A DNA stretch of 64,000 nucleotides from contig JAKVBU010000008.1 of the NCBI GenBank assembly GCA_022446885.1, forward strand, positions 1-64,000. Direction: 5' to 3'. Below are positions 1 through 64,000 of this stretch, piece by piece. The notes beneath the pieces are model-generated. The model was not told where the DNA came from and ran no database searches. It saw nothing but the letters and a program-made list of their open reading frames with translations. The position numbers and the translations under genes were made by a program. The stretch comes from Phycisphaerales bacterium. GTDB taxonomy: Bacteria; Planctomycetota; Phycisphaerae; Phycisphaerales; SM1A02. Position 1 is the stretch's first letter. Each line of letters begins with the position of its first letter.

Positions 1-2
1 AC

Positions 3-695
3 GTGCTCGAGGGCTGTCGGCACAACGAAGTGGCCCACCTCGTCTACGCTTCCACGTCGTCGGTCTATGGCAGTGATACGTCCATGCCATTCTCGGAGCA
101 TCGCGGGGCTGATCACCCGCTGACCCTCTATGCGGCGACGAAGCGAGCGAACGAACTGATGGCGCATGCCTATGCGAGTTTGTTCTCTCTTCCATGTACC
201 GGGCTTCGGTTCTTCACCGTCTACGGGCCTTGGGGCCGTCCGGACATGGCGCTGTTCTTGTTCACCAAGGCCATTCTTGAAGGGCGGCCGATTGATCTGT
301 TCAATAACGGTGAACATGAGCGAGACTTCACCTATGTGGATGACATCGCATCAGGCGTCGTCAGTGCGTTGGGGGCGCCTCCGACGCCCGCCCCAGGGTA
401 TGACACGGCGAATCCAGACCCTGGCATCAGCAACGTCCCATGGCGGGTCTACAACATCGGGAACGGGGTCTCGATTCACCTGACCCGATTTGTGGAATTG
501 ATCGAGCAGAAGCTTGGCAAGAAGGCCCTGGTAAACAAACTGCCCATGCAGCCCGGTGACGTGCCCGCTTCATGGTCGGACACGTCCGACATGCAGGCCG
601 ACTTCGACTATGTCGCCCGGACCCCGGTCGAGCAGGGGGTCTCTGCATTTGTAGACTGGTACCTGGAGTACTACGCCGTCGCTCCGGCTTCCTGA
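3..695 (+). CDS. NAD-dependent sugar epimerase, C-terminal part (UDP-glucuronate 4-epimerase-like)
   Basis: The 5' end lies outside the window; 230 residues remain of a family usually near 340. It is an extended short-chain dehydrogenase that would interconvert nucleotide sugars for surface polysaccharide. The catalytic YxxxK is present as YAATK, preceded by the SSVYG strand that carries the catalytic Ser/Thr. The stretch [17 protein letters not shown] is typical of UDP-glucuronate 4-epimerases and close relatives, as is the following RDFTYVDD. An O-antigen ligase gene follows about 80 bases later, which supports a polysaccharide locus. UDP-glucose 4-epimerase or dTDP-glucose dehydratase are less likely, because GPWGRPDMA favours the uronate epimerases. 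The enzyme class is secure; exact substrate is inferred. Confidence 0.85.
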
Positions 696-775
696 ATTCC
701 TGCACTGATACCGTTGATCAGCTTACAAAACCTGCCGATCGCCACAGTGAGGGCAACCGTTCGCATCGGCACTTG

Positions 776-2116
776 ATGGGAATGCAGTCAGACATGAGGC
801 TCAGCCGTTGTGATCTCGGTGAGGGTCTTGCCACCGCCTGTCGATATGCGAGAGACCGGGACGGGCGGGGCCATTCCATTCATGTGGCGATCGCCGTCAT
901 TGCTTGCGGGCTCTTGGTTCTGTCCACAGTCACCGCGACTATCGGACTGGTTGCTGTCGTTGCATGGTCCGTGGCCCGTTCATGGGTGCTGTGGCCTCTA
1001 TGGCTGCGTCTCCTTCGACATCCATTGATGTGGTTGCCGTTGGCCTTCCTTTCGTGGGCCGCACTGTCACTGGCCTGGACACCAGATGTGGAGGCAGGCC
1101 TGGAGAACCTGCGAGCCATGCGTTATCTGCTGCTGATTCCGGCGTTGGTCCCGGTGCTCGAGTCACTTCGATGGTGCATGCTGGCGATTTTGGCAACTGT
1201 GGGCGTGCAACTGGTGTTCCAGGTGCTCGGGTTTTTTCATATGGATGCCTGGAAATTCAATTGGTACTACTTGCCGCAAGGGGGGCTGTCAGCACATCCG
1301 GGCCCAGCAGGGGCTTGGGCCCTGATTGCCCTGAGCGTTTGCTTTTGCGGTGGGTTAGGTCTCAAGTCGTGGCTTCGAGGTGTGGCCGCTCTGGTCGCGA
1401 TTGGTGGGCTGGGGCTCTCTGGTGCGAGATCCGCCTTTGGAGCTTTGGTGCTTTGGTGTATGGGTTCTGCTGGGGTTAGTCGTGGACCACATCGAGTCAT
1501 CGTCAGATCAGCTTTACTTGGTTTGATTGGAGCGGCCGTGATAGCTATGAGCACGCTGCCGGGCCCTATCCCTTCGAAGGCTCGTGCTGGGATTGCATCC
1601 GCTTGGGCGATCTTGACGGATCAACCATTGGAGGATCTTTCATTGGAGCGTCGCCGGCTCCTTCAGAGAGCTGCACTGTCAACCGGGCTTGCACATCCAC
1701 TTACCGGGGCTGGCCTTGGGGCCGCGGAGGGAGCGCTGTCCGAAATGACTTCCCGTGAGCCGTTTTTGGATCCGAAAACAGATCGGCGGGGGAACAACAT
1801 CTGGCAAGGAGACTTCCACAGCGCCTGGGCCGAGAGCTTTGCGGAACTGGGCATTCCGGGCTTTCTGCTGTTCGTTGCACCAGTGCTGCTGTCAATCTGG
1901 ATCGCCCTCACGTACATGTGGGGTCGACCGCCGCCGGAACATGACTGGGGGCCACTGGTGCTCGCCGCTGCGCTCACATCGCTCGTGTTCGGTATGTTCA
2001 CCGTGGTGTACTCCAGCGGACAAATGCAGGCCATGGCCATGTTCGCCATGACACTGGCCATCGGGGCATCAACCGGTCTCTTTCAACTGGATGCGGAGCC
2101 GGAGCGCCCAGCATGA
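776..2116 (+). CDS. O-antigen ligase / polymerase family membrane protein
   Basis: About 446 residues with roughly ten hydrophobic segments, as in WaaL/Wzy (Wzy_C) enzymes. These join lipid-linked polysaccharide to its acceptor, or polymerise it, in the inner membrane facing the periplasm. A long outward-facing loop (around residues 320-380, including DRRGNNIWQGDFHSAWAES) precedes the motif ELGIPGFLLF, a typical Wzy_C signature. The frame stays open much further upstream, but that part overlaps the epimerase gene, so ATG at 776 is preferred; ATGs at 782 and 794 are possible and no clear ribosome site separates them. The stop overlaps the next start (ATGA), so the downstream phosphatase gene is translationally coupled. 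Ligase versus polymerase cannot be settled from sequence. Confidence 0.8.
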   Translation: MGMQSDMRLSRCDLGEGLATACRYARDRDGRGHSIHVAIAVIACGLLVLSTVTATIGLVAVVAWSVARSWVLWPLWLRLLRHPLMWLPLAFLSWAALSLAWTPDVEAGLENLRAMRYLLLIPALVPVLESLRWCMLAILATVGVQLVFQVLGFFHMDAWKFNWYYLPQGGLSAHPGPAGAWALIALSVCFCGGLGLKSWLRGVAALVAIGGLGLSGARSAFGALVLWCMGSAGVSRGPHRVIVRSALLGLIGAAVIAMSTLPGPIPSKARAGIASAWAILTDQPLEDLSLERRRLLQRAALSTGLAHPLTGAGLGAAEGALSEMTSREPFLDPKTDRRGNNIWQGDFHSAWAESFAELGIPGFLLFVAPVLLSIWIALTYMWGRPPPEHDWGPLVLAAALTSLVFGMFTVVYSSGQMQAMAMFAMTLAIGASTGLFQLDAEPERPA

Positions 2117-2868
2117 TCGATGAACACAACATCTCGATCGCAATTCGCGCCATGGACGCAGCCGTGGATGCACTGGCCCACGCGCCCACCACAGTGCTCA
2201 GCGCGGCGGGCAAGGACATCAAGATGCAGGCCGATCTCGACGCCGAGACGGCCATGCTCACCATGCTGCGTGACGCATCGCCACTGCCGATTCTCTCTGA
2301 AGAAGCCGGCGCTGATCAGGCGTTCAGCTCGGCAGCCTCCGGATGGGTGGTGGATCCACTCGATGGCACCGCCAATTTCGCCCGCGGCATCCCCATGGCC
2401 TGCTCCTGCCTGGCAATGATCGATGCAGGGCGACCAGTCCTGGGCGTGGTGCATGATCACGGGGCCAACGAACGATGGATCGGCGGCCCCGAAGTGCCCA
2501 CCACGATGAACGGCAACGCAGTGAACTGCTCAAGAGCCCAGGACCCTGGTCAAGCCGTGTTATCAACGGGGTTCCCCCGCCTGTTTGACTTCAGTCATGA
2601 GGCGCTCGCCGAGCGCCTCGAGCAATGGGCCGCTTTCAAAAAGGTCCGCATGATCGGCTGCGCCGGGTTGTCTCTGGCATGGACCGCGGGCGGACGCATG
2701 GACCTGCACATGGAATCAGGCACCTTCCTCTGGGATGTGGCTGCCGGGCTGGCGCTCGTCGAGGGCGCCGGCGGGCGTACCCGATGCACCAGGCCAGACA
2801 AAATGTGGCGCTGCGACGTCGCCGCCGGTGCGTTATCGCTCGTTGACCGGTACGCCACTCGGTCCTGA
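2113..2868 (+). CDS. Inositol monophosphatase family protein
   Basis: A 251-residue protein of the Mg2+-dependent FIG superfamily (inositol monophosphatase, CysQ, histidinol-phosphatase HisN). Metal ligands are visible as SEE near residues 62-64 and DPLDGT at 81-86, and the C-terminal WDVAAGLALVEGAGG carries the last metal-binding Asp and the substrate loop. It starts inside the stop of the O-antigen ligase gene (ATGA), so it is probably co-expressed with it. A role in dephosphorylating a sugar phosphate or in 3'-phosphoadenosine turnover is possible; sequence alone does not decide. Its last 36 bases overlap the end of the convergent gene at 2833. Confidence 0.85.
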   Translation: MIDEHNISIAIRAMDAAVDALAHAPTTVLSAAGKDIKMQADLDAETAMLTMLRDASPLPILSEEAGADQAFSSAASGWVVDPLDGTANFARGIPMACSCLAMIDAGRPVLGVVHDHGANERWIGGPEVPTTMNGNAVNCSRAQDPGQAVLSTGFPRLFDFSHEALAERLEQWAAFKKVRMIGCAGLSLAWTAGGRMDLHMESGTFLWDVAAGLALVEGAGGRTRCTRPDKMWRCDVAAGALSLVDRYATRS

Positions 2869-4155
2869 GGTGGGCGAATCCTCAGGCGAGATGCTGAGGT
2901 CAGGGGCCACCTTGGCAAGTCGCTTCGGGCCTACCAATCGCTGGAGGTGCCCAAGCTGCCCTTGCACAAGCGACCGACGGGCCTCGCCCATGTCACGCAT
3001 CTCCTGCGCAATCAACTTCCATTGGTTCCGCTGCCCCTCGGGCACGTGCATGCCCCGGTGCCTAGCCCGTTGCATCAACTGCGCCTGTCGTTCAACGCCC
3101 ATCCACGTCGCCGAGCGACCGGCAAGTTGATCATCAAGTTGCTGTCGAGCCTGCAGTACAACCGCGATCACGTCCTCGGCCTGCGCCCGCCGGGCCTCCG
3201 TGAGTAGCGAGTCCAAGGGGTCAGGGCCCCAGGTCGCCGGGTAGCAACGAGACAGAATGGACCGCTTCAGGGGGGCCAGAGACGGCATGGTCTCGCCCAA
3301 AACGTGCGCTGCTTCGAGCGTGTCATCAACCTGACGGCCGCACAACTCATCAACCCGGCCAAGCGCCGCCGCCGCTTCTTGGTCAGTGGTCGCAGTACGT
3401 GCTTCGAACAGGGCCCTGTGCAGTGCTTCGAGCCGGAGATCGGTGTCCTGGGCCCAGCGCGACAGGATCAACTCGCAGCTTTCTGGCAGCGGCCCCTCAG
3501 CATTGCGCGCCTCCGCCAGCAGATTGACGGCGCCGCCATTGGTCAAGGCCAGCAACCTGAGCCGCCTACCACGGAGCACCGCTCGGCGAACAGCATCCCA
3601 TTGCGTGCGTTGGTGCCCATCAAGTAACACAAGGATCCGTTCGTTTGTTCGCTGCTCCAGATCGCGATGGGCAAGGGCCGTTGCCTGCTGCAAGGCTCGG
3701 CCACCTGGATCCGCTTGCCATCTCGTCACAGAGAGATTGGCTCTGGCTCGCCGCGCCTCTTCAGACGCTTGCTCGGCCAGCCTGCGAGCCTCCATCAGGG
3801 CGGCCATGTCAACATCGCCGTCAAGCGCCCGCCGCTCCACCTCATGTCGGTGTCGGGCAGCCTCCCGAGCATGTTGGGCGGCTGCACGCCAGAGGTCCTC
3901 GACCGCTCGGAGATCGACGCCTGCAGCTTGAGCATTGATTGAGCGGCGCAACGCCTGCTGCGTCTGCAGCCAGATGATCTCCTGATCCTCCAGCAGGAAC
4001 GAAAGCGTTTCCCGCTGCGTCTCATCCAGATCCAGCCCCTCGCTCAAGGGGCCGATGTCAGCCTTGAGCCACGGAGGCGCAAGGGGCGCATGGCCTGCAT
4101 GCACCAAACAGGTCATCGCCGCCAGCATCAAGGTGAGGGCCGTCATGCAGGGCAT
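2833..4155 (-). CDS. Exported alpha-helical protein, Spy/LTXXQ-like, unknown function
   Basis: 440 residues beginning with a signal peptide (hydrophobic stretch TALTLMLAAMTCLVHAGHA). The rest is almost entirely helical and charged, with long coiled-coil stretches rich in Ala, Arg, Glu and Leu (for example around residues 95-160). The segment LDLDETQRETLSFLLEDQE resembles the LTxxQ motif of periplasmic CpxP/Spy chaperones, though the protein is far longer than those. A larger relative in style starts at 61234. It is the third gene of a leftward operon, 15 bases after the FG-GAP lipoprotein gene, and has no own promoter that I can see. Its 3' end overlaps the phosphatase gene by 36 bases. Function unknown; a periplasmic helper or scaffold role is only inference. 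Confidence 0.7.
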   Translation of the reverse strand: MPCMTALTLMLAAMTCLVHAGHAPLAPPWLKADIGPLSEGLDLDETQRETLSFLLEDQEIIWLQTQQALRRSINAQAAGVDLRAVEDLWRAAAQHAREAARHRHEVERRALDGDVDMAALMEARRLAEQASEEARRARANLSVTRWQADPGGRALQQATALAHRDLEQRTNERILVLLDGHQRTQWDAVRRAVLRGRRLRLLALTNGGAVNLLAEARNAEGPLPESCELILSRWAQDTDLRLEALHRALFEARTATTDQEAAAALGRVDELCGRQVDDTLEAAHVLGETMPSLAPLKRSILSRCYPATWGPDPLDSLLTEARRAQAEDVIAVVLQARQQLDDQLAGRSATWMGVERQAQLMQRARHRGMHVPEGQRNQWKLIAQEMRDMGEARRSLVQGQLGHLQRLVGPKRLAKVAPDLSISPEDSPTSGPSGVPVNER

Positions 4156-4170
4156 GATAGACCTCAGGCC

Positions 4171-5886
4171 TCAGGGCTCGGTGATCGTTCCCTCGGATCG
4201 ACGCACACGCACGACACCGGGGCCGCAAGGCACCTCATGCGTCGTGGACGGGCCATCAGGCCAGTTGACGCGCACCTGCAGCCGCGGTGCACCCTGGCCA
4301 ACTGTGGCATGCAACTGGGCCGCGGACGCCCCCTGAAACGGGCTCGATGTCGTTACCCAGCGGTGATGCACCCGAGTGCCGTCATCAATCACGACATGGG
4401 CGCCGTGCCCCTCCCGATTCCCGATGCCAGGTCGGTCATCCACCAACTGCAGGGTGCATCGCTGCAGCGGCCCGCTTGCAGAAGCCCGAAGCACCTCCAT
4501 CGGACGATCACGCGGGGCTGTCACAAGTGAGGGCACAGACGCACGATCATCCAGCACGCCTAGCGCTCCGGCACGATGCACACTGGGCGATGCAGCCCAA
4601 TGATCCAGGTCAGACGTGCGGCGGGCGAAGCGGTTGCCGTCTCGCTCCAGCAAAAGGACAGGCTGGGCCCACTCGCTATCCATTGTCTGCATCGTCGCCT
4701 GTGGGTAGACATGTCCGTTCAGGATCAGCAGGTCTTCATCCCCATCGAGATCACCATCCAGAAAGAAGGTGGTCCAACCCAGAAAGGGGCGGCTTGGTAA
4801 ACCCAGCCCCCAGGCCTGTGTCCGATCAGCGAACCATCCGCCAGCGCTACTCACATGCAGGGTGTTGGTGTCACTGCTGAAATTCGTTGAGAAGACATCG
4901 GGCATGCCGTCGGCGTTCACATCGCCAACCGCCAGCCCCATCGTCGCCTGAGCCGACCCGTCGGCATTGGTCGCCAGACCGCAGCCCAGGGCTGCGTCCT
5001 CTAGTTTCAGTGGTTCATCGCTCACGACTCGCAGCAACATGTTCGGCGTCGTGTCATTACCCACGAGAATGTCCTGAACGCCGTCGCCATCCAGATCAGT
5101 GATCAGGGCATTGAGCCCGAAGCCTGGAGCAATGTCGTTGATGCCGGCGCGCTCGCTGACATCAGTGAGTCTCCCATCACCAGCATTGAGAAACAGCCGG
5201 TCTCCTTGAGGTGCCATTCCGCGGGGCCCAGCCAGCACCTGCTGGCCCATGAATGGAACATCTTTGGGTAGGGGGGCGTCGAAGTTCCAATCCAGATAGT
5301 TCACGATGTAGACGTCGCAGAAGCCATCGCCGTTGACGTCACCTACCGCGGCGCAGGTGCCCCAGCCAGGGCTGTTGAACCCCGCCTCATGCGTGATGTC
5401 GGTGAATCGACCGCCGTCATTTCGAAGCAGCACATCGTTGCCGATGCGTGTGATCACCAGATCACTGTCTCCATCGCCCTCAAGATCAAAGGGGGTGGCG
5501 GATGTGGCCCAACCATGCACTTCAATGCCTGACGCCGCAGTGGCATCGGCCCAGCCTTCACCCTGTCGGCGAAACAGTCGGCAGCCGGGGCCCGATTCTG
5601 GCGCACCGAGCGTCGCGCCTTGAGCCAGCAGAATCTCCAGCACGCCATCGCCATCGACGTCAATCAGCGAGACACCAGCGCCATTTACCTCAGGAATGGC
5701 CTCGGGCAATTCGCTGCCACAATGTGCTTGCATCTCAGGGGCGGCCACCGGCGTCCACCATGCCGAGTCGGTCTTTCGGGCCTCCGGCGTGGCGGGGGAA
5801 GTGGGGGGGGAAGAGGGGGGGGAAGGCGTCTCTGCGCATCCAGAGAGTATCAACACGCACATGCCGACTTGAAGTGTGCACTTCAT
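4171..5886 (-). CDS. FG-GAP/VCBS repeat lipoprotein with ASPIC/UnbV domain
   Basis: 571 residues. It starts with a lipoprotein signal ending in LSGC (Cys17), followed by a Pro/Ser/Thr linker coded by long C runs. Several FG-GAP/VCBS calcium-binding repeats follow (LIDVDGDGVLEILL, DLEGDGDSDLVI, VGDVNGDGFCDVYI, ITDLDGDGVQDILV, VGDVNADGMPDVF, DGDLDGDEDLLI), forming an integrin-like beta propeller. The C-terminal 90 residues (GAHVVIDDG to the end) match the ASPIC/UnbV domain, as in CRTAC1-like proteins. It is probably anchored to a membrane and exposed for binding. It starts inside the stop of the TPR gene (ATGA), so the two are coupled; TPR plus ASPIC/UnbV pairs are common in planctomycetes. Ligand unknown. 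Confidence 0.88.
   Translation of the reverse strand: MKCTLQVGMCVLILSGCAETPSPPSSPPTSPATPEARKTDSAWWTPVAAPEMQAHCGSELPEAIPEVNGAGVSLIDVDGDGVLEILLAQGATLGAPESGPGCRLFRRQGEGWADATAASGIEVHGWATSATPFDLEGDGDSDLVITRIGNDVLLRNDGGRFTDITHEAGFNSPGWGTCAAVGDVNGDGFCDVYIVNYLDWNFDAPLPKDVPFMGQQVLAGPRGMAPQGDRLFLNAGDGRLTDVSERAGINDIAPGFGLNALITDLDGDGVQDILVGNDTTPNMLLRVVSDEPLKLEDAALGCGLATNADGSAQATMGLAVGDVNADGMPDVFSTNFSSDTNTLHVSSAGGWFADRTQAWGLGLPSRPFLGWTTFFLDGDLDGDEDLLILNGHVYPQATMQTMDSEWAQPVLLLERDGNRFARRTSDLDHWAASPSVHRAGALGVLDDRASVPSLVTAPRDRPMEVLRASASGPLQRCTLQLVDDRPGIGNREGHGAHVVIDDGTRVHHRWVTTSSPFQGASAAQLHATVGQGAPRLQVRVNWPDGPSTTHEVPCGPGVVRVRRSEGTITEP
5803..5822 (-). repeat. Two G8/C8 homopolymer tracts in lipoprotein N-terminus
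   Basis: On the plus strand there are uninterrupted runs of eight G at 5803-5810 and 5815-5822, with a run of five just before. On the coding strand they are C8 runs encoding the Pro/Ser linker directly after the lipobox Cys. Runs of this length can slip during replication, and a one-base change would frameshift the whole FG-GAP protein. Confidence 0.85.
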
Positions 5887-6740
5887 GGCGAGTGAGCCTG
5901 TGCATCTCGGGCTGAGCGAGCCGACTGCTCTACCACTTGCGCTTCTTCAACACGCCCAAGCCGCCGCAGCAACCGCGCCCGACGAAATCCCGCTTCATGC
6001 AGATCGCCTTGGAGATCAAGTGCCTCAGCCAGCAACTGTTGGGCACGCTCCAGATCGCCGTCTCGTTGCTCGATGACCTCTGCCAATCGAGCCATGGCCT
6101 TGGCCTGCCCATCGACACGATCATCTCGACCCTCTTGCAACTGAATCGCCCGGTTGAAGCGAGCCTCTGCTTCGTCCCAGTTAGCCCGTTCCAATTCGAT
6201 CAGCCCGATGGCAAAGTGCGAGTCGCCCTCATCAGGGGTCAAGCACAGATGGTGTTCGAAGGCAGACTGGGCTTCGTCTGGTCGCCCGAGCCAGAAGAGG
6301 GCCCAGCCCTTGAAGTGCCAGGCAGGTGGGTACACATCGGGCGCGGCGCACGATTGCTCGAACCAGGGCAGGGCCTTTGCGTGACGACGCTCGACATGGT
6401 GGGCCAAGCCCATCAGGAACGCGGCTTGGGCGTTGGGGGCATCGTCTGTCATGGCCCGCCGGACCCGCACCCGGGCAACATCTGGGCGGCCCTGTTCGAT
6501 GAAGACAAACGCCTCTCGCAGTGATGGCTCCAGCGGGGGTGTGGGTATCGCTTGGGTCACCGCAGCCGCGGGGGGGGCGGTGGGCGTCTTGGGATCGCAC
6601 CCGAGGGTGGCCACCGCAAGCAGGGTCAGAATCGGAGCAATGGCCCCAGATCGCTGGTTTGACGAGTTCTTCTCGCATCGCCCTCGAGGGCGATGTAGAT
6701 TGAAGCCGGGCAGGGGCTCTGGAGAGGAGTCTGGCTGCAT
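5883..6740 (-). CDS. TPR-repeat lipoprotein
   Basis: About 285 residues from ATG 6740 (an ATG at 6806 is also in frame). After an unusually long leader of about 30 residues comes a hydrophobic stretch ending in ATLGC, a lipobox, then a Pro/Thr linker. The body consists of tetratricopeptide repeats: AFVFIEQGRPDVARVRVRRA, AFLMGLAHHVERRHAKALPW, AWHFKGWALFWLGRPDEAQS, HFAIGLIELERANWDEAEA, and two more near the C-terminus. TPRs bind partner proteins, here at the membrane surface. It is the first gene of the leftward operon with the ASPIC/UnbV lipoprotein and overlaps its start. Its start codon abuts that of the divergent oxidoreductase gene, and a 20-bp palindrome lies inside its leader codons. The true start is uncertain; the protein class is not. 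Confidence 0.78.
   Translation of the reverse strand: MQPDSSPEPLPGFNLHRPRGRCEKNSSNQRSGAIAPILTLLAVATLGCDPKTPTAPPAAAVTQAIPTPPLEPSLREAFVFIEQGRPDVARVRVRRAMTDDAPNAQAAFLMGLAHHVERRHAKALPWFEQSCAAPDVYPPAWHFKGWALFWLGRPDEAQSAFEHHLCLTPDEGDSHFAIGLIELERANWDEAEARFNRAIQLQEGRDDRVDGQAKAMARLAEVIEQRDGDLERAQQLLAEALDLQGDLHEAGFRRARLLRRLGRVEEAQVVEQSARSARDAQAHSP
6676..6695. promoter_or_regulatory. Perfect 20-bp palindrome, possible operator
   Basis: The sequence catcgccctcgagggcgatg is a perfect 20-base palindrome with no spacer. It is followed directly by TAGATT (6696-6701), a plausible -10 hexamer for the rightward oxidoreductase gene whose ribosome site and ATG lie 20-40 bases downstream. The palindrome would then occupy the space between -35 and -10, a usual place for a repressor. 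It also falls inside the first codons of the leftward TPR gene. Confidence 0.5.
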
Positions 6741-8382
6741 GACAGTTGGTTCAAGTCTACTGATGGCCTGCGTGCTTGCGGGTGGGCCCATGTTGCAGCC
6801 GCGCATGGGCGAGCCGCTGGCTGCGCTGAGCGATCAGCAATTGGACCTGTTCTGGGTGGGGTTGGAGGACTACCTCAAAAATTTCTCGGTGGACGAGGGG
6901 CTCGGTCCAGGCTTCAATCAGACCTCGTGTGCGTCCTGCCACAACAATCCCGTGGGTGGGGCCGGGTCGCAGCTTGTGACTCGATTCGGGCACATGGGCA
7001 AGAAGGGCGGCTTCGATCCGATGGCTGATCTGGGCGGGTCGCTGCTGCAGGCCAACGCCGTAGATGAGTCCTGTCAGGAGTTCATACCCGGTGGGGCGAA
7101 TGTGACGAGTCTGCGGGTTACGCCCGGAGCGCTGGGCTACGGCTTGATCGAGGCCATTGCCGATGCCGACATCCTCGCAGTACGCGATGCCCAACCAGCC
7201 CCCCAGCGCGGCACGGCCCGAATGGGTGTCCCTATCGAGGGTGGCCCTGAGCGAGTTGGTCGATTCGGCTGGAAGGCCCAGTTGGCCACGGTGCTGTCGT
7301 TCAGCGCTGATGCCTCATTGCAGGAGTTGGGAATCACCAGCGAGTTGCTTCCGGTAGAGAATGCCCCGCAAGGCGATTGGCAGAATGTGATCGACTGCGA
7401 CTTCGTGGACGACCCGGAAGAGCCCGTCAATCCCGACGGATTGACGTACACCCAGACAATCACAGCCTATCAGCGGTATCTGGCCCAACCCCCGCAGACG
7501 CCACGCATCGGCATGGCCGGGGCCGATGTCTTTGAGGCCGCCGGGTGCGCCGTCTGTCACACGCCAACATTCACAACCGTGTCTGACCCGACGTTGGAGT
7601 CGGCGCTACGTGATGTCGAGATTCATCCCTACAGCGACTGGCTGCTGCACGACATGGGTGCTGCAGCGGACGGAATCGGTGACGGGTCCGCCGGGGTGCG
7701 TGACATGCGAACGCCGCCTCTATGGGGCGTGCGCCGTCGTAATCCGATGTGGCACGATGGGCGTGTCGGCGGTGGTACGTTTGAAACCCGCGTCGTCGAA
7801 GCCATCGAGTTGCACGGGGCCACCGGCAGCCAGGGCATGGAGGCCGCTGCGGCCTTTGCCGGGCTCAACACCCAAGATCGAGCGGCCCTGATTGCGTTTC
7901 TGGGGTCGCTGGGGCGGGCTGAGTTCGATGCAGATGGAAACGACGTTGTCAATTTGCTCGACATGCATCTGGTGGAGAATGGGCTCGTGCCTTGCAGCCA
8001 GATTGACATGGTCATCGGCCCTGACGACCCCTGCGCCGTACATGACCTGGATGCCGATGGGGCTGTGACACAGGCCGATGCCGCCCTGTATGCCATTGCG
8101 TTAGGCGAACTTGCGATTGACTGCGACGGTGATTCCATCGCTGATGTGCTGCAGATTTTCGCGGATCCCTCGCTGGATCAGGATCTGGACGGCGATATTG
8201 ATGGTTGTCAGCCCTGCCCTGGCGACGCCAGCGGCAATGGGCAGGTGGACGCAGACGACATTCTGGCCGTATTGGCCGACTGGGGCACTTGCGATGGGTG
8301 CCCCGGAGACGTCGATGATGACGGTTTGGTCGGGGTTGACGATATTCTCTTGATCATCGCATCGTGGGGGGAGTGTCCCTGA
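6739..8382 (+). CDS. Secreted di-haem oxidoreductase (DUF1111/putative peroxidase) with dockerin-like tag
   Basis: 547 residues from ATG 6739, preceded at nine bases by the ribosome site GGAGAGGAG. After a signal peptide there are two c-type haem sites: CASCH at residues 64-68 and CAVCH at 270-274. This is the layout of the DUF1111 di-haem oxidoreductases related to MauG/cytochrome c peroxidases, which would act in the periplasm or at the surface. MRTPPLWGVRRRNPMWHDGR is the conserved region near the second haem. The last 150 or so residues contain two EF-hand/dockerin-like units (GDASGNGQVDADDILAVLAD and GDVDDDGLVGVDDILLIIAS) ending WGECP, probably a surface-sorting or attachment tag. The FG-GAP gene follows after 16 bases. 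Substrate unknown. Confidence 0.88.
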   Translation: MTVGSSLLMACVLAGGPMLQPRMGEPLAALSDQQLDLFWVGLEDYLKNFSVDEGLGPGFNQTSCASCHNNPVGGAGSQLVTRFGHMGKKGGFDPMADLGGSLLQANAVDESCQEFIPGGANVTSLRVTPGALGYGLIEAIADADILAVRDAQPAPQRGTARMGVPIEGGPERVGRFGWKAQLATVLSFSADASLQELGITSELLPVENAPQGDWQNVIDCDFVDDPEEPVNPDGLTYTQTITAYQRYLAQPPQTPRIGMAGADVFEAAGCAVCHTPTFTTVSDPTLESALRDVEIHPYSDWLLHDMGAAADGIGDGSAGVRDMRTPPLWGVRRRNPMWHDGRVGGGTFETRVVEAIELHGATGSQGMEAAAAFAGLNTQDRAALIAFLGSLGRAEFDADGNDVVNLLDMHLVENGLVPCSQIDMVIGPDDPCAVHDLDADGAVTQADAALYAIALGELAIDCDGDSIADVLQIFADPSLDQDLDGDIDGCQPCPGDASGNGQVDADDILAVLADWGTCDGCPGDVDDDGLVGVDDILLIIASWGECP

Positions 8383-8398
8383 CATGGGAGATCCACGC

Positions 8399-10774
8399 AT
8401 GCTGAAATCGACGCTGGCCATTTTGCTTACCGCCAACCTGTGCGGCGTTGTCTCTGCTCAATGGGTGGAGTTTGCTCAGGAGACCTCTGCTCGATTGCAG
8501 GCAGACGGGTCGGTGGGTGCCAATGACACCGAAGAGAAAGACTACGCCGTCGGTGACATCGACAACGACGGCGACGAGGATCTCATCTGCGCTCGGAAGG
8601 AGCCCTTCACCTCCACCGGGCGAGGCATCAACATTCTCTTCATGAACGAGAACGGCGTGCTGGTTGATCGCACCCAGATGTACGCGACCGCCTCGAACGT
8701 GTCCGGCGATCAGGGCTTTCTCACGCCGACGAACGACCGTGATGTGAAGATGGCCGATCTCAACGGCGACGGGTGGCTCGACGTGGTCACCGCAGTCACG
8801 CTCACCGACGGCGCACCTCGGCACCTGTCCCACCCTCGCGTCTACATCAACCTGGGCGAAGAAGACGGGCAGTGGCTCGGCCTTCGCTTCGAAGATGGCC
8901 GCATCCCTGAGATGCACGCCAGCGGTGGTCCACGCTTCTGCTCGGTCGTGGCAGGCGACATCGACAACGACGGCGATCTCGATCTGTACTTCGGCGATTA
9001 TGACTCGGGCACGACCCAGATCTTTGACTACAACAACCGGCTGCTCATCAATGACGGCAATGGCTGGTTCACCGACGAAAGCACGCAGCGGATGAATTCC
9101 GAAATGCTGCTCTCGGCTTTCGGGGCCGCCAGCGAAATGTGGGACGTGAACGAAGACGGCGCGCTCGATGTGATCAAGCAGACGTCGCTCAATCCGCCTC
9201 AGCACATAGCGATTACCTACAACAACCCTTCCAACCCGGGTTGGTTCAACGGCTATCAGATTGTTGATCAGTTGGCTCCGTACTTCGTGACAACCGGTGA
9301 TCTCAACGGCGACGGCAGGCTCGATCTCGTCGTGGTGGATGACGGCATCGACAGCTACTACTTGAATCAGGGCAACAACAGTGCAGGTCAGGTGAACTGG
9401 TCCATGCGGACCTTCGCTTCAGCTACGAGCGGATTCGGTGGAGATGCGTACATCACTGATCTCGACCGCGATGGCAACCCCGACGTGATCATCACCGATG
9501 TGGACGTGGACATTCCCGGCTGCTCTCGTACGACCCACATTCTTCGCAACAACGGCGATGGCCCTGATGTGACCTTCTCGTCGCCCGCAACCGGCTTCCC
9601 TGGTTCAGCCCTCACCGGCTGGCACGACGTAGGCATCATCGACATCAATGGCGACGGGTGGGACGATCTCGTCGTCGGTCGCTGCAGCTCCACGGAAGTG
9701 TGGATGAATCAACCGCCGATCGGATTGGTCTTCTATTGGGAGACAGGGATTCCCGGATTTGTGACTCCAGAAGAGCCCACTGAGGTGATCCTGCGGCCTG
9801 AGGGATTCGGCGGCGAGATGCTCGATGCCGACTCTCTGTCATTCCACACTCGCATAGAGGGCGGCGATTGGGCATCGATGCCCGTCAAGGCGATAGGGGA
9901 CGGGCGATTCGCGACCTCCATTCCAGCTGTGGCGTGCGTCGAGCGAGTGGAGTTCTATGCCATGGCTGAGGGCACGTCTGGGACCGAGTATCGCGATCCG
10001 CCATCGGGTGGGGCTGAGCCCTACCGGGCCATCGCAGCCGACGGTCAGGCGCAACTGCTCCGCGACGACATGGAAGAGGACACCGACGGGTGGATGGTGG
10101 TAAACGACGCATCGCTGGAGACGGGCGCGTGGGAGCGGGTCGATCCACTGGGCACGCTGTATGGCTCCACACCATCTCAGCCTGAAGATGACGCCACCGC
10201 AGGTTCTGATGCGGTGCGGTGCTGGATCACGCAGAACGGAACCGTCGGCGGCAGCGTCGGCGAGGCCGATGTCGATGGAGGCCCCACCAGCCTTCTATCT
10301 CCCATGCTCGATCTGAGTGTGGGCGACGGCACCGTCACCTACATGCGGTGGATGTACGACAGCGAGCTATTCGACACGCTCAAGACGTATGTGAGCAACG
10401 ACGAAGGCAACTCATGGACATTCGTGCATGAGACCGGTGGCACGCAGAGCATGTGGGAGTCGGCTTCGTTCGTCGTCTCCGAGTATGTCGAGCCCACCAG
10501 TACCGTTCGCGTGGCCTGGGTCATCCAGGATGCAGACTCACCCTCGGTCGTTGAAGCCGGTATCGACAACCTGCAGGTTGACTCGTTCGTTTGCGACAAG
10601 GCCGAGCCATGCCCCGGAGATATCGATCAGGACGGCGAGGTTTCCGTGGAGGACATCCTCGTCATGCTGGCCAGTTGGGGCGACACGGGTGGCGCGCCCG
10701 CTGACATCAATGGTGACGGGGTCGTCGATGTGAACGACCTGCTCATTCTGCTCTCAGGCTGGGGGCCCTGCTGA
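8399..10774 (+). CDS. Secreted FG-GAP/VCBS repeat protein with dockerin-like tag
   Basis: 791 residues. ATG 8399 is preferred over 8384 because it has GGGAGA five bases ahead and starts directly with a signal peptide (MLKSTLAILLTANLCGVVSA). The N-terminal half carries many FG-GAP calcium-binding repeats (VGDIDNDGDEDLI, MADLNGDGWLDVV, AGDIDNDGDLDLYF, TGDLNGDGRLDLVV, ITDLDRDGNPDVI, IIDINGDGWDDLVV), forming a propeller. The C-terminal third looks like a beta-sandwich module (DDMEEDTDGWMVVNDASLE onward). It ends with a two-unit dockerin-like tag (GDIDQDGEVSVEDILVMLAS, DINGDGVVDVNDLLILLS) and WGPC. Likely co-transcribed with the upstream di-haem enzyme and secreted to the same place. Function inferred as binding or structural. 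Confidence 0.85.
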   Translation: MLKSTLAILLTANLCGVVSAQWVEFAQETSARLQADGSVGANDTEEKDYAVGDIDNDGDEDLICARKEPFTSTGRGINILFMNENGVLVDRTQMYATASNVSGDQGFLTPTNDRDVKMADLNGDGWLDVVTAVTLTDGAPRHLSHPRVYINLGEEDGQWLGLRFEDGRIPEMHASGGPRFCSVVAGDIDNDGDLDLYFGDYDSGTTQIFDYNNRLLINDGNGWFTDESTQRMNSEMLLSAFGAASEMWDVNEDGALDVIKQTSLNPPQHIAITYNNPSNPGWFNGYQIVDQLAPYFVTTGDLNGDGRLDLVVVDDGIDSYYLNQGNNSAGQVNWSMRTFASATSGFGGDAYITDLDRDGNPDVIITDVDVDIPGCSRTTHILRNNGDGPDVTFSSPATGFPGSALTGWHDVGIIDINGDGWDDLVVGRCSSTEVWMNQPPIGLVFYWETGIPGFVTPEEPTEVILRPEGFGGEMLDADSLSFHTRIEGGDWASMPVKAIGDGRFATSIPAVACVERVEFYAMAEGTSGTEYRDPPSGGAEPYRAIAADGQAQLLRDDMEEDTDGWMVVNDASLETGAWERVDPLGTLYGSTPSQPEDDATAGSDAVRCWITQNGTVGGSVGEADVDGGPTSLLSPMLDLSVGDGTVTYMRWMYDSELFDTLKTYVSNDEGNSWTFVHETGGTQSMWESASFVVSEYVEPTSTVRVAWVIQDADSPSVVEAGIDNLQVDSFVCDKAEPCPGDIDQDGEVSVEDILVMLASWGDTGGAPADINGDGVVDVNDLLILLSGWGPC

Positions 10775-11735
10775 GGGCCGGTACGAACCAGACGTTCCGA
10801 AATCGCACTTCGTCTACTGCTGCCGACCCATGCGCCTGCAGCAGGAATGGCTGCGGGTCTGGACCTTCCTCGATAGACCAGCCTGTCTTGACTGGAACGA
10901 GCTCGTCATCATGCACCTTCACCCCGTTCCACCAGACGGTCATGCGGGCATCCGTGACCTTTTCGCCTTGGGACCAGATCGGGGCTGTGTACCAAACGTC
11001 GTATACCTGCCAACGACCGGGGCCTGCTGAGGCATTGTGATCGGCAGCCTTGATGCGGTAGATGGAGCCCGCTTCGCTGAACTTGATGTTGTGCGGCGGC
11101 CCTGCGGTATTGAGAATCTGAATCTCATAGCGGCTGTCGAACTTCACGCCGCTGTTTCCGTTGTCCTGCCTATCGGGATCGCCGCCGGGCGGGCTCATCC
11201 ACTCGATGTGGTAGCGGCCTGATCCCAAGGGTTCCCTGCTGACGACATCACCGGCTTGTCGATCGACGACAAGATCCTCACCTTCTACCGTCCATGTCAC
11301 GTCGGAGCCGTCTCGCTTCATTTGCAGGCGTTCAGTAGTTCCACCTGTGAACAACTCCACCGCGCCTGGTGGGGGTGTTCGATCGAGTTCAGGCCGCACG
11401 GCGATGGCCGAAGCGGGGAAGTCTGGGCCCGGCCGTGCGTTTGCCTGCAGACAGCCGGTCCAGACAAGCGCCGGGGCCGATGCGCTGGTCACCGAGAATC
11501 GAACCGCGCCGGATGCGGGCGATCCAGTCTTCAGAAACAGTCGGTGCCCATCTGGTGACGCGATGACATCTTCCACCTGACCAGGATCAAATGACCACAG
11601 GGTTTCGTCGAGCAGCGCGGTGTGGGCGACTGGCTGGTCGCAGGTCACGAGCACGCCGTCACTGCGTGCCTCCACCCCGATGATGTCTGTACCCAAGGAG
11701 ACTGTGAGCGTAGTTGTAGTCAAGAGTGCGAGCAT
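10743..11735 (-). CDS. DUF1080 (3-keto-disaccharide hydrolase-like) protein
   Basis: 330 residues. A short hydrophobic N-terminus may be a signal peptide. From about residue 125 the protein matches the DUF1080 concanavalin-like fold: VELFTGG, the central SGRYHIEWMSPP, NSGVKFDSRYEIQILN, and the closing strand VRFRNVWFVP. Members bind or cleave glycosides and are greatly expanded in planctomycetes. The first 120 residues form a separate beta-rich domain that I do not recognise. The start has no Shine-Dalgarno site but has TAGCAT six bases upstream (11742-11747), suggesting a leaderless mRNA. The 3' end overlaps the FG-GAP gene by 32 bases. Confidence 0.8.
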   Translation of the reverse strand: MLALLTTTTLTVSLGTDIIGVEARSDGVLVTCDQPVAHTALLDETLWSFDPGQVEDVIASPDGHRLFLKTGSPASGAVRFSVTSASAPALVWTGCLQANARPGPDFPASAIAVRPELDRTPPPGAVELFTGGTTERLQMKRDGSDVTWTVEGEDLVVDRQAGDVVSREPLGSGRYHIEWMSPPGGDPDRQDNGNSGVKFDSRYEIQILNTAGPPHNIKFSEAGSIYRIKAADHNASAGPGRWQVYDVWYTAPIWSQGEKVTDARMTVWWNGVKVHDDELVPVKTGWSIEEGPDPQPFLLQAHGSAAVDEVRFRNVWFVPALSRAPSLRAE

Positions 11736-11741
11736 GGCCGC

Positions 11742-11747
11742 ATGCTA
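11742..11747 (-). promoter_or_regulatory. -10-like TAGCAT, leaderless start of DUF1080 gene
   Basis: On the minus strand TAGCAT is followed by six bases (GCGGCC) and then the ATG at 11735. A transcript starting the usual 6-7 bases after a -10 box would begin at the start codon. No -35 box stands out. Confidence 0.5.
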
Positions 11748-13151
11748 GCTGCGGTTCGGACGCGAGCCTTCAGGCAGGTGGATCGCTGCCGTGACACCGG
11801 GGCTCTGCAGGTTCACGAACAGGGTCGATCCGTCGGGTGAGAAGCACGCCCCCGCGAATTCCGTCTTGGAACCGCTGTTGCGAGCGATGCGGTAGACCGA
11901 GCCTTGGGGCGTGACACCCAGCAGATGCTCGGGGGCGTCGCCGTCTTCGCACACGATCAGATCGCCCCACGGCGCCACCGTGATGTTGTCAGCGTTTTCG
12001 ATGACGTTGGGGTCGTCAGGTTGCAGGAAGAGCTCGACCGTGCCGGGATGGGCCACTTCGCCGCCCGTTGCCTCAAATGGCGAGGGGCGATAGCGCAGCA
12101 ACTGCCCGTGCTTGGTGCGGCCGCCAGTGGTGCACGCGAACCAGATCTCCTTGTCACCCATCCAACACCCCTCGGCCCGGGCGAACCGCGCTGCCCCCTT
12201 TTTGAAGGCCTGATACCGCAAGGCGTCGTCGTCGCCGTCTACCGACTCCAGATCAATCCAGTGCACGGGCGACGGGACGCCGCGAGTCAGCGGCATGTGG
12301 GAATCCCAGTCGCGGGTGTCGGCCGAGGCGCAGCCATCCAGCGCCAGCGCCTGCAGCCGGCCACCTTCAAGCAGCCGATCCGGATGAACCGGCAGCCAGC
12401 GATAAAAGGCGCCATCACTGCGGTCCTCGGTCAGGTACACGATGCCGGTGCGTGGGTCCGTGGCGACGGCTTCGTGGCGGAATCGCCCCATCGTTGTGAT
12501 CGGCTCCGGGCGACACAGACGAGCGCCGTCGGCAGGAACTTCAAAGCACCAGCCGTGCGTCTTTGTCCATGGCGGGCCGTGTTCGGGGCCGGTGACATAC
12601 TCCTCGCAACTGATCCACGTGCGCCGAGGCGTTGGGCCACCAGCGCAGTTATATTCCGTTCCCGCGAGAGCCAGATGCTGCTGCTCAATGGCTCGGGCTT
12701 TGTGATTCCAGACCACACGTGTGACCCCGCCACGGCAGGGCATGTCGTGACCGAACAGACTGCGGCCGGTGTCGTACACATGTCCCCTCAAGGCCGGATC
12801 CCAGTGTTCAAAGCCATCGCCCCACGGGCCGTGGGCATTGGGGTGGATCGCAGCCACCTCGTGATTGCGCATCAGGATGGTTGTGCCGTCGGCTCCGGCA
12901 AAGGCAGCCATGCCGTCATGACGGCCTGGCACGACGAGGCCGTCGTCCATGGTCGATCCGGCCGGCGAAAACAGGGTGTAGGTGAGCCCCGCCGGAAGAT
13001 CCAGCAAGCCCGCCGGATCTGGAATCAGTGGCCCCCAGCCGATGGGGTCGATCGTGAGTTGACCGCCTCGGCTGGCTCGTCCGAGCCCCAGAAAACCGAG
13101 GCTGACAGCTGCGGCCTGCCGAAGAAAGAGGCGTCTGGTCGCTGTGGGCAT
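11745..13151 (-). CDS. Tat-exported PhoX-family (DUF839) protein
   Basis: 468 residues. It opens with a twin-arginine signal (TRRLFLRQAAAVSLGFLGLG), so it is exported folded with cofactor. The body matches PhoX/DUF839 proteins, a beta propeller that in PhoX binds Ca2+ and Fe for alkaline phosphatase activity. Visible family motifs are NHE near residue 97, NCAGGPTPRRTWISCEE, GRFRHEAVATDP, YLTEDRSDGAFYRWLP, and the final CFSPDGSTLFVNLQSPG. Many family members outside true PhoX have no shown phosphatase activity, so the reaction is uncertain. It starts with TAGACT six bases ahead and no ribosome site. The DUF1080 gene begins only 10 bases beyond its stop on the same strand. Confidence 0.85.
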   Translation of the reverse strand: MPTATRRLFLRQAAAVSLGFLGLGRASRGGQLTIDPIGWGPLIPDPAGLLDLPAGLTYTLFSPAGSTMDDGLVVPGRHDGMAAFAGADGTTILMRNHEVAAIHPNAHGPWGDGFEHWDPALRGHVYDTGRSLFGHDMPCRGGVTRVVWNHKARAIEQQHLALAGTEYNCAGGPTPRRTWISCEEYVTGPEHGPPWTKTHGWCFEVPADGARLCRPEPITTMGRFRHEAVATDPRTGIVYLTEDRSDGAFYRWLPVHPDRLLEGGRLQALALDGCASADTRDWDSHMPLTRGVPSPVHWIDLESVDGDDDALRYQAFKKGAARFARAEGCWMGDKEIWFACTTGGRTKHGQLLRYRPSPFEATGGEVAHPGTVELFLQPDDPNVIENADNITVAPWGDLIVCEDGDAPEHLLGVTPQGSVYRIARNSGSKTEFAGACFSPDGSTLFVNLQSPGVTAAIHLPEGSRPNRS

Positions 13152-13157
13152 GTCGGC

Positions 13158-13163
13158 AGTCTA
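13158..13163 (-). promoter_or_regulatory. -10-like TAGACT, leaderless start of PhoX gene
   Basis: Minus-strand TAGACT, then six bases (GCCGAC), then the ATG at 13151. No Shine-Dalgarno sequence fits in the gap. On the opposite strand TATGGT (13162-13167) could serve the divergent lipid kinase gene. Confidence 0.5.
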
Positions 13164-13200
13164 TGGTCGGTTGCGTCTTGAGCGTCTGGAGATTGCCACT

Positions 13201-14151
13201 GTGCAGGTCATGATTGCGTTCAATCCCGTGTCGGGCAGAGGTATCGGCCAACGTGAGGCCGATGCGCTGTCTCGGCGGCTCACGCAGGCTGGCCATCAAG
13301 TCGAGGCCCTCGCGACTCGGCCTGGGGGCGGCGACTGGTTTGCACAGGCGCTTGAACGTGGAAGACCCGATGCAGTGGCTGTTGTAGGGGGCGACGGCAC
13401 CGTTCGATCACTCGTCCATCCGATTGCGGAGGCAGGTGTGCCGCTGTTGCACGTACCGCTGGGCACGGAAAATCTGCTGGCCCGTGGGCTCAAGATGCCA
13501 CGTGCGATCGACGCAGCAGTCTTGGCGATCGAACAGGGGCGTCGGGTGAAGATCGATCTGGCGACAGCGAACCAAGAGCCGATGCTCTTGATGGCTTCGG
13601 CCGGGCTCGACGGCGCCATCGTGGCTGATGTTGCCGCACGCCGCCGCAAGCGAATCACGCGTTGGATCTATGTGCGGGCCATGCTTCGGTGCCTGCCCCG
13701 TTGGAGGGCGCCGCGGGTGTGCGTTCGCGTAGACGGCAAGGGCCTCGTGGAGGGGGTCAATGCCTGGGTCGTCGTAGCCAACGCGCCTGAGTATGGCGGT
13801 CGATTCGATCCGGCACCAGACGCCAAACTCGATGATGGTCTGCTCGACGTGGTGGTGCTGCCCTGTCGCAGCGGGTGGGGGCTCACCTTCTGGGCCATGC
13901 GAGCACGAATGGGTCGGCATCTGAGGCACGCAGCAGCGATGACGGGCCGTGGTCGGAGAGTCGAAGTCGAGTTTGACTCGCCAGCAGATATTCAGATCGA
14001 CGGCGATGTGCCATGGGGCGACGCCCGACAAGGCAGCCTCATGTGTGAAGTGTCTCGATCGCTCCGTGTGATCGTGCCCCAAGATGCAGGCGGTATTCGG
14101 GCGTTCGGTCAGTCGCCCGCGGGAGCGAGCACCTGCCCCGCGCGGGGGTAG
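13201..14151 (+). CDS. Diacylglycerol/lipid kinase (DagK/YegS family)
   Basis: About 316 residues from GTG 13201, chosen because GGAG lies nine bases upstream and the fold starts directly after it (MIAFNPVSG). The catalytic-domain hallmark GGDGT is present at VVGGDGTVRSL, and LPLGTENLLARGL matches the PxGTxN(D/N) loop. The protein would use ATP to phosphorylate diacylglycerol, a sphingoid base or a similar lipid at the inner face of the membrane. Length is normal for the family. In-frame ATGs at 13144 and 13150 overlap the divergent PhoX gene and are less likely. The last 43 bases overlap the end of pheA on the other strand. Confidence 0.87.
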   Translation: MQVMIAFNPVSGRGIGQREADALSRRLTQAGHQVEALATRPGGGDWFAQALERGRPDAVAVVGGDGTVRSLVHPIAEAGVPLLHVPLGTENLLARGLKMPRAIDAAVLAIEQGRRVKIDLATANQEPMLLMASAGLDGAIVADVAARRRKRITRWIYVRAMLRCLPRWRAPRVCVRVDGKGLVEGVNAWVVVANAPEYGGRFDPAPDAKLDDGLLDVVVLPCRSGWGLTFWAMRARMGRHLRHAAAMTGRGRRVEVEFDSPADIQIDGDVPWGDARQGSLMCEVSRSLRVIVPQDAGGIRAFGQSPAGASTCPARG

Positions 14152-15197
14152 GAGCCCAGCACGCGAAACTGTGGGCAGAGCTTCTGGGCCGACGCGATCG
14201 CACGGGCCATTGGCGGATCATCGCGGTGGGCGTCGGCATCTGCAAAGAACGTGTACTCCCAGTTGGACACGCCGCTGGGGCGCTTGTCGATGTGGGCAAG
14301 ATTGATCCCGTTGAATCGGAAGCAGGTGAGCACATCGACCAGCGCCCCGGGGTGGTGGCTGGTCACGAACAGGATGGACGTACGGTCATTTCCCGTGGGC
14401 TCAGGGTGTTGATGCCCGAGAACCAGGAAGCGAGTGATGTTGCCCGGGCGGTCTTCGATGCCCTCGGCCCTGATGGGAACCCCATGAATGGCCGATGCCA
14501 TTGCCGATCCGATGGCGCACAAGTTTGGGTTTGTTGCGGCATGACGAACGGCATCTGCAGACGAGGTGGAGGGCACCCACTCAGCTTCAGGCAGGTGGGC
14601 TCGAATCCACCTCCGGCACTGATCGAGCACCTGGGGCTTTGACGTCACCTGAGTCACGTGCGCCAGTTCACCCATGCAGAGGGCGCAGTGCCTGACTTCG
14701 ATCATCGTTTCTGCACAGACAGGAACATCGGCCGCGACAAACGCGTCGTGGGTGTCGGTGATGCCACCGACAAGACTGTTCTCCCAAGGCACCATGCCGT
14801 AGTCGCAGGTTCGTGAGCCTACATCGCGGAATACGTCTTCGATGGTGGCGCAGTTCTGGAACGTCACGGAACTGCCGAAGTGGCGAGCCGCGGCTGCATG
14901 GCTGAACGAACCCTCCGGGCCCAGATGCGCAATCGTCAGTGGTCGTTCGAGGGCAAATGAACCGGACATGAGTTCTCGCCAGATCGCCTCCATGGTCAGG
15001 TCGGGCAGGGGCCCCTCGTTCAGGTCTCGGACCCGCTTGAGCACCCGGTTCTCCCGATCAGGGGCGTACACGGGACCACCGTCCTTTCGTTTGGCGGCGC
15101 CGATGTCCTCTACGACCTTGGCCCGCTCGTTGAGCAGGTCAACGAGTTTTGCATCGAGTTCATCAATCCGGGTTCGAAGCTCATTGAGATCGGCCAT
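14109..15197 (-). CDS. pheA: Chorismate mutase/prephenate dehydratase (P-protein)
   Basis: 362 residues from ATG 15197. Three domains are visible. An AroQ-type chorismate mutase occupies residues 1-90 (MADLNELRTRIDELDAKLVD, typical ELR..ID). A prephenate dehydratase domain follows (LGPEGSFSHAAA, MVPWENSLVGGI, and the catalytic TRF in GNITRFLVLG). A C-terminal ACT domain (HHPGALVDVL, FNGINLAHIDKRP) would bind phenylalanine for feedback control. It converts chorismate through prephenate to phenylpyruvate in the cytoplasm. The longer frame back to 15236 is less likely: TAGGAT lies eight bases before ATG 15197, the leaderless pattern seen elsewhere here. No other aromatic-pathway gene is nearby. 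Confidence 0.95.
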   Translation of the reverse strand: MADLNELRTRIDELDAKLVDLLNERAKVVEDIGAAKRKDGGPVYAPDRENRVLKRVRDLNEGPLPDLTMEAIWRELMSGSFALERPLTIAHLGPEGSFSHAAAARHFGSSVTFQNCATIEDVFRDVGSRTCDYGMVPWENSLVGGITDTHDAFVAADVPVCAETMIEVRHCALCMGELAHVTQVTSKPQVLDQCRRWIRAHLPEAEWVPSTSSADAVRHAATNPNLCAIGSAMASAIHGVPIRAEGIEDRPGNITRFLVLGHQHPEPTGNDRTSILFVTSHHPGALVDVLTCFRFNGINLAHIDKRPSGVSNWEYTFFADADAHRDDPPMARAIASAQKLCPQFRVLGSYPRAGQVLAPAGD

Positions 15198-15205
15198 GGG
15201 GCGGC

Positions 15206-15211
15206 ATCCTA
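15206..15211 (-). promoter_or_regulatory. -10-like TAGGAT, leaderless start of pheA
   Basis: Minus-strand TAGGAT is followed by eight bases and the ATG at 15197, with no purine-rich ribosome site between. Confidence 0.5.
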
Positions 15212-15273
15212 GGCTCATCGGGACCGATCGCGACAATGGAGCATCCCTCAGGGCCAGATTGACGGATAGAGGG

Positions 15274-15300
15274 TTGCCCCCTCCCCGATCAGGGGGTCAA
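15274..15300. other. Hairpin upstream of the secreted deiminase gene
   Basis: TTGCCCCCT and AGGGGGTCAA can pair around an eight-base loop, with one bulged base. The hairpin lies about 30 bases before the ATG at 15330 and ahead of the ribosome site AGGAGC. It may be a structured leader or mRNA-stability element of the rightward gene. Confidence 0.35.
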
Positions 15301-15329
15301 ATGGTGACTCAGGAGTCAGGAGCAGCCCC

Positions 15330-16988
15330 ATGATCCGCCCAATTGGTTTGAGCGCAAAGACAAAGACCCTCTGCGCCTGTGTGGCGGCAGCCTCTGTTTC
15401 GACGCTGGCTGGTGCGACCCCGATCGAGGGCCCGCAGTGGGACGAGCCAATTCTCGTGGATGGTCAGTTGGTCTTCGAAGAGGGGGCCCGGATCCCCAAG
15501 GCGATGACCGACACTGAACGCCGGTTCATCGGCGAAGACGGCATCATGGCGCCACGCGGCGGCACGGCCCCGCCAATCGGCCCCATTCGCTGCGCCAGCG
15601 AGTACGAGCCCATGGCGGGGATCATTCTGGCGTGGGAGGGGTACTCCAGCATCATGCGACAGATGGCCGCCCACATCACCACGACGGGCGACGCTGATGT
15701 CTACGTGGCATGCGACTCATCCAGTGAAGCCAACTCGGCCCGCAACGCCATGGTGGGGGCAGGGGCCGATCCGGACAGAGTGTTCACGTTCGTTCGATCG
15801 ACGGATACCGTTTGGATTCGCGACTACGGGCCGCGCTACATCTTCGAAGGCGATTGCCGCGCAATCGTTGATCACACGTACAACCGGCCTCGCCCCAATG
15901 ACAACTCATGGTCCTCCTGGTTCGATGCGCAGGTGGGGCATGCCTACTACGAACACGAACTGGTACACGGTGGAGGCAACTTCCACCTCAATGGTGTCGG
16001 TGTTGCGGCGGCGTCGAAGCTCATCAGCAATGAGAACGGTGGCATGTCCGACGCCCAGATCATCGACATCTGGAGGCAGTATCAGAACGTCGAGACCTAT
16101 CTGCACGATCCGTTTCCGACCAATGTCGACTCCACCCAGCACATCGACATGTGGATGCAGATCACCGACGATCAAGAGATCATCATCAGTGACTGGCCCA
16201 CGGCCTCGGGTAGCACGCAGGACAACATCTGCGACTGGGCAGCCGGGTACTACCAGGGCCTGGGATGGACCGTCTACCGGACACCGGCATTCACGTCTGG
16301 GTGGACGCACTTCACCTACACCAACATGGTGATCTGCAATGATCTCGTGCTGCTGCCCAAGTACGCCGACATCTCCGACAGCTGGGATAGTCAGGCCCTC
16401 GCCACAGTGCAGGCCGCCATGCCCAATCGCACCGTGGTGCAGATCACTTGCGATGATCTCGCCTACAGCGCCGGCGTCATGCACTGCATCACGATGCACA
16501 TGCCGGCACATGTCGGCGGCGTGAATCCCACAACGTGTGTGCGCTATCCGCTTGCTGGTGCGTCGTACGAAGCAGGGCAGACGATTGCGGTCAATTGGAT
16601 CAGCGATGATGACGAGTTCAACGTCGTGTCCGTCGACATTGACTTGTCGACCAATGGCGGCGCCACCTGGACCTCGATCGCCTCTGGTGGGGCTGATGAC
16701 GGGTATCACACCTTTGCGGCACCCAACGTGTCCACCTCGGCAGCCCATGTTCGTGTGACGGCGCGAGACGCAGACGGCAACACCGGAGCCAGCCAGTCGG
16801 CCGCCTTCACGATCGAGTCAGACCAGATCGCCGGTGATGCCAACGGCGATGGCATCGTGAACGTCAACGACATCCTGCTGGTGGTGTCCCAATTCGGGTG
16901 TGCGAGCAGTTGCTCGGCGGATGTGGACGGAGACGATCAGGTCACCGCGACTGACATTCTGATGGTGCTCGCCAACTGGACGATCTGA
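15330..16988 (+). CDS. Secreted agmatine/peptidyl-arginine deiminase-like enzyme with dockerin-like tag
   Basis: 552 residues. A signal peptide of about 30 residues precedes a complete PAD_porph (pentein) catalytic domain. Candidate active-site residues can be placed: Asp165 in WIRDYGP, the HGGGNFH loop at 213-219, His271 and Asp273 in QHIDMW, and Cys386 in GVMHCITMH. These enzymes turn guanidino groups into ureido groups and release ammonia. Most agmatine deiminases are cytoplasmic; export points to use of free or peptide-bound arginine outside. A beta-sandwich module (residues 400-500) follows, then a dockerin-like tag (GDANGDGIVNVNDILLVVSQ, DVDGDDQVTATDILMVLA). AGGAGC precedes the start. 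Substrate unknown. Confidence 0.87.
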   Translation: MIRPIGLSAKTKTLCACVAAASVSTLAGATPIEGPQWDEPILVDGQLVFEEGARIPKAMTDTERRFIGEDGIMAPRGGTAPPIGPIRCASEYEPMAGIILAWEGYSSIMRQMAAHITTTGDADVYVACDSSSEANSARNAMVGAGADPDRVFTFVRSTDTVWIRDYGPRYIFEGDCRAIVDHTYNRPRPNDNSWSSWFDAQVGHAYYEHELVHGGGNFHLNGVGVAAASKLISNENGGMSDAQIIDIWRQYQNVETYLHDPFPTNVDSTQHIDMWMQITDDQEIIISDWPTASGSTQDNICDWAAGYYQGLGWTVYRTPAFTSGWTHFTYTNMVICNDLVLLPKYADISDSWDSQALATVQAAMPNRTVVQITCDDLAYSAGVMHCITMHMPAHVGGVNPTTCVRYPLAGASYEAGQTIAVNWISDDDEFNVVSVDIDLSTNGGATWTSIASGGADDGYHTFAAPNVSTSAAHVRVTARDADGNTGASQSAAFTIESDQIAGDANGDGIVNVNDILLVVSQFGCASSCSADVDGDDQVTATDILMVLANWTI

Positions 16989-17007
16989 AGCTCTTTGGCC
17001 CAGCGGG

Positions 17008-17013
17008 TACCAT
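17008..17013 (+). promoter_or_regulatory. -10-like TACCAT, leaderless start of small membrane protein gene
   Basis: TACCAT, then six bases (GCTCGC), then ATG 17020. The same hexamer and spacing occur before 45079 and, on the other strand, before 21434. Confidence 0.55.
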
Positions 17014-17019
17014 GCTCGC

Positions 17020-17484
17020 ATGCCGATGCCACTCGCAACGATCTCGATTGGAATCCTGCTTGTCCTGCAGGGTCTTGGCTTCTACTTCGCCTCAGATGCC
17101 GGGTCCTGGACGCCGGCGATTCCCGCCATCCCGGGGGCGATCTTTGTGCTGCTGGGCTTCCTGTCGCTCATTGCGCCGCCGTTGCGCAAGCACCTGATGC
17201 ACCTCGTGATGCTGCTGGCGCTTCTGGCGGCGATCGCAGCGCTCATGCGGGGGCTGCCAGCACTGGGCGCCGATCCCGCGCCCGCCGACAAGATCGCCGA
17301 GCTCACAAGTGAGGGGGCCCTGACCGACGCTCAGGCAACGGCCAAACTCGCATCGATCCACTGGGCCAAGGTGTGGGATCAACTGCTCATGGGCGGCCTG
17401 TGTCTGCTGCTGCTGGGCATGGGCATCGGGTCATTCATGCAGGCTCGTCGATCCGGCGCAACGGGCAAAGCCGATCAGCCCTGA
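17020..17484 (+). CDS. Small integral membrane protein, unknown function
   Basis: 154 residues with four hydrophobic segments: about 5-25, 32-52, 58-80 and 122-140. A loop between the third and fourth segments (EGALTDAQATAKLASIHWAK) is predicted to be helical and soluble. I recognise no family. It starts in leaderless style and ends four bases before the convergent ytoQ-like gene. Nothing in the context points to a function. Confidence 0.75.
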   Translation: MPMPLATISIGILLVLQGLGFYFASDAGSWTPAIPAIPGAIFVLLGFLSLIAPPLRKHLMHLVMLLALLAAIAALMRGLPALGADPAPADKIAELTSEGALTDAQATAKLASIHWAKVWDQLLMGGLCLLLLGMGIGSFMQARRSGATGKADQP

Positions 17485-17487
17485 CGC

Positions 17488-17988
17488 TCAGCCTCTGGCC
17501 AACTCGCCCCGCATGGCATAGCGCAGGGCCGCGACTACCTGATCGGTGCTGCGGCAGACGAACAGGGCCGCAGCGTCCACTTCCTTGAGGGCGTGATCCA
17601 GATCAGGGCCGTGCAAGGTGATCAAAGGCGTACCCCCTGCGGCAGCCTGCCCGGCATCGAAGGCGGCATTCCACTGCCGGTACTTGTCGCCAAAGCGAGC
17701 CACCACCAGATCGGCCCGCTCCAGCATTGTGCGGGTGCGCAGTGCGTTGACCGACGCCCCCAGATGATCACGCCAGAATGCGTTGTCGTCGTGGCCTTGG
17801 CAGGGTTCGCCCAGAATCACAGCCCCGCAGTCATCGGAGTCGGCATGCGCCGTGATAGGGGCCAGCCAGTTGATATCCAGTTCGGCCGCAGCGGCACCCT
17901 CGATGATCTGAGTCCGCCAATCGCTGTGGACTTCTCCGGCCAGATAGACCGACCAGGGACCTGGCATCTGGGAAGTGGGCGTTGTCAC
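17488..17988 (-). CDS. YtoQ-family protein
   Basis: 166 residues starting at a GTG that overlaps the greA stop (GTGA), so it should be translated with greA. The opening [17 protein letters not shown] and the middle part [20 protein letters not shown] match the YtoQ family, small proteins with a nucleoside 2-deoxyribosyltransferase-like fold whose biochemical role is unknown. The length is close to the family norm. A role linked to transcription elongation is possible only by position. Confidence 0.8.
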
Positions 17989-18452
17989 GAGACGATTTCG
18001 ACGATCTCGAACGTCTTGGCACCGCGAGGCAGATCGACTCGAATCTGCTCGCCCACGTGCGTCTTCATGAGGGCCTGACCGAGGTTGGAGTTCGACGTGA
18101 CTTCCACATAGTCGAGGTCGTATCGGCCGCTGGCTTCGCCCACGAGCTTGTAGAGATCTTCGTCGTCAGTGGCGATGTCCCGCAGTTTCACGGTTGCGCC
18201 CAGAAAGACCATGTCGGCCGGCACGTCGTCGGTGTCGGCAACAACCGCTGAGGCCAGTCGCTCCTCAAGCAGCTTGATCCGAGCCTCGTTCATGCCCTGA
18301 TCTTCACGAGCGGCGTGGTACTCACCATTCTCCTTGAGATCGCCCAACTCACGGGCCCGCCCAATCCGGTCCGAAATCTCCTTGCGGCGTTTGACGCGAT
18401 CGGAGAGTTCCTCTTCCAGTTTGCTCTTGTCGTCGGCGGTGATGTATTCCAT
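17985..18452 (-). CDS. greA: Transcription elongation factor GreA
   Basis: 155 residues, near the usual 158, from ATG 18452, which has AGAAGGGA before it. The N-terminal coiled coil carries the conserved acidic tip region ([21 protein letters not shown]), which reaches the RNA polymerase active site and stimulates cleavage of backtracked RNA. The C-terminal FKBP-like domain runs from about residue 80. The C-terminus ends FEIVEIVS, close to the typical GreA ending. An upstream in-frame ATG at 18470 is less likely, since it would overlap the ribosome site. Confidence 0.96.
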
Positions 18453-18514
18453 GGGCGGTCCCTTCTGCATCGTTCAGCGTTGCGTCAAGATCTGGTCGAG
18501 GCGGCAACGCGTGT

Positions 18515-18538
18515 GGCGGAGGTCTGACAACCTCCGCC
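18515..18538 (-). terminator. Hairpin between lipoprotein gene and greA
   Basis: GGCGGAGGT and ACCTCCGCC form a nine-base perfect stem with a six-base loop. It lies between the lipoprotein stop (18570) and greA start (18452) on the same strand. There is no T run, so it may be a U-less terminator, a processing site or part of the greA leader. Confidence 0.45.
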
Positions 18539-18569
18539 GGTGCGAGTGTCGCCTGTTTTGGGCTGGAGG

Positions 18570-18947
18570 TCAATCCGTCTGGTGATCGGGGGCCTCGGCG
18601 TCGCTCACGGGCACGTCGAGGCGATCAACAATGGGCGGCTGCCCCGTTCGTTCAAGATTGACCGTGAGTTTCACCGGCCCATGGGTGCCCGCTGGTGGCG
18701 CCACCATGTCGACTCGCAGGTACTCATCTGCGGACACCATCTCAACTGATGCCGATTCGCCTGTATTGCACAGCACTTTGGGTGCGGCCATGACTTGGTC
18801 GCCCCTGGTCAGTTTGACCGACACGAGAATCTGGTCACTATTTTGGCGCTGCGCTGTGGCGGACGTCTCAATGCGTTTGGTGGGTGTGCAACCAACGACA
18901 CACAGCGTCATGAGCAGCGCCAGTGCTGATGCGGTTCGTTCGAGCAT
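18570..18947 (-). CDS. Small lipoprotein, unknown function
   Basis: 125 residues from ATG 18947, opening with a lipoprotein signal (LALLMTLCVVGC, lipid on the Cys). The mature part is a single beta-rich domain (DQILVSVKLTRGD, APKVLCNTGESASVEM, GPVKLTVNLERTG). The repeated phrase of a value being returned in high-order strands resembles the secretin-type short domains seen in planctomycetal lipoproteins, but I cannot assign a family. The longer frame to 19238 overlaps the divergent asparaginase gene and is rejected. TACACT six bases before the ATG supports this start. Confidence 0.75.
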   Translation of the reverse strand: MLERTASALALLMTLCVVGCTPTKRIETSATAQRQNSDQILVSVKLTRGDQVMAAPKVLCNTGESASVEMVSADEYLRVDMVAPPAGTHGPVKLTVNLERTGQPPIVDRLDVPVSDAEAPDHQTD

Positions 18948-18953
18948 GGATCC

Positions 18954-18959
18954 AGTGTA
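18954..18959 (-). promoter_or_regulatory. -10-like TACACT, leaderless start of lipoprotein gene
   Basis: Minus-strand TACACT, six bases (GGATCC), ATG 18947. It shares two bases with the rightward hexamer at 18958. Confidence 0.55.
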
Positions 18960-18963
18960 GGCT
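18958..18963 (+). promoter_or_regulatory. -10-like TAGGCT, leaderless start of asparaginase-family gene
   Basis: TAGGCT, six bases (CCTCGT), ATG 18970. It overlaps the leftward hexamer 18954-18959, so polymerase should not be able to occupy both at once. Confidence 0.55.
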
Positions 18964-18969
18964 CCTCGT

Positions 18970-19899
18970 ATGTCAGGCGAGATCATCGTTTCAACTTGGT
19001 CATTCGGTCGTCGTGGGCATGATGCCGCGTGGGGTGCGTTGGTCGATGGGGGATCATCACTGGACGCGGTGGAGAAGGTATGCCGAGTCGCCGAAGACGA
19101 TCCGGAGATCGATTCGGTTGGGTGGGGCGGACGGCCGGATCGAGATGGTCGCATGACGCTCGATGGTTGCATCATGCTCGATCCACGGCAGTGTGGTTCG
19201 GTGGCATGTGTCGAGCGGCATCGCCACCCGGTATCCATGGCGCGGCAGGTGATGGAACGAACTGATCACGTCATGCTCGTGGGGCCGCTGGCGGATGACT
19301 TCGCCAACGCGTGCGGCATGCCCGAGGAACCGCTGCTGGCGCCTTCTGCCAGAGCTGCGTTCGACGCTCGCCAAGTTGGTGATGGTGGGGCAGGGGGGGC
19401 AGGTGCGCCGCCGATAGACAGCCCATCTGGCGCCCTCTTTCCTGACGAACAACGCTGGCGTCATCACGACACCATTGGAACATTGGCGATCGATGGTCGA
19501 GGTGTACTTGCCGGTGCCTGCTCCACGAGCGGTATGGCATGGAAGGTGCCTGGGCGCGTGGGCGACTCTCCCATCATCGGGCATGGGTTGTATGTGCGGC
19601 CGCAGGTTGGGGCTGCCACCGGTACGGGGACCGGGGAACTGGTCATGGGTGAGTGCGGGTCGTTTCTGGCAGTCGAACGCATGGCCATGGGTGACTCGCC
19701 GACTGAGGCATGTGTACATGTGCTGAAGCGCATTCTCGATGCCGGCCCCATCGAGTCTCATGAGACGGTGGCGATGCTGGCACTGCGTGAGGATGGTGTG
19801 TGGGGTTCCGCTTCGATCCGTCCGGGATACCGCACCAGTGTGCGCAGGCATGATCAGGACGAAGCGCTTGAGCCCCACGTCGTGCTGCTGGAGCGCTGA
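18970..19899 (+). CDS. Aspartylglucosaminidase / isoaspartyl peptidase family Ntn hydrolase
   Basis: 309 residues of the asparaginase-2 family, which cleave themselves into two chains and hydrolyse Asn-linked sugars or isoaspartyl bonds. The cleavage site and nucleophile are visible in HHDTIGTLAID, where the Thr of HDTIG becomes the new N-terminus. Substrate-pocket motifs follow: GRVGDSPIIG and GTGTGE. The start has no signal peptide, so it probably acts in the cytoplasm; true glycosylasparaginases of eukaryotes are lysosomal. HDTIG and GDSPI favour the glycosylasparaginase branch. The Ppx/GppA gene follows after two bases, so they share an mRNA. Confidence 0.88.
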   Translation: MSGEIIVSTWSFGRRGHDAAWGALVDGGSSLDAVEKVCRVAEDDPEIDSVGWGGRPDRDGRMTLDGCIMLDPRQCGSVACVERHRHPVSMARQVMERTDHVMLVGPLADDFANACGMPEEPLLAPSARAAFDARQVGDGGAGGAGAPPIDSPSGALFPDEQRWRHHDTIGTLAIDGRGVLAGACSTSGMAWKVPGRVGDSPIIGHGLYVRPQVGAATGTGTGELVMGECGSFLAVERMAMGDSPTEACVHVLKRILDAGPIESHETVAMLALREDGVWGSASIRPGYRTSVRRHDQDEALEPHVVLLER

Positions 19900-19901
19900 G
19901 C

Positions 19902-20831
19902 GTGCGGGTCGCTGCCATCGATCTGGGAAGCAACAGTGTCAAGCTGTCAATCGGTGACGTAGAGGGCGCTCAGGTGCGGGTGATCGAGTCTGATCGCGTT
20001 CTGTTGCAACTTGGGCGGCTCGTGGCGGCGACGGGCCTGATTGGGCCCGAAGCGATTGAGGCTGCAGCTGCCACCGTCGCCGCCATGGCTACGAGGGCTC
20101 GACTGGCGGGCTGTCGCCGCATCGACGTTGTAGGCACGAGCGCCGCCCGTGAGGCCGCCGATGGTGCAACATTGCAGGCGGCCGTTTCTGCAGCGGGAGG
20201 TGTGCCCATGCGGGTGCTCAGCGGCCTTGACGAGGCGCACCTGGTGTCGCGTTCCGTGGAGGTTGCCCATGGCATGCCTCTAGGAACTGCGGTGCTCTTT
20301 GATGTGGGGGGGGCAAGTACCGAGATTGTCCGAATAGACGCAGGCCTCGTGGTTGATCAATGCTCGTTGCCCCTGGGCGCGGCTCGGCTGGCCCAGCAGC
20401 ATGGTCTCACGTCTGCCTCGCCGCCGGGCTCTGATGTTCTGGCTGCCCTCGACGAGTCGATTGCAGCTGAACTCGATGCCCTCGAACCAGCAGGAGTGAC
20501 ACAGGCGGTTGGATGCGGCGGAACAGTGACGGCGTTGGCACTGCTCAATCATCAGGGTTTCGACGCGTCAGGTTGTGCTTCAGAGGCCCTGTCGAGCATC
20601 GATGGAGTGACGCTTGAGTTGGAGGCCATCGTTGAGTTGACCGACCGTCTGTCCTCGGTCAGCCTGCGTGAACGAATGCAGTTGACCGGTTTGGAAGAAG
20701 GGCGGGCCGCCATCCTCCCAACTGGCGGGCGGTTGCTGTGGCGACTCATGGAGCGGTTGGGCGTGTCGAGTGCAGTGGTGCACGAGCAGGGCATCCGTAC
20801 AGGTCTGTTGGCAGACTTGGCAGCCCGCTGA
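19902..20831 (+). CDS. Ppx/GppA family exopolyphosphatase
   Basis: 309 residues beginning at a GTG two bases after the upstream stop; GGAG in the end of that gene serves as ribosome site. Actin-like ATPase-fold motifs are clear: AAIDLGSNSVKLSIG (phosphate 1), VLFDVGGASTEIV (phosphate 2), and VGCGGTVTALAL. The family hydrolyses polyphosphate or pppGpp. Only the two N-terminal domains are present; the HD-like C-terminal extension of E. coli Ppx is absent, as in the short form of many bacteria. Substrate preference cannot be read from the sequence. Confidence 0.9.
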   Translation: MRVAAIDLGSNSVKLSIGDVEGAQVRVIESDRVLLQLGRLVAATGLIGPEAIEAAAATVAAMATRARLAGCRRIDVVGTSAAREAADGATLQAAVSAAGGVPMRVLSGLDEAHLVSRSVEVAHGMPLGTAVLFDVGGASTEIVRIDAGLVVDQCSLPLGAARLAQQHGLTSASPPGSDVLAALDESIAAELDALEPAGVTQAVGCGGTVTALALLNHQGFDASGCASEALSSIDGVTLELEAIVELTDRLSSVSLRERMQLTGLEEGRAAILPTGGRLLWRLMERLGVSSAVVHEQGIRTGLLADLAAR

Positions 20832-20855
20832 GGTGCCCGCTTCGGGATCGAAGCG

Positions 20856-21434
20856 TCAGAGCGGATGGAATGGTCGTGTGGGCGCGGGCTCCAGATGGAT
20901 GCCGTCGGATCCGACCGGACAAACCTGCAGGCAGGTGCCACAGCCTGTGCAGTGAGACTCGTCGATGCGTGGTCGTGACCCCGGATCGTGCGTGATGGCG
21001 CCTTCAACAGGGCAGGCATCGGCGCAGACAATGCACGGCTCACCTTGCCAAGCCAGGCAGCCTCCTTCATGCACCTGCACCAGCGCCATGCGCACCGGCA
21101 GTTCATGGCGTAAGACGCCAGGCTCACAGGCTTGGATACAGGGCGTGTCTTCGCACATGACGCAGGCTTGAATCGCCGCGTCGATGTAGGGCGTCCCTTC
21201 TCGCCTTGGGCCGAACGTGTTGTCAGCGATTCGGATCGCCTTGGGCGGGCACGCATCGGAGCAGGCGTCGCAGCGCGTACATGCCGCGAGGAATTGCCCT
21301 TCGGCGACTGCGCCCGGCGGTCGCTGAAGTACCTCAAGTGATCGATCCGGCCCAGCGGCACGTGCCATGCGGGCCGCGGTCTCCTGACCACGGCGCAGCG
21401 CCCCTCGAAAGAAGTCTCGGCGGCTGACGGACAT
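20856..21434 (-). CDS. Tat-exported 4Fe-4S ferredoxin-type protein (NapF/NapG-like)
   Basis: 192 residues. The N-terminus SRRDFFRGALRRG is a twin-arginine motif, though the hydrophobic part is short, so export is likely but not certain. Four cysteine clusters that can hold 4Fe-4S centres follow: CTRCDACSDACPP, CVMCEDTPCIQACEPG, CIVCADACPVEG and CTGCGTCLQVCPVG. The arrangement matches NapF/NapG-type electron carriers. No nitrate reductase or other redox enzyme gene is nearby, so the partner is unknown. TACCAT stands six bases before the ATG. Confidence 0.85.
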   Translation of the reverse strand: MSVSRRDFFRGALRRGQETAARMARAAGPDRSLEVLQRPPGAVAEGQFLAACTRCDACSDACPPKAIRIADNTFGPRREGTPYIDAAIQACVMCEDTPCIQACEPGVLRHELPVRMALVQVHEGGCLAWQGEPCIVCADACPVEGAITHDPGSRPRIDESHCTGCGTCLQVCPVGSDGIHLEPAPTRPFHPL

Positions 21435-21440
21435 GCTCCG

Positions 21441-21446
21441 ATGGTA
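21441..21446 (-). promoter_or_regulatory. -10-like TACCAT, leaderless start of ferredoxin-type gene
   Basis: Minus-strand TACCAT, six bases (CGGAGC), ATG 21434. The CGGAG in the spacer is too close to the ATG to act as a normal ribosome site. Confidence 0.5.
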
Positions 21447-21485
21447 GCGATCGACCCCAAACGCAACGCTATGCTCTGATCCAAG

Positions 21486-22817
21486 ATGCTCAATCGCGCC
21501 GTCTGCCTTGAAGCTCCCGCCGATGAATTCTCTGCCTGGCCTGGCGGCCGAGTCACGGCTTGGCTCGCCTGGACAGCACCTGCCCTCTACTTTCTATTTG
21601 AGTTTCTGGTGCGGGTGCTGCCCAGCGTCATCGAGCCTCAATTGCAGTCCGAAGTGCACGCCACTGGGGCTCAATTCGGATTCAACATGGGCCTGTACTA
21701 CCTGGCCTATGCCCCCATGCAACTGGTCGTGGGCGTACTGCTGGATCGATTTGGAGGCCGTGGTCCACTGACCACATCGTCGATCGCACTTGCCGGAGGC
21801 TGTGTGCTCTTTGCCCTGGCCACGTCGATTGGCTGGATGGGCGCTGGCAGGTTTTTGATGGGGTTCGGGTCGGCCTTCGCCTATGTGGGCGCGATCTATG
21901 TGGCCACCTCCTGGTTCCCTCGCAAGCGGCTCGCACTCATCGCCGGGTTGACCGCGGCACTGGGCATGCTTGGAGCTGTTGCCGGACAGATCGTTGTGGG
22001 TTTGTTGCTGGAGACAACGCCTTGGCGAACAGCCATGTGGGCTTGTGCAGGCACGGCACTTGCGCTTGCTGTGTGCATGTGGATGTTGATACCTGATCGA
22101 CCGGCATACATCACTCGTCGCATTTGCGACTGTAGAGAGGCAGCTGGCGGGACACTGCGTGGTGCACTGGGGAGTGTGTTGGGACGTGGCGTCAACTGGT
22201 TGCTCGCACTCATCACAGGCTTGATGTTTCTGCCCATCGGTGTGTTTGCCTCACTCTGGGGCGACCGATTTCTCGAATCCGGGCTGGGCATGGCACACCA
22301 GAGTGCGACCCAGGCCGACTCGATGATCTATGTCGGGTTGGGTGTTTCCGCACCTTTGATGGGCTGGTGGACGGACCGCACTGGCCGACGGATGGGCACC
22401 ATGCGAATCGGCACAGCCTTGATGCTCATTTCAATGCTGCTTCAGTTCTACGTGGTTACACCTGAGACGGCCGGATGGTCGTGGGTGTTGTTGTTCCTGA
22501 TGGGCTTCGGCGGCGGCTCGCTCATTTTGGGCTTTCCCTTGGCCATCGAGCGCAATCCCGCCCACGCACGAGGGCTGTCGATGGCATTCCTCAATTGCGG
22601 GCAGATGGGGCTCGTCTTCTTTGGTCAGTGGGTCACAGGACTGCTGTTCGACCTCGTGGCAGGCTCCGGTGATGACGTTGTCTACACGCTCTCCGATGCC
22701 CGAAAGGCCTTTTTGATGCTGCCAGTAGCAGTCGCACTGGCGTTGGGGCTGCAGTTCTTGATCCCTACAGGGCACCAAGGCAGCGATTCGGTGGCCAAGG
22801 GCGTCATCGCACATTGA
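21486..22817 (+). CDS. Major facilitator superfamily transporter
   Basis: 443 residues with about twelve membrane segments in two halves split by a soluble loop near residues 200-225. The MFS signature after helix 2 is present as GVLLDRFGGRGP, and its counterpart in the second half is GWWTDRTGRRMGT. It would move a small solute using the proton gradient across the inner membrane. The substrate is not recognisable, and the divergent ferredoxin-type gene gives no clue. TATGCT lies ten bases before the ATG, a slightly long version of the leaderless pattern. Confidence 0.9.
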   Translation: MLNRAVCLEAPADEFSAWPGGRVTAWLAWTAPALYFLFEFLVRVLPSVIEPQLQSEVHATGAQFGFNMGLYYLAYAPMQLVVGVLLDRFGGRGPLTTSSIALAGGCVLFALATSIGWMGAGRFLMGFGSAFAYVGAIYVATSWFPRKRLALIAGLTAALGMLGAVAGQIVVGLLLETTPWRTAMWACAGTALALAVCMWMLIPDRPAYITRRICDCREAAGGTLRGALGSVLGRGVNWLLALITGLMFLPIGVFASLWGDRFLESGLGMAHQSATQADSMIYVGLGVSAPLMGWWTDRTGRRMGTMRIGTALMLISMLLQFYVVTPETAGWSWVLLFLMGFGGGSLILGFPLAIERNPAHARGLSMAFLNCGQMGLVFFGQWVTGLLFDLVAGSGDDVVYTLSDARKAFLMLPVAVALALGLQFLIPTGHQGSDSVAKGVIAH

Positions 22818-22877
22818 CATCAGGCCTTCAGCGGGCACACTGGTAGTGGGGGATGACGCGCGAAAGAGGACTGCTCC

Positions 22878-24329
22878 ATGCTTGTCTCCACATTGATGTT
22901 GCCGATTCTGGGGTTGTCGCTGTCAGCCACGCCTGAGCATGAAGTGCCTGTTCGGCTCACCTCGGTGCGAACGCTGGAGGTCGTGATTTCGCCTTCCACA
23001 TCGAGCGCCGTCGTCCGGTCAGGCGTCCGCAATTGCCCTCAGGAGATTGCCACACACACCGATTCAGACTTCGGCCCTGGCGAGTACATCGTGCAGGCCG
23101 GATTCGAGCAGCAGGAGGCGGCGGCGGCGTCATACCTGTTGCCAGCCTCCGCCTTTCCGATTCACTTCAACAGCGCCGAGATTCTCTTCGCAACCGCAGG
23201 GGCGACGACCCAGACCACGACGGAGTGGTCATTTGAACTGTGGGCAGGCGATCCTGGTAACGGCACTCTGATGCACACGTTCGCCTCGGACGGTTCCATC
23301 ATTCCCCATCTGGTGATGCCTCCAGGAACGACCGGCACGATCGTGCAGTTGGTGATCGATCCGGGCGATCCCGAGCAGATCTTCATCGACGACAACGGCT
23401 CCCACACATACACGGTTGCATTTCGGATCGAAGCCCACCATACGCCCGGGTATCCGTGTGTCGAGCCACCCAGCCAGACTCAAAACGCATTTCCGACGAC
23501 CGACATGTCGGGTGTTGCTTCGATGAGTGGCAACTGGATTGACGCCATCGATGGTGCGTTCTGTTTCTGTGGAGTGGGGTGGTTCTCATTCGGTTCATTC
23601 CCCTCAATCTGCACCCCGTCGGGAGACTGGGTGCTGCGATCCACTTTCACGCCTTGGGAGTGCAACGCGGCCGAGGGGGCCTGCTGTTTTGACGACGGGT
23701 CATGTCAGACGCACACCGAGGTCAATTGCGTGACGCTCGATGGGACGTTTGCGGGTGCCGGCATTGATTGCGACGCGGCCGATTGTCAGGCTGCTCCAGG
23801 GGCATGCTGCGTCGAGGCGACCGGGGCCTGCCTGGAGGTGGACGAGGTCACGTGCACAGGATTCGGAGGCGAGTTCCACCCCGACGAGAGTTGTTCAACA
23901 TTTGTGTGCTTCCCTGAAGGCGCCTGCTGCCTTGCAGACGGCAATTGCACCGGGCCGGTCTCAGATGAAGTGTGCACCGGATTCGGTGGCATGTTCATGG
24001 GAGACGGTAGTGACTGTTCCGTGGTGGACTGCCCGGATCCAGTGGGCTGGTGTTGCGCCGATGACGGGTTCTGCGCCGATCTGAATGAGGGGCAGTGCTT
24101 CCTCTTCGATGGCGTGTGGGGAGGTGCTGGAACCAGTTGTGACGATCCTGATGCGTGCGGTCAGACTGATTGTCCCGGCGATGTAGACGGCAACGGGCAA
24201 GTTGACGTAGACGACATTCTGGTCATCATTTCCAACTGGGATTCCAGTGGTGAGGGCGATGCCAATGGGGACGGCACAGTTGATGTCAACGATCTGCTGA
24301 TGGTGATCGGAAACTACGGCGACTGCTGA
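22878..24329 (+). CDS. Secreted cysteine-rich repeat protein with dockerin-like tag
   Basis: 483 residues starting eight bases after AAAGAGGA. A signal peptide is followed by a beta-rich domain (residues 60-250) that I do not recognise. From about 265 there are four to five copies of a roughly 45-residue repeat of the form GACC...G.C......C...GG.F.G.G..C....C (GACCFDDGSC, GACCVEATGACL, GACCLADGNC, GWCCADDGFC), rich in disulfide candidates. It ends with two dockerin-like units (GDVDGNGQVDVDDILVIISN, GDANGDGTVDVNDLLMVIGN) and YGDC. The GACC repeat is, as far as I remember, common in Phycisphaerae surface proteins and has no assigned function. It faces the tagged gene at 24334 with only four bases between. 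Confidence 0.8.
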   Translation: MLVSTLMLPILGLSLSATPEHEVPVRLTSVRTLEVVISPSTSSAVVRSGVRNCPQEIATHTDSDFGPGEYIVQAGFEQQEAAAASYLLPASAFPIHFNSAEILFATAGATTQTTTEWSFELWAGDPGNGTLMHTFASDGSIIPHLVMPPGTTGTIVQLVIDPGDPEQIFIDDNGSHTYTVAFRIEAHHTPGYPCVEPPSQTQNAFPTTDMSGVASMSGNWIDAIDGAFCFCGVGWFSFGSFPSICTPSGDWVLRSTFTPWECNAAEGACCFDDGSCQTHTEVNCVTLDGTFAGAGIDCDAADCQAAPGACCVEATGACLEVDEVTCTGFGGEFHPDESCSTFVCFPEGACCLADGNCTGPVSDEVCTGFGGMFMGDGSDCSVVDCPDPVGWCCADDGFCADLNEGQCFLFDGVWGGAGTSCDDPDACGQTDCPGDVDGNGQVDVDDILVIISNWDSSGEGDANGDGTVDVNDLLMVIGNYGDC

Positions 24330-24333
24330 GCCC

Positions 24334-25032
24334 TCAGGATTGAGCGATCCGGAGTCTTCGCCGTCGTCGTCTTGAGCCCATGCAGATGAGCATGGCCATC
24401 CAAGCTGGGGCTGCAGGGATCTCGACCACCTCGAATGAGAGATCGATGCGATCCTCTTGATCGAAGTGCATCGTTTCGACCACACCCCATCCGCCAGCGG
24501 CATCGAGAATCTGCAGCACGGGCGTATTGAGATTGTCCTGAATACCGCCCACATCGAAGATCGAGAGCGATGCCATGGAACCTGCTTGCAGACCGGTCCA
24601 GGCCAAGGCGACGCAGTCCATGCCGTGAGTCCACTGCAGGGTGCCCGTGCCCATCAACCCTTCAGGGAGGTTGTATTCGTACCACCAACCTCCTGCTTCG
24701 TAGTTGACGAGCAAGTCGCCGGGGCCTTCCAGCACCGTCTCAACGCCGGCTGCCACCGATGGGCCGGGAATCGGCCCTGGCGCATCCATGAGCAGCACGA
24801 CGGTGAGGCCCTGCTGAGTGTTGAGCGTGAACATTGTGAAGTGCCCTTGGGCATCTACCTCAGCCGCATTCAGCAGCGCTACCGTGTCCTGCAAATCCTG
24901 ATCTGAGAAGACACCGTCCGCCAGCAGCATCGGCATGTCCTGCGCCCCAATGGACACGCTGGAGTCGGGCGTGTGCACCTGAACCATGCTGGCCGGCGCC
25001 CACAGTGGACAGAGGATGAGTGTTGCGAGCAC
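24334..25032 (-). CDS. Secreted protein with PEP-CTERM-like C-terminal sorting tail
   Basis: 232 residues from a GTG at 25032 with AAGGAAGG ahead. A signal peptide starts the protein and a beta-rich domain fills residues 25-200; no family recognised. The end has the three-part layout of a sorting signal: a short motif EIPAAPAWMA, a hydrophobic stretch (WMAMLICMG) and a basic tail (SRRRRRRLRI). This matches the IPAPGALALL..RRRR type tails common in planctomycetes, processed by an exosortase-like system or a variant. The hydrophobic part is short, so anchoring efficiency is uncertain. Confidence 0.72.
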   Translation of the reverse strand: MLATLILCPLWAPASMVQVHTPDSSVSIGAQDMPMLLADGVFSDQDLQDTVALLNAAEVDAQGHFTMFTLNTQQGLTVVLLMDAPGPIPGPSVAAGVETVLEGPGDLLVNYEAGGWWYEYNLPEGLMGTGTLQWTHGMDCVALAWTGLQAGSMASLSIFDVGGIQDNLNTPVLQILDAAGGWGVVETMHFDQEDRIDLSFEVVEIPAAPAWMAMLICMGSRRRRRRLRIAQS

Positions 25033-25104
25033 TGGGCTGACCTTCCTTCTTCGGGCCTACCCTAGTGTCAACGGGGGCGTTGTTCGAGTCTGAAGTGTCA
25101 GTTG

Positions 25105-26547
25105 TCAGAGCAGGGGGCTCAGCAGGCCTGCAGCATTGCCCAGGAGACGGCGAGAATTGGACAGTTGTAGCCACTTGGCCGTGTCCACTGGGCGGGCGTC
25201 ATTGAGGTATGACATCTGCAGAAACCGCAATTGACTGGCGAATTGCGGGCACCAGCCGAACAGGCTGACTTCAAAGTTGAGTTCCAGGCTGCGTCGATCG
25301 AGATTGGCCGACCCGATCATGAACACTTCTCGATCGACAACCATCGTCTTGGCGTGGAGCAGGCCAGCCTCGTACTCGTGAATCTCGACCCCGGCTCGAA
25401 TGAGGTCGGGATAGTGGCTGCGACTCGCCAGCCCCACGAGGCGTGAGTCGTTGCGTCGGGGCACGATCAAAATGGTCCGCACGCCGCGCATGGCCGTGCC
25501 TCTCAGAGCGACTTCGGTCGCTGCGTCAGGCACGTAGTAGGGGGTGGTGAGAATGAGCTCTTCTCGCGCCGCATGGAAAGAGGTGCGCAGAATCTGCTGC
25601 AAGGTGTCTATGCCGCAGTCAGGCCCGGTGCCGATGACCTGAAGATCAGTTCCACCCTCGAATGTCTCGTGCACGCGACGAAGAAGATCGTCGTGCTCTT
25701 CTTCAGTAGCCGCATGCCAGTCTTCAAGGAAGAGCATCTGGAGATCATGAACGGCTGGCCCCTTGATGCGCACTGTGCAGTCGACCCACGGAGCAAACTT
25801 GGCCTTTACGGCAAATGCCGGCGACGCGATGTTCCTGCTGCCCGCCCAGCCAATCTCGTTGTCGATGACGAGGATCTTCCGGTGATTGCGCAGATCCACT
25901 CGTGCAAAGGCCATTCGCAACATGTGGGCAGGAAGCATGTCGTGCAATTGAACCCCGCCCTCTTTCAGTCTCGCCTTGAGGTCTGATCGAAGCAGCCGCT
26001 TTGATCCCACCGAGTCAACGAGTAGCCGCACTTGGACGCCTCGTTGGGCCGCGGCGATGAGCGCATCGCAGAATCTCCGCCCTACGTCGTCGGGCAGGAA
26101 GATGTAGGTCAGCAGGTGCACCGTCTCTTGGGCAGCCTCGATGTCTGCAATTGCTCGGTTGGTGAAGTCTTCGCCTCGACCCAGCAATTCAAGGTCGTTT
26201 CCACCGAGCAGATCGGTGTCGCTGAGCGCGCCGGCGATGTCGAAGATCGGCTGCAGTCGGTCAGGCACGGTCGGCTGAATGTCTGCAAGAATCTCGCGCG
26301 CTGCTCGGCGAAACGTGGGGAGGCGTCGGTGAGACTCGGCATGCAGTCTTCTTCGTCGTCGGCCCAGCCAACGACCACCGAAGAGCATGTAGGCAAGTGC
26401 GCCCATATAGGGCAGGAGCATGATCAGTGTGATCCAGGCCAGCCTCGTGTCACTGGTGCCTTCCTGTCGCAACAGGATTTCTCCAAGCAGCCAGACCACG
26501 AGCAGGACGTGCCCGGCCAGCAGCAGCAACTCAAGGGGGAGGCTCAC
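25105..26547 (-). CDS. cls: Cardiolipin synthase (phospholipase D family)
   Basis: 480 residues, the usual length. Two N-terminal membrane segments (about 5-25 and 37-57) are followed by two phospholipase D domains. Both HKD motifs are intact: HRKILVIDNEIGWAGSRN and HAKTMVVDREVFMIGSANLD. The enzyme condenses two phosphatidylglycerol molecules into cardiolipin and glycerol at the membrane. It is the last gene of the murC-ftsQ operon and starts inside the stop of the preceding membrane-protein gene (ATGA), so it is tied to cell-envelope growth. Confidence 0.94.
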   Translation of the reverse strand: MSLPLELLLLAGHVLLVVWLLGEILLRQEGTSDTRLAWITLIMLLPYMGALAYMLFGGRWLGRRRRRLHAESHRRLPTFRRAAREILADIQPTVPDRLQPIFDIAGALSDTDLLGGNDLELLGRGEDFTNRAIADIEAAQETVHLLTYIFLPDDVGRRFCDALIAAAQRGVQVRLLVDSVGSKRLLRSDLKARLKEGGVQLHDMLPAHMLRMAFARVDLRNHRKILVIDNEIGWAGSRNIASPAFAVKAKFAPWVDCTVRIKGPAVHDLQMLFLEDWHAATEEEHDDLLRRVHETFEGGTDLQVIGTGPDCGIDTLQQILRTSFHAAREELILTTPYYVPDAATEVALRGTAMRGVRTILIVPRRNDSRLVGLASRSHYPDLIRAGVEIHEYEAGLLHAKTMVVDREVFMIGSANLDRRSLELNFEVSLFGWCPQFASQLRFLQMSYLNDARPVDTAKWLQLSNSRRLLGNAAGLLSPLL

Positions 26548-27155
26548 AGGGCCAATCCTCGCTTGGGATCACGGTTCCGGCAAGCCACAATCCAGAGTGC
26601 GACCATGGCGGCCGCAGGCCAGGCCGTGGCAAGCCAGATCGCCGCTGCACTTGGATGTGCTTGGCTGATGGTCCAGACGCCCGCCAAAGGGCCAAAGAGC
26701 AGCGTCCAGGGCGCAGGCAGGAAGACCGCTGCCGGAAGCCCCAAGATCATCAGGCAGACCGCAATGAACATCGGCCCACTTCGGGGGCCGGACGCTCCAG
26801 ACAGGGCACCCAGCAGCAAAATCCAGTTGGCGCTCAACAGTGCAGCCCCGATGGCGATCAACGCCGCATGCCCCAAAGCCAATTGCACTGCGACGACAGC
26901 GCTGCCCAACAGCAGCGCCAGGGTCATCGACTCAGTGAGCATGTCGCCCAACGACCCTGATGGGGCGAGCATGAGGGATGTGGGCCAGACGATGACAGCG
27001 CCCGCTACCAGCACCAGCACGAACCGGCTGGCGGCATGCCGCCAGGCTGCGGCTACGGGGTCCAGTGGTGGGTCCATGCCGATGGTGAACCCCCAGGCGA
27101 TGCAGGCCCATACGACGATGGCTGGAACGAGCGCACGCCGTCGCAGGTGGGTCAA
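26544..27155 (-). CDS. Integral membrane protein in the murC-cls operon, unknown function
   Basis: About 203 residues with five to six hydrophobic segments. The frame is open to an ATG at 27248, but that would overlap the ftsQ-like gene by 80 bases and the added residues look non-membrane. A TTG at 27155 with AAGGG six bases ahead and 13 bases after the ftsQ stop fits better. I do not recognise the family. It sits between ftsQ and cls and overlaps cls by four bases, suggesting an envelope role, which is inference from position only. Confidence 0.65.
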   Translation of the reverse strand: MTHLRRRALVPAIVVWACIAWGFTIGMDPPLDPVAAAWRHAASRFVLVLVAGAVIVWPTSLMLAPSGSLGDMLTESMTLALLLGSAVVAVQLALGHAALIAIGAALLSANWILLLGALSGASGPRSGPMFIAVCLMILGLPAAVFLPAPWTLLFGPLAGVWTISQAHPSAAAIWLATAWPAAAMVALWIVACRNRDPKRGLAL

Positions 27156-27168
27156 TGCCCTTGCCCCG

Positions 27169-28032
27169 TCATCGTCGCACGACGACGGATGCGTCGGTGA
27201 GATCGATTTCACCGCTGTGATGCTGATCGACTCGGCCTGAGGTGCCAAACAGGTGGTCCAGACGCACGAGTTTGCGTTCCCACAAGGCCTCCAGCGGCGT
27301 CTCTTGACCAGGCGCTGATCCCCAGATGATTTGGGAGCCGGTGTCTGTGACCAGCACCAGTGAACCGTTGCGGGCGTGGCCTGCCAGATCGATGGCGTCG
27401 ATCTGGGTCATCCAGTCGCGACCTTCCACGTGGTCCAGCAGGGTCAAGGCGGCGTGGACATCGTCACTCTCCCACGTGCGGCGTGCTCGCACCGGGCGAT
27501 GGGCCCGTGGGTGAACGAGGTGAATGACGTGGGCTGAAGGATCGAGCCTGCAGCCTTCGGGGAGCAGGCGTCCCTTGCCGTCAACGATGGCGGCGCCGTA
27601 TCGATCTTCCACGATCGCCCGTGGCGCCAGAAAGGCGGCTCGGACGATCAGGGCCCCGCGGGCGTCATGTGAGACCTGATCCACTGATGCAAACCACCCC
27701 GTGTCGTCGAGGGCGGTGCGAACCTCGCACAGGCGAGTTCGTTCATGCGCCCCAGTGGTGGATCCCGCCGCGTGCAGTGCTGTTTCAGCCAGATGGCGTA
27801 GGAGGGTGTCGCCCGCCCAGGGGGGCGCCCCTTGGAAGCGAACTTCCTGAATCTGGTGGGGCGCCTGTGCCAGCGCACGCAATGACGGGACGAACATCAG
27901 CGTCGCCCCGGTGGCCACGATCAACAACGTCAGGGCGATCCAGCGTTCACGGGCTGACCAGTTCACCGCTGAGCCCTTTGAGGATCGGCCGCGGCCGCTT
28001 GATCGAGTTGGCTTCTTCTTCGTTCTGGCCAT
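27169..28032 (-). CDS. ftsQ: FtsQ-like cell division protein (divergent)
   Basis: 287 residues: a basic cytoplasmic N-terminus (KKKPTRSSGRGRSSKG), one membrane segment at about 31-55, and a periplasmic part. The part after the membrane anchor (HQIQEVRFQGAP) fits a POTRA domain, followed by a FtsQ/DivIB-type beta domain. Sequence similarity is weak, so the call rests on the topology and the gene order murC-murB-ddl-ftsQ, which is the classic division and cell wall order. FtsQ links early and late division proteins. Planctomycetes generally lack FtsZ, so its partners here are open. A hairpin ends three bases before the ATG. Confidence 0.75.
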   Translation of the reverse strand: MARTKKKPTRSSGRGRSSKGSAVNWSARERWIALTLLIVATGATLMFVPSLRALAQAPHQIQEVRFQGAPPWAGDTLLRHLAETALHAAGSTTGAHERTRLCEVRTALDDTGWFASVDQVSHDARGALIVRAAFLAPRAIVEDRYGAAIVDGKGRLLPEGCRLDPSAHVIHLVHPRAHRPVRARRTWESDDVHAALTLLDHVEGRDWMTQIDAIDLAGHARNGSLVLVTDTGSQIIWGSAPGQETPLEALWERKLVRLDHLFGTSGRVDQHHSGEIDLTDASVVVRR

Positions 28033-28035
28033 CAG

Positions 28036-28065
28036 ACAGCCCCGGGCATCTATCGCCCGGGCTGT
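28036..28065 (-). other. Hairpin between ddl and ftsQ covering the ribosome site
   Basis: ACAGCCCCGGGC (28036-28047) pairs with GCCCGGGCTGT (28055-28065) around a seven-base loop, an 11-pair stem with one bulged C. On the mRNA it ends three bases before the ftsQ ATG, so it takes the space where a Shine-Dalgarno site should be. No T run follows, so termination is unlikely; translational control or RNA processing are alternatives. Confidence 0.55.
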
Positions 28066-28080
28066 TGGTCTATCGGTCGT

Positions 28081-29007
28081 TCACCGGGTGCGGGCTTGAG
28101 TTGATTCCCCGCCGCGAGCCCTCGCCACCTCCACAAGTCTCGCGCACAGGGCAGGCAGGTCGTATCCAGCCGCTTGGGCAGCCATCGGCAGGAGCGACTG
28201 TCCGGTAAACCCGGGCATGGTGTTGATCTCCAGCAACCAGGGCGTTCCCCCTTGGTCGAGCAGAAAGTCCACCCGAGCCAGATCGCGCACGGAGCAGATC
28301 TCACCCACCCGGCGGGCAATCTCGTTCATGCGTTGCTGCACCGATGCTTCGAGTGGCGGGTTCACCTGATAGGTCGTCGTGTCCGACTCGTACTTGGCCG
28401 CCCAGTCATAGGTCTCACGTGGCGTCTTGATCTCGACGGTGGGCAGCGGCTGCCCCTCAAGCAGGCCGACGGTCAGTTCACGCCCGGTGACGAGGGCTTC
28501 CACCAACACGCGTTTGCCCATGCCCGTCAGCGTCTCGACGGCCGTCTCGACCTCGTCTATCGTCGAGCACGCATGAAGCCCGACACTGGAGCCTTCCTCG
28601 ACTGGCTTGACGATTGCCGGCAGAGGCACGTCAGATGGCTTCAGAGGCGTGTCATGATCGACCAGACACCATTGCGGTGTGTCCAGCGCGTTGGCTCGAG
28701 CGAGCCGCTTGACCAGATCCTTGTCCATGCACAGGGCGGACGCCTCGGCCCCTGAGCCAACGAATGGCCGGCCATCTGCTTCCATGGCAATCTGCAAGGC
28801 TCCGCCCTCGCCCCAGGCGCCATGCAGAACCGGAAAGATGACATCGCCGCGCAGTTTGGCCAGCTGCTGCTCGGTGACCATGTCGATGGTCTCTTCATGT
28901 ACCCCGAGTCCGGACTGGCGCAGCGCCGCTGCGACTGCTCGGCCCGACTTCAGCGAAATGTCCCGTTCGGCATCGGGGCCGCCCATCAACACCAGCACCG
29001 TGCTCAT
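28081..29007 (-). CDS. ddl: D-alanine--D-alanine ligase
   Basis: 308 residues, typical length. ATP-grasp motifs are clear: LMGGPDAERDISLKSG at the N-terminus, the PAIVKPVEEGSSVG nucleotide loop, LVEALVTGRELTVGLL, and the metal-binding end VDFLLDQGGTPWLLEINTMPG. The enzyme joins two D-alanines for the peptidoglycan stem peptide in the cytoplasm. It overlaps murB by four bases (ATGA). The serine-rich loop is that of a D-Ala-D-Ala rather than D-Ala-D-Lac ligase, so no vancomycin-resistance type is suggested. Confidence 0.96.
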   Translation of the reverse strand: MSTVLVLMGGPDAERDISLKSGRAVAAALRQSGLGVHEETIDMVTEQQLAKLRGDVIFPVLHGAWGEGGALQIAMEADGRPFVGSGAEASALCMDKDLVKRLARANALDTPQWCLVDHDTPLKPSDVPLPAIVKPVEEGSSVGLHACSTIDEVETAVETLTGMGKRVLVEALVTGRELTVGLLEGQPLPTVEIKTPRETYDWAAKYESDTTTYQVNPPLEASVQQRMNEIARRVGEICSVRDLARVDFLLDQGGTPWLLEINTMPGFTGQSLLPMAAQAAGYDLPALCARLVEVARARGGESTQARTR

Positions 29008-29945
29008 GGCTTGTCTCGCCTCGACCAGACGACCACTTCTCGCTGGAGTTCCACACCGCAGTGATCAGCGACACGTTCTCGTGCGCTATGCATGAGCGAC
29101 TGGACATCCCTGCTGGACGCGCCCGGCTGCACGACGATGAAGTTGGCGTGTCTGGTGCTGATGCTGGCGCCGCCCACAGACAGCCCCTTCAGCCCGGCCT
29201 CGTCGATGAGTTTTCCTGCACTGATGCGGCTGGCGGTCTGGGGGTCCAAGGGATTCTTGAAGGCGCAGCCGGCACTGTGATCGGCCATGGGCTGGGCCGC
29301 CTTCTTGGCGGCAAAGAACGTCTTGACTCGATCTCTGACTTCAATCGGATCGTCCTCCTCAAGGGACAGAACCACCGATGTGACAAGGCCACGCGGGAGT
29401 GACGTCGATCTGTAGTCATAGTCGAAGTCGTCGACACCGAATGTCCGAGTGGACCCGTCAAGCAGCACCATGTCTACCGACTCAAGGGCCTGCCCCATGT
29501 CGCCCCCGGTGCCGCCGGCATTCATGTTCACGGCCCCACCCACCGTTCCCGGTATGCCGGCCATGTGTTCAAAGCCCGAGAGCCCTCGCCGGGCAAGAGC
29601 CGTCACCAGCGAGAACAGGTCAACACCTCCGCCGATCCGCGCAGCCGTGACCGAACCAGATCGATTGAACGCTTCTTGCCTGAAGCACGCTTGATCCAGC
29701 CGCAGCACAACGCCGTCTACACCCTCGTCGTCAACGAGCAGATTGGCGCCGCCGCCGAGGATCCGAACGGGCATGCGCTCTTGTCGGCAACGACGAACGA
29801 CCTCAGCGGCCGCTTCCATCGTTCTGGGCGACACGAGCATGTCGGCGCGACCGCCGATTCCATACCACGTCATCGGGCCTATGGGTGCGTCGGGGATGCA
29901 CTCGACGTCGAGCCCGGAGAGCAGATTGGACCGGGAGGCCTTCAC
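29004..29945 (-). CDS. murB: UDP-N-acetylenolpyruvoylglucosamine reductase
   Basis: 313 residues. The FAD-binding domain shows YGIGGRADMLV, RILGGGANLLVDDEGVDG and GIPGTVGGAVNMNAG. The second domain has SAGCAFKNP, the type II MurB form, in which this loop carries the proton-donating residue. It reduces UDP-GlcNAc-enolpyruvate to UDP-MurNAc with NADPH. It starts within the stop of murC and ends within the start of ddl, so all three are translationally coupled. Confidence 0.96.
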   Translation of the reverse strand: MKASRSNLLSGLDVECIPDAPIGPMTWYGIGGRADMLVSPRTMEAAAEVVRRCRQERMPVRILGGGANLLVDDEGVDGVVLRLDQACFRQEAFNRSGSVTAARIGGGVDLFSLVTALARRGLSGFEHMAGIPGTVGGAVNMNAGGTGGDMGQALESVDMVLLDGSTRTFGVDDFDYDYRSTSLPRGLVTSVVLSLEEDDPIEVRDRVKTFFAAKKAAQPMADHSAGCAFKNPLDPQTASRISAGKLIDEAGLKGLSVGGASISTRHANFIVVQPGASSRDVQSLMHSARERVADHCGVELQREVVVWSRRDKP

Positions 29946-31390
29946 GTGTTCACGTGGGCGCCGGCCCGATTCATGTAGTCGCGACCGATGGTCCAGACTG
30001 GGCCGGCACCCATGATCACCAGCAGATCCCCGTCGCGCAACTCCGTCTCCAGTAGATCGACGATGTCATCAAAGTCGGGGACATGGCGGGCATGCACACC
30101 ACGCCCGCCGAGGCGATCGACCAGATCAGCCGCGCTGACGCGTTTCTGCTCGGCCTCCGAGTCGCGCACGAAGTAGATGTCGGGAATGATCACTTCGTCA
30201 GCATCGCCGAATGAGAGCGCGAACTGTTCAAGCAGGAAGCGGGTGCGAGAGTGTTGGTGCGGTTGGAACACGCAAACCAGTCTTGTTGGATCCTCGCTGA
30301 TCCGTAGTGCCCGCAGTGTGCGTTCGATTTCGGTGGGATGATGTCCGTAGTCGTCGTACACGAGCACTTGTCCGCCGTCGATGGGCCGCTCGCCCAGGCG
30401 CTGCATGCGGCGGTCAAGGCCCTGAAATCGCTCGGCGGCCTCAGCTGCATCGGTCCACTCTGCCCCCAGTTGGTGGGCCAGAATCACCGCGGCGGCTGCA
30501 TTCAGGGCCATGTGGGCACCGGGAATGTGTGTTGTCCACTGAACGACCCACATGCCATCTCGCAATATGCCCACGCGATTGGCGTGCTGGTCAAAGATGA
30601 TCTGGTAGTCGGCTTCGGGGTGAAAGCCGTAGGTAGACACATGGCAGGGCAGGCCGGGTGTGATCTGTCCTCGGTGGGCGCCATCATGAGCGATCAACAG
30701 AGCCCCGCCGTCTTCCGCTGCAGGAATGGAGCGGGCAAACACGGCGAACGCCTCGATGATCGCTTCGAGTGAGCCGTAGATGTCGAGGTGATCCTCTTCG
30801 ACGTTTGTAATCAGCCCAACGACGGGGCGGTGATGGTGGAACGACCGATTGAATTCGCAGGCTTCGGCGATGAGGATGCCACCTTCGCCCGCGTGTGGCC
30901 CCGAGGGCACCGATGCAGCCCCAAGTCGTGATCCGCCGCCCAACTGCGGGCAATGGGCGCCGATGATGAACCCCGGATCCAAGCCAGTGTCCAGCAGGAT
31001 CCAGGCCAGCATTGCCGCGGTCGTGCTCTTGCCATGGGTGCCGGCGATCGACACGCTCAGGCGGCCCTGCTGTGCCATGCCCAACCCCTCGGCGTAACTG
31101 ATCACAGGGATGGAGGCCTCTTTCGCCGCGAGGCGGTGGGGGTGATCTGGGCCGATCGCCGCAGAGCACACCAGCAGGTCGATGTCTTTGGGCAGTTCGG
31201 TGTCACCGATGGCCACATCTATGCCCTGAGCTTGAAGCGCCCTCGTCACGTCACTCTCGACGGCGTCGCATCCGGAAACGTGGGCCCCGCGGGCGGCGGC
31301 CAGCGAGGCGAGCCCCTGCATGCCACAGCCGCCGATGCCGGTAAACCACGCTCGGGTGCCTGGGGCCAGATCCGGATGGGGAGCCTGCAT
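29942..31390 (-). CDS. murC: UDP-N-acetylmuramate--L-alanine ligase
   Basis: 482 residues from ATG 31390. The Mur ligase layout is visible: N-terminal Rossmann domain with GIGGCGMQGLASLAAARG, the P-loop AGTHGKSTTAAMLAW, the central EACEFNRSFHH and NVEEDHLDIYG, and the C-terminal domain with DDYGHHPTEI and QPHQHSRTR. It adds L-alanine to UDP-MurNAc. The frame stays open to 32089, but that stretch is antisense to the NtrC-type gene and has no Mur-like sequence. TACCCT six bases upstream of the ATG sets the start and serves the whole murC-cls operon. Confidence 0.96.
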   Translation of the reverse strand: MQAPHPDLAPGTRAWFTGIGGCGMQGLASLAAARGAHVSGCDAVESDVTRALQAQGIDVAIGDTELPKDIDLLVCSAAIGPDHPHRLAAKEASIPVISYAEGLGMAQQGRLSVSIAGTHGKSTTAAMLAWILLDTGLDPGFIIGAHCPQLGGGSRLGAASVPSGPHAGEGGILIAEACEFNRSFHHHRPVVGLITNVEEDHLDIYGSLEAIIEAFAVFARSIPAAEDGGALLIAHDGAHRGQITPGLPCHVSTYGFHPEADYQIIFDQHANRVGILRDGMWVVQWTTHIPGAHMALNAAAAVILAHQLGAEWTDAAEAAERFQGLDRRMQRLGERPIDGGQVLVYDDYGHHPTEIERTLRALRISEDPTRLVCVFQPHQHSRTRFLLEQFALSFGDADEVIIPDIYFVRDSEAEQKRVSAADLVDRLGGRGVHARHVPDFDDIVDLLETELRDGDLLVIMGAGPVWTIGRDYMNRAGAHVNT

Positions 31391-31395
31391 GTGGG

Positions 31396-31407
31396 CAGGG
31401 TACCCTG
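31396..31407. promoter_or_regulatory. 12-bp palindrome with overlapping -10-like hexamers between murC and NtrC-type gene
   Basis: CAGGGTACCCTG is a perfect palindrome in the middle of a 24-base divergent spacer. It supplies TACCCT on both strands: six bases before murC ATG (31390) and eight before the rightward ATG (31415). Both transcripts would be leaderless and the promoters mutually exclusive. It could also be an operator. Confidence 0.55.
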
Positions 31408-31414
31408 TACATCC

Positions 31415-32797
31415 ATGAGCACGAAAGACCTCCATGATCAGGTCCATGCCCAGATTCTGGTCATCGACGACGAGGGCGACCACGCTGAGACGATGAGCGA
31501 GGCATTGCGCCGGCTCGGGCACGTGTGCACCAGCGTGCACTCGGCCAAGGAGGCCATCGAGGAGATTCGCTACGGCGCCTTCGATGTCATCGTGACCGAT
31601 CTGTGCATGGAGACGGAAACGTCCGGGTTGGACGTGCTCAAGGCTGCCAGGGAGTTCCAGAGTGGTGCGGAGACCATCATGGTCACCGCCCATGGCGATG
31701 TGGCGACGGCCAAGGCAGCCCTGCAAGGTGGGGCGTGGGACTTCATCGAGAAGCCGCTTGATCTGGAGATCTTCCGCAATCTGGTGACGCGAGCCATCGA
31801 GACGGTCAGGCTGCGTGACGCCAATCAGCGTCTTCAGGGGCAGGTGGATGCGGCCTTTGGGTTCGAGGGCATCATCGGTGAATCGCCCGCGATCCGGAAG
31901 GTAGTCAACACCATTCGGCAGGTGGCGCCCAGCAATATCCCGGTGCTGATCACTGGCGAGTCCGGAACCGGGAAAGAGCTCGTTGCTCGTGCGGTGCACA
32001 GCCAGTCCAAGCGAGCCGCCAAACGTTATGTCACGTTCAATTGCGCCGGGCAAAGTGAGTCGCTGCTGGAGGATCAACTCTTTGGCCACTCACGGGGGGC
32101 GTTTACCGGGGCCGATCGAGATCGGGAGGGTGTCTTTGAGTATGCCGACAAGGGCACGCTGTTTCTCGACGAGATCGGTGACATGCCACTGTCGATGCAG
32201 GCCAAGTTGCTTCGGGTGCTTGAATCGGGTGAGATCGTGCGGCTGGGCACAAACGCGCCGTCGCATGCCGACGTGCGATTCGTGTCGGCAACGAATCGGG
32301 ATCTCCATACGCTCATCAGCGACGACGCATTTCGTGAGGATCTCTACTTCAGGATCAACGGGGCGCAGATCCAATTGCCGCCGCTGCGGGAGCGGCGTGA
32401 GGATATCCCGCTGCTGGTGACCCACGCGGCCGGGAAGTTTGCAGCGGAACTTGATCGGGAAGTGCCCGCCGTTACAGAGCCGGCGATGATGCGGCTGATC
32501 ACCTACACCTGGCCGGGCAATGTTCGTCAGTTGTTCAACACAGTGCAGCGAATGGTGGTCATGGCCGAAGGGGCAACGCTTGACGCTCGTGATGTGCCTG
32601 ACGAGATTCGCCTGCACGAAGACGAAGAGCATCTCCATCTGGGTACGTTGGCCGGCATAGGTCTCGATCGGCTCGAGAAAGAAGCCATGCGGCAGACGCT
32701 GGCCATGACCGGAGGCAATCGCGAACAAGCGGCTGAGTTGCTGGGGATCGGTGAGCGAACGCTCTATCGCAAGCTCAAGGAGTACGGGCTCAAGTAG
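31415..32797 (+). CDS. Sigma-54-dependent response regulator (NtrC family)
   Basis: 460 residues from ATG 31415. Receiver domain 1-125: acidic pair Asp18-Asp19, phospho-acceptor Asp62 (IVTDLCME), Thr91, Lys113. AAA+ domain: Walker A GESGTGKE at 181-188, the sigma-54 contact loop GAFTGA at 228-233, and Walker B FLDEIGD near 250-256. The C-terminal Fis-type helix-turn-helix is GGNREQAAELLGIGERTLYR. It should activate sigma-54 promoters on phosphorylation. No histidine kinase gene is adjacent, so its signal is unknown. The 24-base spacer to murC leaves room only for a leaderless start; no -24/-12 promoter was noticed in the window. Confidence 0.95.
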   Translation: MSTKDLHDQVHAQILVIDDEGDHAETMSEALRRLGHVCTSVHSAKEAIEEIRYGAFDVIVTDLCMETETSGLDVLKAAREFQSGAETIMVTAHGDVATAKAALQGGAWDFIEKPLDLEIFRNLVTRAIETVRLRDANQRLQGQVDAAFGFEGIIGESPAIRKVVNTIRQVAPSNIPVLITGESGTGKELVARAVHSQSKRAAKRYVTFNCAGQSESLLEDQLFGHSRGAFTGADRDREGVFEYADKGTLFLDEIGDMPLSMQAKLLRVLESGEIVRLGTNAPSHADVRFVSATNRDLHTLISDDAFREDLYFRINGAQIQLPPLRERREDIPLLVTHAAGKFAAELDREVPAVTEPAMMRLITYTWPGNVRQLFNTVQRMVVMAEGATLDARDVPDEIRLHEDEEHLHLGTLAGIGLDRLEKEAMRQTLAMTGGNREQAAELLGIGERTLYRKLKEYGLK

Positions 32798-32863
32798 CCT
32801 GAGGTCTTCCTGACAAGGCGCCCAATCCGCCCTGCGAGGGCGCAGCCAAAGCGTAAAACGTCG

Positions 32864-32892
32864 GCGAGGCCAAGCCACTGGCTTGGCCTCGC
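32864..32892. terminator. Terminator hairpin between convergent genes
   Basis: GCGAGGCCAAGCC and GGCTTGGCCTCGC form a 13-base perfect stem with loop ACT. It lies between the ends of the NtrC-type gene and the leftward small-protein gene. Leftward it is followed by CGACGTTTTACGC, a modest U tract, so it best serves the leftward gene; rightward there is no U tract. A second stem, CGCCCT/AGGGCG, lies at 32828-32842. Confidence 0.75.
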
Positions 32893-32947
32893 TTCACATC
32901 GATGCCTGCTTGGGTACAGGCCTGCTTGCGTACAGCCTTGAAGGTGT

Positions 32948-33145
32948 TCAGGCTGCTTCGTAGCGATCGCAGCTCCCGATAGGGGACACCTTCAAGTGGA
33001 TCGATGCGTTGCTGTCGAGATCGCATCCGCCCACCACGTCGTCTTGGGCGGTGTGGTTGACGCGAATCTGTACGAGTTGTTCTTCAGGAATGCCGCCGCC
33101 AAAGTGGGAGCAGCTTCCGCATTGTCCGTCGGTGATGTTGAGCAT
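32948..33145 (-). CDS. Small four-cysteine protein, unknown function
   Basis: 65 residues from ATG 33145, which has the strong ribosome site GCAGGAGG. Four cysteines at 9, 12, 41 and 59 (CGSC, then GGC and GSC) could bind one zinc or iron, and the Cys-rich start is followed by HFGGG. The sequence QLVQIRVNHTAQDDV...LHLKVSPIGSC looks conserved-type rather than random, and from memory similar short proteins occur across planctomycetes, but I cannot name a family. The frame extends to 33241 without a better start. It has its own downstream terminator, so it is probably transcribed alone. Confidence 0.75.
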   Translation of the reverse strand: MLNITDGQCGSCSHFGGGIPEEQLVQIRVNHTAQDDVVGGCDLDSNASIHLKVSPIGSCDRYEAA

Positions 33146-33367
33146 GGCGAGCCTCCTGCGGTTAGTCGGTGGGCGGAGAGATTCCGCTGCACCATTGAAC
33201 ATACGCATCCATCGGCTGCAGGAAAGCACTTTGTTCGGCATGGGCGCAATCGTTGTTGAGAGTCAGGATCAACAGGGCGTGATCACGCTTTGGAGACCAT
33301 GACGAGGGGTGCAGTCGTTGCTGCGACGCAGTTGCAATTGCAAATGTGTCGGGGGCAAGTGACTGGA

Positions 33368-34537
33368 TCAAACAGACTGAGGTTGGGTGGTCTTCAGATC
33401 GACCCGCACCATCGTTCCGCACTCGGGACAACGATCGGGCCAATTGGGCGCGAGCACCTGACCGCAGTGCCTGCAATCGGGCGACTCGAAGGCCAGACGA
33501 ATCTGCAGTCTGCATCCAGGGCAATTGTGATCGCCCTGTCCTACGTACAACTCGTGCCGACAGCGAGGGCAGGTGAGTTGCATGATGGCATCGTGGGGCA
33601 ATTCGATCAGCCCGGCACCCTGCCGCGATGCCACGGCCATCAGGATTGAGAATCCGAAGGTCACTACGAGACTGCCGGTCGCAACTCGCAACAGTGTGTC
33701 CGTATCCCTCCACAGATTGGTCACTTCAGCGAAGATCAGAGCGCTGGTGAGGCACACGAGCAGAGAGATCAACCCAATGAGCGATGGCTTGGCCCATCGC
33801 ATCCGCTCCAACTGCACATCGATGAACGTGTTGGTGAGGCCCAAGATCGTCGGCAGTCCCATTGCGATGAGGATCAACAACGTCTGCACTTGTGGAGCTG
33901 AGCCCCCACCCATCGTGGAGAGCAACATCGCCCAGGCAATGCCCCCGGCAATTGTCATGGCCGAGCAGATGTGACGGATCACCGCGGGCATGCGTGTTCG
34001 GCCCTGCAGCAGGGCCAAAATCAGCAGTGCGGCGGCCCACGGGAGATAGATGGCGGCCCCAGTCTGCCCCGGCATGTCGGCCCAGATGAACACGATCAGG
34101 CTTGCAACCCAAGCACCACCGCCGATCAGCAATATGAACCCGGATCGCACCCATTGAGTTGAACGAATCAACCTGGCGCCAGTGCCCAGGACAGGCAAGG
34201 CTGGCAGCAGCACTCCAATGGGGGCCAGCAGGTGCGACTCGTCCATCGCCCCACGCCAATTGAGCGTCTCGCTCCAGATACCCAGTACACCCAGGGCGAC
34301 GACCAGATAGAAGATGCCCAGAGACAAGAGGGCAGCGGGCCGCAATCGACGCTTCATGGTGGCCCGAATGCAGACAAACCCAGCGCCGGCTCCCACCCCG
34401 CCCACGGCGCCAGTGCCCAACCATGGGCCAGCCAGCCCCATGGGGGAAAACACCCCAATGATGGCGCAGCCTGCAGAGAGCACGATCACGACGACAGTCA
34501 GTCTTTGGGCAGTCGATTGCACAAGCTCGAACGACAT
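33368..34537 (-). CDS. Multi-pass membrane protein with C-terminal zinc ribbons
   Basis: About 389 residues with eight to nine membrane segments, then a cytoplasmic tail of about 75 residues with two zinc-ribbon pairs: CPRCRHEL...CPGC and CRHCGQVL...CPECG. The ATG at 34537 is preferred over 34549, because TATGCT lies seven bases ahead of it, as in other genes here. I do not recognise the family. Zinc ribbons on membrane proteins may bind nucleic acid or a protein partner, but nothing specific can be said. The tricorn-like gene is divergent, 50 bases away. Confidence 0.75.
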   Translation of the reverse strand: MSFELVQSTAQRLTVVVIVLSAGCAIIGVFSPMGLAGPWLGTGAVGGVGAGAGFVCIRATMKRRLRPAALLSLGIFYLVVALGVLGIWSETLNWRGAMDESHLLAPIGVLLPALPVLGTGARLIRSTQWVRSGFILLIGGGAWVASLIVFIWADMPGQTGAAIYLPWAAALLILALLQGRTRMPAVIRHICSAMTIAGGIAWAMLLSTMGGGSAPQVQTLLILIAMGLPTILGLTNTFIDVQLERMRWAKPSLIGLISLLVCLTSALIFAEVTNLWRDTDTLLRVATGSLVVTFGFSILMAVASRQGAGLIELPHDAIMQLTCPRCRHELYVGQGDHNCPGCRLQIRLAFESPDCRHCGQVLAPNWPDRCPECGTMVRVDLKTTQPQSV

Positions 34538-34544
34538 GGCCCAG

Positions 34545-34550
34545 AGCATA
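34545..34550 (-). promoter_or_regulatory. -10-like TATGCT, leaderless start of zinc-ribbon membrane protein gene
   Basis: Minus-strand TATGCT, seven bases (CTGGGCC), ATG 34537. It supports this ATG over the one twelve bases upstream, which falls inside the hexamer. Confidence 0.45.
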
Positions 34551-34586
34551 ACTAACCGCTAGTCTTGCCCACTCAAGGAGACTCCG

Positions 34587-37500
34587 ATGCTGCTCATTGC
34601 CTGCGCTCTCACTATTGCGCCGATCGCCTCTGGTATCGAGGGGTACTACCGACAGGGTGCAATCCACGATGACACCATCGTCTTCGTCGCCGAAGGAGAT
34701 CTCTGGTCTGCCGCTGTTGATGCGCCCGCTGCTCGCCGTCTCACTTCCCATGAGGGGCTTGAGCAGTTTCCCCGCATTTCGCCTGACGGTTCAATGGTGG
34801 CCTTTGTCGGCCAGTACGAAGGGCCATCCGAGGTGTACACCATGCCCATCGAGGGGGGCGTGCCCCAGCGACGTACATGGGGCGCATCGCGTCCGCGAGT
34901 GGTGAGTTTCACGCCCGATGGTGACTTGCTCTATCGCACGTCGTCGTTCAGCACGCTTCCGGCGGCCCAACTTGTGCAGCTCGATCTGGAGTCGGGTGAG
35001 TCATCCCTGTTGCCCTTGGCGCAGGCTGCCGAGGGCGTGATGGATGAAGCGGGCACGTTGTATTTCACACGTCTGCCTAAGCAGAGTTCCGCGACCAAAC
35101 GCTATGCAGGGGGAACCGCTCGCAGCCTGTGGCGGTTTGGCCCTGGCGATGACGAAGCAATACACCTCACCGGCGATGACGACACCGAGCAGTGGGCGCC
35201 CATGTTGGTGGGTGAGCGGCTCTGGTATGTGGCGGATGCCGGTGGGGTTCGGAATCTCTGGTCGATGCGACCTGACGGCACGGATCGTCGGCAGGAGACA
35301 CTGTTTGGCGACTGGGGCGTGCGCTCACCCGACGCCCATGGCGACCGAATCATCTTTCAGCAGGGCGCCGACCTGTGGCTGCATGATGCTGGTTCGGACT
35401 CCACCCGCCGATTGCCCGTGACCCTTTCCAGTGATCTGGAGGGGTTGCGGCCTCGTTGGATCAGGGACCCCATGGACTGGGTGACAGCCGCATCACCGTC
35501 TCCCGATGGTGATCAGGTGGTGGTGACTGCTCGTGGCGGAATCGTTGTGTTGCCCATGGGTGTTCGAGGGCAGGACCGGCGGTTATCGGTCGCCATGGAC
35601 GATGCCGTACGTTATCGAGATGCTCAGTTCATGCCAGACGGGTCAATTTTGGCGCTGTCTGACGCCGGCTCAGATGTGCACCACGTGTTGCTTGAGGCGG
35701 CGTCGGGCGCTCAGCCAACCACCATCACATCAGGGACGCCCGGCCACCGACTCGCTACTGCTGTCAGCCCCGACGGCAATGCCATTGCTTGGAGCGACAA
35801 GGATCACCAGGTTTGGGTGCATGACCGAGAGGCCGACAAGACGACGCTTGTCCACACCTCGCCCGTCGGTGACCCCAAGGGGCTGACCTTCTCGCCATGC
35901 TCCACGAGGCTCGCATTCAGCAGCATGGCCGACAACTCTTTTGAGGTGATCAGCATCTTCGATCTGGAGACTGGCGAGCGAATGCAGGCCACCAGTGACC
36001 GGGTCAACTCGCGATGGCCCGCGTTCGATGAAGATGGTCAGTGGCTGTTCTTCGTCTCGGAGCGGAATTTTCACAACGATACGCGTTCGCCGTGGGGGGC
36101 TTACCAGCCCGACCCCGATCTGGTTGATCGCGAAGTCGTCTGCGCTGTGTCACTGACGGGCCCTTCTCGATCGCCACTGCATGTGCCCGACGAGGTTGAA
36201 CGCGAGGAGGAAGATGCCACTTCCGAGGCGCCCAACAAGACCGAGCAGGATCCAGAAGATGACGCCGAGACAGCGTCTGAACAGGATCGTGAGCCTGCAT
36301 CGGGACTGGGTGAAGAGGGCGGTGAAGAGGGGGGTGAAGAGGGGGGAGGCGCCCAAGATGCTCAGGAGACCGCTCAGGTTCGCGTTGAGTGGGATCTCAC
36401 CGAGTTGCCCTCGCGTACGCATGTGCTTGACCTGCCTGCAGGCGGGTGGGGGCAGTTGGCATGCGGCGCAGACCATCTCTATCTGCGAAAGGGAGACACG
36501 CTGCACAGTCTGCCGCTCAAGCCTGACCATGATCCCGAGACGAAGGAGGTCGCTTCAAAGGTGCGTCGATTCGCGCTCACGCATGATCGCAGTCGCATCA
36601 TGGTGCAGACCGATGGAGGCATTGCGATCGCTGATGCCAAGGGTGGCCCTGTCGAGTTCAAGGACAACACGGCCGATACTCGTGGGTGGACGATTCCCCT
36701 CGATCCGCGACAGGAGTACGGTCAGATGTTCCGTGAGGCGTGGCGGCTGCATCGAGATTGGTTCTGGGATCCTGCCATGCACGGCCTCGACTGGGATCGG
36801 ACGTTTCAGAAGTATGAGCCGCTGGCAGCACGTGTGACCGATCGGCGTGAACTTGACGATGTGCTGGCGCAAATGATGGGCGAGTTGTCGGTGCTGCATA
36901 CGGGCGTGGGTGGGGGCGAGGTGCAACGAGCGGACTCGGATACTCAGCAGGGCGCACAGGGCATGCTTGGCGCGAGGCTGGTGCCTCACGAGATGGGTTT
37001 GCAGATCGAGTGGATCCCCGCGACGGATCCGGACTTCCCCGACGAGCGTTCACCAATGGCCCGCGTTGGCGTGGATCTGCAGGAGGGCGACGTATTGACC
37101 CACCTGAACGGCAACTCGCTGCAGGGGCGAGCCGATGCCGGCGACTTGTTGCGTGGGCTGGCGGGTCGCCCAGTTCGACTGCGGCGCGGGCCGCGTGAAG
37201 GTGAAGACGGGCCGGTCGATGTCATGGTTCGGGCTACGTCAACCCGAGGTGACCGTGAACTGCGGTATGACGCCTGGGAGTACGAGCGACGTCGCCGTGT
37301 GGAAGAGGCAGGGGAGGGGCGTCTGGGGTATGTGCATGTGCGGGCGATGGGCAAGGAGAACTACGCCGATGAGTTTGCCCGGCACTTCTATCCGGTGCAT
37401 GATCGAGATGGGATCATCATTGACATGCGCAGCAACCGCGGCGGGAACATCGACTCGTGGCTGCTGGCGAAGTTGATGCGCCGTCCGTGGATGTACTGGC

Positions 37501-37940
37501 AGGGCAGATCAGGTTCCCCGACGTGGAACATGCAGTATGCGCCCAGAGGCCACATGGTCGTGCTCTGCAATGAGCACACGGCTTCCGACGGCGAGGCCTT
37601 CTGCGACGGCTTTCGGCGGCTGGGATTAGGCGAGGTCATCGGCACGCGAACGTGGGGCGGCGAGATCTGGCTCACCAGCGGCAACCGTCTCGTTGATCGT
37701 GGCATCGTGTCGGCAGCGGAGTTTGGTGTCTATGGTCCGGAGGGCGAGTGGCTCATCGAAGGGCGCGGATTCGAACCTGATCACGTCGTGGACAATCTGC
37801 CCCACGAGACGTTCAATGGTCGTGACCGTCAATTGGAGGCGGCCATTGCCCACTTGGAGGCGCTGATCGAGGCTGATCCTCGAGAGACGCCCAAGCCCCC
37901 GGCTCGGCCTGATCTGGCACCGGAGGATCTTCGTCCTTAG
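34587..37940 (+). CDS. Tricorn-type protease homologue (peptidase family S41)
   Basis: 1117 residues starting 9 bases after AAGGAGA, with a likely signal peptide (LLIACALTIAPIASG). Residues 25-520 contain PD40/WD40-like propeller repeats (FPRISPDGSMVAFVG, AVSPDGNAIAWSDKD, FSPCSTRLAFSS). An acidic linker rich in Glu and Gly follows (about 535-600). Then come the helical core domain, a PDZ domain near 810-890, and the S41 catalytic domain. Candidate residues are His771 (SVLHTGVG), Ser1000 (ASDGEAFCDG) and Glu1058. Archaeal tricorn degrades peptides leaving the proteasome inside the cell; a signal peptide here suggests periplasmic action. The residue before the His is Leu, where archaeal tricorn has Ser. 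Confidence 0.9.
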   Translation: MLLIACALTIAPIASGIEGYYRQGAIHDDTIVFVAEGDLWSAAVDAPAARRLTSHEGLEQFPRISPDGSMVAFVGQYEGPSEVYTMPIEGGVPQRRTWGASRPRVVSFTPDGDLLYRTSSFSTLPAAQLVQLDLESGESSLLPLAQAAEGVMDEAGTLYFTRLPKQSSATKRYAGGTARSLWRFGPGDDEAIHLTGDDDTEQWAPMLVGERLWYVADAGGVRNLWSMRPDGTDRRQETLFGDWGVRSPDAHGDRIIFQQGADLWLHDAGSDSTRRLPVTLSSDLEGLRPRWIRDPMDWVTAASPSPDGDQVVVTARGGIVVLPMGVRGQDRRLSVAMDDAVRYRDAQFMPDGSILALSDAGSDVHHVLLEAASGAQPTTITSGTPGHRLATAVSPDGNAIAWSDKDHQVWVHDREADKTTLVHTSPVGDPKGLTFSPCSTRLAFSSMADNSFEVISIFDLETGERMQATSDRVNSRWPAFDEDGQWLFFVSERNFHNDTRSPWGAYQPDPDLVDREVVCAVSLTGPSRSPLHVPDEVEREEEDATSEAPNKTEQDPEDDAETASEQDREPASGLGEEGGEEGGEEGGGAQDAQETAQVRVEWDLTELPSRTHVLDLPAGGWGQLACGADHLYLRKGDTLHSLPLKPDHDPETKEVASKVRRFALTHDRSRIMVQTDGGIAIADAKGGPVEFKDNTADTRGWTIPLDPRQEYGQMFREAWRLHRDWFWDPAMHGLDWDRTFQKYEPLAARVTDRRELDDVLAQMMGELSVLHTGVGGGEVQRADSDTQQGAQGMLGARLVPHEMGLQIEWIPATDPDFPDERSPMARVGVDLQEGDVLTHLNGNSLQGRADAGDLLRGLAGRPVRLRRGPREGEDGPVDVMVRATSTRGDRELRYDAWEYERRRRVEEAGEGRLGYVHVRAMGKENYADEFARHFYPVHDRDGIIIDMRSNRGGNIDSWLLAKLMRRPWMYWQGRSGSPTWNMQYAPRGHMVVLCNEHTASDGEAFCDGFRRLGLGEVIGTRTWGGEIWLTSGNRLVDRGIVSAAEFGVYGPEGEWLIEGRGFEPDHVVDNLPHETFNGRDRQLEAAIAHLEALIEADPRETPKPPARPDLAPEDLRP
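36309..36344 (+). repeat. Three tandem 12-bp units in the acidic linker of the tricorn-like gene
   Basis: Three direct copies of GGTGAAGAGGG(C/G) encode EEGG repeats in the Glu/Gly linker. The unit is a multiple of three, so copy changes would lengthen or shorten the linker without a frameshift. Confidence 0.85.
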
Positions 37941-37943
37941 GGC

Positions 37944-38933
37944 TCATCTGTTTGGGTTCAGGTGATCCTTGTTCAGGTGGTCTCGGAGCAGATCAGCGCC
38001 GAAATTGCCCCGCAAGTCGTGCCAGACGGTGTGCACATGACCCGGGTCGTCGCCCACGCTGTCGAATTCGATGACCCAGTCGGGCCCGTGCATCCGCCAG
38101 TAGCGTGGCTCGTTGATCGATGTGCCGCCGATCCAGCCCAACGTGACCGAGTCTGGACCTTCGGCGAGTAATCGGGCTCGGGCCGAGTTGCCCAGTCGCG
38201 GCTCCAACAGTTGGGCGTACGCGTTGATCAAACGCAGCAACATTGCTCGCTGGGGCGATGTCAACTCTGATGCGCAGAGCCCCTCCTTTGACGTGAGTCG
38301 ATCTTCGTGGCCCGGCCGCAACAGGACATCATGCGGCTTGTCATCGGACAGCACGGCTTTGGCAGCTTGCTCGGCGTTCAGTGTGTTGCGAAGCGCCAGT
38401 GCGATCGTTTCGATGTGATCGAGGGGCGCCGTTCCTTCGTGAGGGCCTTCATCGATCCGCAGTGGTGCGGCGCCCAGAAACAGCGGCGTCGTACGTGTGC
38501 CATCTGCAGTTTCGGTCACGTTCAATGACAGATGGTGGCCCTCAACACGAAAGCCCCATGGGCCTTCACCGGGCTCCCCCCAGAGTGCCCATGTGTACTG
38601 CTCTGGGTCGCGTGATGGGTCTGGTCGCCCCGCGGCAATCGCTCGATCACGCAGTTCACCTTCAAGCAGCATGATGCCGCCGACGGTCTCAAAGCCCTGA
38701 TGAGACAGCACCGACTGCAGCAACTCCATCGCCCCATCGCGTTGAGGGCCGGTCATTTCAGACAAACGCAGGCCGAATCGTTCACCGGGGAGGTAATTCC
38801 AGGCGAGGCGAGCTTCGTGGTGCATTGGAGCTTGGGCTTGAGGCGAGTCTTCCAGCGTCTTGGCCCACTCCATCGCAGCCTGCACATGGGGGCCGTGAAC
38901 AAGCAGTGATGTGGACAGGATCGCCCAGAGCAT
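37944..38933 (-). CDS. DUF3500 family protein
   Basis: 329 residues with a signal peptide-like N-terminus. The middle and end match the DUF3500 family: LAWNYLPGERFGLRLSEMT, FRVEGHHLSLNVT (the family's EGHHLS), YWRMHGPDWVIEFDSV, and HVHTVWHDLRGNFGADLL. The family is widespread in planctomycetes and other bacteria, has no known biochemical role, and its His-rich motifs suggest metal binding. TAGGCT six bases before the ATG marks a leaderless start. It ends four bases from the tricorn gene end, in convergence. Confidence 0.85.
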   Translation of the reverse strand: MLWAILSTSLLVHGPHVQAAMEWAKTLEDSPQAQAPMHHEARLAWNYLPGERFGLRLSEMTGPQRDGAMELLQSVLSHQGFETVGGIMLLEGELRDRAIAAGRPDPSRDPEQYTWALWGEPGEGPWGFRVEGHHLSLNVTETADGTRTTPLFLGAAPLRIDEGPHEGTAPLDHIETIALALRNTLNAEQAAKAVLSDDKPHDVLLRPGHEDRLTSKEGLCASELTSPQRAMLLRLINAYAQLLEPRLGNSARARLLAEGPDSVTLGWIGGTSINEPRYWRMHGPDWVIEFDSVGDDPGHVHTVWHDLRGNFGADLLRDHLNKDHLNPNR

Positions 38934-38939
38934 GCCTGC

Positions 38940-38945
38940 AGCCTA
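38940..38945 (-). promoter_or_regulatory. -10-like TAGGCT, leaderless start of DUF3500 gene
   Basis: Minus-strand TAGGCT, six bases (GCAGGC), ATG 38933. It lies inside the last codons of the upstream DDAH gene (stop near 38943), so DUF3500 has its own promoter despite the tight packing. Confidence 0.5.
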
Positions 38946-39713
38946 CTGCATGCGCCGCAGCAGGACGCTCTTGCAGGTCAGCGACCCCTCCGCCTTGGCC
39001 AATTCGCTGGAATCGACCAACGCCAAGGTCAGTCCGTGGCGTTCCAGCCTGCTGGCGGTTTGGGGGTACTGGGAGGAGAAGATCAATGTGTCGTTGACTT
39101 GGACGGCGTTTCCGGCGAATGGTTCGTCTTCGTGCACCTCGATGATGTCCAAGCCGTGAAACAGCGACACGTCGATCCAGTTTGGGTTGGCGATCAGCCG
39201 GCCGTTGCCAAGATGGGCACAAGCCGTTTTCAGGTGAAGGGCACCCGGCACCGGAACCGCTTTGACGTCATAGCCGTGGGGCTCCAAGTGTCCGACCAAC
39301 TGCCTGATGCCCTCGTCATTGGTTCGAGTGGATCGACCCACATAGATTGTGCGGCCCACCTGAATCACGTCGCCCCCTTCGAGGGTGGCTTTGCCGTCGA
39401 TCTGGACGGTCGATCGGTGTTTTTCGATGCCATGACGCATGGACTCGACTTCCCCGCGACGCGAGGCGGCGCCGGGGCGGGTCAGAACGGCGACTTCATC
39501 CACCACGACTACGGTGTCTTCCACGAACACCGCGTCGGGGTGATCATGCAACGGCGGGAGTTCCTGCACCTGAACGCCCAGCGACTCGAGTGTGCGGGCG
39601 TATTGATCGTGCTGAGCCTGAGCCGTGTCAGGGCAGATGACGGTGCGATCCATGTGTGTGAGTTCACAGTTCTGGATCGACCGACTCACGGGGCGAATAA
39701 TGGCGATGTCCAT
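38943..39713 (-). CDS. Dimethylarginine dimethylaminohydrolase-like (pentein) enzyme
   Basis: 256 residues from ATG 39713, usual for DDAH. The catalytic Cys247 is in EGSLTCKSVLL, and His160 is in ALHLKTACAHL. Guanidinium-binding acids are at Glu65-Asp66 (AVFVEDTVVV) and in the LEGGDVI loop. The opening RPVSRSIQNCELTHMDR has the conserved substrate-lid pattern. It would hydrolyse methylated arginine to citrulline plus methylamines, or a similar guanidino substrate; arginine deiminase or amidinotransferase relatives cannot be excluded. No signal peptide, so cytoplasmic, unlike the secreted pentein at 15330. An upstream ATG at 39764 is less likely, given TACCAT just before this one. Confidence 0.88.
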   Translation of the reverse strand: MDIAIIRPVSRSIQNCELTHMDRTVICPDTAQAQHDQYARTLESLGVQVQELPPLHDHPDAVFVEDTVVVVDEVAVLTRPGAASRRGEVESMRHGIEKHRSTVQIDGKATLEGGDVIQVGRTIYVGRSTRTNDEGIRQLVGHLEPHGYDVKAVPVPGALHLKTACAHLGNGRLIANPNWIDVSLFHGLDIIEVHEDEPFAGNAVQVNDTLIFSSQYPQTASRLERHGLTLALVDSSELAKAEGSLTCKSVLLRRMQ

Positions 39714-39722
39714 CGCAGGTGC

Positions 39723-39728
39723 ATGGTA
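39723..39728 (-). promoter_or_regulatory. -10-like TACCAT upstream of DDAH-like gene
   Basis: Minus-strand TACCAT, nine bases (GCACCTGCG), ATG 39713. Slightly longer spacing than the six-base group, still consistent with a leader of zero to two bases. Confidence 0.45.
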
Positions 39729-39793
39729 GGTGAGCGAGGCAGGAATCGCCCGGCTCAAGGGCACAGGGCTCTGCAGGCGGCCTCTGAATCGGT

Positions 39794-39799
39794 CAGAAT
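39794..39799 (+). promoter_or_regulatory. -10-like CAGAAT before metallophosphoesterase gene
   Basis: CAGAAT, six bases (CGTCGC), ATG 39806. It departs from TAnnnT at the first base, so it is the weakest of the set. Confidence 0.3.
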
Positions 39800-39805
39800 C
39801 GTCGC

Positions 39806-41728
39806 ATGCACATGCTACTGACCACCTTGCTCCTCCTGACGCCCCTGCATGACGACGGGCGATCGGTCATCACAGATCGCGATGCTGCCGCCCTGCAACT
39901 TCCGGAAGAGGACGACACCTTCGTCTTTGCCGTGTTTGGTGATCGAACAGGTGGTCCGGCGGAGGGCATTGAAGTGCTCCGGCAGGCTGTGGCCGACACC
40001 AACCTGCTCGAGCCAGATTTGGTCATGACAGTGGGCGATCTGATCCAGGGCTACAACACGCGGCCAGCGTGGATGCTGCAGATGACCGAGTTCAAGACGA
40101 CCATGGGCGATCTATCCATGCCCTGGTTTCCCGTTGCGGGTAATCACGACATCTACTGGCGTGGGCCGGGGCGGCCCGACCAGGAACATGAGTCCGACTA
40201 CGAGGCGTACTTTGGGCCGCTCTGGTACGCCTTCGATCACAAGGGATGCCGATTCATCGTGCTCTACACCGATGAGGGAAATCCCGAGACAACTCGTCGG
40301 AGCTTTGGCGACCCTGACGCACAACGTATGAGCGATGCCCAGTTCTCGTGGCTCGATGAGGCGTTGGCCACGGCCGCTGACAAGCGGCATGTGTTTGTGT
40401 TCATGCATCATCCGCGCTGGCGAGGTGGTGGGTACGGCGACGACTGGACAAAGGTGCACGAGCGTCTGGTGGCGGCGGGGAATGTCACGGCGGTGTTCGC
40501 CGGGCACGTGCACCGCCTGCAACACGACGGTGAGATTGACGGCATCGAGTACATGTCTCTGGCCACGGTCGGCGGGCATCTGCCTCGGCACATGCCCGAG
40601 GGTGGGTGGCTCGATCACGTGATGCTCGTGACCGTTCGTGATGACCATGCGACGCTTGCGACGATTCCGGTGGGGGGCGTCATGGATCCCCGCAGTTTTT
40701 CGCCGGAGCATCTGGCGCGCGTCGAGACGATCAGTTCGATGCCCATTGAAATCGGGCCGGCGCTGGTCTTGCGTGACGGCAAGGCAGTCGATGGCACTTT
40801 GAACCTGACCCTGAAGAACCCCACAGACGTGCCGCTCGACTTCGATCTGCAGCCTCTTGCCGACGATCGACGCTGGTGGTTCCGCCCCGACCACATGCAC
40901 CTACGTGTTGCCGCCGATACGACTCTGACAGTGCCTCTGCAAGTGCATCACACGGGATCACTTGACGCAGCTTGGTCAAGCCCGGAACTTGCGGCAACAG
41001 CTGCCTTTGCGGAGGGTGGGCGGCGCACTCGGATCGATCTGAAGACGGTTGATCTTCCCTTGGAAGTCCAGATTGAGAAGTGGCCGGCGAGTCGAGCCGC
41101 GCTCGATGTGCCTGCCAGCGGTGGCCTCGCTGTGCCATCCGAGGCGATTGACCTGCCGCAGGGGCCCTTCACCCTCGAAGCCTGGATCAAACCACGTCGG
41201 CTCGGTGGTCGAAGGGCCATGGTGGCCAAGACTGAGCAGTCGGAGTACGGCATCTTCTGTTCAGACGGCCGGCCCAACTTCATGGTGCATCTCGATGGGC
41301 GATATGTAGAGGCCAAGTCAGATGTGAAGTTGGCCAACGATCAGTGGCAACATGTCGCGGGCGTGTTCGATGGAGCTCAACTTCGCCTCTATGTGGATGG
41401 CAAACTGGTGCAGTCCGTCGCGGGGTCTGGGGAGCGTACGACAAACGATCTACCGTTCATTGTCGGTGCCGATGTGGACAGTTCAGGTGCGCCCGTGTCC
41501 GCCATCGATGGTCAGATCGACGCAGTGCGACTGTCCTCCATTGCACGATGGGAGGGGCAGCGCTTTCAGCCTCGAAAGCGACACAGGCCCGACGAGCACA
41601 CTCTGTTACTGATGGGTATGGACGGTCAGGTCGGGCCGTGGGTTCCTGATGCATCCGAGCATCGGGCACACGGTCAGCTCAGGGGTGCGGCCCGGGTCTC
41701 AAGCGATGACGCGACGATCGGGCGCTGA
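39806..41728 (+). CDS. Exported calcineurin-like metallophosphoesterase with LamG domain
   Basis: 640 residues with a short signal-like N-terminus. The metallophosphatase metal ligands are in order: FGDRTGG (GDxxxG variant), VGDLIQGYN, GNHDIYW, MHHPRW, and GHVHRLQHDG. A linker with a beta-sandwich (residues 315-430) leads to a LamG/concanavalin-like domain (PFTLEAWIKP, WQHVAGVFDG, LYVDGKLVQ, GQIDAVRLS). The first domain cleaves phosphoesters; LamG would bind a glycan or partner. It is probably secreted or on the surface. Substrate unknown. It ends three bases from the convergent pseudopilin operon. Confidence 0.87.
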   Translation: MHMLLTTLLLLTPLHDDGRSVITDRDAAALQLPEEDDTFVFAVFGDRTGGPAEGIEVLRQAVADTNLLEPDLVMTVGDLIQGYNTRPAWMLQMTEFKTTMGDLSMPWFPVAGNHDIYWRGPGRPDQEHESDYEAYFGPLWYAFDHKGCRFIVLYTDEGNPETTRRSFGDPDAQRMSDAQFSWLDEALATAADKRHVFVFMHHPRWRGGGYGDDWTKVHERLVAAGNVTAVFAGHVHRLQHDGEIDGIEYMSLATVGGHLPRHMPEGGWLDHVMLVTVRDDHATLATIPVGGVMDPRSFSPEHLARVETISSMPIEIGPALVLRDGKAVDGTLNLTLKNPTDVPLDFDLQPLADDRRWWFRPDHMHLRVAADTTLTVPLQVHHTGSLDAAWSSPELAATAAFAEGGRRTRIDLKTVDLPLEVQIEKWPASRAALDVPASGGLAVPSEAIDLPQGPFTLEAWIKPRRLGGRRAMVAKTEQSEYGIFCSDGRPNFMVHLDGRYVEAKSDVKLANDQWQHVAGVFDGAQLRLYVDGKLVQSVAGSGERTTNDLPFIVGADVDSSGAPVSAIDGQIDAVRLSSIARWEGQRFQPRKRHRPDEHTLLLMGMDGQVGPWVPDASEHRAHGQLRGAARVSSDDATIGR

Positions 41729-41730
41729 AT

Positions 41731-42219
41731 TCAGTCGAGGATCGTTGCGAATCCGGTGTCGGCACTCACGCTGATTGATGCGGTGGCTGCGCCGACGGAG
41801 GCTCGCATGGTCGGCACATGCGCCTCGAGCCCGCCCAGCGGCGTGAACACCATCAAGAGCCCGCCGGGGGTGACCTGGGCACTGTCGAGCATTGATGCTC
41901 GGCCCTCGCCTAGACGAGTTTCCAGCACTCGGCCTCTGTGCGACTCGTCGAGCGCATCCAACAGTGGTCGGTCGGGTTGACTCGCATCCACGATCCGCCA
42001 ACCGCCACCGTCGGCATCGATGGACAGGGCAATGCGGTGATCTGGCCGGGCGAGAGCCAGCACTTGAGCATGCTCAAGATCGCTGGCGAGCAACCGGGCC
42101 GTGGTTGAGGCCCGACCGGCGTCTCCGGGGCCAGCGGTCAGGATCAGGATCGCTCCAGCGATCACCAGGATCACCACTGAGACCATGACCTCAACAAGGG
42201 TGAATCCGCTGCGCATCAT
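41731..42219 (-). CDS. Pseudopilin GspH/FimT-like
   Basis: 162 residues from ATG 42219, overlapping the stop of the previous gene (ATGATG against TGA). The N-terminus is a type IV prepilin signal: MMRSGFTLVEVMVSVVILVI, cut after Gly with the following Phe methylated, and the conserved Glu at +5. The rest is a beta-rich head domain typical of minor pseudopilins H. It is the last gene of a four-gene operon of minor pseudopilins, likely forming the tip of a type II secretion or type IV pilus system. The operon has no ATPase, secretin or major pilin. Confidence 0.82.
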   Translation of the reverse strand: MMRSGFTLVEVMVSVVILVIAGAILILTAGPGDAGRASTTARLLASDLEHAQVLALARPDHRIALSIDADGGGWRIVDASQPDRPLLDALDESHRGRVLETRLGEGRASMLDSAQVTPGGLLMVFTPLGGLEAHVPTMRASVGAATASISVSADTGFATILD

Positions 42220-43742
42220 TGGGCGGCTCCATCCACCGAGGCCATCGCGGCCTGTTCCCATGCTGCTGTGTCGCCGCCAAAGCGGTTCATCTGTGCATCA
42301 ACGAGCACGGGCCGCATCAGCCACAGGTCGCCTGATGGTGGGGCGACGGGGCGCCCCTGTCGCAGATTCGACGGGTGGACAAGTGCGATGAGCCGATCCA
42401 GTACTTCGCTCATGGCCGGACCTTCCAGCCCGCCATTGCGACGATCGAGCAGATCCAGTCGATCGACGGTGCGTGCCAGCGCGGCCAGCCCGGCGCCTGT
42501 TGCCAGGGCGTGGTCGTACCAGAGCCGGGTGTCGGTGCACTCGATTTCATGCGCTGCTACCCGGCCCACAATGGTTGCATTGCGCATCTCTAGTTCGGTG
42601 TTCGGTGCATCGATCCGGGCCGAGACCACCGTTCCTGACAAGAGTCGCCATTGGGCCTCATCTGTGGGGTCAGCGACCAGCCTCAGGTTCGTCGGATCCG
42701 CCTGCCGTGGTTTGTTGCGCCGTCTACGAGCCGGTTGGACAGAACCGATGGTTGCATGCTGGGCCACACAGTCGCCGCCGATGATGACCGTCGCTTCTGC
42801 CCCCGGGGCCACCGACATGGCTGATCCATGTTCCAGAATGAGATCGCCAGCAATGCGCAATGTGGATCCTGCCGGAATCACCATGTGCGATTGCTCGCGG
42901 ATGATCAGGTCTCCGGCAATGTGCAGGGCATCTGAAGGCAACTCCCACGCGATCCGACTGTTGATCACGAGCCCATCTTCGTGGTTCATCAGGCCCTCAA
43001 GCGTCGGAAGATCACTGCGTTGTAGTCCGAATTCGCCCGCCGCATCCGGCATGGGGCGTTGGCGACGGCTGCGGGCCAGCCCGCCCCGACCGGAGCCCGT
43101 CACGACTCCCGCTGGTGCGCCTGCGGGCAGGATGAGGTCGGCTCCTGCAGTGCCTTGTCGGGCCGAGGCGCCACGAAGTTCCACGCTGCCAGGGTCATCA
43201 TTTGCGATGCCGATCATGCGTCGCGTGCTGCCTCGCCGCCACGATCGGATGCGAGACTGCCCAGCCAGTCGCAACGATTCCTGTGCGTGCATCGCCATGC
43301 CGTCGAGATCGCCGGGGGTGCCGCCGTCGAAGGGGTGCACCGTGGCGTTAGCCGTCATCGTCTGGGCCAGGCCGTCTACCGTGGCCGTCGCCTCGATCAC
43401 CACGTGCGTGGTCGCACCGGAGGGAGGTGTTGCAACATCTGCACTGCCGTCCCACAGTCGCACATCGACGCTGCCGCCGGCGATCGGGTGCGAGCGCATG
43501 ATCCAACCGTTGTCATGTTGCTCGCGCCAGGGTGCGTCGGTCTCCAGCACGGCCACTGCCAGTTCCAGACCGGCATGGGCCGTGGCACGGGCTTCGGCTG
43601 CTCGAACGGCATTGCGGCCTACCAAGGGGCTGGTGTCACCCACGGCGAGCCAACCCATGACCAGGGTTGTAGCTGCAGCCATCGCCACCAGCACCAGCAG
43701 CAGTGCCACACCACGGGGATGTTGTGCAGGTCGTCGCCTCAT
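42216..43742 (-). CDS. PilX/GspK-like pilus assembly protein with long repeat domain
   Basis: 508 residues. The start has a short basic leader then a hydrophobic helix without the classic cleavage box (RGVALLLVLVAMAAATTLVM), typical of PilX/GspK-type proteins. The N-terminal 150 residues fit a pilin head. From about residue 260 to 345 the sequence changes to short beta strands with turns (LHIAGDLIIREQSHMVIPAG, LRIAGDLILEHGSAMSV, ATVIIGGDCVAQHATIG), which resembles bactofilin/polymer-forming beta-helix folds. No GspK domain with its helical insertion was recognised. It overlaps the genes on both sides by four bases. Confidence 0.72.
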   Translation of the reverse strand: MRRRPAQHPRGVALLLVLVAMAAATTLVMGWLAVGDTSPLVGRNAVRAAEARATAHAGLELAVAVLETDAPWREQHDNGWIMRSHPIAGGSVDVRLWDGSADVATPPSGATTHVVIEATATVDGLAQTMTANATVHPFDGGTPGDLDGMAMHAQESLRLAGQSRIRSWRRGSTRRMIGIANDDPGSVELRGASARQGTAGADLILPAGAPAGVVTGSGRGGLARSRRQRPMPDAAGEFGLQRSDLPTLEGLMNHEDGLVINSRIAWELPSDALHIAGDLIIREQSHMVIPAGSTLRIAGDLILEHGSAMSVAPGAEATVIIGGDCVAQHATIGSVQPARRRRNKPRQADPTNLRLVADPTDEAQWRLLSGTVVSARIDAPNTELEMRNATIVGRVAAHEIECTDTRLWYDHALATGAGLAALARTVDRLDLLDRRNGGLEGPAMSEVLDRLIALVHPSNLRQGRPVAPPSGDLWLMRPVLVDAQMNRFGGDTAAWEQAAMASVDGAAQ

Positions 43743-44371
43743 GGTGCAGCTTCTCCACCCGGAGCGCGGTGCAGCCGGATCGACTCACCGATGCGATGCG
43801 CTCGTGTGTCCGCACCGAGCTTCAAGTCAAGATCCACTTCGATGCGGCGGCGTTCCATCGCATCTCGTCTTCGATTGAGGGCAGAGCCATTGAACGTGTC
43901 GCGGAAACTGAAGCCTCCCAGATCGCCGGCCAGTTCCAGACGACCCACTCTGGTGTCGGCCCTGCTCCCAAGTGTGTCGAGTTGTTGCCACCAATCGACG
44001 GACTCGGGCGTGTCCCAGACAGGCAGTGTGTCAGGGGTGTCAGTGTCGATCCACCTGATGGTCGCGGTGCCCGTGTGTTCGTCATGGTGGAGCCAGCGAA
44101 CTTCGGCCGCACCGACGGCGTCGTCGCCATTGTCATCGCAGAGCCAGATCACTGCCTGATTGGGCTCGAGATCGACCAGGCAGCGACAACGCCCCACGTA
44201 AGACGAGAGTCGTGACTGGACCAGCGCCGCTCGAACGATGCCCGTGCGAACCTCATGCTGCATGGCGACATCGCTGGAGAGCACGTGCATCATGCCGGAG
44301 ATGCCTGCGCCCACGATGCTGGTCATGCCCACGGCCAGCAGCGTCTCGATCAAGGTCATGCCGCGGCTCAT
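43739..44371 (-). CDS. Pseudopilin GspJ/PilW-like
   Basis: 210 residues. The prepilin signal is MSRGMTLIETLLAVGMTSIV (cleavage after Gly, Glu at +5), then a soluble beta-rich head. By size and position it fits the J-type minor pseudopilin. Stop overlaps the next start (ATGA), as does its own start with the preceding gene. It would be matured by a prepilin peptidase encoded elsewhere. Confidence 0.8.
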   Translation of the reverse strand: MSRGMTLIETLLAVGMTSIVGAGISGMMHVLSSDVAMQHEVRTGIVRAALVQSRLSSYVGRCRCLVDLEPNQAVIWLCDDNGDDAVGAAEVRWLHHDEHTGTATIRWIDTDTPDTLPVWDTPESVDWWQQLDTLGSRADTRVGRLELAGDLGGFSFRDTFNGSALNRRRDAMERRRIEVDLDLKLGADTRAHRIGESIRLHRAPGGEAAP

Positions 44372-44901
44372 GGTGTCACCTGAGCCAGATGTTGGGGCAG
44401 AGGCACGAATCGAGAGATAGTCGTGAGGGTGCGACCGTCGCTACTGGCTGCCTGAACGTCTACCCGTACACCATCGATCCGCACTGACAGGGGGGCGGAC
44501 AGTTGTTGGAACCCGGCGACGGCGCTTACCGACAGATTGAAGTCTTGATAGTCCTCCCCAAGAAGGGGTAGCATGGCGTCGCGCCCTCCGCGTATGGACC
44601 CTGCTTGCTCCTGGTGCCCGTGCCAGCCGCCTTGGGTTGGAGGGTGCGTGAATGAGGCGTACCAGGCCTCGCTCGTGAGGGCTTCGTCATCGACATGGGC
44701 GACGCGGGCCATCAGCAGTTCAGCCGCCAGCGCTGACATCGCCAGCCGGCGGCCTTCGTCGCTGAGGCGGCGTCCGGTATCCATGGCCCCCAGCACGGCT
44801 GTCACCACAACCACCAGCAACGCCACCGCGATGAGGCTCTCCAGCAGCGAGATGCCACGGCGATGACGCGCAGATACGTACTGGTGGGGTGTGGTGGGCA
44901 C
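44368..44901 (-). CDS. Pseudopilin GspI/PilV-like, first gene of the operon
   Basis: 177 residues from a GTG at 44901. The prepilin signal RRGISLLESLIAVALLVVVV follows a basic leader of about 15 residues, cut after Gly; the Glu at +5 is present. The head domain (about residues 40-177) is beta-rich. First gene of the minor-pseudopilin operon. The start region has no clear ribosome site, so the exact start is not firm; the divergent LptF-like gene begins 178 bases away. Confidence 0.75.
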   Translation of the reverse strand: MPTTPHQYVSARHRRGISLLESLIAVALLVVVVTAVLGAMDTGRRLSDEGRRLAMSALAAELLMARVAHVDDEALTSEAWYASFTHPPTQGGWHGHQEQAGSIRGGRDAMLPLLGEDYQDFNLSVSAVAGFQQLSAPLSVRIDGVRVDVQAASSDGRTLTTISRFVPLPQHLAQVTP

Positions 44902-45066
44902 GCCTCAATCATCGGATTGGCTGCCCTTCACCTCGACAAGCCCCCAGTGACGGGAGGGACCTGCGTGAATGTCTCGGCGGCCAATGCCGCACAGGCCGCA
45001 CAGACCCACCTCAAGATGCCACGGTTGGGACCGGTAACAACTTCGAGGTGCCAGCCCCGCTGCGGA

Positions 45067-45072
45067 TACCAT
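45067..45072 (+). promoter_or_regulatory. -10-like TACCAT, leaderless start of LptF/G-like gene
   Basis: TACCAT, six bases (GGGGCC), ATG 45079. The frame is open much further upstream without a ribosome site, so the hexamer decides the start. Confidence 0.55.
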
Positions 45073-45078
45073 GGGGCC

Positions 45079-46710
45079 ATGCCTTGGCGGCTGCATCGAT
45101 ATCTGCTGCTGGAATTGCTGCGGATCATCGGCCTGACCGCAGCAGTGCTTGTCGTGGTCACGGCCTTCGGCGCGGTCATCAAGCCGCTGGCGACCGGTGT
45201 GCCTCTGAGCCCCACTCAGGCCCTGACCTACGTCTCGCTCAGCACTGTTCCGATGCTGCAGTACGCGCTTCCATTTGCAGGGGGGTTCGGGGCGACTCTG
45301 GTGCTCCACCGATTGGCTGCGGACAACGAGGTCGTCGCCATGGCGGCCGCGGGCTTGCCCTATCGCGTCATTCTCGTGCCGGTTGCTGCCTTGTCGCTGG
45401 TGCTGGCGATCGTGCTGACGATTCTGGCCAACACCGCGATTCCTCGGGTCTACGCCACCATGGGGCGGCTGTTGGCCGGCGACATGGTTTCCATCATGGA
45501 GCACTCTGTTGCCAATGGGCAGCCCATGAGTGTGGGTGATCTCCAGATCTGGGCAGCGGGCATCCGATCCGGTGAACAGGATGCAACCGGCACGAAGAGG
45601 CTGCAGTTGGATAAGGTCGCCGCTGCTCGTGTCGGGTCCGACGGGTCGATTCTCGGAGACGTTTCGGCACGAGCGGCTGTGCTCGAGATCGACGAGTCTG
45701 ATGGGCTTGTTGAAGTCCGGCTGGTGATGGAAGACGCAGTTTCATGGGATGCCCGTGGCGGCGGTCTGCGTGGCTTCCCGCGAATTGAGCCGACGCGACC
45801 GATTCTGGTGCCCATGCCCGAGCGGGTCGAGCCCATGGCGATGACACGCTCCGAGTTGCTCGAGGTTGCGGCGCATTGCGATCGATACCCACCCATCGCT
45901 CAGAGACTGACCCATTTGCGCGATGCGATCGCTCGGCACGAGGGCTTGTCTCGAATTCGAGAAGATCTGCAATCGAGCGGTGTGCTCAAACTTCAGAGCA
46001 TGGATCAAACCGGTCGAGTCTGGCTGATCGAGGCGGCGGATCTCGTTGGTGATGCATTGCGCGGTGGCGATCAGGGCGTGCGTATTCGACAGTTGACACA
46101 TGGGCGAGAGCAGATGGTGTTTCATCCGGGCAAAGCGCAGCTACATCTGCCCGATGCCGACCAACTCAGCGCTGATGGGGGATCAGGGTTGGTGCTCATC
46201 ATGGAAGATGTTCGGATCGAAACTTCATCTGAAGATGGCAAAGCATTGATTCCCCCCAATCATCGTGCTTCGGTAGATGTCGCCAATCTTCGAACCAGCG
46301 ATGACTTGTCACCGGATGGGCTCAAGATTGATGACCCAATGGCACGTGGCCGTGAACTCGCCTCGGTGGACAGATCGATTGCCAAGCTCGTTCATCAGAT
46401 CGATGCGTTGGAAGCGAATCTGCAGGGGCAGGTGGTCAGTCGGCTCTGGCGTCGCTGGGCAGTTGGAATCACCGCGGGCCTCCTCCCGCTCTTGGGCGCT
46501 GTGCTCGCGCTCTTGATGCGGCATGCGCAGCCACTTGCGGTGTACATGGTGGGTTTCCTGCCGGGATTGGCTGATTTGGTGCTGATCAGTGCCGGGGCTG
46601 GGAGCATGCGGCAGGGCAGTTATGCCGGTGGCCTGCTCCTGATGTGGAGCGGGTCCTTGTTGGTCGTGCTGGCGACATTCATCGTCTGGTGGCGATTGAG
46701 GAGGAACTGA
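45079..46710 (+). CDS. LptF/LptG family lipopolysaccharide export permease, enlarged
   Basis: 543 residues, larger than the usual 350-400. Three membrane segments at the N-terminus (about 12-35, 55-75, 100-125) and three at the C-terminus (about 460-485, 490-510, 515-535) flank a periplasmic domain of more than 300 residues, with the beta-strand pattern of the Lpt jellyroll (SDGSILGDVSARAAVLEIDE, LVLIMEDVRIE). The family takes lipopolysaccharide out of the inner membrane with LptB. The second permease gene follows, and between them is GAGGAGGAACTG. No lptB or lptC is in the window. The extra length is in the middle, near residues 250-440. Confidence 0.82.
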   Translation: MPWRLHRYLLLELLRIIGLTAAVLVVVTAFGAVIKPLATGVPLSPTQALTYVSLSTVPMLQYALPFAGGFGATLVLHRLAADNEVVAMAAAGLPYRVILVPVAALSLVLAIVLTILANTAIPRVYATMGRLLAGDMVSIMEHSVANGQPMSVGDLQIWAAGIRSGEQDATGTKRLQLDKVAAARVGSDGSILGDVSARAAVLEIDESDGLVEVRLVMEDAVSWDARGGGLRGFPRIEPTRPILVPMPERVEPMAMTRSELLEVAAHCDRYPPIAQRLTHLRDAIARHEGLSRIREDLQSSGVLKLQSMDQTGRVWLIEAADLVGDALRGGDQGVRIRQLTHGREQMVFHPGKAQLHLPDADQLSADGGSGLVLIMEDVRIETSSEDGKALIPPNHRASVDVANLRTSDDLSPDGLKIDDPMARGRELASVDRSIAKLVHQIDALEANLQGQVVSRLWRRWAVGITAGLLPLLGAVLALLMRHAQPLAVYMVGFLPGLADLVLISAGAGSMRQGSYAGGLLLMWSGSLLVVLATFIVWWRLRRN

Positions 46711-46713
46711 GCG

Positions 46714-47829
46714 ATGTGGTTGATTCATCGCGTGCTCTTCATACGCCTGCTGGTCAATTTCGCCCTGCTGTTCAGTTGCCTGTATCTGTTCGCGACCACT
46801 ATCGATCTGGTCTTGAATCTGGACGAGTTCACCACGATCGCACGTCGGCAACTGGGTGAGGACAGCTCATGGCTGGCCCGGTTGTGGCGCACCATTGTGG
46901 TGGCTGCTGATTACGAGTTGCCGCAGGTATTCCAGTTCTACGGCTTCCTGCACGGCCTCGTTGCGATCGCGGCCGTCGGATTCACCTGTGTACAGATGGC
47001 GAGGTCTCGCGAGTTCGTCGCCATCGCAGCTGCGGGCGTGAGCCTGAGGCGTCTGTTGTGGCCCGTCGTCGCGCTGGCGGGCGTGCTCGGTGGTGTGCAG
47101 GTTCTGAATCAGGAAGTGTTCATGCCCAAGGTGAGCGGTTTGTTGCTGCGGGCCCATGGGCAAGCAGGCGACCGGGCGATTGCTGCGTTCCGCGTGCCCT
47201 TTACCGACGATGGAACAGGCACGCTGCTTCAGGCGGCGGCGTTCGACCCAGGTTCAGACACGCTCCAGCAGCCGGCATTCCTGCATCGCGATGAGGCGGG
47301 ACGCACCTTGAAGCGTGTCTGGGCCAGTCAGGCGCAGTGGGATGAGATCCGTGAGGGGTGGGTGCTGACGGACGGTTTGAGCGTGTCCACTGACCCTGCG
47401 GCAGACGCGCTGGGCATTCGTGATGAGGCGACATTCGAACCATCAACGCTGGGGCCTCGACGGCTCATCATTCAGCGGCGTAGCGATTACGCGGGGATGA
47501 TGTCGACGCCTACGCTGCTGGGTTTGGTGGCAGACGCCACGACAGAAGATGACAGCAGCCTGAGGCGGGCACTGGGGTCTCGCATCGCATTGCCGTTGGT
47601 CAACCTGCTGTGTGTGTTGATTGCGGCCCCGTTCTTCATCGATCGGCTGCCGGGCGAGATGCTCCTTCGCACCATGCTGTGTTGTGGGCTCGTCTTGCCG
47701 CTGTACATGCTTGGTGTGGGCCTGCAGATGGTGCCCCTGCCGCCCTTGGGGCCGCTTGCCGGGGTGCTGGCTCCGCTGGTGCTACTGACGCCCATCGCCT
47801 GCTGGAGGGTGGGCAGCCTGCCCACCTGA
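46714..47829 (+). CDS. LptF/LptG family lipopolysaccharide export permease
   Basis: 371 residues, usual for the family. Ribosome site GAGGAGGAACTG lies inside the end of the upstream gene. Six membrane segments in two groups of three flank a periplasmic beta domain (residues 150-270). ATTIDLVLNLDEF near the N-terminus and the three C-terminal helices around SRIALPLVNLLCVLIAAPFF match YjgP/YjgQ. It should pair with the upstream permease to form the inner-membrane half of the lipopolysaccharide exporter. Which of the two is F and which is G is not clear. Confidence 0.87.
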   Translation: MWLIHRVLFIRLLVNFALLFSCLYLFATTIDLVLNLDEFTTIARRQLGEDSSWLARLWRTIVVAADYELPQVFQFYGFLHGLVAIAAVGFTCVQMARSREFVAIAAAGVSLRRLLWPVVALAGVLGGVQVLNQEVFMPKVSGLLLRAHGQAGDRAIAAFRVPFTDDGTGTLLQAAAFDPGSDTLQQPAFLHRDEAGRTLKRVWASQAQWDEIREGWVLTDGLSVSTDPAADALGIRDEATFEPSTLGPRRLIIQRRSDYAGMMSTPTLLGLVADATTEDDSSLRRALGSRIALPLVNLLCVLIAAPFFIDRLPGEMLLRTMLCCGLVLPLYMLGVGLQMVPLPPLGPLAGVLAPLVLLTPIACWRVGSLPT

Positions 47830-47981
47830 GAAGGCCCCCGACGGACTGATCTGGACGCAAGGCGCAGATGCTGCGCTCTGGCGCGGCAGGCGCCAATCAA
47901 TGGTGCAGTGGGGAGGGCCAATCAGCCGAAGGTCAGGAACCGGTGGGCAGGACGCTCACCGACGGCGAGGACAGCGTGCAC

Positions 47982-48428
47982 ATGGATGTTGCAACCACCA
48001 GATTCGGCATGGTTCAGGTCGAGAATGACCGCGTACTGGAGTTCTCCGGTGGCCTGCTGGGATTCTCTAGTTTCACCCGTTTCGTTCTGCTGCAGCCGGA
48101 CCCTGAAGGCAGGTTCTTGTGGCTGCAATCAGTGGACTCGCCGGATCTCGCATTTGTGGTGACGGACCCTTCCCACTGGTGCGACGATTTTGAGGCCGTC
48201 ATCCGCCGCGAACACTTGGCTCAGTTGAGTCTCGACAGCGTTGATGAAGCCCGCATTCTGGTGATCGTGAACAAGTACGACGATGCCCTGACGGCCAATC
48301 TTCAGGGCCCGCTCATCGTGAACATCAAGAACCGACGCGGCATGCAGGTCGTGCTGGCGGACCGCCGCTGGACGACGCGTCGGCAGATCGCCAAGCTGGT
48401 TGCCCAGCAGCAGCGCATCTCAGCCTGA
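47982..48428 (+). CDS. fliW: Flagellar assembly factor FliW
   Basis: 148 residues from ATG 47982 (a GTG at 47976 is also in frame; GGCGAGG lies just upstream). [20 protein letters not shown] and [13 protein letters not shown] match the FliW opening, and [14 protein letters not shown] is the conserved end region. FliW binds flagellin and also CsrA, releasing CsrA repression of flagellin mRNA when flagellin is exported. The csrA gene follows after 16 bases, the usual partner pair. No flagellin or flagellar gene is in the window. Confidence 0.92.
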
Positions 48429-48444
48429 GCACTCGGGAGGCGAC

Positions 48445-48666
48445 ATGCTTGTACTGTCACGGCGGCGCGATGAGCGGATCATGATCGGTGACGACATCGA
48501 GATCGTGATCGTGGACATCCGCGGGGAGAAGGTTCGGGTGGGCATCAATGCCCCCGCCTCTGTCAGCGTGCACCGGGGTGAACTTCAGGCCAAGGGGGCG
48601 AGCCAGATCGAGCCCAAGCCTGAACAGGCTCAGGGGGCCAGCCCGCGGCGGGCCCGGGCCAGTTAG
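48445..48666 (+). CDS. csrA: Carbon storage regulator CsrA
   Basis: 73 residues from ATG 48445, four bases after GGGAGG. The core [20 protein letters not shown], then [15 protein letters not shown] and VSVHRGEL is a complete CsrA dimer fold, with Arg44-type RNA contact in the strand before HR. It binds GGA motifs in mRNA leaders. The 20-residue tail ([15 protein letters not shown]) is longer than in E. coli but not unusual. The FliW partner lies directly upstream. Confidence 0.96.
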
Positions 48667-48713
48667 CGGGCCAATTGAACCCTCAGCCAAGGGCCAGACC
48701 CGCGGCGTCAGCC

Positions 48714-48719
48714 TAGAAT
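48714..48719 (+). promoter_or_regulatory. -10-like TAGAAT, leaderless start of FmdB-like gene
   Basis: TAGAAT, six bases (GGCGAC), ATG 48726. It is the member of the set nearest to the TATAAT consensus and gives the gene a promoter of its own after csrA. Confidence 0.55.
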
Positions 48720-48725
48720 GGCGAC

Positions 48726-48944
48726 ATGCCGCTCTACGAATATCAGTGCGTTGAGGACGGGGAGACCATCACGCTGCTACGCACCATGGCGGATGCCGAC
48801 GCGCCGGTTGAAGATCCGGCCGGAGCGGGCCGCCGATTTGAGCGGGTCCAGAGCGTGTTTCAGGTTGATGCCGATGCTGGGGCACGTTCTGGGGGGCCAC
48901 CGGCAGGGGGCTGCGGGCACGGGTGTGCCTGTCATCCTGGCTAG
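48726..48944 (+). CDS. FmdB-family small zinc-ribbon-like protein, atypical
   Basis: 72 residues. The start MPLYEYQCVEDGETITLLRT and the strand FERVQSVFQV match the FmdB/zinc ribbon family, which begins MPxYEYxCxxCG. The second Cys of the first knuckle is missing here (CVED), and the second CPxCG pair is not present; instead the tail has CGHGCACHPG. Metal binding, if any, is therefore different. The stop codon TAG lies inside a 20-base tandem repeat. Function unknown for the family at large. Confidence 0.7.
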   Translation: MPLYEYQCVEDGETITLLRTMADADAPVEDPAGAGRRFERVQSVFQVDADAGARSGGPPAGGCGHGCACHPG

Positions 48945-48990
48945 AGCTTGGTCATCCTGGCTAGAGCTTGGTCATCCTGGCTAGGGCTTG
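48931..48990 (+). repeat. Tandem repeat of a 20-bp unit, three copies
   Basis: The unit GTCATCCTGGCTAGAGCTTG occurs three times head to tail (48931, 48951, 48971), the last with one change. The first copy includes the last codons and stop of the FmdB-like gene. The period is not a multiple of three, so copies beyond the first are not coding. Confidence 0.95.
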
Positions 48991-49000
48991 GTCGACCGGG

Positions 49001-49040
49001 CATTCGGGCCCAGGGCTGGCCATCCAGGCCCAGGGCTGGG
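49001..49040. repeat. Second 20-bp-period repeat, two copies, GC-rich
   Basis: CATTCGGGCCCAGGGCTGGC and CATCCAGGCCCAGGGCTGGG are 20-base copies that differ at three sites. They continue the 20-base period of the preceding repeat with another sequence. They can fold into stems through GGCCC and GGGCT, perhaps acting as a terminator between the convergent genes. Confidence 0.85.
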
Positions 49041-49041
49041 C

Positions 49042-50250
49042 TCACACAGCGGCGAGTGCTCGCTCAACATCGCGGCACAGATCATCGGGCGACTCTATGC
49101 CCACCGACAATCTCACGAGGGCATCGCCAATGCCCAGCGCCGCTCGGTGTTCTGGCGGAACCGATGCGTGCGTCATGATCGCCGGGTGCTCGATGAGCGA
49201 TTCCACACCGCCAAGCGACTCTGCCAGCGCAAACACCTGCACAGCCTCGAGGAACCTGCGGGATCCAGCCAGATCGGTTTCCAACGTGGCGGTGATCATG
49301 CCGCCGCCAGCGGGCGTGCCTCCGAGGCACATCTGTCGCCGGGCCACATCGGCTTGCGGATGTGAGGGCAGGCCCGGGTAGATCACTTGTGCGACCTTGT
49401 CCGATGCCTCCAGTAGTTGTGCAATTCGAAGAGCGCTGTCGCAGTGCCGCTGCATGCGAAGCGCCATGGTCTTGGCACCTCGCAGGGCGAGATAACTGTC
49501 GAAGGGGCCCAGCACCGATCCGACTGCATTCTGGTGGAATCGAATCCGCTCGGCAATGGCCTGATCGGAGGTGACCAGCATCCCGCACACGACGTCACTG
49601 TGGCCACCGATGTACTTGGTGCCCGAGTGCATGACCACGTCAAATCCCATGGTGAGTGGTCGCTGCAGCATGGGGGTGGCGAATGTGTTGTCACATGCCA
49701 GCAAAATGCCTCGCCCTCGCAGGCGATCTGCAATGGCCTGCAGATCGCTGATTTTGAGCATGGGGTTGGTCGGTGTTTCAACCCACAGCAATCGAGTGCG
49801 ATCGGTGACTGCGGCTTCGATCGCATCGAGGTCTGTCATATCGACGAATGTGAAGTCGATCCCACGAGATGGATTGATGACCTGACGGAACAGGCGGTGG
49901 GTGCCGCCGTACAGGTCGTCCATGGCGATGACATGGTCGCCACTTTTGAGCGTATCGAGCAAGGTGGCTGTCGCAGCGAGCCCGCTGGAGAAGGCGAATC
50001 CGCCGAAGGAGACATCTTGCGACTGATCCAACGCCGAGCCCTCGAGCCGGGCGATGCATCGCTCCAGCGCGTATCGGGTGGGGTTGTGACTTCGGCTGTA
50101 CTCAAAGCCTTGATGTTCGCCCGGCGCCGTCTGGGCATAGGTTGAACTCAGGTAGACCGGCGGCATGACCGCCCCCGTCTGCGGGCAGACGTGCTGACCG
50201 CCGTGCACCGTGAGCGTGTCCAATTGCATCTGGCTGTCGTGTTCGCTCAT
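49042..50250 (-). CDS. Cystathionine gamma-lyase/synthase family PLP enzyme
   Basis: 402 residues, the usual length. The PLP lysine is in VMHSGTKYIGGHSDV. Other family motifs are YSRSHNPTRYALE, FSSGLAATATLL, DDLYGGTHRLF, WVETPTNPMLKI, DNTFATPMLQRPL, and SLGGVESLIEHPAIMTHAS. It is fold-type I and could cleave cystathionine to cysteine or make cystathionine. The upstream gene is a cystathionine beta-synthase three bases away, which favours gamma-lyase and the reverse transsulfuration route from homocysteine to cysteine. Lyase and synthase are not safely told apart by eye. Confidence 0.93.
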   Translation of the reverse strand: MSEHDSQMQLDTLTVHGGQHVCPQTGAVMPPVYLSSTYAQTAPGEHQGFEYSRSHNPTRYALERCIARLEGSALDQSQDVSFGGFAFSSGLAATATLLDTLKSGDHVIAMDDLYGGTHRLFRQVINPSRGIDFTFVDMTDLDAIEAAVTDRTRLLWVETPTNPMLKISDLQAIADRLRGRGILLACDNTFATPMLQRPLTMGFDVVMHSGTKYIGGHSDVVCGMLVTSDQAIAERIRFHQNAVGSVLGPFDSYLALRGAKTMALRMQRHCDSALRIAQLLEASDKVAQVIYPGLPSHPQADVARRQMCLGGTPAGGGMITATLETDLAGSRRFLEAVQVFALAESLGGVESLIEHPAIMTHASVPPEHRAALGIGDALVRLSVGIESPDDLCRDVERALAAV

Positions 50251-50253
50251 GTG

Positions 50254-51648
50254 TCAGCCCTCCATGGCAGGTTCGCTCTGGCCTCGCAGCCAGGCGATCA
50301 GATCGATCTTGGTGATCAACCCCAGGAAGCCCTCGTCGTCACGCACGATGGCGACACGATCCGACTCGAAGATTGGAATGAGCGATTCGACGGGGTCGTC
50401 TGGAGAAAGTGTGACCAACTTGGTTGTCATGTAGTCACGCACCGGTGCCTGGAATGCGGCCCGGTCATGGTGGACGGCCATGAGGATGTCCGACTCGTCG
50501 AGAATGCCCACGACGTCGCCGTTCTCTACCACGGCCATCTGGCTGACGCCGTGCAGCCGCATTGTCTTGACCGCCTGCAGTACCGGAAGGTGCTCAGCCA
50601 AGGTGAAGTCTTCCCGGTCCATGTGACGCCGGGCGATGAGGTCACGCAGATTGCCGTGCTGCTCTCGGCGGATGAATCCCTGATCGATCATCCAGAAGTC
50701 GTTGAACATCTTGCTCAGGTACTTGGCGCCATGGTCACAGACGAAGGTGACGACTGTCTTGGGCTCGGTCTGTCGTCGGCACCAAGTCAACGCTGCAGCC
50801 AGCAGGGTGCCGGTAGAAGAGCCAGCCAGAATGCCCTCGGTACGAAGCAGATCACGCGCAGCGAGAAAGGCGTCGCGGTCGCTCACCTCGATGGCTTCGT
50901 CTACAACACTCAAATCAGTGATGGGGGGAACAAAGTCCTCTCCGATGCCCTCGACCAACCAGGTGCCTGGTTCCACCTCACGCCCGTCATTCACCAGCGG
51001 GGCGAGGATCGATCCGGTCGGATCCGCGAGCACGATGTTGATGTTGGGATTGTGTGCCTTGAGATACCGGCCCGCGCCCGTGATGGTGCCGCCTGAACCG
51101 ACACCGGCAATCATCGCATCAACCTGCCCCTCGGTTTGGGTCCAGATCTCAGGGCCCGTGCCGTCGTGGTGGGCCTGCACGTTCGCTTCATTTGCGAATT
51201 GGTTGACGTAGAAGCCACCGGTCTCATCAGCGAGTCGCTGGGCAACCTCTTGGTAGTAGTCAGGGTGCCCTTTGGCAACGTCGCTGCGGGTGAGCACCAC
51301 GTCAGCACCAAGCGCCCGCAAGTGGGCGATCTTCCCTTCACTCATCTTGTCGGGTACGACAACCGTGACCTTGTAGCCACGCTGCACGCCCACGAGGGCG
51401 AGGGAAATGCCCGTGTTGCCTGCAGTGGCCTCGATGACGTGGCCACCTGGCACGATCTGCCCCGCTTGAGCGGCGGCGTCGAGCATCGACACCGCGATGC
51501 GATCCTTGATTGAGTTGCCCGGATTGTGCGTCTCCAGTTTGAGCAGCAGCCGGCAGCAGCCGGTATCCAGCCGGGTGGCTTCGACCATGGGGGTGGAGCC
51601 CACCATGGCCATGACGTTGTCGTAGACGGGCGCGGTGAAGACTGCCAT
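50254..51648 (-). CDS. Cystathionine beta-synthase with CBS domain pair
   Basis: 464 residues. A fold-type II PLP domain (1-320) has NPGNSIKDRIAV with the PLP lysine, ATAGNTGISLALV and GVGSGGTITGAGRYLK. Two CBS domains fill 335-464 (HLPVLQAVKTMRLHGVSQMA and TLSPDDPVESLIPIFESDRV), likely sensing S-adenosylmethionine or an adenine nucleotide. It condenses serine and homocysteine into cystathionine. The haem-binding N-terminus of the animal enzyme is absent. It starts with TACAAT nine bases ahead and runs with the gamma-lyase gene. Confidence 0.93.
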   Translation of the reverse strand: MAVFTAPVYDNVMAMVGSTPMVEATRLDTGCCRLLLKLETHNPGNSIKDRIAVSMLDAAAQAGQIVPGGHVIEATAGNTGISLALVGVQRGYKVTVVVPDKMSEGKIAHLRALGADVVLTRSDVAKGHPDYYQEVAQRLADETGGFYVNQFANEANVQAHHDGTGPEIWTQTEGQVDAMIAGVGSGGTITGAGRYLKAHNPNINIVLADPTGSILAPLVNDGREVEPGTWLVEGIGEDFVPPITDLSVVDEAIEVSDRDAFLAARDLLRTEGILAGSSTGTLLAAALTWCRRQTEPKTVVTFVCDHGAKYLSKMFNDFWMIDQGFIRREQHGNLRDLIARRHMDREDFTLAEHLPVLQAVKTMRLHGVSQMAVVENGDVVGILDESDILMAVHHDRAAFQAPVRDYMTTKLVTLSPDDPVESLIPIFESDRVAIVRDDEGFLGLITKIDLIAWLRGQSEPAMEG

Positions 51649-51657
51649 GGGGCGGGA

Positions 51658-51663
51658 ATTGTA
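51658..51663 (-). promoter_or_regulatory. -10-like TACAAT upstream of cystathionine beta-synthase gene
   Basis: Minus-strand TACAAT, nine bases (TCCCGCCCC), ATG 51648. No ribosome site; drives the two-gene transsulfuration operon. Confidence 0.5.
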
Positions 51664-51724
51664 CCTGCTGGGGGGGCTGTCGTTCCCTTCTGAGATCCAC
51701 CTTCGTCAGCAGCGCCCAGCGGCC

Positions 51725-51762
51725 AAAAAGACACACGGGGCGAGCCGAGCTCGCCCCGTGTG
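51725..51762 (-). terminator. Rho-independent terminator of the pseudopilin gene
   Basis: CACACGGGGCGAGC (51732-51745) and GCTCGCCCCGTGTG (51749-51762) form a 14-base perfect stem with loop CGA. On the minus strand it is followed by TCTTTTT. This is the clearest intrinsic terminator in the window and lies 26 bases beyond the pseudopilin stop. Confidence 0.92.
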
Positions 51763-51787
51763 GGGTGCATTTGAATGCGGTGGGAGA

Positions 51788-53020
51788 TCAGTTGCCAAGT
51801 CGATCGCGACCGGCGATTCCCATGTGCGTATGGGTGTGGACCTTGGACAGGATCGAGGGTGAGCCGTACCGGCTGTACTCAAGCATGTAGCCGTTGTCAC
51901 CGTCACCGGTGTTGCTGTTGTAAAGGCCGATGCCGTCACCGTTCTTGACCGTCGCGTCAGCACGACGGACCTCAGCGATACCCATCATGACGGTGGCGCC
52001 GTCCTGCATGCAGGTCACGGGGTTGGAGTCCCAGTGGGCATTGAACAGGTAGGGGGCGCAGCCGTCATAGTGCCAGGTGCCGGTGATGCGGGGGTTCATC
52101 CACGCACCACGGCCGGAGGTTGGCCAGTCCATCGAGCAGGAGAACTTGTTGTTCTGCAGGTGATGGTGCTCGCAGAGGAAGGTCTTCAGCGAGGCGTACC
52201 GGGCGTTGGCCGATGAAGGCGAACGGAATCCGTTGGACATGGTCATCGGATCGGCGTGGCCATTCGTTGAGGAGTAGACGTTCGAGTTGAACATCGCGGC
52301 CGGGCTGAGGCAGTAGGAACTTGCCATGCCCCACATGTACCCGTCGGTGCTGCCGTAGTAGTTCTGCCAGCCACCGTCCAGGTTGATCTCGTCGCCGATG
52401 CCAGCGCAGAGCTGGTTGGCGTCATCAAAGCAGTCGAGCTCGCGGAGCCAGTCAATGACGACGTCATCCTTGGGTGCGAAGAAGATGTCGTTGTAGGGGC
52501 CGTTGACCCGACGCGACACCGTGTAGGAGTTGGGGAAGCGGAAGGTGCCCAGCGCTGGAGCGTTGGGACCGCTGGTGAGTTGGCCATCCCACGTGTAGGG
52601 CACGTTGAACTCGGTGACCAGAGCACCTGCCCACGCGCTACCGGCGAAGTCAGAGTTGCTCGAACCTTCGCCCCACTGGACGCCGAATTCGGTGTCGGCC
52701 CAACCGCTGTTGGCGACGTTGTTCTGCCAGGCCCGCAGGGCGGCTTCAACATTGGCACCGGTCGCGAAGGCCGGAACGCTGTTGATCTTTGTCGCGGCGA
52801 GATCGGAGGGGCAGCCCGTCCAGTAGTGGCCGTGCTCGGTGTCATAGACGCGATGGACCTTGAACACCTGATGGACGTTGCTCTTGGAGCCGTTGACGCG
52901 GGCCGTATCACGAGCCGCGGACACTGCGGGCAGCAGGATGGCCACGAGCAGTGCGATGATGGAGACCACCACCAGCAACTCGACCAGCGTGAAGCCCTTG
53001 CGTGTTCGATTGAGCGTCAT
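51788..53020 (-). CDS. Major-type pseudopilin / DUF1559-like prepilin protein
   Basis: 410 residues from ATG 53020, which has AAAAGGAGTG ahead. The longer frame to 53296 has no support. The start RKGFTLVELLVVVSIIALLV is a textbook type IV prepilin signal (cut after Gly, Phe at +1, Glu at +5), followed by the planctomycetal AILLPAVSAARDTAR. The large head domain (about 365 residues) is much longer than a G-type pseudopilin and matches the type expanded in planctomycetes, where prepilin-tagged proteins are numerous. With the strong ribosome site, long leader and strong terminator it is probably highly expressed. Not part of the operon at 41731-44901. Confidence 0.87.
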   Translation of the reverse strand: MTLNRTRKGFTLVELLVVVSIIALLVAILLPAVSAARDTARVNGSKSNVHQVFKVHRVYDTEHGHYWTGCPSDLAATKINSVPAFATGANVEAALRAWQNNVANSGWADTEFGVQWGEGSSNSDFAGSAWAGALVTEFNVPYTWDGQLTSGPNAPALGTFRFPNSYTVSRRVNGPYNDIFFAPKDDVVIDWLRELDCFDDANQLCAGIGDEINLDGGWQNYYGSTDGYMWGMASSYCLSPAAMFNSNVYSSTNGHADPMTMSNGFRSPSSANARYASLKTFLCEHHHLQNNKFSCSMDWPTSGRGAWMNPRITGTWHYDGCAPYLFNAHWDSNPVTCMQDGATVMMGIAEVRRADATVKNGDGIGLYNSNTGDGDNGYMLEYSRYGSPSILSKVHTHTHMGIAGRDRLGN

Positions 53021-53404
53021 GTTGACACTCCTTTTCAAATGGGGGATGCGCGAGTCATCCCGACGGTTTCTTCGGTACCGAGCCCGGCACCATCTTGTGT
53101 CCTGTCTCGGAGCGAGCCTACGCTGAGAACGCATGCCGCACCGATGGGATCTGCGATCAGGCAGAATGATCAAACGACCGACAGTTGCACGCACACGCGT
53201 GCCACCACCCACAGGACTAGATTCGTGCGGACCGGCGAACCGGATCCGTTGGTGAGCCGGAGACATGCGACTGATGCTCACCGTGTACCAGACCACCCGA
53301 GGGCGGTATCAGCCACCGCCAGCGTCCCACGAATCGGTGGGTACGTCAATCAGGGATCGGGCCATACCGGGCAAAAAATGGGCCTGTCAGGGCAGGAGAT
53401 GGTC
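53021..53404. other. 384-base gene-free stretch between ruvB end and pseudopilin start
   Basis: The longest stretch without a gene in the window. Next to the pseudopilin gene is its leader, with the ribosome site and a small stem GGGATG/CATCCC. On the minus strand TAGGCT at 53115-53120 could be the -10 box, implying a leader near 90 bases. The part near 53385 holds a short inverted repeat followed by T6 on the minus strand, a possible weak terminator for ruvB. I see no credible ORF or RNA gene. Confidence 0.6.
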
Positions 53405-54403
53405 TCAGGGGGCCAGCATGGCACGGCCCGCAGGCGTCAATTGCCGCCCTTGGCGGGTTCTGGCCAGCAGCCCTGCCTGCAGCAGAAAGGGCTCCACGAC
53501 GTCTTCAAGGGTGGTGGGATCCTCGCCCATCGTGGCCCCCAGTGCCTCCACACCCACCGGTCCACCTTCGTAGGTGCCCCCAAGGGTGGTCAGATAGGCC
53601 CGATCGAGGGCGTCGAGGCCCGCCTCGTCGATGCCTTCCAGGTCCAGGGCTGCTTCCACGACGGACCGGTCGAGGTGGCCCCCATGTTTGACGGTGGCGT
53701 AGTCGCGGGCTCGCCGCAGCAGCCGCAAGCAGATGCGCGGTGTGCCCCGGGAGCGGGCTGCCAGCAATGACAGCGCTTGGGGGTCGGGCGTATCGATCTG
53801 CAAGCGTGTTGTGGCTCGCTCAAGGAGCGTGACCAGTTCGTCGGGCGGATAGAAGTCCAAACGGTGGGTGATGCCAAACCGGCTGCGAAGGGCAGCCGTG
53901 AGCAGCCCTGCCCGAGTCGTGGCGCCGATGAGTGTGAAGGGCTTCAAGCGATACGTCACCACTCGTGCGTGCATGCCGCCATCGAGGGTGAAATCGATCT
54001 TGAAGTCTTCCATCGCCGGGTAGATGTACTCCTCGACGGCCGCAGGCAGCCGGTGAATCTCATCTATGAACAGCACGTCGCCATGCTGCATGCGAGTGAG
54101 CGTGCCCACAAGGTCGCTGCCTTTGCTCAGGGCCGGGCCCGACGTCACCCAGGCACGGGTGCCCATTTCGCCTGCGACGATGTGGGCCAGCGTTGTCTTT
54201 CCAAGCCCCGGTGGGCCATGCAGCAACAGATGCTCCATCGGGTCTTCGCGTTGACGTGAGGCGTCCAGCGCGATTTGCAACCGCTGGCAGAGGTTGGCTT
54301 GCCCCACATACGCATCGAGCGTGGTTGGCCGAAGGGCGTTGGCCTCTTCGGGCGCATCGGTGGCCTGTCGGGTGGCAGTGACGATTCGTTTGGCTTCGCT
54401 CAT
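53405..54403 (-). CDS. ruvB: Holliday junction branch migration helicase RuvB
   Basis: 332 residues, usual length. Walker A HGPPGLGKTTLA, Walker B VLFIDEIHRL, sensor 1 GATTRAGLL, and the winged-helix end with GGPVGVEALGATMGED. A hexameric AAA+ motor that moves Holliday junctions during recombination together with RuvA. ruvA and ruvC are not in the window. The start overlaps the rnd stop (ATGA), so the two DNA/RNA-processing genes are coupled. Confidence 0.97.
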   Translation of the reverse strand: MSEAKRIVTATRQATDAPEEANALRPTTLDAYVGQANLCQRLQIALDASRQREDPMEHLLLHGPPGLGKTTLAHIVAGEMGTRAWVTSGPALSKGSDLVGTLTRMQHGDVLFIDEIHRLPAAVEEYIYPAMEDFKIDFTLDGGMHARVVTYRLKPFTLIGATTRAGLLTAALRSRFGITHRLDFYPPDELVTLLERATTRLQIDTPDPQALSLLAARSRGTPRICLRLLRRARDYATVKHGGHLDRSVVEAALDLEGIDEAGLDALDRAYLTTLGGTYEGGPVGVEALGATMGEDPTTLEDVVEPFLLQAGLLARTRQGRQLTPAGRAMLAP

Positions 54404-55671
54404 GCGCCCGCCTCATGCTGCCATGCAGGCCAGGACTGAAGCGACAGCGTCTCTCCCGCCAGATGCGCTCCTAGCAGCGAGTCGAGTGCTTCAGATCGCC
54501 ACCCATTGACGGGCCACTCGCCTCCGCCGCCAAGGTGCCAGCGTGCCAGGTCTGAACGGGTGCAGACCAGTTCTGGCGACAGCCCCCGGTCCATGCAGGC
54601 GGCAGCGAATCGATGCCAGAGCGCATCAATCGCCACACGGTCGAATGGGCACCCCTCCGTGGGACGTGGTGGGTCATCCGGAGGTGCCATGTCCGCGGCT
54701 TGCTCGATCGTCTGGAGCAATTGTTCGCCGTGGGCCTCCGCTACGGGGCGGGGCATACCTCGCAGGTCCGCCATGGCTTTGATCGACGAAGGCCGCTGTC
54801 GCGTCAACGCCAACAGCACCTGATCGGGCAGCAGTGCTCGTGGCGGGCGGTCTTGGGCTCGGGCAATCTCGTCTCGTTTGAGTACGAGTTGATGCAGCAG
54901 CGTGCGTTGCCCCTTGCGCAAGGAGCGGCCGTTCTCAATTCGGCGGCGCTGCGCCGTTAGATCCGGCACGCCGTCCGAGCCTTTGCACCGCTGCGCTTGA
55001 GCCGCCAAGGCCCATGCTTCGAGCCCATGGGTTGCAATTCGTTCGCTGAGCATCTGTTCCAGTCGGAGCAGGTAGCGGACATCATCCGTGGCGTAGCGAC
55101 ACTGCTGGGGAGACAAGGGTCGACGGTCCCACGCGGTGAAGGTCATGCCGCCGGGTACGTTGATCTTGAGCACCGCATTGATGGCCTTGTTGAGCCCCAC
55201 GGGCCACGGCAGCCCAGCGAATCCGGCCAGAACCTGCGTGTCGCGGACGTTTGTGGGCGCCGTTCCAAAGTGGTGCGTGGCAATGTCCAGGTCCTGCTTG
55301 CCCGCGTGGACGATCACCTCCAGGGCCGGGTCTGCCAGCAGAGACCACACGCAGGAACAGTCCTCGATGGCCATGGGATCGATGAGCACCACCTCATCGA
55401 CGCTGGCCAGTTGAATGAGACACAGCCGGGGCCAGTATGTTTCCTCGCCTATGAATTCCGTGTCGTAGGCCACCGAACCCGAGGTAGCCAGACGCTCACA
55501 CGCCTCGGCGGCTTGGGCAGCATCCGTGATGGGGGTGGTGTCCTGTTGGGGGACCCCCTCCAGATCGGGAATTGCGCTCAGGGTTGCGGCGTCAGCGTGG
55601 CTGTCGGCGTGGAATTGGTCCCGGCGGCTGCGGCGTGATCGTCCTGAGCGCCTCTTTTTCTTGCCTGCCAT
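54400..55671 (-). CDS. rnd: Ribonuclease D
   Basis: 423 residues from ATG 55671. A Lys/Arg-rich N-terminus of about 20 residues is followed by the DEDDy 3'-5' exonuclease domain: YDTEFIGEETYWPRLCLIQL (DxE), VIVHAGKQDLD, and RYATDDVRYLL with the catalytic Tyr. An HRDC-type helical domain follows (RPPRALLPDQVLLALTRQRP). The last 100 residues are an extra segment I do not recognise. It matures tRNA 3' ends and similar RNAs. TACAGT seven bases ahead favours this ATG over a GTG at 55680. Confidence 0.92.
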   Translation of the reverse strand: MAGKKKRRSGRSRRSRRDQFHADSHADAATLSAIPDLEGVPQQDTTPITDAAQAAEACERLATSGSVAYDTEFIGEETYWPRLCLIQLASVDEVVLIDPMAIEDCSCVWSLLADPALEVIVHAGKQDLDIATHHFGTAPTNVRDTQVLAGFAGLPWPVGLNKAINAVLKINVPGGMTFTAWDRRPLSPQQCRYATDDVRYLLRLEQMLSERIATHGLEAWALAAQAQRCKGSDGVPDLTAQRRRIENGRSLRKGQRTLLHQLVLKRDEIARAQDRPPRALLPDQVLLALTRQRPSSIKAMADLRGMPRPVAEAHGEQLLQTIEQAADMAPPDDPPRPTEGCPFDRVAIDALWHRFAAACMDRGLSPELVCTRSDLARWHLGGGGEWPVNGWRSEALDSLLGAHLAGETLSLQSWPAWQHEAGA

Positions 55672-55678
55672 TGTTGGC

Positions 55679-55684
55679 ACTGTA
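55679..55684 (-). promoter_or_regulatory. -10-like TACAGT, leaderless start of rnd
   Basis: Minus-strand TACAGT, seven bases (GCCAACA), ATG 55671. It would give rnd-ruvB their own promoter downstream of groEL. Confidence 0.5.
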
Positions 55685-55725
55685 CCGCCGTGCGCACGTT
55701 ACCGCCCAGCGATGGGGTGCATAGC

Positions 55726-55766
55726 CGCGGGGCGGAGCCATGCAGCAAGCATGTCTCCGCCCCGCG
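55726..55766 (-). terminator. Long hairpin downstream of groEL
   Basis: CGCGGGGCGGAG (55726-55737) pairs with CTCCGCCCCGCG (55755-55766), and after one mismatch CATGC with GCATG, leaving loop AGCAA: about 17 pairs. It lies 35 bases after the groEL stop on the same strand. No T run follows on either side, so it is a terminator without U tract or an mRNA 3'-end stabiliser. Confidence 0.65.
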
Positions 55767-55800
55767 TGGAGAGAGGGCAATGTGATGAACTGATCTGAGA

Positions 55801-57414
55801 TCAGTACTCACCGTCGCCTGAGGCCTTGCTCTCCTTGGCTTCGGCGATGGCACAATCGGTGGTCAGGAGCAGGCCCGAGATGCTCGCGGCATTCTGCAGG
55901 GCGACCCGCTCCACCTTGGTGGGCACGATGACGCCGGCCTTGAGCATGTCGGTGTACTCGCGGGTCATGGCGTTGAAGCCCCAGGCGTCGTCGGTGGCGT
56001 CCTCGACCTTCTGGGCGACGATCGAGCCTTCCATGCCGCAGTTCTCGGCGATCTGACGAATCGGAGCGCTCACCGCACGGGACACGATGTCAACGCCGAT
56101 CTTCTCGTCGCCACGGGCCTTCTTGCGAGCGGCCTCAAGCGCCCGACGAGCACGGAGCACAGCCACGCCGCCGCCGGGCAGGATGCCTTCTTCGACGGCT
56201 GCCCGACAAGCGTGCAGGGCATCTTCGACGCGGGCCTTCTTCTCCTGCATCTCAACTTCGGTGGCAGCACCGACGTTGATCTGGGCCACACCGCCGGCGA
56301 GCTTTGCCAGCCGCTCCTGGAGCTTCTCGCTGTCGTAGTCGCTGGACGTGTTCTCGATCTGGGCGCGGATCTGGTCGATTCGCCCCTTGATGTCAGACGT
56401 CTTGCCACCACCTTCGATGATCGTGGTGGCGTCCTTCTCGATAGTGACCTTCTTGGCCCGCCCCAGTTCGCGAACGTCCAGTTCCTCGAGGGTCATGCCG
56501 AGCTCTTCCATGACGGCTGTGCCGCCGGTGAGCACCGCGATGTCTTGCAGCATTGCCTTGCGGCGATCACCGAAGCCCGGCGCCTTGACGGCCGCAACCT
56601 TGAGCACGCCTCGCAGGCGGTTCACGACGAGCGTGGCCAATGCCTCACCCTCGATGTCCTCGGCGATGATGAGCAGGCTCTTGCCGCTCTCGGCGACCTT
56701 GCCCAGCACGGGCAGAAGTTCCTTGGCGTTGGAGATCTTCTTCTCGTGAATGAGCACGTGGCAATCTTCGAGCGTGGCCGTCATCTCGGCGGTGTCAGTG
56801 ACGAAGTGCGGCGACAGGTAGCCCTTGTCGAACTGCATGCCTTCGACCAGTTCTACATGCGTGTCGAGGCTGGATCCCTCTTCGACCGTGATGACGCCAT
56901 CCTTGCCCACCTTGTCCATCGCCTCGGCGATGATTGAACCGACGGTTGCGTCTTGATTGGCGGCGCAGGTGCCGACCTGGGCAATCTCGGACGACTTGGT
57001 GACGCCCTTGGACATGTCGGCCAGTTCATTGCAGCACGCTTCGACTGCCAGATCGATGCCCCGCTTGATCTGCGTGGCATTGGCACCGGCTGTGATGTTT
57101 CGCAGGCCCTCGGCAAAGATCGACTCGGCGTAGACCGTGGCGGTGGTGGTGCCGTCACCGGCGTCCTTGGAGGCCTTGGAGGCGACCTCCTTCACCATCT
57201 GGGCCCCCATGTTCTCCCAGGCGTCCTCCAGTTCGATTTCCTTGGCGACGGTGACGCCGTCCTTGGTGACGGTCGGAGCGCCGAAGGACTTTTCCAGCAC
57301 GACGACTCGGCCTGAGGGGCCCAGCGTCGTCTTCACGGCCTTGGCGAGCTTCTGAATGCCCCGGAGCATGTGCTCGCGGGCTTCGATGTCGTATGCAATC
57401 TGCTTGGCAGCCAT
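55801..57414 (-). CDS. groEL: Chaperonin GroEL
   Basis: 537 residues. Nucleotide-binding motifs are standard: [19 protein letters not shown], the catalytic DGTTTATV region, and [20 protein letters not shown] precedes the ATG. It forms the folding chamber together with the GroES encoded upstream. The C-terminus is [10 protein letters not shown]; the usual flexible GGM repeat that fills the cavity floor is absent, and the sequence GPSGRVV replaces the common GPKGRNV. Planctomycetes often have several GroELs, so this may be a specialised copy. Confidence 0.97.
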
Positions 57415-57453
57415 CGTTCGTATTCCTCGATTGCCCTCGTTGGGGCGATTCGT

Positions 57454-57735
57454 TCAGACCGTCGAGACCCGGTTGTGGGTGGACGGGATGAACTCCTGTT
57501 CGTTTGTTGTGTCCAGATCCGTTCGGGCCTGCCACATGGCGGACACATGGCTGGCGTCGATCCAGATGTTGTTCTGGCGGGTCTTCACGTGAATGCCGTT
57601 GGCGCTGTGCAGTTCCTCGACAGCGACGACGTTTCGCAGCTCCATTGCCCGCTCATCACCACGCAGGATGATGTCGAGCTCCTGATCGGTATCGATCATG
57701 TCCCTGAGGACTCGGATGACGGGGCCACGTTCCAT
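57454..57735 (-). CDS. Small conserved-type protein between groES and groEL, unknown function
   Basis: 93 residues starting 9 bases after AGGA. It lies between groES (27 bases upstream) and groEL (39 bases downstream) on the same strand, so it must share their mRNA. The sequence shows alternating strands: PVIRVLRDMIDTDQELDIIL, MELRNVVAVEELHSA, GIHVKTRQNNIWIDASHV. This could form a small beta barrel of SH3/Sm type; that is inference. No Cys, no signal peptide. Codon use is like its neighbours, so it is a real gene. I do not recognise it. Confidence 0.72.
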   Translation of the reverse strand: MERGPVIRVLRDMIDTDQELDIILRGDERAMELRNVVAVEELHSANGIHVKTRQNNIWIDASHVSAMWQARTDLDTTNEQEFIPSTHNRVSTV

Positions 57736-57762
57736 TGGTGTGTGTCCTGCTTGCGGGTCAGA

Positions 57763-58053
57763 TCAGCTGATGACGCCGAGGATGTCGTCCTCGGTCATGA
57801 TGAGCAGCGCGTCGCCGTCGATCTTCACTTCAGTTCCGGCGTATGAGGTGAAGATGACTCGGTCGCCCTGCTTTACGGTAAATGGCAGATACTCGCCCGT
57901 CTCCTTGTTGAGGACGCCCGAACCTGTAGCGATGATCTCGCCCTCGGCGGGCTTGTCCTTGGCGGACTCGGGCAGGTAGATCCCCGCGTCGGTGCGGGAC
58001 TGTGCTTCAGCGCGGCGGACGAGCAGTTTGTCGCCCAGAGGCTTGACCTTCAT
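57763..58053 (-). CDS. groES: Co-chaperonin GroES
   Basis: 96 residues with AAGGAGAAG before the ATG. The family features are MKVKPLGDKLLVRRAEAQ, the mobile loop around RTDAGIYLPESAKDKPAEGE, and the end VKIDGDALLIMTEDDILGVI. It caps the GroEL chamber. Its start overlaps the stop of the upstream receiver-like gene (ATGA), so the two are coupled. Confidence 0.97.
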   Translation of the reverse strand: MKVKPLGDKLLVRRAEAQSRTDAGIYLPESAKDKPAEGEIIATGSGVLNKETGEYLPFTVKQGDRVIFTSYAGTEVKIDGDALLIMTEDDILGVIS

Positions 58054-58568
58054 TTCACTTCTCCTTGGGGGCCCTGCTGGTGCGGGCCGGTTGCAGGGCC
58101 GACCTGCGATTGTGTCGGCCAGAGGTCTTTGTAGTGCCGCCGCAGGGCGCGGCGGAGGGTGTCCAGCAGCGATTCCAGCCGCATTGGACGATCGAGGACA
58201 GCAAATGCGCCGTCACGGAGGGAGTCGATCAGGCCCCTGGCATCGGCGCGGCGAGTCGCCTGTCGGGGTCGAACGACAATGGTCGGTGGTGGGCTCTCCA
58301 GCCGCCTGAGCAGCTGCAGAATTCGTACGCCAGCAGCCTGCGTGGGGCCGCCGGCTCGCATGGGAATCTCCATGTCAACCACGGCGATGTGTACCGGATT
58401 GCTGGCGATGAGCGACTGGGCTTCTTCTGCAGTCCCCGCCTCCATGGTTCGGATACCCATGGGCTCGAGCAGGCGAGGCGCCTGCCGAACGGCAGCCTCA
58501 TCACGCCACCCCCCGTAGGAGAGCAGGAGATTGAGCCGGCTGGCGTCATTCTGGGCGCGGATCCGCAT
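58050..58568 (-). CDS. Degenerate receiver-domain protein upstream of groES
   Basis: 172 residues. The fold looks like a CheY receiver: first strand LNLLLSYGGWRDE, then RLLEPMGIRTMEAGTAEEAQ, and the phospho-acceptor strand HIAVVDMEIPM with Asp65. The acidic pair after the first strand (normally DD/DE) is replaced by SYGG, and the conserved Lys near the end is Arg in VLDRPMRLESLL. So it may be a pseudo-receiver that does not take a phosphate in the normal way. The tail is Gln/Gly-rich. It overlaps groES by four bases and is the first gene of the chaperonin operon. Role unknown. Confidence 0.75.
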   Translation of the reverse strand: MRIRAQNDASRLNLLLSYGGWRDEAAVRQAPRLLEPMGIRTMEAGTAEEAQSLIASNPVHIAVVDMEIPMRAGGPTQAAGVRILQLLRRLESPPPTIVVRPRQATRRADARGLIDSLRDGAFAVLDRPMRLESLLDTLRRALRRHYKDLWPTQSQVGPATGPHQQGPQGEVK

Positions 58569-58721
58569 GGCTCTAGAGCAGCAATTCCCGTGCCAGACTC
58601 AGCGGAAGCCCCTGAGGATCGATTTTTGGCCCTACGAGGCTCTGGGGGCCGGTTCACGGGGCGATGGCCGGGTCACCCACCTTGGGAGGATGCCGCATTG
58701 GCAGGTCGCCACGGGGGTCTC

Positions 58722-58744
58722 GGGGGCGAATATGATTCGCCCCC
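58722..58744 (+). promoter_or_regulatory. Perfect inverted repeat abutting the asnS start codon, with TATGAT in its centre
   Basis: GGGGGCGAAT (58722-58731) and ATTCGCCCCC (58735-58744) are exact inverted copies around ATG, and the asnS ATG follows at once at 58745. The centre reads TATGAT (58731-58736), a good -10 hexamer eight bases before the start codon. The repeat could be an operator over the promoter. Confidence 0.6.
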
Positions 58745-60163
<1,419 letters not shown>

Positions 60164-60275
60164 TCCCTGCCCAGGGGCGAAACCGCGCACGACCTGCGCG
60201 ATGCGTCCGAGAACCGCAGTTTTTCGACCTGTGAAAGAGAACCTCGCCCTTGGGCTTGTCCCTGAACGATGGGAT

Positions 60276-60347
60276 GTCGTGCGAGATGGCCGGCGGTGGG
60301 AGCCGGCACTGGGCACGACAAACACCTCAGGTCCCGAGCCACCGGGA
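60276..60347 (+). other. Structured leader ahead of B12-fold protein gene
   Basis: Three nested or neighbouring stems precede the GTG at 60364. GTCGTGC (60276-60282) pairs with GCACGAC (60313-60319). Inside it GCCGGC (60289-60294) pairs with GCCGGC (60302-60307). TCCCG (60332-60336) pairs with CGGGA (60343-60347). The ribosome site CAGGAG follows at 60352. No known riboswitch consensus was recognised, including the cobalamin box. Confidence 0.5.
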
Positions 60348-60363
60348 TCGTCAGGAGCAGACA

Positions 60364-61059
60364 GTGAATACGCAAGCGATGGTCGAGCGACTCTTCCCCC
60401 TTCTCATCTCAGGTGATCGTGCACAGGCTCGCACCACGGTGAATGACTTCAAGGCCGACGGCACTGATCCGGAGACGCTTACGCAGTGCGTCTTCTGGCC
60501 GCTGCACGAACTGGTGAACGATCTCTATCGCAAGGACCAGTTGACGACACTGGCACACCACTGTGCAGTGCGGCTGCTGCGATCGCTCGTCGATCAGGCG
60601 CAGGCTTGCTACACCCAGCTCCCTCGCAATGGCCGAACGATGATGCTCTTTTGCGGTGACACCGAAACCGACGACATGGCGGCGCAAATGGTCGCTGATC
60701 TGGCCGAGGCCGACGGCTGGAGTGTCTGCTTTGGTGGAGGCGGCATCGCCTTTGATGAACTACTGGAGATTGCCAACGAGCGACGCCCTGATGTGATGCT
60801 CATGTTCTCCTCGGCCGCCAGCGACGCACCCACTATCCGGCAACTCATCGACACGGTTCGTGGCGTTGGCGCTTGCCCTGACATGCAGATCGCAGTTGGC
60901 GGCGGCATCTTCAATCGGGCTCCGGGCCTTGCTGAGGAAATCGGAGCCGACATCTGGGCCTCGACACCGGCCGAGATCATCGAGTCACTGAACGATGCCC
61001 CCCAGCAGCGGGCCACGCCCGAGCAACGCACGGTGGGCCGCACCCGGTGGGCCGCCTGA
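60364..61059 (+). CDS. Cobalamin-binding-fold protein (cap plus Rossmann), base-off His missing
   Basis: 231 residues from a GTG six bases after CAGGAG. Residues 1-90 are helical, like the B12-binding cap (WPLHELVNDLYRKDQLTTLA). Residues 91-210 match the B12-binding Rossmann domain: MMLFCGDTETDDMAAQMVAD, SVCFGGGGIAFDELLEIA, PDVMLMFSSAA, and IAVGGGIFNRAPGLAEEIGA. The DxHxxG motif that places the lower ligand His is not there; 98-110 reads GDTETDDMAAQMV with no His. It may bind B12 in another way or not at all. No effector domain is attached. Function unknown; such proteins may act as light or redox sensors in CarH relatives, which is inference. Confidence 0.75.
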   Translation: MNTQAMVERLFPLLISGDRAQARTTVNDFKADGTDPETLTQCVFWPLHELVNDLYRKDQLTTLAHHCAVRLLRSLVDQAQACYTQLPRNGRTMMLFCGDTETDDMAAQMVADLAEADGWSVCFGGGGIAFDELLEIANERRPDVMLMFSSAASDAPTIRQLIDTVRGVGACPDMQIAVGGGIFNRAPGLAEEIGADIWASTPAEIIESLNDAPQQRATPEQRTVGRTRWAA

Positions 61060-61098
61060 GCCTCTCAGACCCCCTCAAAGAACAACGCAAGCCTCCGA

Positions 61099-61124
61099 CG
61101 GGCGCCTGCTGATGCAGGTGCCCG
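61099..61124 (+). terminator. Hairpin after the B12-fold gene
   Basis: CGGGCGCCTGC (61099-61109) pairs with GCAGGTGCCCG (61114-61124) around TGAT, 11 pairs including one G-U. It lies 40 bases after the stop. The following TTGGTCATTTG is only weakly U-rich, so termination is likely but not certain. Confidence 0.6.
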
Positions 61125-61233
61125 TTGGTCATTTGACAGGGGGATCCATCACAAGGGCAATCGAGTTGCCCCGCCAAACGTTGTGGGTTGGGTAGCATGG
61201 ATCCCGAGGGGGCCTGCAAAAAGGAGATGGACA

Positions 61234-63648
61234 ATGCCGCGACGAATCTGCATCTGGATGCTGGCGATTCTAGGGGTGCTCTGCGCCGCCCAAGAACGGG
61301 CCAGAGCGCAGGGCTATCCCTTCTTCGTGCAACCCTTGTCGGTGGAGGATCTACAGATCATCTCCGACGCGGTCGAACTCTCACCACAGCAGCGTCTGGA
61401 GGTGCTTCAGGCCCACAGCATCTATCTCGACGATCTCGAGTCCCTTCAGAGCGGACCCATGAAACGATTCATGGACAAGGGCATCACGATGGTCACAGAT
61501 GTCCAGCCATGGGGAGGGAACTTCGCCATTCCGCCTCGGCGGGAGTTGGAGCAGATGATCCGCGATGGCCGTGGAGTGTTCACGGCCTTCGGCAAACTGG
61601 ATGATGACTTCTTCGACACCATCGCCCCTCTGGTTTCCCCCGAACAATTGCCTCGTCTTGAACTCGCCCGCACCGTGCGGGCGCTTGAACGATACCGGCT
61701 GGTCTACCTCATGGTGGCAGGCGAACTCAATCGTGGTGCTGGGGTGCACCTGATCGGCTGGCTTATTCGAAATGACCAACGGCTGTCGCCTGAGATGGTT
61801 GATGTTCTGCTCGATCATCAGGAACGGCTCATTAGTCTGACCCAGTCGCTTGAGCGAGCGTCTCTTTCAGCAGTTGACAGTGTGCTCGACAAGATTGATG
61901 ACATGGGACTGCGCGACATGGATCAGCAGCAGATGATGATGCTCGCCATGGATGAGAACCTCCGCAACGAGTTGATCGTCTGGGTAGATGAACTCACCGA
62001 GCCGATACAGCTTTCCATATCGAGGATCTCTGAAGAGAACCAGCGGGCCTGGCGTGTTCTCAAGCCACTGCTCGACGAGGAAACGGCCAGAGACATGCAA
62101 CGTCGTCTGGAACGCCGTGTGTGGGGCCGGCTCTGTCGCCAACTGCACAGCCACGACAGTCGGTTCGATCGAGTGATCGAGGTGCTTGATGAGACGGATC
62201 CGCGTCGGCAGGACGCCATTGATGGTCAGGATCGACTGCGTTCGGCCACGGCGTCGCTCATCAGTGAGTACGCCCCGATCGTCGAGAAACAGCGCCGATA
62301 TCGCACCATCGGGCAGTTCTCACGTGAATCGGCTATGGACGGGACTGATCGCATTGAGTCGATCATGGAGCGTCGGGATGAGGTGGCCGAGCAGGCGGCT
62401 TCACTGCTGTTGGTGCTCGAAGCCGATCTTCCCGAGGAGGAAGAAGACGGCCCAACAGCCGTTGCTGGCGGTGAAGGAGGCGGGGGGGGAGACAACGCAG
62501 ATGCGACGCAGGTCTTCGGTGGGAACATCTCCAAGTTGCCGATGCAACCGGTCACGCTCGAACAGTTGACGCAGGTGCTGTCTTGGGTCAATGCCCCCGA
62601 GTCATCGGTAAATCTCGCCGGGATGATGCACGAAGAGTATCTGCAGCAATGCAATGAATTGGGCGACGTCCACTTCGACGCCATGCAGGAAGTCCCGCAA
62701 CCAGAGGGACGGCAAGGGTGGCGCGAACGCAGCCGGGCTATGCGTGAACTCAACAAGAAGGCGATCAACGCGCTGGCCGAACATGAGGAGTCGCTCTTCG
62801 CTGGCGTCGAACTGGCCATGGAGGGCGATGCCGCCCGGTCACAGCTGGCGCAGATTCGAGTTGCACTGGAGCGGGCCAGGTACCGGCAGTCGATTGTGCA
62901 GGATGACTGGTCGATGGGTTCGCAACCCGAAGCGAGGATCGATCTCACGATGCTGGTGCTGTCGACCGACGCCAAGTCGCTCGACCCAGCCGCTCGAGAA
63001 GAGGTCGTCGCCCGACTCGTCGAGATCGATGAGTCTGTCGGTGGCACACTGGAAGAATTGGAGACCATGCTCGATCGAGCCCAGTTGCTCGAGAGCCGAC
63101 TTAACGGCCCCGGAGCCGAGGATGAGTCATTCGACCCAGAGGTGCGCCAGCGCATCCGGGAGAGTTGGCAGAAACGGCGAGCGGCAGTTGGGGAGTTGGC
63201 CTCAGATCTGGTCGAGATCAATCGAGACGGTATCCGCGGTCTCGCGTCTGCGATGCCCGAGTCCCAAGGCCATGGACTGATGGATGCCTATCGTCGGGCG
63301 GCCTTTCCCGATCTGTTCAGGGATCAGGACCTGATCGCATCGGCGTTTGAGGAGGCCATGTCGCTTGAGACGCTGGGAGACGAGCAGCGGCGCAGGTTGC
63401 AGGATCTGCGAATGCGTCACTCCTCTACGTGGGGCTCGCTGACCGACGAACTCATCGCCCTTCGCAGCGAAGGAGATGTGCGTCCTTCGTCTTGGCCACC
63501 GAGCAGCGAGTCGTTGAATCTGGCGCTTCGTAACGAGCAATTGCGATTCCGTCGTGGTCAGGTGGCCCAGCGACATCTGGCAGAGTTGACGGTGTTGCTG
63601 GAGCCCGAGCAGCGGGCCATGGTGCCGTCGCTGGAGAAGGCGCTGTGA
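61234..63648 (+). CDS. Large exported alpha-helical protein, unknown function
   Basis: 804 residues from ATG 61234 with AAGGAG eight bases ahead; an in-frame upstream start at 61183 lacks a site. Signal peptide RRICIWMLAILGVLCAAQERARA. The rest is helical and charged, built from repeated modules of the same style: SVEDLQIISDAVELSPQQRL (about residue 35), TLEQLTQVLSWVNAPES (about 445), and SLETLGDEQRRRLQDLRMRH (about 710), each like LTxxQ/Spy helices. A Glu/Gly-rich linker lies near 405-430. It resembles the protein at 2833 in style. The next gene, a lipoprotein, overlaps its stop (GTGA), so they may act together at the envelope. No family recognised. Confidence 0.72.
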   Translation: MPRRICIWMLAILGVLCAAQERARAQGYPFFVQPLSVEDLQIISDAVELSPQQRLEVLQAHSIYLDDLESLQSGPMKRFMDKGITMVTDVQPWGGNFAIPPRRELEQMIRDGRGVFTAFGKLDDDFFDTIAPLVSPEQLPRLELARTVRALERYRLVYLMVAGELNRGAGVHLIGWLIRNDQRLSPEMVDVLLDHQERLISLTQSLERASLSAVDSVLDKIDDMGLRDMDQQQMMMLAMDENLRNELIVWVDELTEPIQLSISRISEENQRAWRVLKPLLDEETARDMQRRLERRVWGRLCRQLHSHDSRFDRVIEVLDETDPRRQDAIDGQDRLRSATASLISEYAPIVEKQRRYRTIGQFSRESAMDGTDRIESIMERRDEVAEQAASLLLVLEADLPEEEEDGPTAVAGGEGGGGGDNADATQVFGGNISKLPMQPVTLEQLTQVLSWVNAPESSVNLAGMMHEEYLQQCNELGDVHFDAMQEVPQPEGRQGWRERSRAMRELNKKAINALAEHEESLFAGVELAMEGDAARSQLAQIRVALERARYRQSIVQDDWSMGSQPEARIDLTMLVLSTDAKSLDPAAREEVVARLVEIDESVGGTLEELETMLDRAQLLESRLNGPGAEDESFDPEVRQRIRESWQKRRAAVGELASDLVEINRDGIRGLASAMPESQGHGLMDAYRRAAFPDLFRDQDLIASAFEEAMSLETLGDEQRRRLQDLRMRHSSTWGSLTDELIALRSEGDVRPSSWPPSSESLNLALRNEQLRFRRGQVAQRHLAELTVLLEPEQRAMVPSLEKAL

Positions 63649-64000
63649 TCAAGCTCGCCAGCAGGTGGGCCATTGTGGCGCTCGCCTTGGCGGTGTTGGC
63701 GGTCCCCTCGGGATGTAGTGCACCGCCTGCCTCGCACACGATTGGCCTTGCCCCCGACGCCGTCATCCTGACTCGGGCACCTCAGGGTGGTGATCTCTCG
63801 ATGCAGGTGGTCAGGCCGACGGTCTGGATGACACCATCGGGGGATCGCATTGTCGATGAACGAATGACCATCGCACTGGCGGACACGCAGCGTGCCACCT
63901 GGCGGGCGGCAGCACGACTTGACCTGTTGGAGGCCATCGCGTTTGCTCGGGCGCTGCGAACAGCGACCGCTGAGCAGGTTGAGTCGGATTCGATGCCCGT
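63645..64000 (+). CDS. Lipoprotein, cut by the window edge
   Basis: A GTG at 63645 overlaps the stop of the helical protein gene and opens a frame of at least 118 codons to the end. It starts MIKLASRWAIVALALAVLAV followed by PSGCSAPP, a clear lipoprotein signal with lipobox Cys. The mature part begins HTIGLAPDAVILTRAPQGGD and continues with beta and helix. The 3' end is outside the window. Function unknown; coupling with the large helical protein suggests a joint role. Confidence 0.75.
   Translation, partial: MIKLASRWAIVALALAVLAVPSGCSAPPASHTIGLAPDAVILTRAPQGGDLSMQVVRPTVWMTPSGDRIVDERMTIALADTQRATWRAAARLDLLEAIAFARALRTATAEQVESDSMP

Follow-up and report, generated by a model that had tools for sequence, protein, structure and literature searches.

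Covarying end cysteines suggest a disulfide-clasped dockerin tag on probably exported proteins of Phycisphaerae

In tag-rich genomes of the Phycisphaerae, a two-loop, dockerin-type tag shared by many different proteins nearly always carries either both or neither of two cysteines, one ahead of its first calcium loop (N-Cys) and one behind its second helix (tail Cys). We infer from this covariation that a disulfide clasps the tag head to tail, and do not read it as the mark of a C-terminal anchor. We consider it somewhat probable that the tag is a dockerin address closed by such a clasp, that most of its carriers are exported and that it docks to a receptor other than a recognisable cohesin. 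The cysteine pairing is the new point here; a GC-type dockerin model already exists, and a related planctosome has been proposed.

Four proteins encoded in the window, the 64,000-nucleotide stretch of a Phycisphaerales contig analysed here, share the tag at their C-termini (Table 1), as the original prediction held, and their reading frames close where it had them end. The WG or YG tail it described is present in the di-haem oxidoreductase (DHOR; WGECP), the FG-GAP protein (WGPC) and the Cys-rich protein (YGDC), but not in the deiminase (NWTI). Of the three terminal cysteines it listed, those of the FG-GAP and Cys-rich proteins are the last residue while that of DHOR is penultimate. Of these four unrelated proteins, three have differing upstream Pfam domains; the Cys-rich protein gave dockerin and weak EF-hand matches only. 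All four are probably exported.

Table 1. Tagged proteins of the window, their tags and the cysteines of the tags
Feature	Position	Strand	Remarks
DHOR with dockerin tag	6739..8382	+	PF06537 E 1.2e-32; PF00404 26.3 bits; start (MTVGSSLLMACVLAGG) was our choice inside ORF 6433-8382
DHOR tag	8215..8379	+	CPGDASGNG..WGTCDGCPGDVDDDG..WGECP; two loop-helix units, four Cys; AlphaFold2 model and fold match
DHOR tag Cys codons	N-Cys 8215-8217; tail Cys 8374-8376; linker pair 8290-8292, 8299-8301	+	
FG-GAP repeat protein with dockerin tag	8384..10774	+	PF13517 E 1.6e-31; PF00404 24.3 bits; NF041540 27.1 bits
FG-GAP protein tag	10610..10771	+	CPGDIDQDG..ADINGDG..WGPC; two loop-helix units; N-Cys codon 10610-10612; tail Cys codon 10769-10771
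PAD/agmatine-deiminase-type protein with dockerin tag	15330..16988	+	PF04371 E 6.8e-33; PF00404 25.1 bits
Deiminase tag	16827..16985	+	AGDANGDG..FGCASSCSADVDGDD..NWTI; two loop-helix units; neither N-Cys nor tail Cys; linker pair FGCASSC, codons 16899-16901, 16911-16913
Cys-rich protein, GACC-type repeats, dockerin tag	22878..24329	+	PF00404 18.8 bits (under cut-off)
Cys-rich protein tag	24171..24326	+	CPGDVDGNG..GDANGDG..YGDC; two loop-helix units; N-Cys codon 24171-24173; tail Cys codon 24324-24326

The identity of the tag was examined with profiles and a structural model. Three of the four proteins exceed the 22.9-bit cut-off of Pfam Dockerin_1 (PF00404). The exception, the Cys-rich protein, matches a profile built from 24 tags of the window's own genome at E 2.0e-21, its tag being one of the 24 rows. 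The name "GC-type dockerin", given in the original prediction, proved to be real: it is NCBIfam dockerin_GC (NF041540), described as 'GC-type dockerin domain-anchored protein'. Against its cut-off of 29 bits, two of the four window proteins match, with 27.1 and 22.4 bits; in a six-frame search of the genome the FG-GAP tag reaches 33.1 bits and the other three 26.4, 23.0 and 20.5. The same model matches 38 of 56 tagged proteins of the genome at E ≤ 0.01 and scores strongly elsewhere (53.4 bits for a tag of a Phycisphaeraceae MAG, 57.3 bits for one of genome G032). The window tags resemble this family in being two-loop dockerins that are mostly C-terminal. They differ in scoring near or below its cut-off and in having P, E or D instead of Gly before the tail Cys (tails GPC, GECP and GDC, with WTI in the deiminase), where a C-terminal Gly-Cys as a family trait is our assumption from the model's name. 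An AlphaFold2 model of one of the four window tags, that of DHOR (pLDDT 89.9, pTM 0.74), has as its nearest structure a type II dockerin, 2y3n_B (Z 8.9, 58 residues, rmsd 1.8). When solved structures were searched by sequence, most of the 60 matches listed were EF-hands of the calmodulin type, and one pair, 8x39/8x3a, was a dockerin. As modelled, the tag folds as a dockerin of two loop-helix units, and this predicted fold makes a docking role likely.

The original prediction proposed a genome-wide count and took many internal copies without secretion signals as evidence against a sorting tag. In the window's genome (G000; 2.87 Mb, assembly 97% complete) NF041540 gave 84 matches at E ≤ 1, of which 78 lie within 33 residues of a stop and 6 are internal, so that the pattern named as counter-evidence did not appear. 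The profile of own tags gave at least 149 matches at E ≤ 0.01, half-tags included, with 150 of 218 candidates scored. Tag-rich genomes carry from tens to more than 100 tags. The tagged proteins are diverse, as predicted, and most have a plausible export leader. By a strict home-made signal-peptide rule, which is crude and gave no separation, 28 of 56 tagged proteins and 34 of 95 control ORFs were positive (p 0.09); a looser and equally crude rule gave 47/56 against 58/95, and 19/41 for the window alone. Pfam families among the 56 include M12B (PF13583) and M14 (PF00246) peptidases, a C25 (gingipain-family) peptidase and PAD. They also include alpha-amylase, the GH81 C-terminal domain and CBM6, so the earlier statement that the cargo are not glycosidases was too strong, although most cargo lack glycosidase matches in the families listed and differ in this from the cargo of cellulosomal dockerins.

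The evidence for the clasp comes from the distribution of cysteines. The N-Cys site lies three residues ahead of calcium loop 1, at the other end of the tag from the tail Cys. In 368 tags, 304 have both cysteines, 3 the N-Cys only, 7 the tail Cys only and 54 neither; with three rows of genome G119 and one misparse removed, the counts for the remaining 364, which come from tag-rich Phycisphaerae, are 304, 3, 4 and 53, respectively. Rows dropped were 20 of the 84 own matches, 12 of 178 MAG ORFs, and 14 at the 368-tag count. The association holds within sources (G000, p 1.2e-13; G084, p 4.9e-12; G096, p 9.9e-6; three Phycisphaeraceae/Phycisphaerae MAGs pooled, p 1.3e-6), though these Fisher values overstate independence because the tags within one genome are related. 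The two sites form the pair with the highest mutual information in both G000 and G084; for the 198 tags outside the three MAGs they rank sixth, behind repeat-to-repeat pairs. Among 303 nearest-neighbour pairs of tags, both cysteines changed jointly in 45, the N-Cys alone in 10 and the tail Cys alone in 2. An odd number of cysteines was found in 44 of 364 tags, compared with a mean of 100 and a minimum of 78 in 2000 shuffles.

The rule was also followed in tags read separately. Nineteen tags read afterwards by eye, namely those within 20 stretches that are a subset of the new places found with the own-tag profile, comprised 17 with both cysteines, 2 with neither and none with one (p 0.006). This count leaves out L391 (minus strand, 512 aa; unparsable) and four tags with the second loop deleted, all four of which have both cysteines. 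Internal tags accepted by the parser (n = 17) gave 10 with both, 6 with neither, none with one and 1 misparse. Exceptions do occur. Three of the 14 C-terminal own tags dropped by the parser, in fragmentary frames (C87:89643, C1:4465 and C2:19361), have a tail Cys while no N-Cys is visible. The rule is looser in more distant genomes, where 29 domains read by eye comprised 5 with both, 19 with neither and 5 with one (p 0.008; tail Cys only in L091, L094 and L101, N-Cys only in L095 and L104). Of 13 single-loop half-tags read by eye, 12 have both flanking cysteines, an observation for which a clasp joining repeat 1 to repeat 2 offers no direct explanation.

Some tags have a second Cys pair in the linker, the window's deiminase among them. 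The linker has no Cys in 328 of 368 tags, one in 14, two in 25 and three in 1; these plain counts were used since overlap of the two linker windows in short linkers inflates the p value for the linker pair from the mutual-information run. Replacement of the clasp by a linker pair is a weak trend in these sequences, with p 0.004 over all tags and no significance within G000, within G084 or outside the MAGs. Repeat positions 2 and 15 are both Cys in 8 of the 10 tags carrying either in repeat 2, and for repeat 1 in 3 of 3. The 11 tags with such an internal pair all come from the three MAGs, and these pairs may be inherited from few events.

We propose that the tag has two calcium-loop/helix repeats arranged about a pseudo-two-fold axis and that, being mostly C-terminal on a large and diverse exported set, it would give all its carriers one address. 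In most tags the Cys before loop 1 and the Cys after helix 2, the 'GC' end, would bond and staple head to tail; in others this pair may be replaced or joined by a Cys pair in the linker, its pseudo-symmetric equivalent. Oxidative folding outside the cytoplasm would produce the bond, which could make the tag harder to unfold or to cleave with proteases. With calcium bound, the tag would then be recognised by a receptor at the cell surface or in the extracellular matrix, as a dockerin is by a cohesin, the receptor not being a recognisable cohesin in the window's genome. Type I and II cellulosomal dockerins (2y3n, 1ohz) share the predicted fold and would also share the holding together of head and tail. 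For a Clostridium thermocellum dockerin this is reported to be a non-covalent clasp in which the rings of Tyr5 and Pro66 stack (PMC4728124), whereas the disulfide inferred for the Phycisphaerae tags would be a covalent version. The window's genome has a match to the disulfide enzyme VKOR (PF07884; E 1e-11), but VKOR was found in 2 of 12 tag-rich genomes and thus lends no general support to the clasp.

The absence of a cohesin from the window, stated in the original prediction, extends to the whole genome as far as two profiles can tell: neither PF00963 nor a profile of eight Phycisphaerae cohesins gave a match at E ≤ 10 in G000. In this, unless a divergent cohesin was missed, the system differs from the cellulosome with its cohesin-bearing scaffoldin. 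PF00963 exceeds its cut-off in 18 of 120 sampled genomes of the class and in none of the 13 with at least 15 tags. The class-specific profile was run on 14 genomes. It recovered a second cohesin, not among its rows, in each of two control genomes (E 9e-14 and 2e-10), the two rows that stem from these genomes matching by construction. Among the 12 tag-rich genomes it was silent in 10 and gave E 0.019 and 0.26 in the others. A cohesin, absent or weak in tag-rich genomes by both profiles, was therefore rejected as the partner. Freshwater Phycisphaerae have been proposed to make a planctosome, a cohesin-dockerin complex with a lamin-tail-domain (LTD) anchor, in which M12B and M14 peptidases bear dockerins (PMC6461901); the class and both cargo families are those seen here. 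Such a complex, with a cohesin that has diverged beyond the reach of the two profiles, is possible but doubtful. LTD matches in 11 of 12 tag-rich genomes would fit it, as would a G096 protein with a cohesin match below cut-off (E 2e-4) and a G106 protein whose N-terminus has tags in tandem and which matches cohesin weakly (E 0.032). Against it stand the results of the cohesin searches, with a class profile that worked in controls, and the single LTD protein of G000, which itself ends in a dockerin tag and so looks like cargo rather than an evident anchor; the 863 residues of it that were read contain no cohesin match at E ≤ 0.1. The LTD protein was rejected as the anchor on this ground.

The failure of the cohesin searches to provide a receptor could also mean that none exists and that the tag is a calcium- and disulfide-stabilised end cap. 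We regard this as improbable, as cargo of many unrelated families shares this one module, and the best matches to its fold are dockerins, which bind proteins.

It is very unlikely that the tail Gly-Cys is an anchoring or processing residue, lipidated or covalently attached, which the loops only present. The MYXO-CTERM tag is reported to have an invariant Cys (PMC11980579), the wording of NF041540 ('GC-type', 'domain-anchored') suggests an anchor, and the chain stops 0-2 residues past the tail Cys in 297 of 308 tags (exactly at it in 66, one residue past it in 215). Yet the tail Cys is lost jointly with another Cys that precedes it by about 50 residues, is missing in 56 of 364 tags and is retained in internal ones. 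The Gly before it (178/308) is typical of the three MAGs (163/163) and rare elsewhere (15/145). In 307 of 308 tags the distance from loop 2, counted from its first Asp, to the tail Cys is 22-23 residues. A role of the final Cys as the functional end of the tag finds no support: this residue is locked in register to the loops, has a partner Cys at the opposite end of the domain and is kept in internal tags. MYXO-CTERM and PEP-CTERM tags consist of a signature followed by a transmembrane helix and a basic tail. The Phycisphaerae tag resembles them as one C-terminal tag on many unrelated proteins and differs in being a folded, putatively calcium-binding domain with neither helix nor basic tail after the Cys. 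Exosortase occurs in 117 of the 120 genomes sampled, whatever their tag number; it does not discriminate and was rejected as a partner. We give equally little credence to the tag as a secretion signal for an outer-membrane export machine, like the C-terminal domain of T9SS cargo: C25 peptidase and PAD are also T9SS cargo in Porphyromonas, but tags also occur internally or close to the N-terminus, and SprA_N (PF14349) was absent from 12 of 12 tag-rich genomes, a weak point as control genomes were also silent.

Returning to the clasped address, an extended form of it is conceivable though unlikely. It would be a redox-locked dockerin display without cohesin, in which a sizeable share of the proteome is led to one receptor, the disulfide takes alternative, pseudo-symmetric positions, and the single-loop half-tags, resembling the ancestor from which the domain was duplicated, pair through their two flanking cysteines as disulfide dimers.

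If the clasp is real, the 'GC' end would be a structural bond and not an anchor. The hunt for an enzyme that attaches something to this end would then be misdirected, and the receptor would become the question. With tens to more than 100 tags in a tag-rich genome, a single receptor could have much of what these bacteria export, most of them uncultured, under its control.

The original prediction held that four unrelated secreted proteins in the window share one C-terminal tag, and each of the four open reading frames (ORFs) does end in two dockerin-type loop-helix units (see table). The family name given there also exists, as the NCBIfam model dockerin_GC (NF041540), which matched two of the four proteins, both below its cut-off; the Pfam model Dockerin_1 exceeded its cut-off in three and fell below it in the fourth. 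That the proteins are otherwise unrelated stands for three of them, which have DHOR, FG-GAP and PAD_porph domains upstream, while Pfam gave only dockerin and weak EF-hand matches for the Cys-rich protein. The predicted structure of the di-haem tag, modelled from 32 sequences, was confident (pLDDT 89.9, pTM 0.74), and its best structural neighbours were dockerins, the first being 2y3n_B (Z 8.9, 58 residues, rmsd 1.8). A protein encoded beside the Cys-rich gene has a hydrophobic stretch and RRRRRR near its end, resembling a PEP-CTERM tail by eye; Pfam and NCBIfam searches with this protein gave no match.

Coordinates of tagged proteins and associated features
Feature	Sequence	Position	Strand
Di-haem oxidoreductase (DHOR), ORF end	window	8382	
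FG-GAP protein, ORF end	window	10774	
PAD-type deiminase, ORF end	window	16988	
Cys-rich protein, ORF end	window	24329	
Protein with PEP-CTERM-like tail	window	24334-25032	minus
Tandem-tag protein with cohesin-like match	G106, L344	95-1846	minus
L032 tag with second loop short or absent	G000, C12	51762-51881	

In the genome that holds the window (G000; 2.87 Mb, 108 contigs, 97% complete), NF041540 gave 84 matches at E ≤ 1, of which 78 ended no more than 33 residues from the stop codon and six were internal. A profile built from 24 G000 tags gave at least 149 matches at E ≤ 0.01, half-tags counted in; since 150 of the 218 candidates were scored, the genome may have more. Across the class, 61 of 120 sampled genomes had a tag match at E ≤ 0.01, and seven relatives had 29 to 84 matches each at E ≤ 0.05 (G084 82, G102 29, G096 68, G113 41, G090 83, G119 84 and G106 84). 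The tag family is real, widespread and already named.

The cargo was surveyed with Pfam on 56 tagged proteins. Among the 25 of 43 families listed were the peptidases S8 (3), M14, C25 and M12B, as well as PAD, DHOR, copper-binding proteins (2), beta-helix (3) and FG-GAP_3 (5), with further matches to alpha-amylase, a GH81 C-terminal domain and CBM6. By a looser home-made rule, 47 of 56 tagged ORFs had a hydrophobic leader versus 58 of 95 control ORFs, the window by itself giving 19 of 41; a stricter rule gave no separation (28/56 versus 34/95). Some of the nine tagged ORFs missed by the leader rule, such as the FG-GAP protein, have a leader by eye. On these home-made rules, export of the tagged proteins is likely. 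In five G084 loci (L266, L271, L274, L281, L282) more protein follows the tag, and at least three of these proteins have in common a WATVLE..PDPA.VT.. region; these proteins may resemble formylglycine-generating-enzyme-like proteins.

Side-by-side reading of the tags first suggested that a cysteine shortly before loop 1 (N-Cys) and one after helix 2 (tail Cys) are present or absent together. Among 368 parsed tags, 304 had both, 3 N-Cys only, 7 tail Cys only and 54 neither; with three rows from G119 and one misparse removed, the counts for the remaining 364 were 304, 3, 4 and 53, respectively. Five of the seven remaining exceptions have another cysteine in loop 1 or at −5. The covariation was also present within G000, G084, G096 and a set of three Phycisphaeraceae or Phycisphaerae MAGs (the named MAGs, source of 74 loci), each of these four sources taken separately; G000 alone (63 tags) had 45 with both, none with N-Cys only, one with tail Cys only and 17 with neither. 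When 19 two-loop C-terminal G000 tags were held out and read by eye only after the rule existed, 17 had both cysteines, two had neither and none was discordant. Among 14 C-terminal G000 tags dropped by the parser, three in fragmentary frames had a tail Cys and no visible N-Cys. By mutual information the two positions ranked first of all pairs in G000 and in G084, and sixth in 198 pooled tags outside the named MAGs. An odd number of cysteines occurred in 44 of 364 tags, whereas 2000 shuffles averaged 100 such tags and never gave fewer than 78, and 303 nearest-neighbour tag pairs showed 45 joint changes, 10 in N-Cys only and 2 in tail Cys only. G119 has a lineage-specific form of the tag with longer loops (DIANTDGD..DGxVDNGDF..AFF; L080, L322, L336, L340, L342), with cysteines at both ends in some copies (L080, L322 and L342) and, over the stretch read, at neither end in at least one (L336).

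Counted from the first Asp in loop 2, the tail Cys comes 22 or 23 residues later in 307 of 308 tags and is followed by 0 to 12 residues, and N-Cys lies at −3 in 302 of 307. Internal tags keep the rule (10 of 17 with both, six with neither, one misparse), and one G106 protein has two tandem tags near its N-terminus, each carrying the two end cysteines plus a linker pair. Given the fixed spacing, the variable chain end and the rule kept in internal tags, it is the fold, not the chain end, that sets the cysteine positions. Two further kinds of pair point the same way, to a head-to-tail disulfide clasp between N-Cys and tail Cys and not to an anchor. Linker cysteines number none in 328 of the 368 tags, one in 14, two in 25 and three in one; the window deiminase, the only one of the four window tags without a tail Cys, carries such a pair. 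Repeat-internal cysteines at positions 2 and 15 occur together in 8 of 10 tags in repeat 2 and 3 of 3 in repeat 1, all 11 being from the named MAGs. Under the established pseudo-two-fold symmetry of dockerins, the N-tail and linker pairs would be equivalent, as would the two repeat-internal pairs. The covariation could instead reflect another joint role of both cysteines, for example metal binding. In a C. thermocellum dockerin, ring stacking forms a known head-to-tail clasp (PMC4728124). Searches of an open-access collection, which omits most subscription papers, gave no hit for the term "GC-type dockerin" and, among the papers listed and in passages of PMC12484212, PMC5590126 and PMC5301203, no description of a dockerin disulfide clasp. 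Among 29 domains from more distant Phycisphaerae, counted by eye, five had both cysteines, three tail Cys only, two N-Cys only and 19 neither; given this looser covariation, the proposed disulfide clasp is no general feature of dockerin-like domains even within the class.

Single-loop tags were flanked by cysteines on both sides in 12 of 13 cases by eye; such tags would have to bond differently within the chain or else pair as dimers. Such C-terminal half-tags occur on G000 contigs C50 (L379), C18 (L043, L395), C28 (L042) and C48 (L031), and also in L118, L122, L151 and L182; several in G000 come after GACC-type Cys-rich repeats. The tags of L392, L396 (two), L381 and L032 retain the second helix and both end cysteines but have a truncated second calcium loop or none (for example, ..FGSMYTVDDILVTLANFGSGC).

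Cohesin had no match in G000 at E ≤ 10. It was over the cut-off in 18 of the 120 sampled class genomes and in none of the 13 with at least 15 tags; sub-cut-off matches occurred in G096 (E 2e-4) and G106 (E 0.017). A class-specific profile built from eight Phycisphaerae cohesins picked up, in both of the control genomes known to bear cohesins, a further cohesin that was not part of the profile (E 9e-14 and 2e-10). Of 12 tag-rich genomes, 10 gave no match to it and two matched, at E 0.019 and 0.26. The L344 protein of G106 is possibly an adaptor or scaffold: its two N-terminal tags, in tandem, are each flanked by cysteines, and it weakly matches the cohesin model (PF00963, E 0.032). As a partner, exosortase does not discriminate, being present almost throughout the class; G000 has one match. 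The published planctosome model (PMC6461901) combines a lamin-tail-domain (LTD) anchor that carries a cohesin with dockerin-bound M12B and M14 peptidases. Both peptidase families are likewise found among the tagged proteins of G000, whereas its LTD protein (L366, C12) has the tag at its own C-terminus and no cohesin match in the 863 residues covered. This protein has TSP3-like repeats, and its tag carries the linker cysteine pair and lacks the end pair.

A putative receptor is most likely from another or a very divergent family. We lean, with moderate confidence, slightly lowered by the looser covariation in more distant genomes and by the three parser-dropped tags, towards a dockerin address domain that is closed by a head-to-tail disulfide clasp and recognized by a receptor that is no recognisable cohesin. 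The sampled genomes richest in the tag have no cohesin over the Pfam cut-off, and the clasp offers a specific, testable mechanism for the hallmark cysteine of the tag.

Follow-up and report, generated by a model that had tools for sequence, protein, structure and literature searches.

A small gene of an undescribed family, here called X, lies between groES and groEL in the window (the whole 64,000-nucleotide stretch that was analysed, from contig JAKVBU010000008.1 of the Phycisphaerales assembly GCA_022446885.1). The linkage of X to the chaperonin operon, and specifically to one chaperonin copy, is well supported (X is missing at the genome's other two groEL genes), and its product probably works with or on that one chaperonin. 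The features of the locus are collected in Table 1.

Table 1. Genes and intervals at the X locus, in positions of the window
Feature	Positions	Strand	Description
X	57454..57735	-	93 aa, ATG start; undescribed family; core of ~75 residues, variable tail of ~18 residues
Conserved core of X	57511..57735	-	AlphaFold2 pLDDT ~90+ over residues 1-70; invariant columns
groES	57763..58053	-	96 aa; Cpn10 PF00166, E 2.1e-30
groEL	55801..57414	-	537 aa; Cpn60 PF00118, E 2.5e-75
Receiver-like gene	58050..58568	-	172 aa; degenerate response-regulator receiver; first in conserved cluster
groES-X gap	57736..57762	-	27 nt; holds CAGGA Shine-Dalgarno-like motif

ORF calls and a Pfam scan of the window gave the minus-strand order receiver-like gene, groES, X and groEL, in which groES and groEL were intact, kept their canonical order and were flanked by short gaps. 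An earlier note, made from the sequence alone, had placed a 93-aa reading frame with short gaps and a ribosome site of its own between the two chaperonin genes, without giving the strand. Its coordinates were right; groES stop and X start are 27 nt apart, X and the groEL start 39 nt, and CAGGA, a weak Shine-Dalgarno-like motif, is located about 10 nt upstream of the X ATG (AGCAGGACACACACCA-ATG). Neither a sigma-70-like promoter nor a terminator was found on the same strand in the gaps between groES, X and groEL, which fits a single mRNA without proving it. No CIRCE heat-shock element was detected in the window when up to 3 mismatches were allowed. At the other end of the operon (55801-55850), the GroEL of the window's genus does not have the Gly/Met-rich tail (e.g. 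AGGGMDDMDY) that many relatives keep.

The receiver-like gene overlaps the groES start by 4 nt, and its match to PF00072 (E 1.8e-5, 25.3 bits) was under the cut-off of 30.2. A degenerate receiver-like protein is encoded before groES throughout the window genome's own family (f1) and the Phycisphaerales families f2-f6 (f1-f6; loci L169-L188), and none was seen in the class-level relatives checked. The protein keeps a phospho-acceptor-like D (HIAVVDxxIP), but the acidic pair normally present near the N-terminus is missing, and DRP stands in place of the expected K-P.

Homologues of X in other genomes encode 73-94 aa with 45-82% identity. Across 33 sequences, 11 columns were invariant, mostly T52-N55-I57-W58-D60 and R71-D73, and the most conserved stretch spans residues 52-73 (T..N.IW.D...V....R.D). 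Nucleotide differences were mostly synonymous, as in an example pair with 6, 2 and 29 differences at the first, second and third codon positions, and dN/dS was ~0.03-0.12 for the majority of pairs; a single very close pair, which had few changes, gave 0.28. Judged from these comparisons, X is under strong purifying selection. A chance open reading frame was ruled out by the homologues, the codon-position pattern and the conserved place in the operon. We also considered a degenerate copy of GroES and rejected it, as X gave no Cpn10 match and the GroES-X profile comparison had P 0.4 over 12 columns.

The named records nearest to the window are marine Phycisphaerales MAGs. We surveyed 132 f1 genomes of 85% completeness or better from 40 genera, finding X in 55 of the genomes and 22 of the genera; no credible match was obtained beyond f1 in the order-wide and phylum-wide genome samples. 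The sole order-level match outside f1 (L061, E 8e-5) fell in a reading frame that resembles a glycoside hydrolase and contains a stop, and was discarded as a chance match. The earlier note had suggested a chaperonin-linked gene, and had named a lack of homologues, or homologues unlinked to groESL, as findings that would speak against this. Homologues exist, and at all 94 fetched X loci, some of which overlap, X lies directly behind groES; no unlinked copy was seen among the loci examined. The conservation of gene order, which that note had proposed to check, was complete, the order always being receiver-like gene, groES, X, in some cases a second small gene (Y), and groEL. In the survey of f1 genomes each genome gave one match only, and all fetched X and Y loci were in the chaperonin operon. 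The window's genome has three GroEL genes, and X is found at one of them only. The other two form a tandem around a groES on another contig (G000:C65:168756-172391; L165-L167), lack both X and Y, and are 55-58% identical to the window's GroEL.

Many relatives, including some f1 genera, have neither X nor Y in an otherwise intact operon. Mapped onto a combined GroES and GroEL tree, X requires 7 state changes and Y 11; early presence followed by repeated losses is the simplest reading, although these counts would fit gain as well as loss. The 7 changes of X suggest that its slot between groES and groEL has been kept through long divergence. X and Y came and went repeatedly while groES and groEL stayed, so chaperonin function in many relatives does not depend on X.

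At some X loci, about 300 nt separate X from groEL, and this space is occupied by Y, which is likewise undescribed. Y encodes 66-78 aa, stands either behind X or, in many relatives that have no X, alone between groES and groEL in families f1-f4 (e.g. L062, L071 and L076-L078), and has the invariant residues P, E, D, K and TDG mid-protein. It was present in 51 of the 132 f1 genomes and in 63 of 151 genomes sampled across the order, with f2, f3 and f4 among the families that carry it. None of the genomes sampled from f5, f6 and the phylum's other classes yielded Y, and in those of their operons that were read, groES and groEL are adjacent. Matches to Y in f17 (E 0.002-0.006) covered short stretches of ~560-aa reading frames and were set aside as probably due to chance. 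In one genome (L030, 4220-4507), remnants of Y lie in different reading frames and Y appears to be decaying; a close relative (L031) has an intact Y.

Profile comparisons of X with Y using hhalign gave P 0.2 and 0.058 and, with larger alignments, 0.012 over 77 collinear columns, and the score was matched by 7 of 300 column-shuffled controls. Taken with the shared predicted fold, the similar length, the common slot and a turn, D-A-x-x-V/I, that precedes the final strand in both proteins, this weak similarity is most likely explained by distant paralogy of X and Y.

The AlphaFold2 model of X, generated from the X alignment, was confident over the range given in Table 1 and unreliable in the tail; the other four models scored lower (50.7-70.8). 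Its predicted elements are a helix (residues 3-12) and strands at residues 19-24, 31-34, 36-41, 47-52, 56-60 and 64-70, matching the earlier description of the protein as beta-rich. Y, predicted independently, had the same element order with a mean pLDDT of 95.8, so that both models consist of one helix followed by a small five- or six-stranded barrel. The best PDB matches in Foldseek covered the whole barrel and were Listeria Hfq for X (E 0.022, probability 1.00) and Aquifex Hfq for Y (E 0.057, probability 0.99), and neither protein had a match with E < 0.001. With VIA, X aligned with the WYL domains of DriD, PafBC and BrxR (Z 5.2-6.0, rmsd 2.6-3.2, ~68 residues) and with Hfq (Z 4.8-5.4), and Y gave Z 5-5.7 to a mixture led by CgeA, GatDE, DriD and Hfq; VIA warns that Z-scores near 5 can mean only a common arrangement. 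A viral fold library returned many weak matches to small phage barrels (lowest E 0.003) and no informative relative. An Sm/SH3-like small barrel is thus a safe description of X as a predicted fold. Since the scores are middling for a small and common fold, "Hfq homologue" is not a safe label.

We tentatively favour a reading of X as a lineage-specific accessory or regulatory subunit of one Phycisphaerales chaperonin system that acts by protein contacts. The X core has a median net charge of -5 (Y, -4; pI ~5), and this acidity favours protein contacts over generic nucleic-acid binding. The codon usage of X is nearer to that of its own groEL than the usage of the upstream receiver gene is at 89% of 46 loci (Wilcoxon P 1.6e-9, a significance that is overstated since the loci are related) and is less near to it than that of groES, which fits appreciable expression rather than a rare regulator. 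The purifying selection on X and this leaning of its codon usage towards groEL lend some support to the earlier suggestion of a chaperonin "cofactor or adaptor", a role that we infer. According to the accessory-subunit reading, X would be translated from a presumably shared groES/groEL mRNA, and its putative partners, contacted via the conserved surface around strands 4 and 5, would be GroES, GroEL or some of their clients. It might assemble as an Sm-like ring, and it would modify the chaperonin without being essential to it, since it is absent from many relatives.

Several observations count against this reading. The position in the operon is also compatible with a separate role in heat stress, and the small-barrel fold has a known nucleic-acid side, as in Hfq and WYL proteins. 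In addition, the comparison of operons with and without X or Y, the latter being numerous, revealed no separating site in GroES and one weak site in GroEL, and thus no sequence sign of an obligate interface.

The strongest competitor, which we consider rather unlikely, is that X (and Y) form an Sm/Hfq-like RNA-binding ring on groESL mRNA or stress RNAs, tuning their translation or stability and replacing an absent Hfq. The nearest Foldseek matches of both proteins are indeed Hfq over the whole barrel. Hfq (PF17209) was not detected in 14 Phycisphaerae genomes, including the window's, by a search that found it in the positive controls E. coli, B. subtilis, Caulobacter, Thermotoga and M. jannaschii. 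Sm proteins carry their Sm2 RNA-pore motif in strands 4-5, and the most conserved stretch of X falls at that position in the register suggested by the secondary structure. Against this stand the lack of any Foldseek E < 0.001, Z-scores all near 5, and the lack of a sequence match of X or Y members to the PF17209 profile at E up to 1. Moreover, since both proteins are acidic and do not have the Hfq Y-K-H motif, generic RNA binding is not expected. Borrelia BB0268/FlgV cautions against naming X or Y Hfq by resemblance: it was once called Hfq, and later work showed that it does not bind RNA (PMC11607428).

Less likely again is that X is an independent stress-response protein that shares a heat-shock mRNA and makes no contact with GroES, GroEL or RNA. 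This would agree with the scarcity of differences in groES and groEL between operons with and without X or Y, and the operon place by itself shows co-expression at most. However, none of the X and Y loci fetched from the 132 f1 genomes lay outside the operon, each genome having one match only, which is unusual for a hitch-hiker over such divergence, and two related-looking small genes fill the same slot.

A further proposal, which we regard as quite improbable, is a bacterial chaperonin of three or four components (GroES, X and/or Y, and GroEL) in which X and Y are Sm-fold subunits that form a ring. This ring, of seven-fold or other symmetry, would either dock on GroEL or GroES and serve as an additional lid or gating factor, or couple the chaperonin to RNA in a lineage without Hfq. 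Least probable of all is a WYL-like sensor domain for a small ligand or single-stranded nucleic acid that regulates the operon, since the WYL domains of DriD, PafBC and BrxR gave the best VIA Z-scores for X but all were below 8, no Pfam WYL match was obtained at E up to 1 and no DNA-binding domain is attached. We rank the accessory subunit first, followed by the RNA-level regulator, the co-expressed bystander and the WYL-like sensor. X, kept in its slot over many genera and tied to only one of three chaperonins, offers a direct lead to a chaperonin with a specialising extra subunit; an Sm-like RNA regulator in the heat-shock operon of a lineage where Hfq was not found would be equally useful.

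Finally, we compared X and Y with known families and systems. Neither X nor Y matched any Pfam or NCBIfam family above its cut-off. Searching the PDB by sequence with X gave chance-level matches only (ARL2, E 0.02 and up). Hfq and bacterial Sm-like proteins resemble X and Y in length and in the predicted helix and five- or six-stranded small barrel. They differ in the Y-K-H motif (Sm2, Y/F-K-H, at the turn between strands 4 and 5), where X reads I-D-A-S-H-V and Y reads V-D-A-E-R-V when the register is taken from secondary structure. X and Y also differ from Hfq in their lack of a sequence match, their acidity and the position of their genes inside groESL. WYL domains (DriD, PafBC and BrxR) have the same small-barrel core as X. 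In contrast to X, which is a single domain of ~75 residues with a short low-confidence tail, they are parts of larger regulators with DNA-binding domains.

The actinobacterial DUF3107 proteins (PF11305; PDB 7rur, 7rus and 9nip), one of which is titled "Small RNA-Binding protein (SRB)", show a weak likeness to the C-terminal 35 residues of Y and not to X. PF11305 gave half-length matches in 16 of 28 Y members (best E 9e-4) and no match to X at E up to 1. In the PDB search, the match of Y to a DUF3107 structure was non-significant (E 0.14), and DUF3107 was absent among the 50 fold matches listed for Y. The likeness was seen with L071 and other Y members, and the SRB title belongs to 9nip, a close relative by the same match.

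Few bacterial operons have been studied as much as groESL, and to our knowledge no extra conserved genes between groES and groEL have been described. The literature searched on genes in this position, on DUF3107/SRB and on Hfq in Planctomycetes held nothing on the X/Y family. Compared with the canonical groESL operon (Cpn10-Cpn60), the operon described here has one or two extra small genes between its chaperonin genes and a receiver-like gene in front of them. Both the fold and the operon have precedents; their combination is, to the extent that we could check, new.
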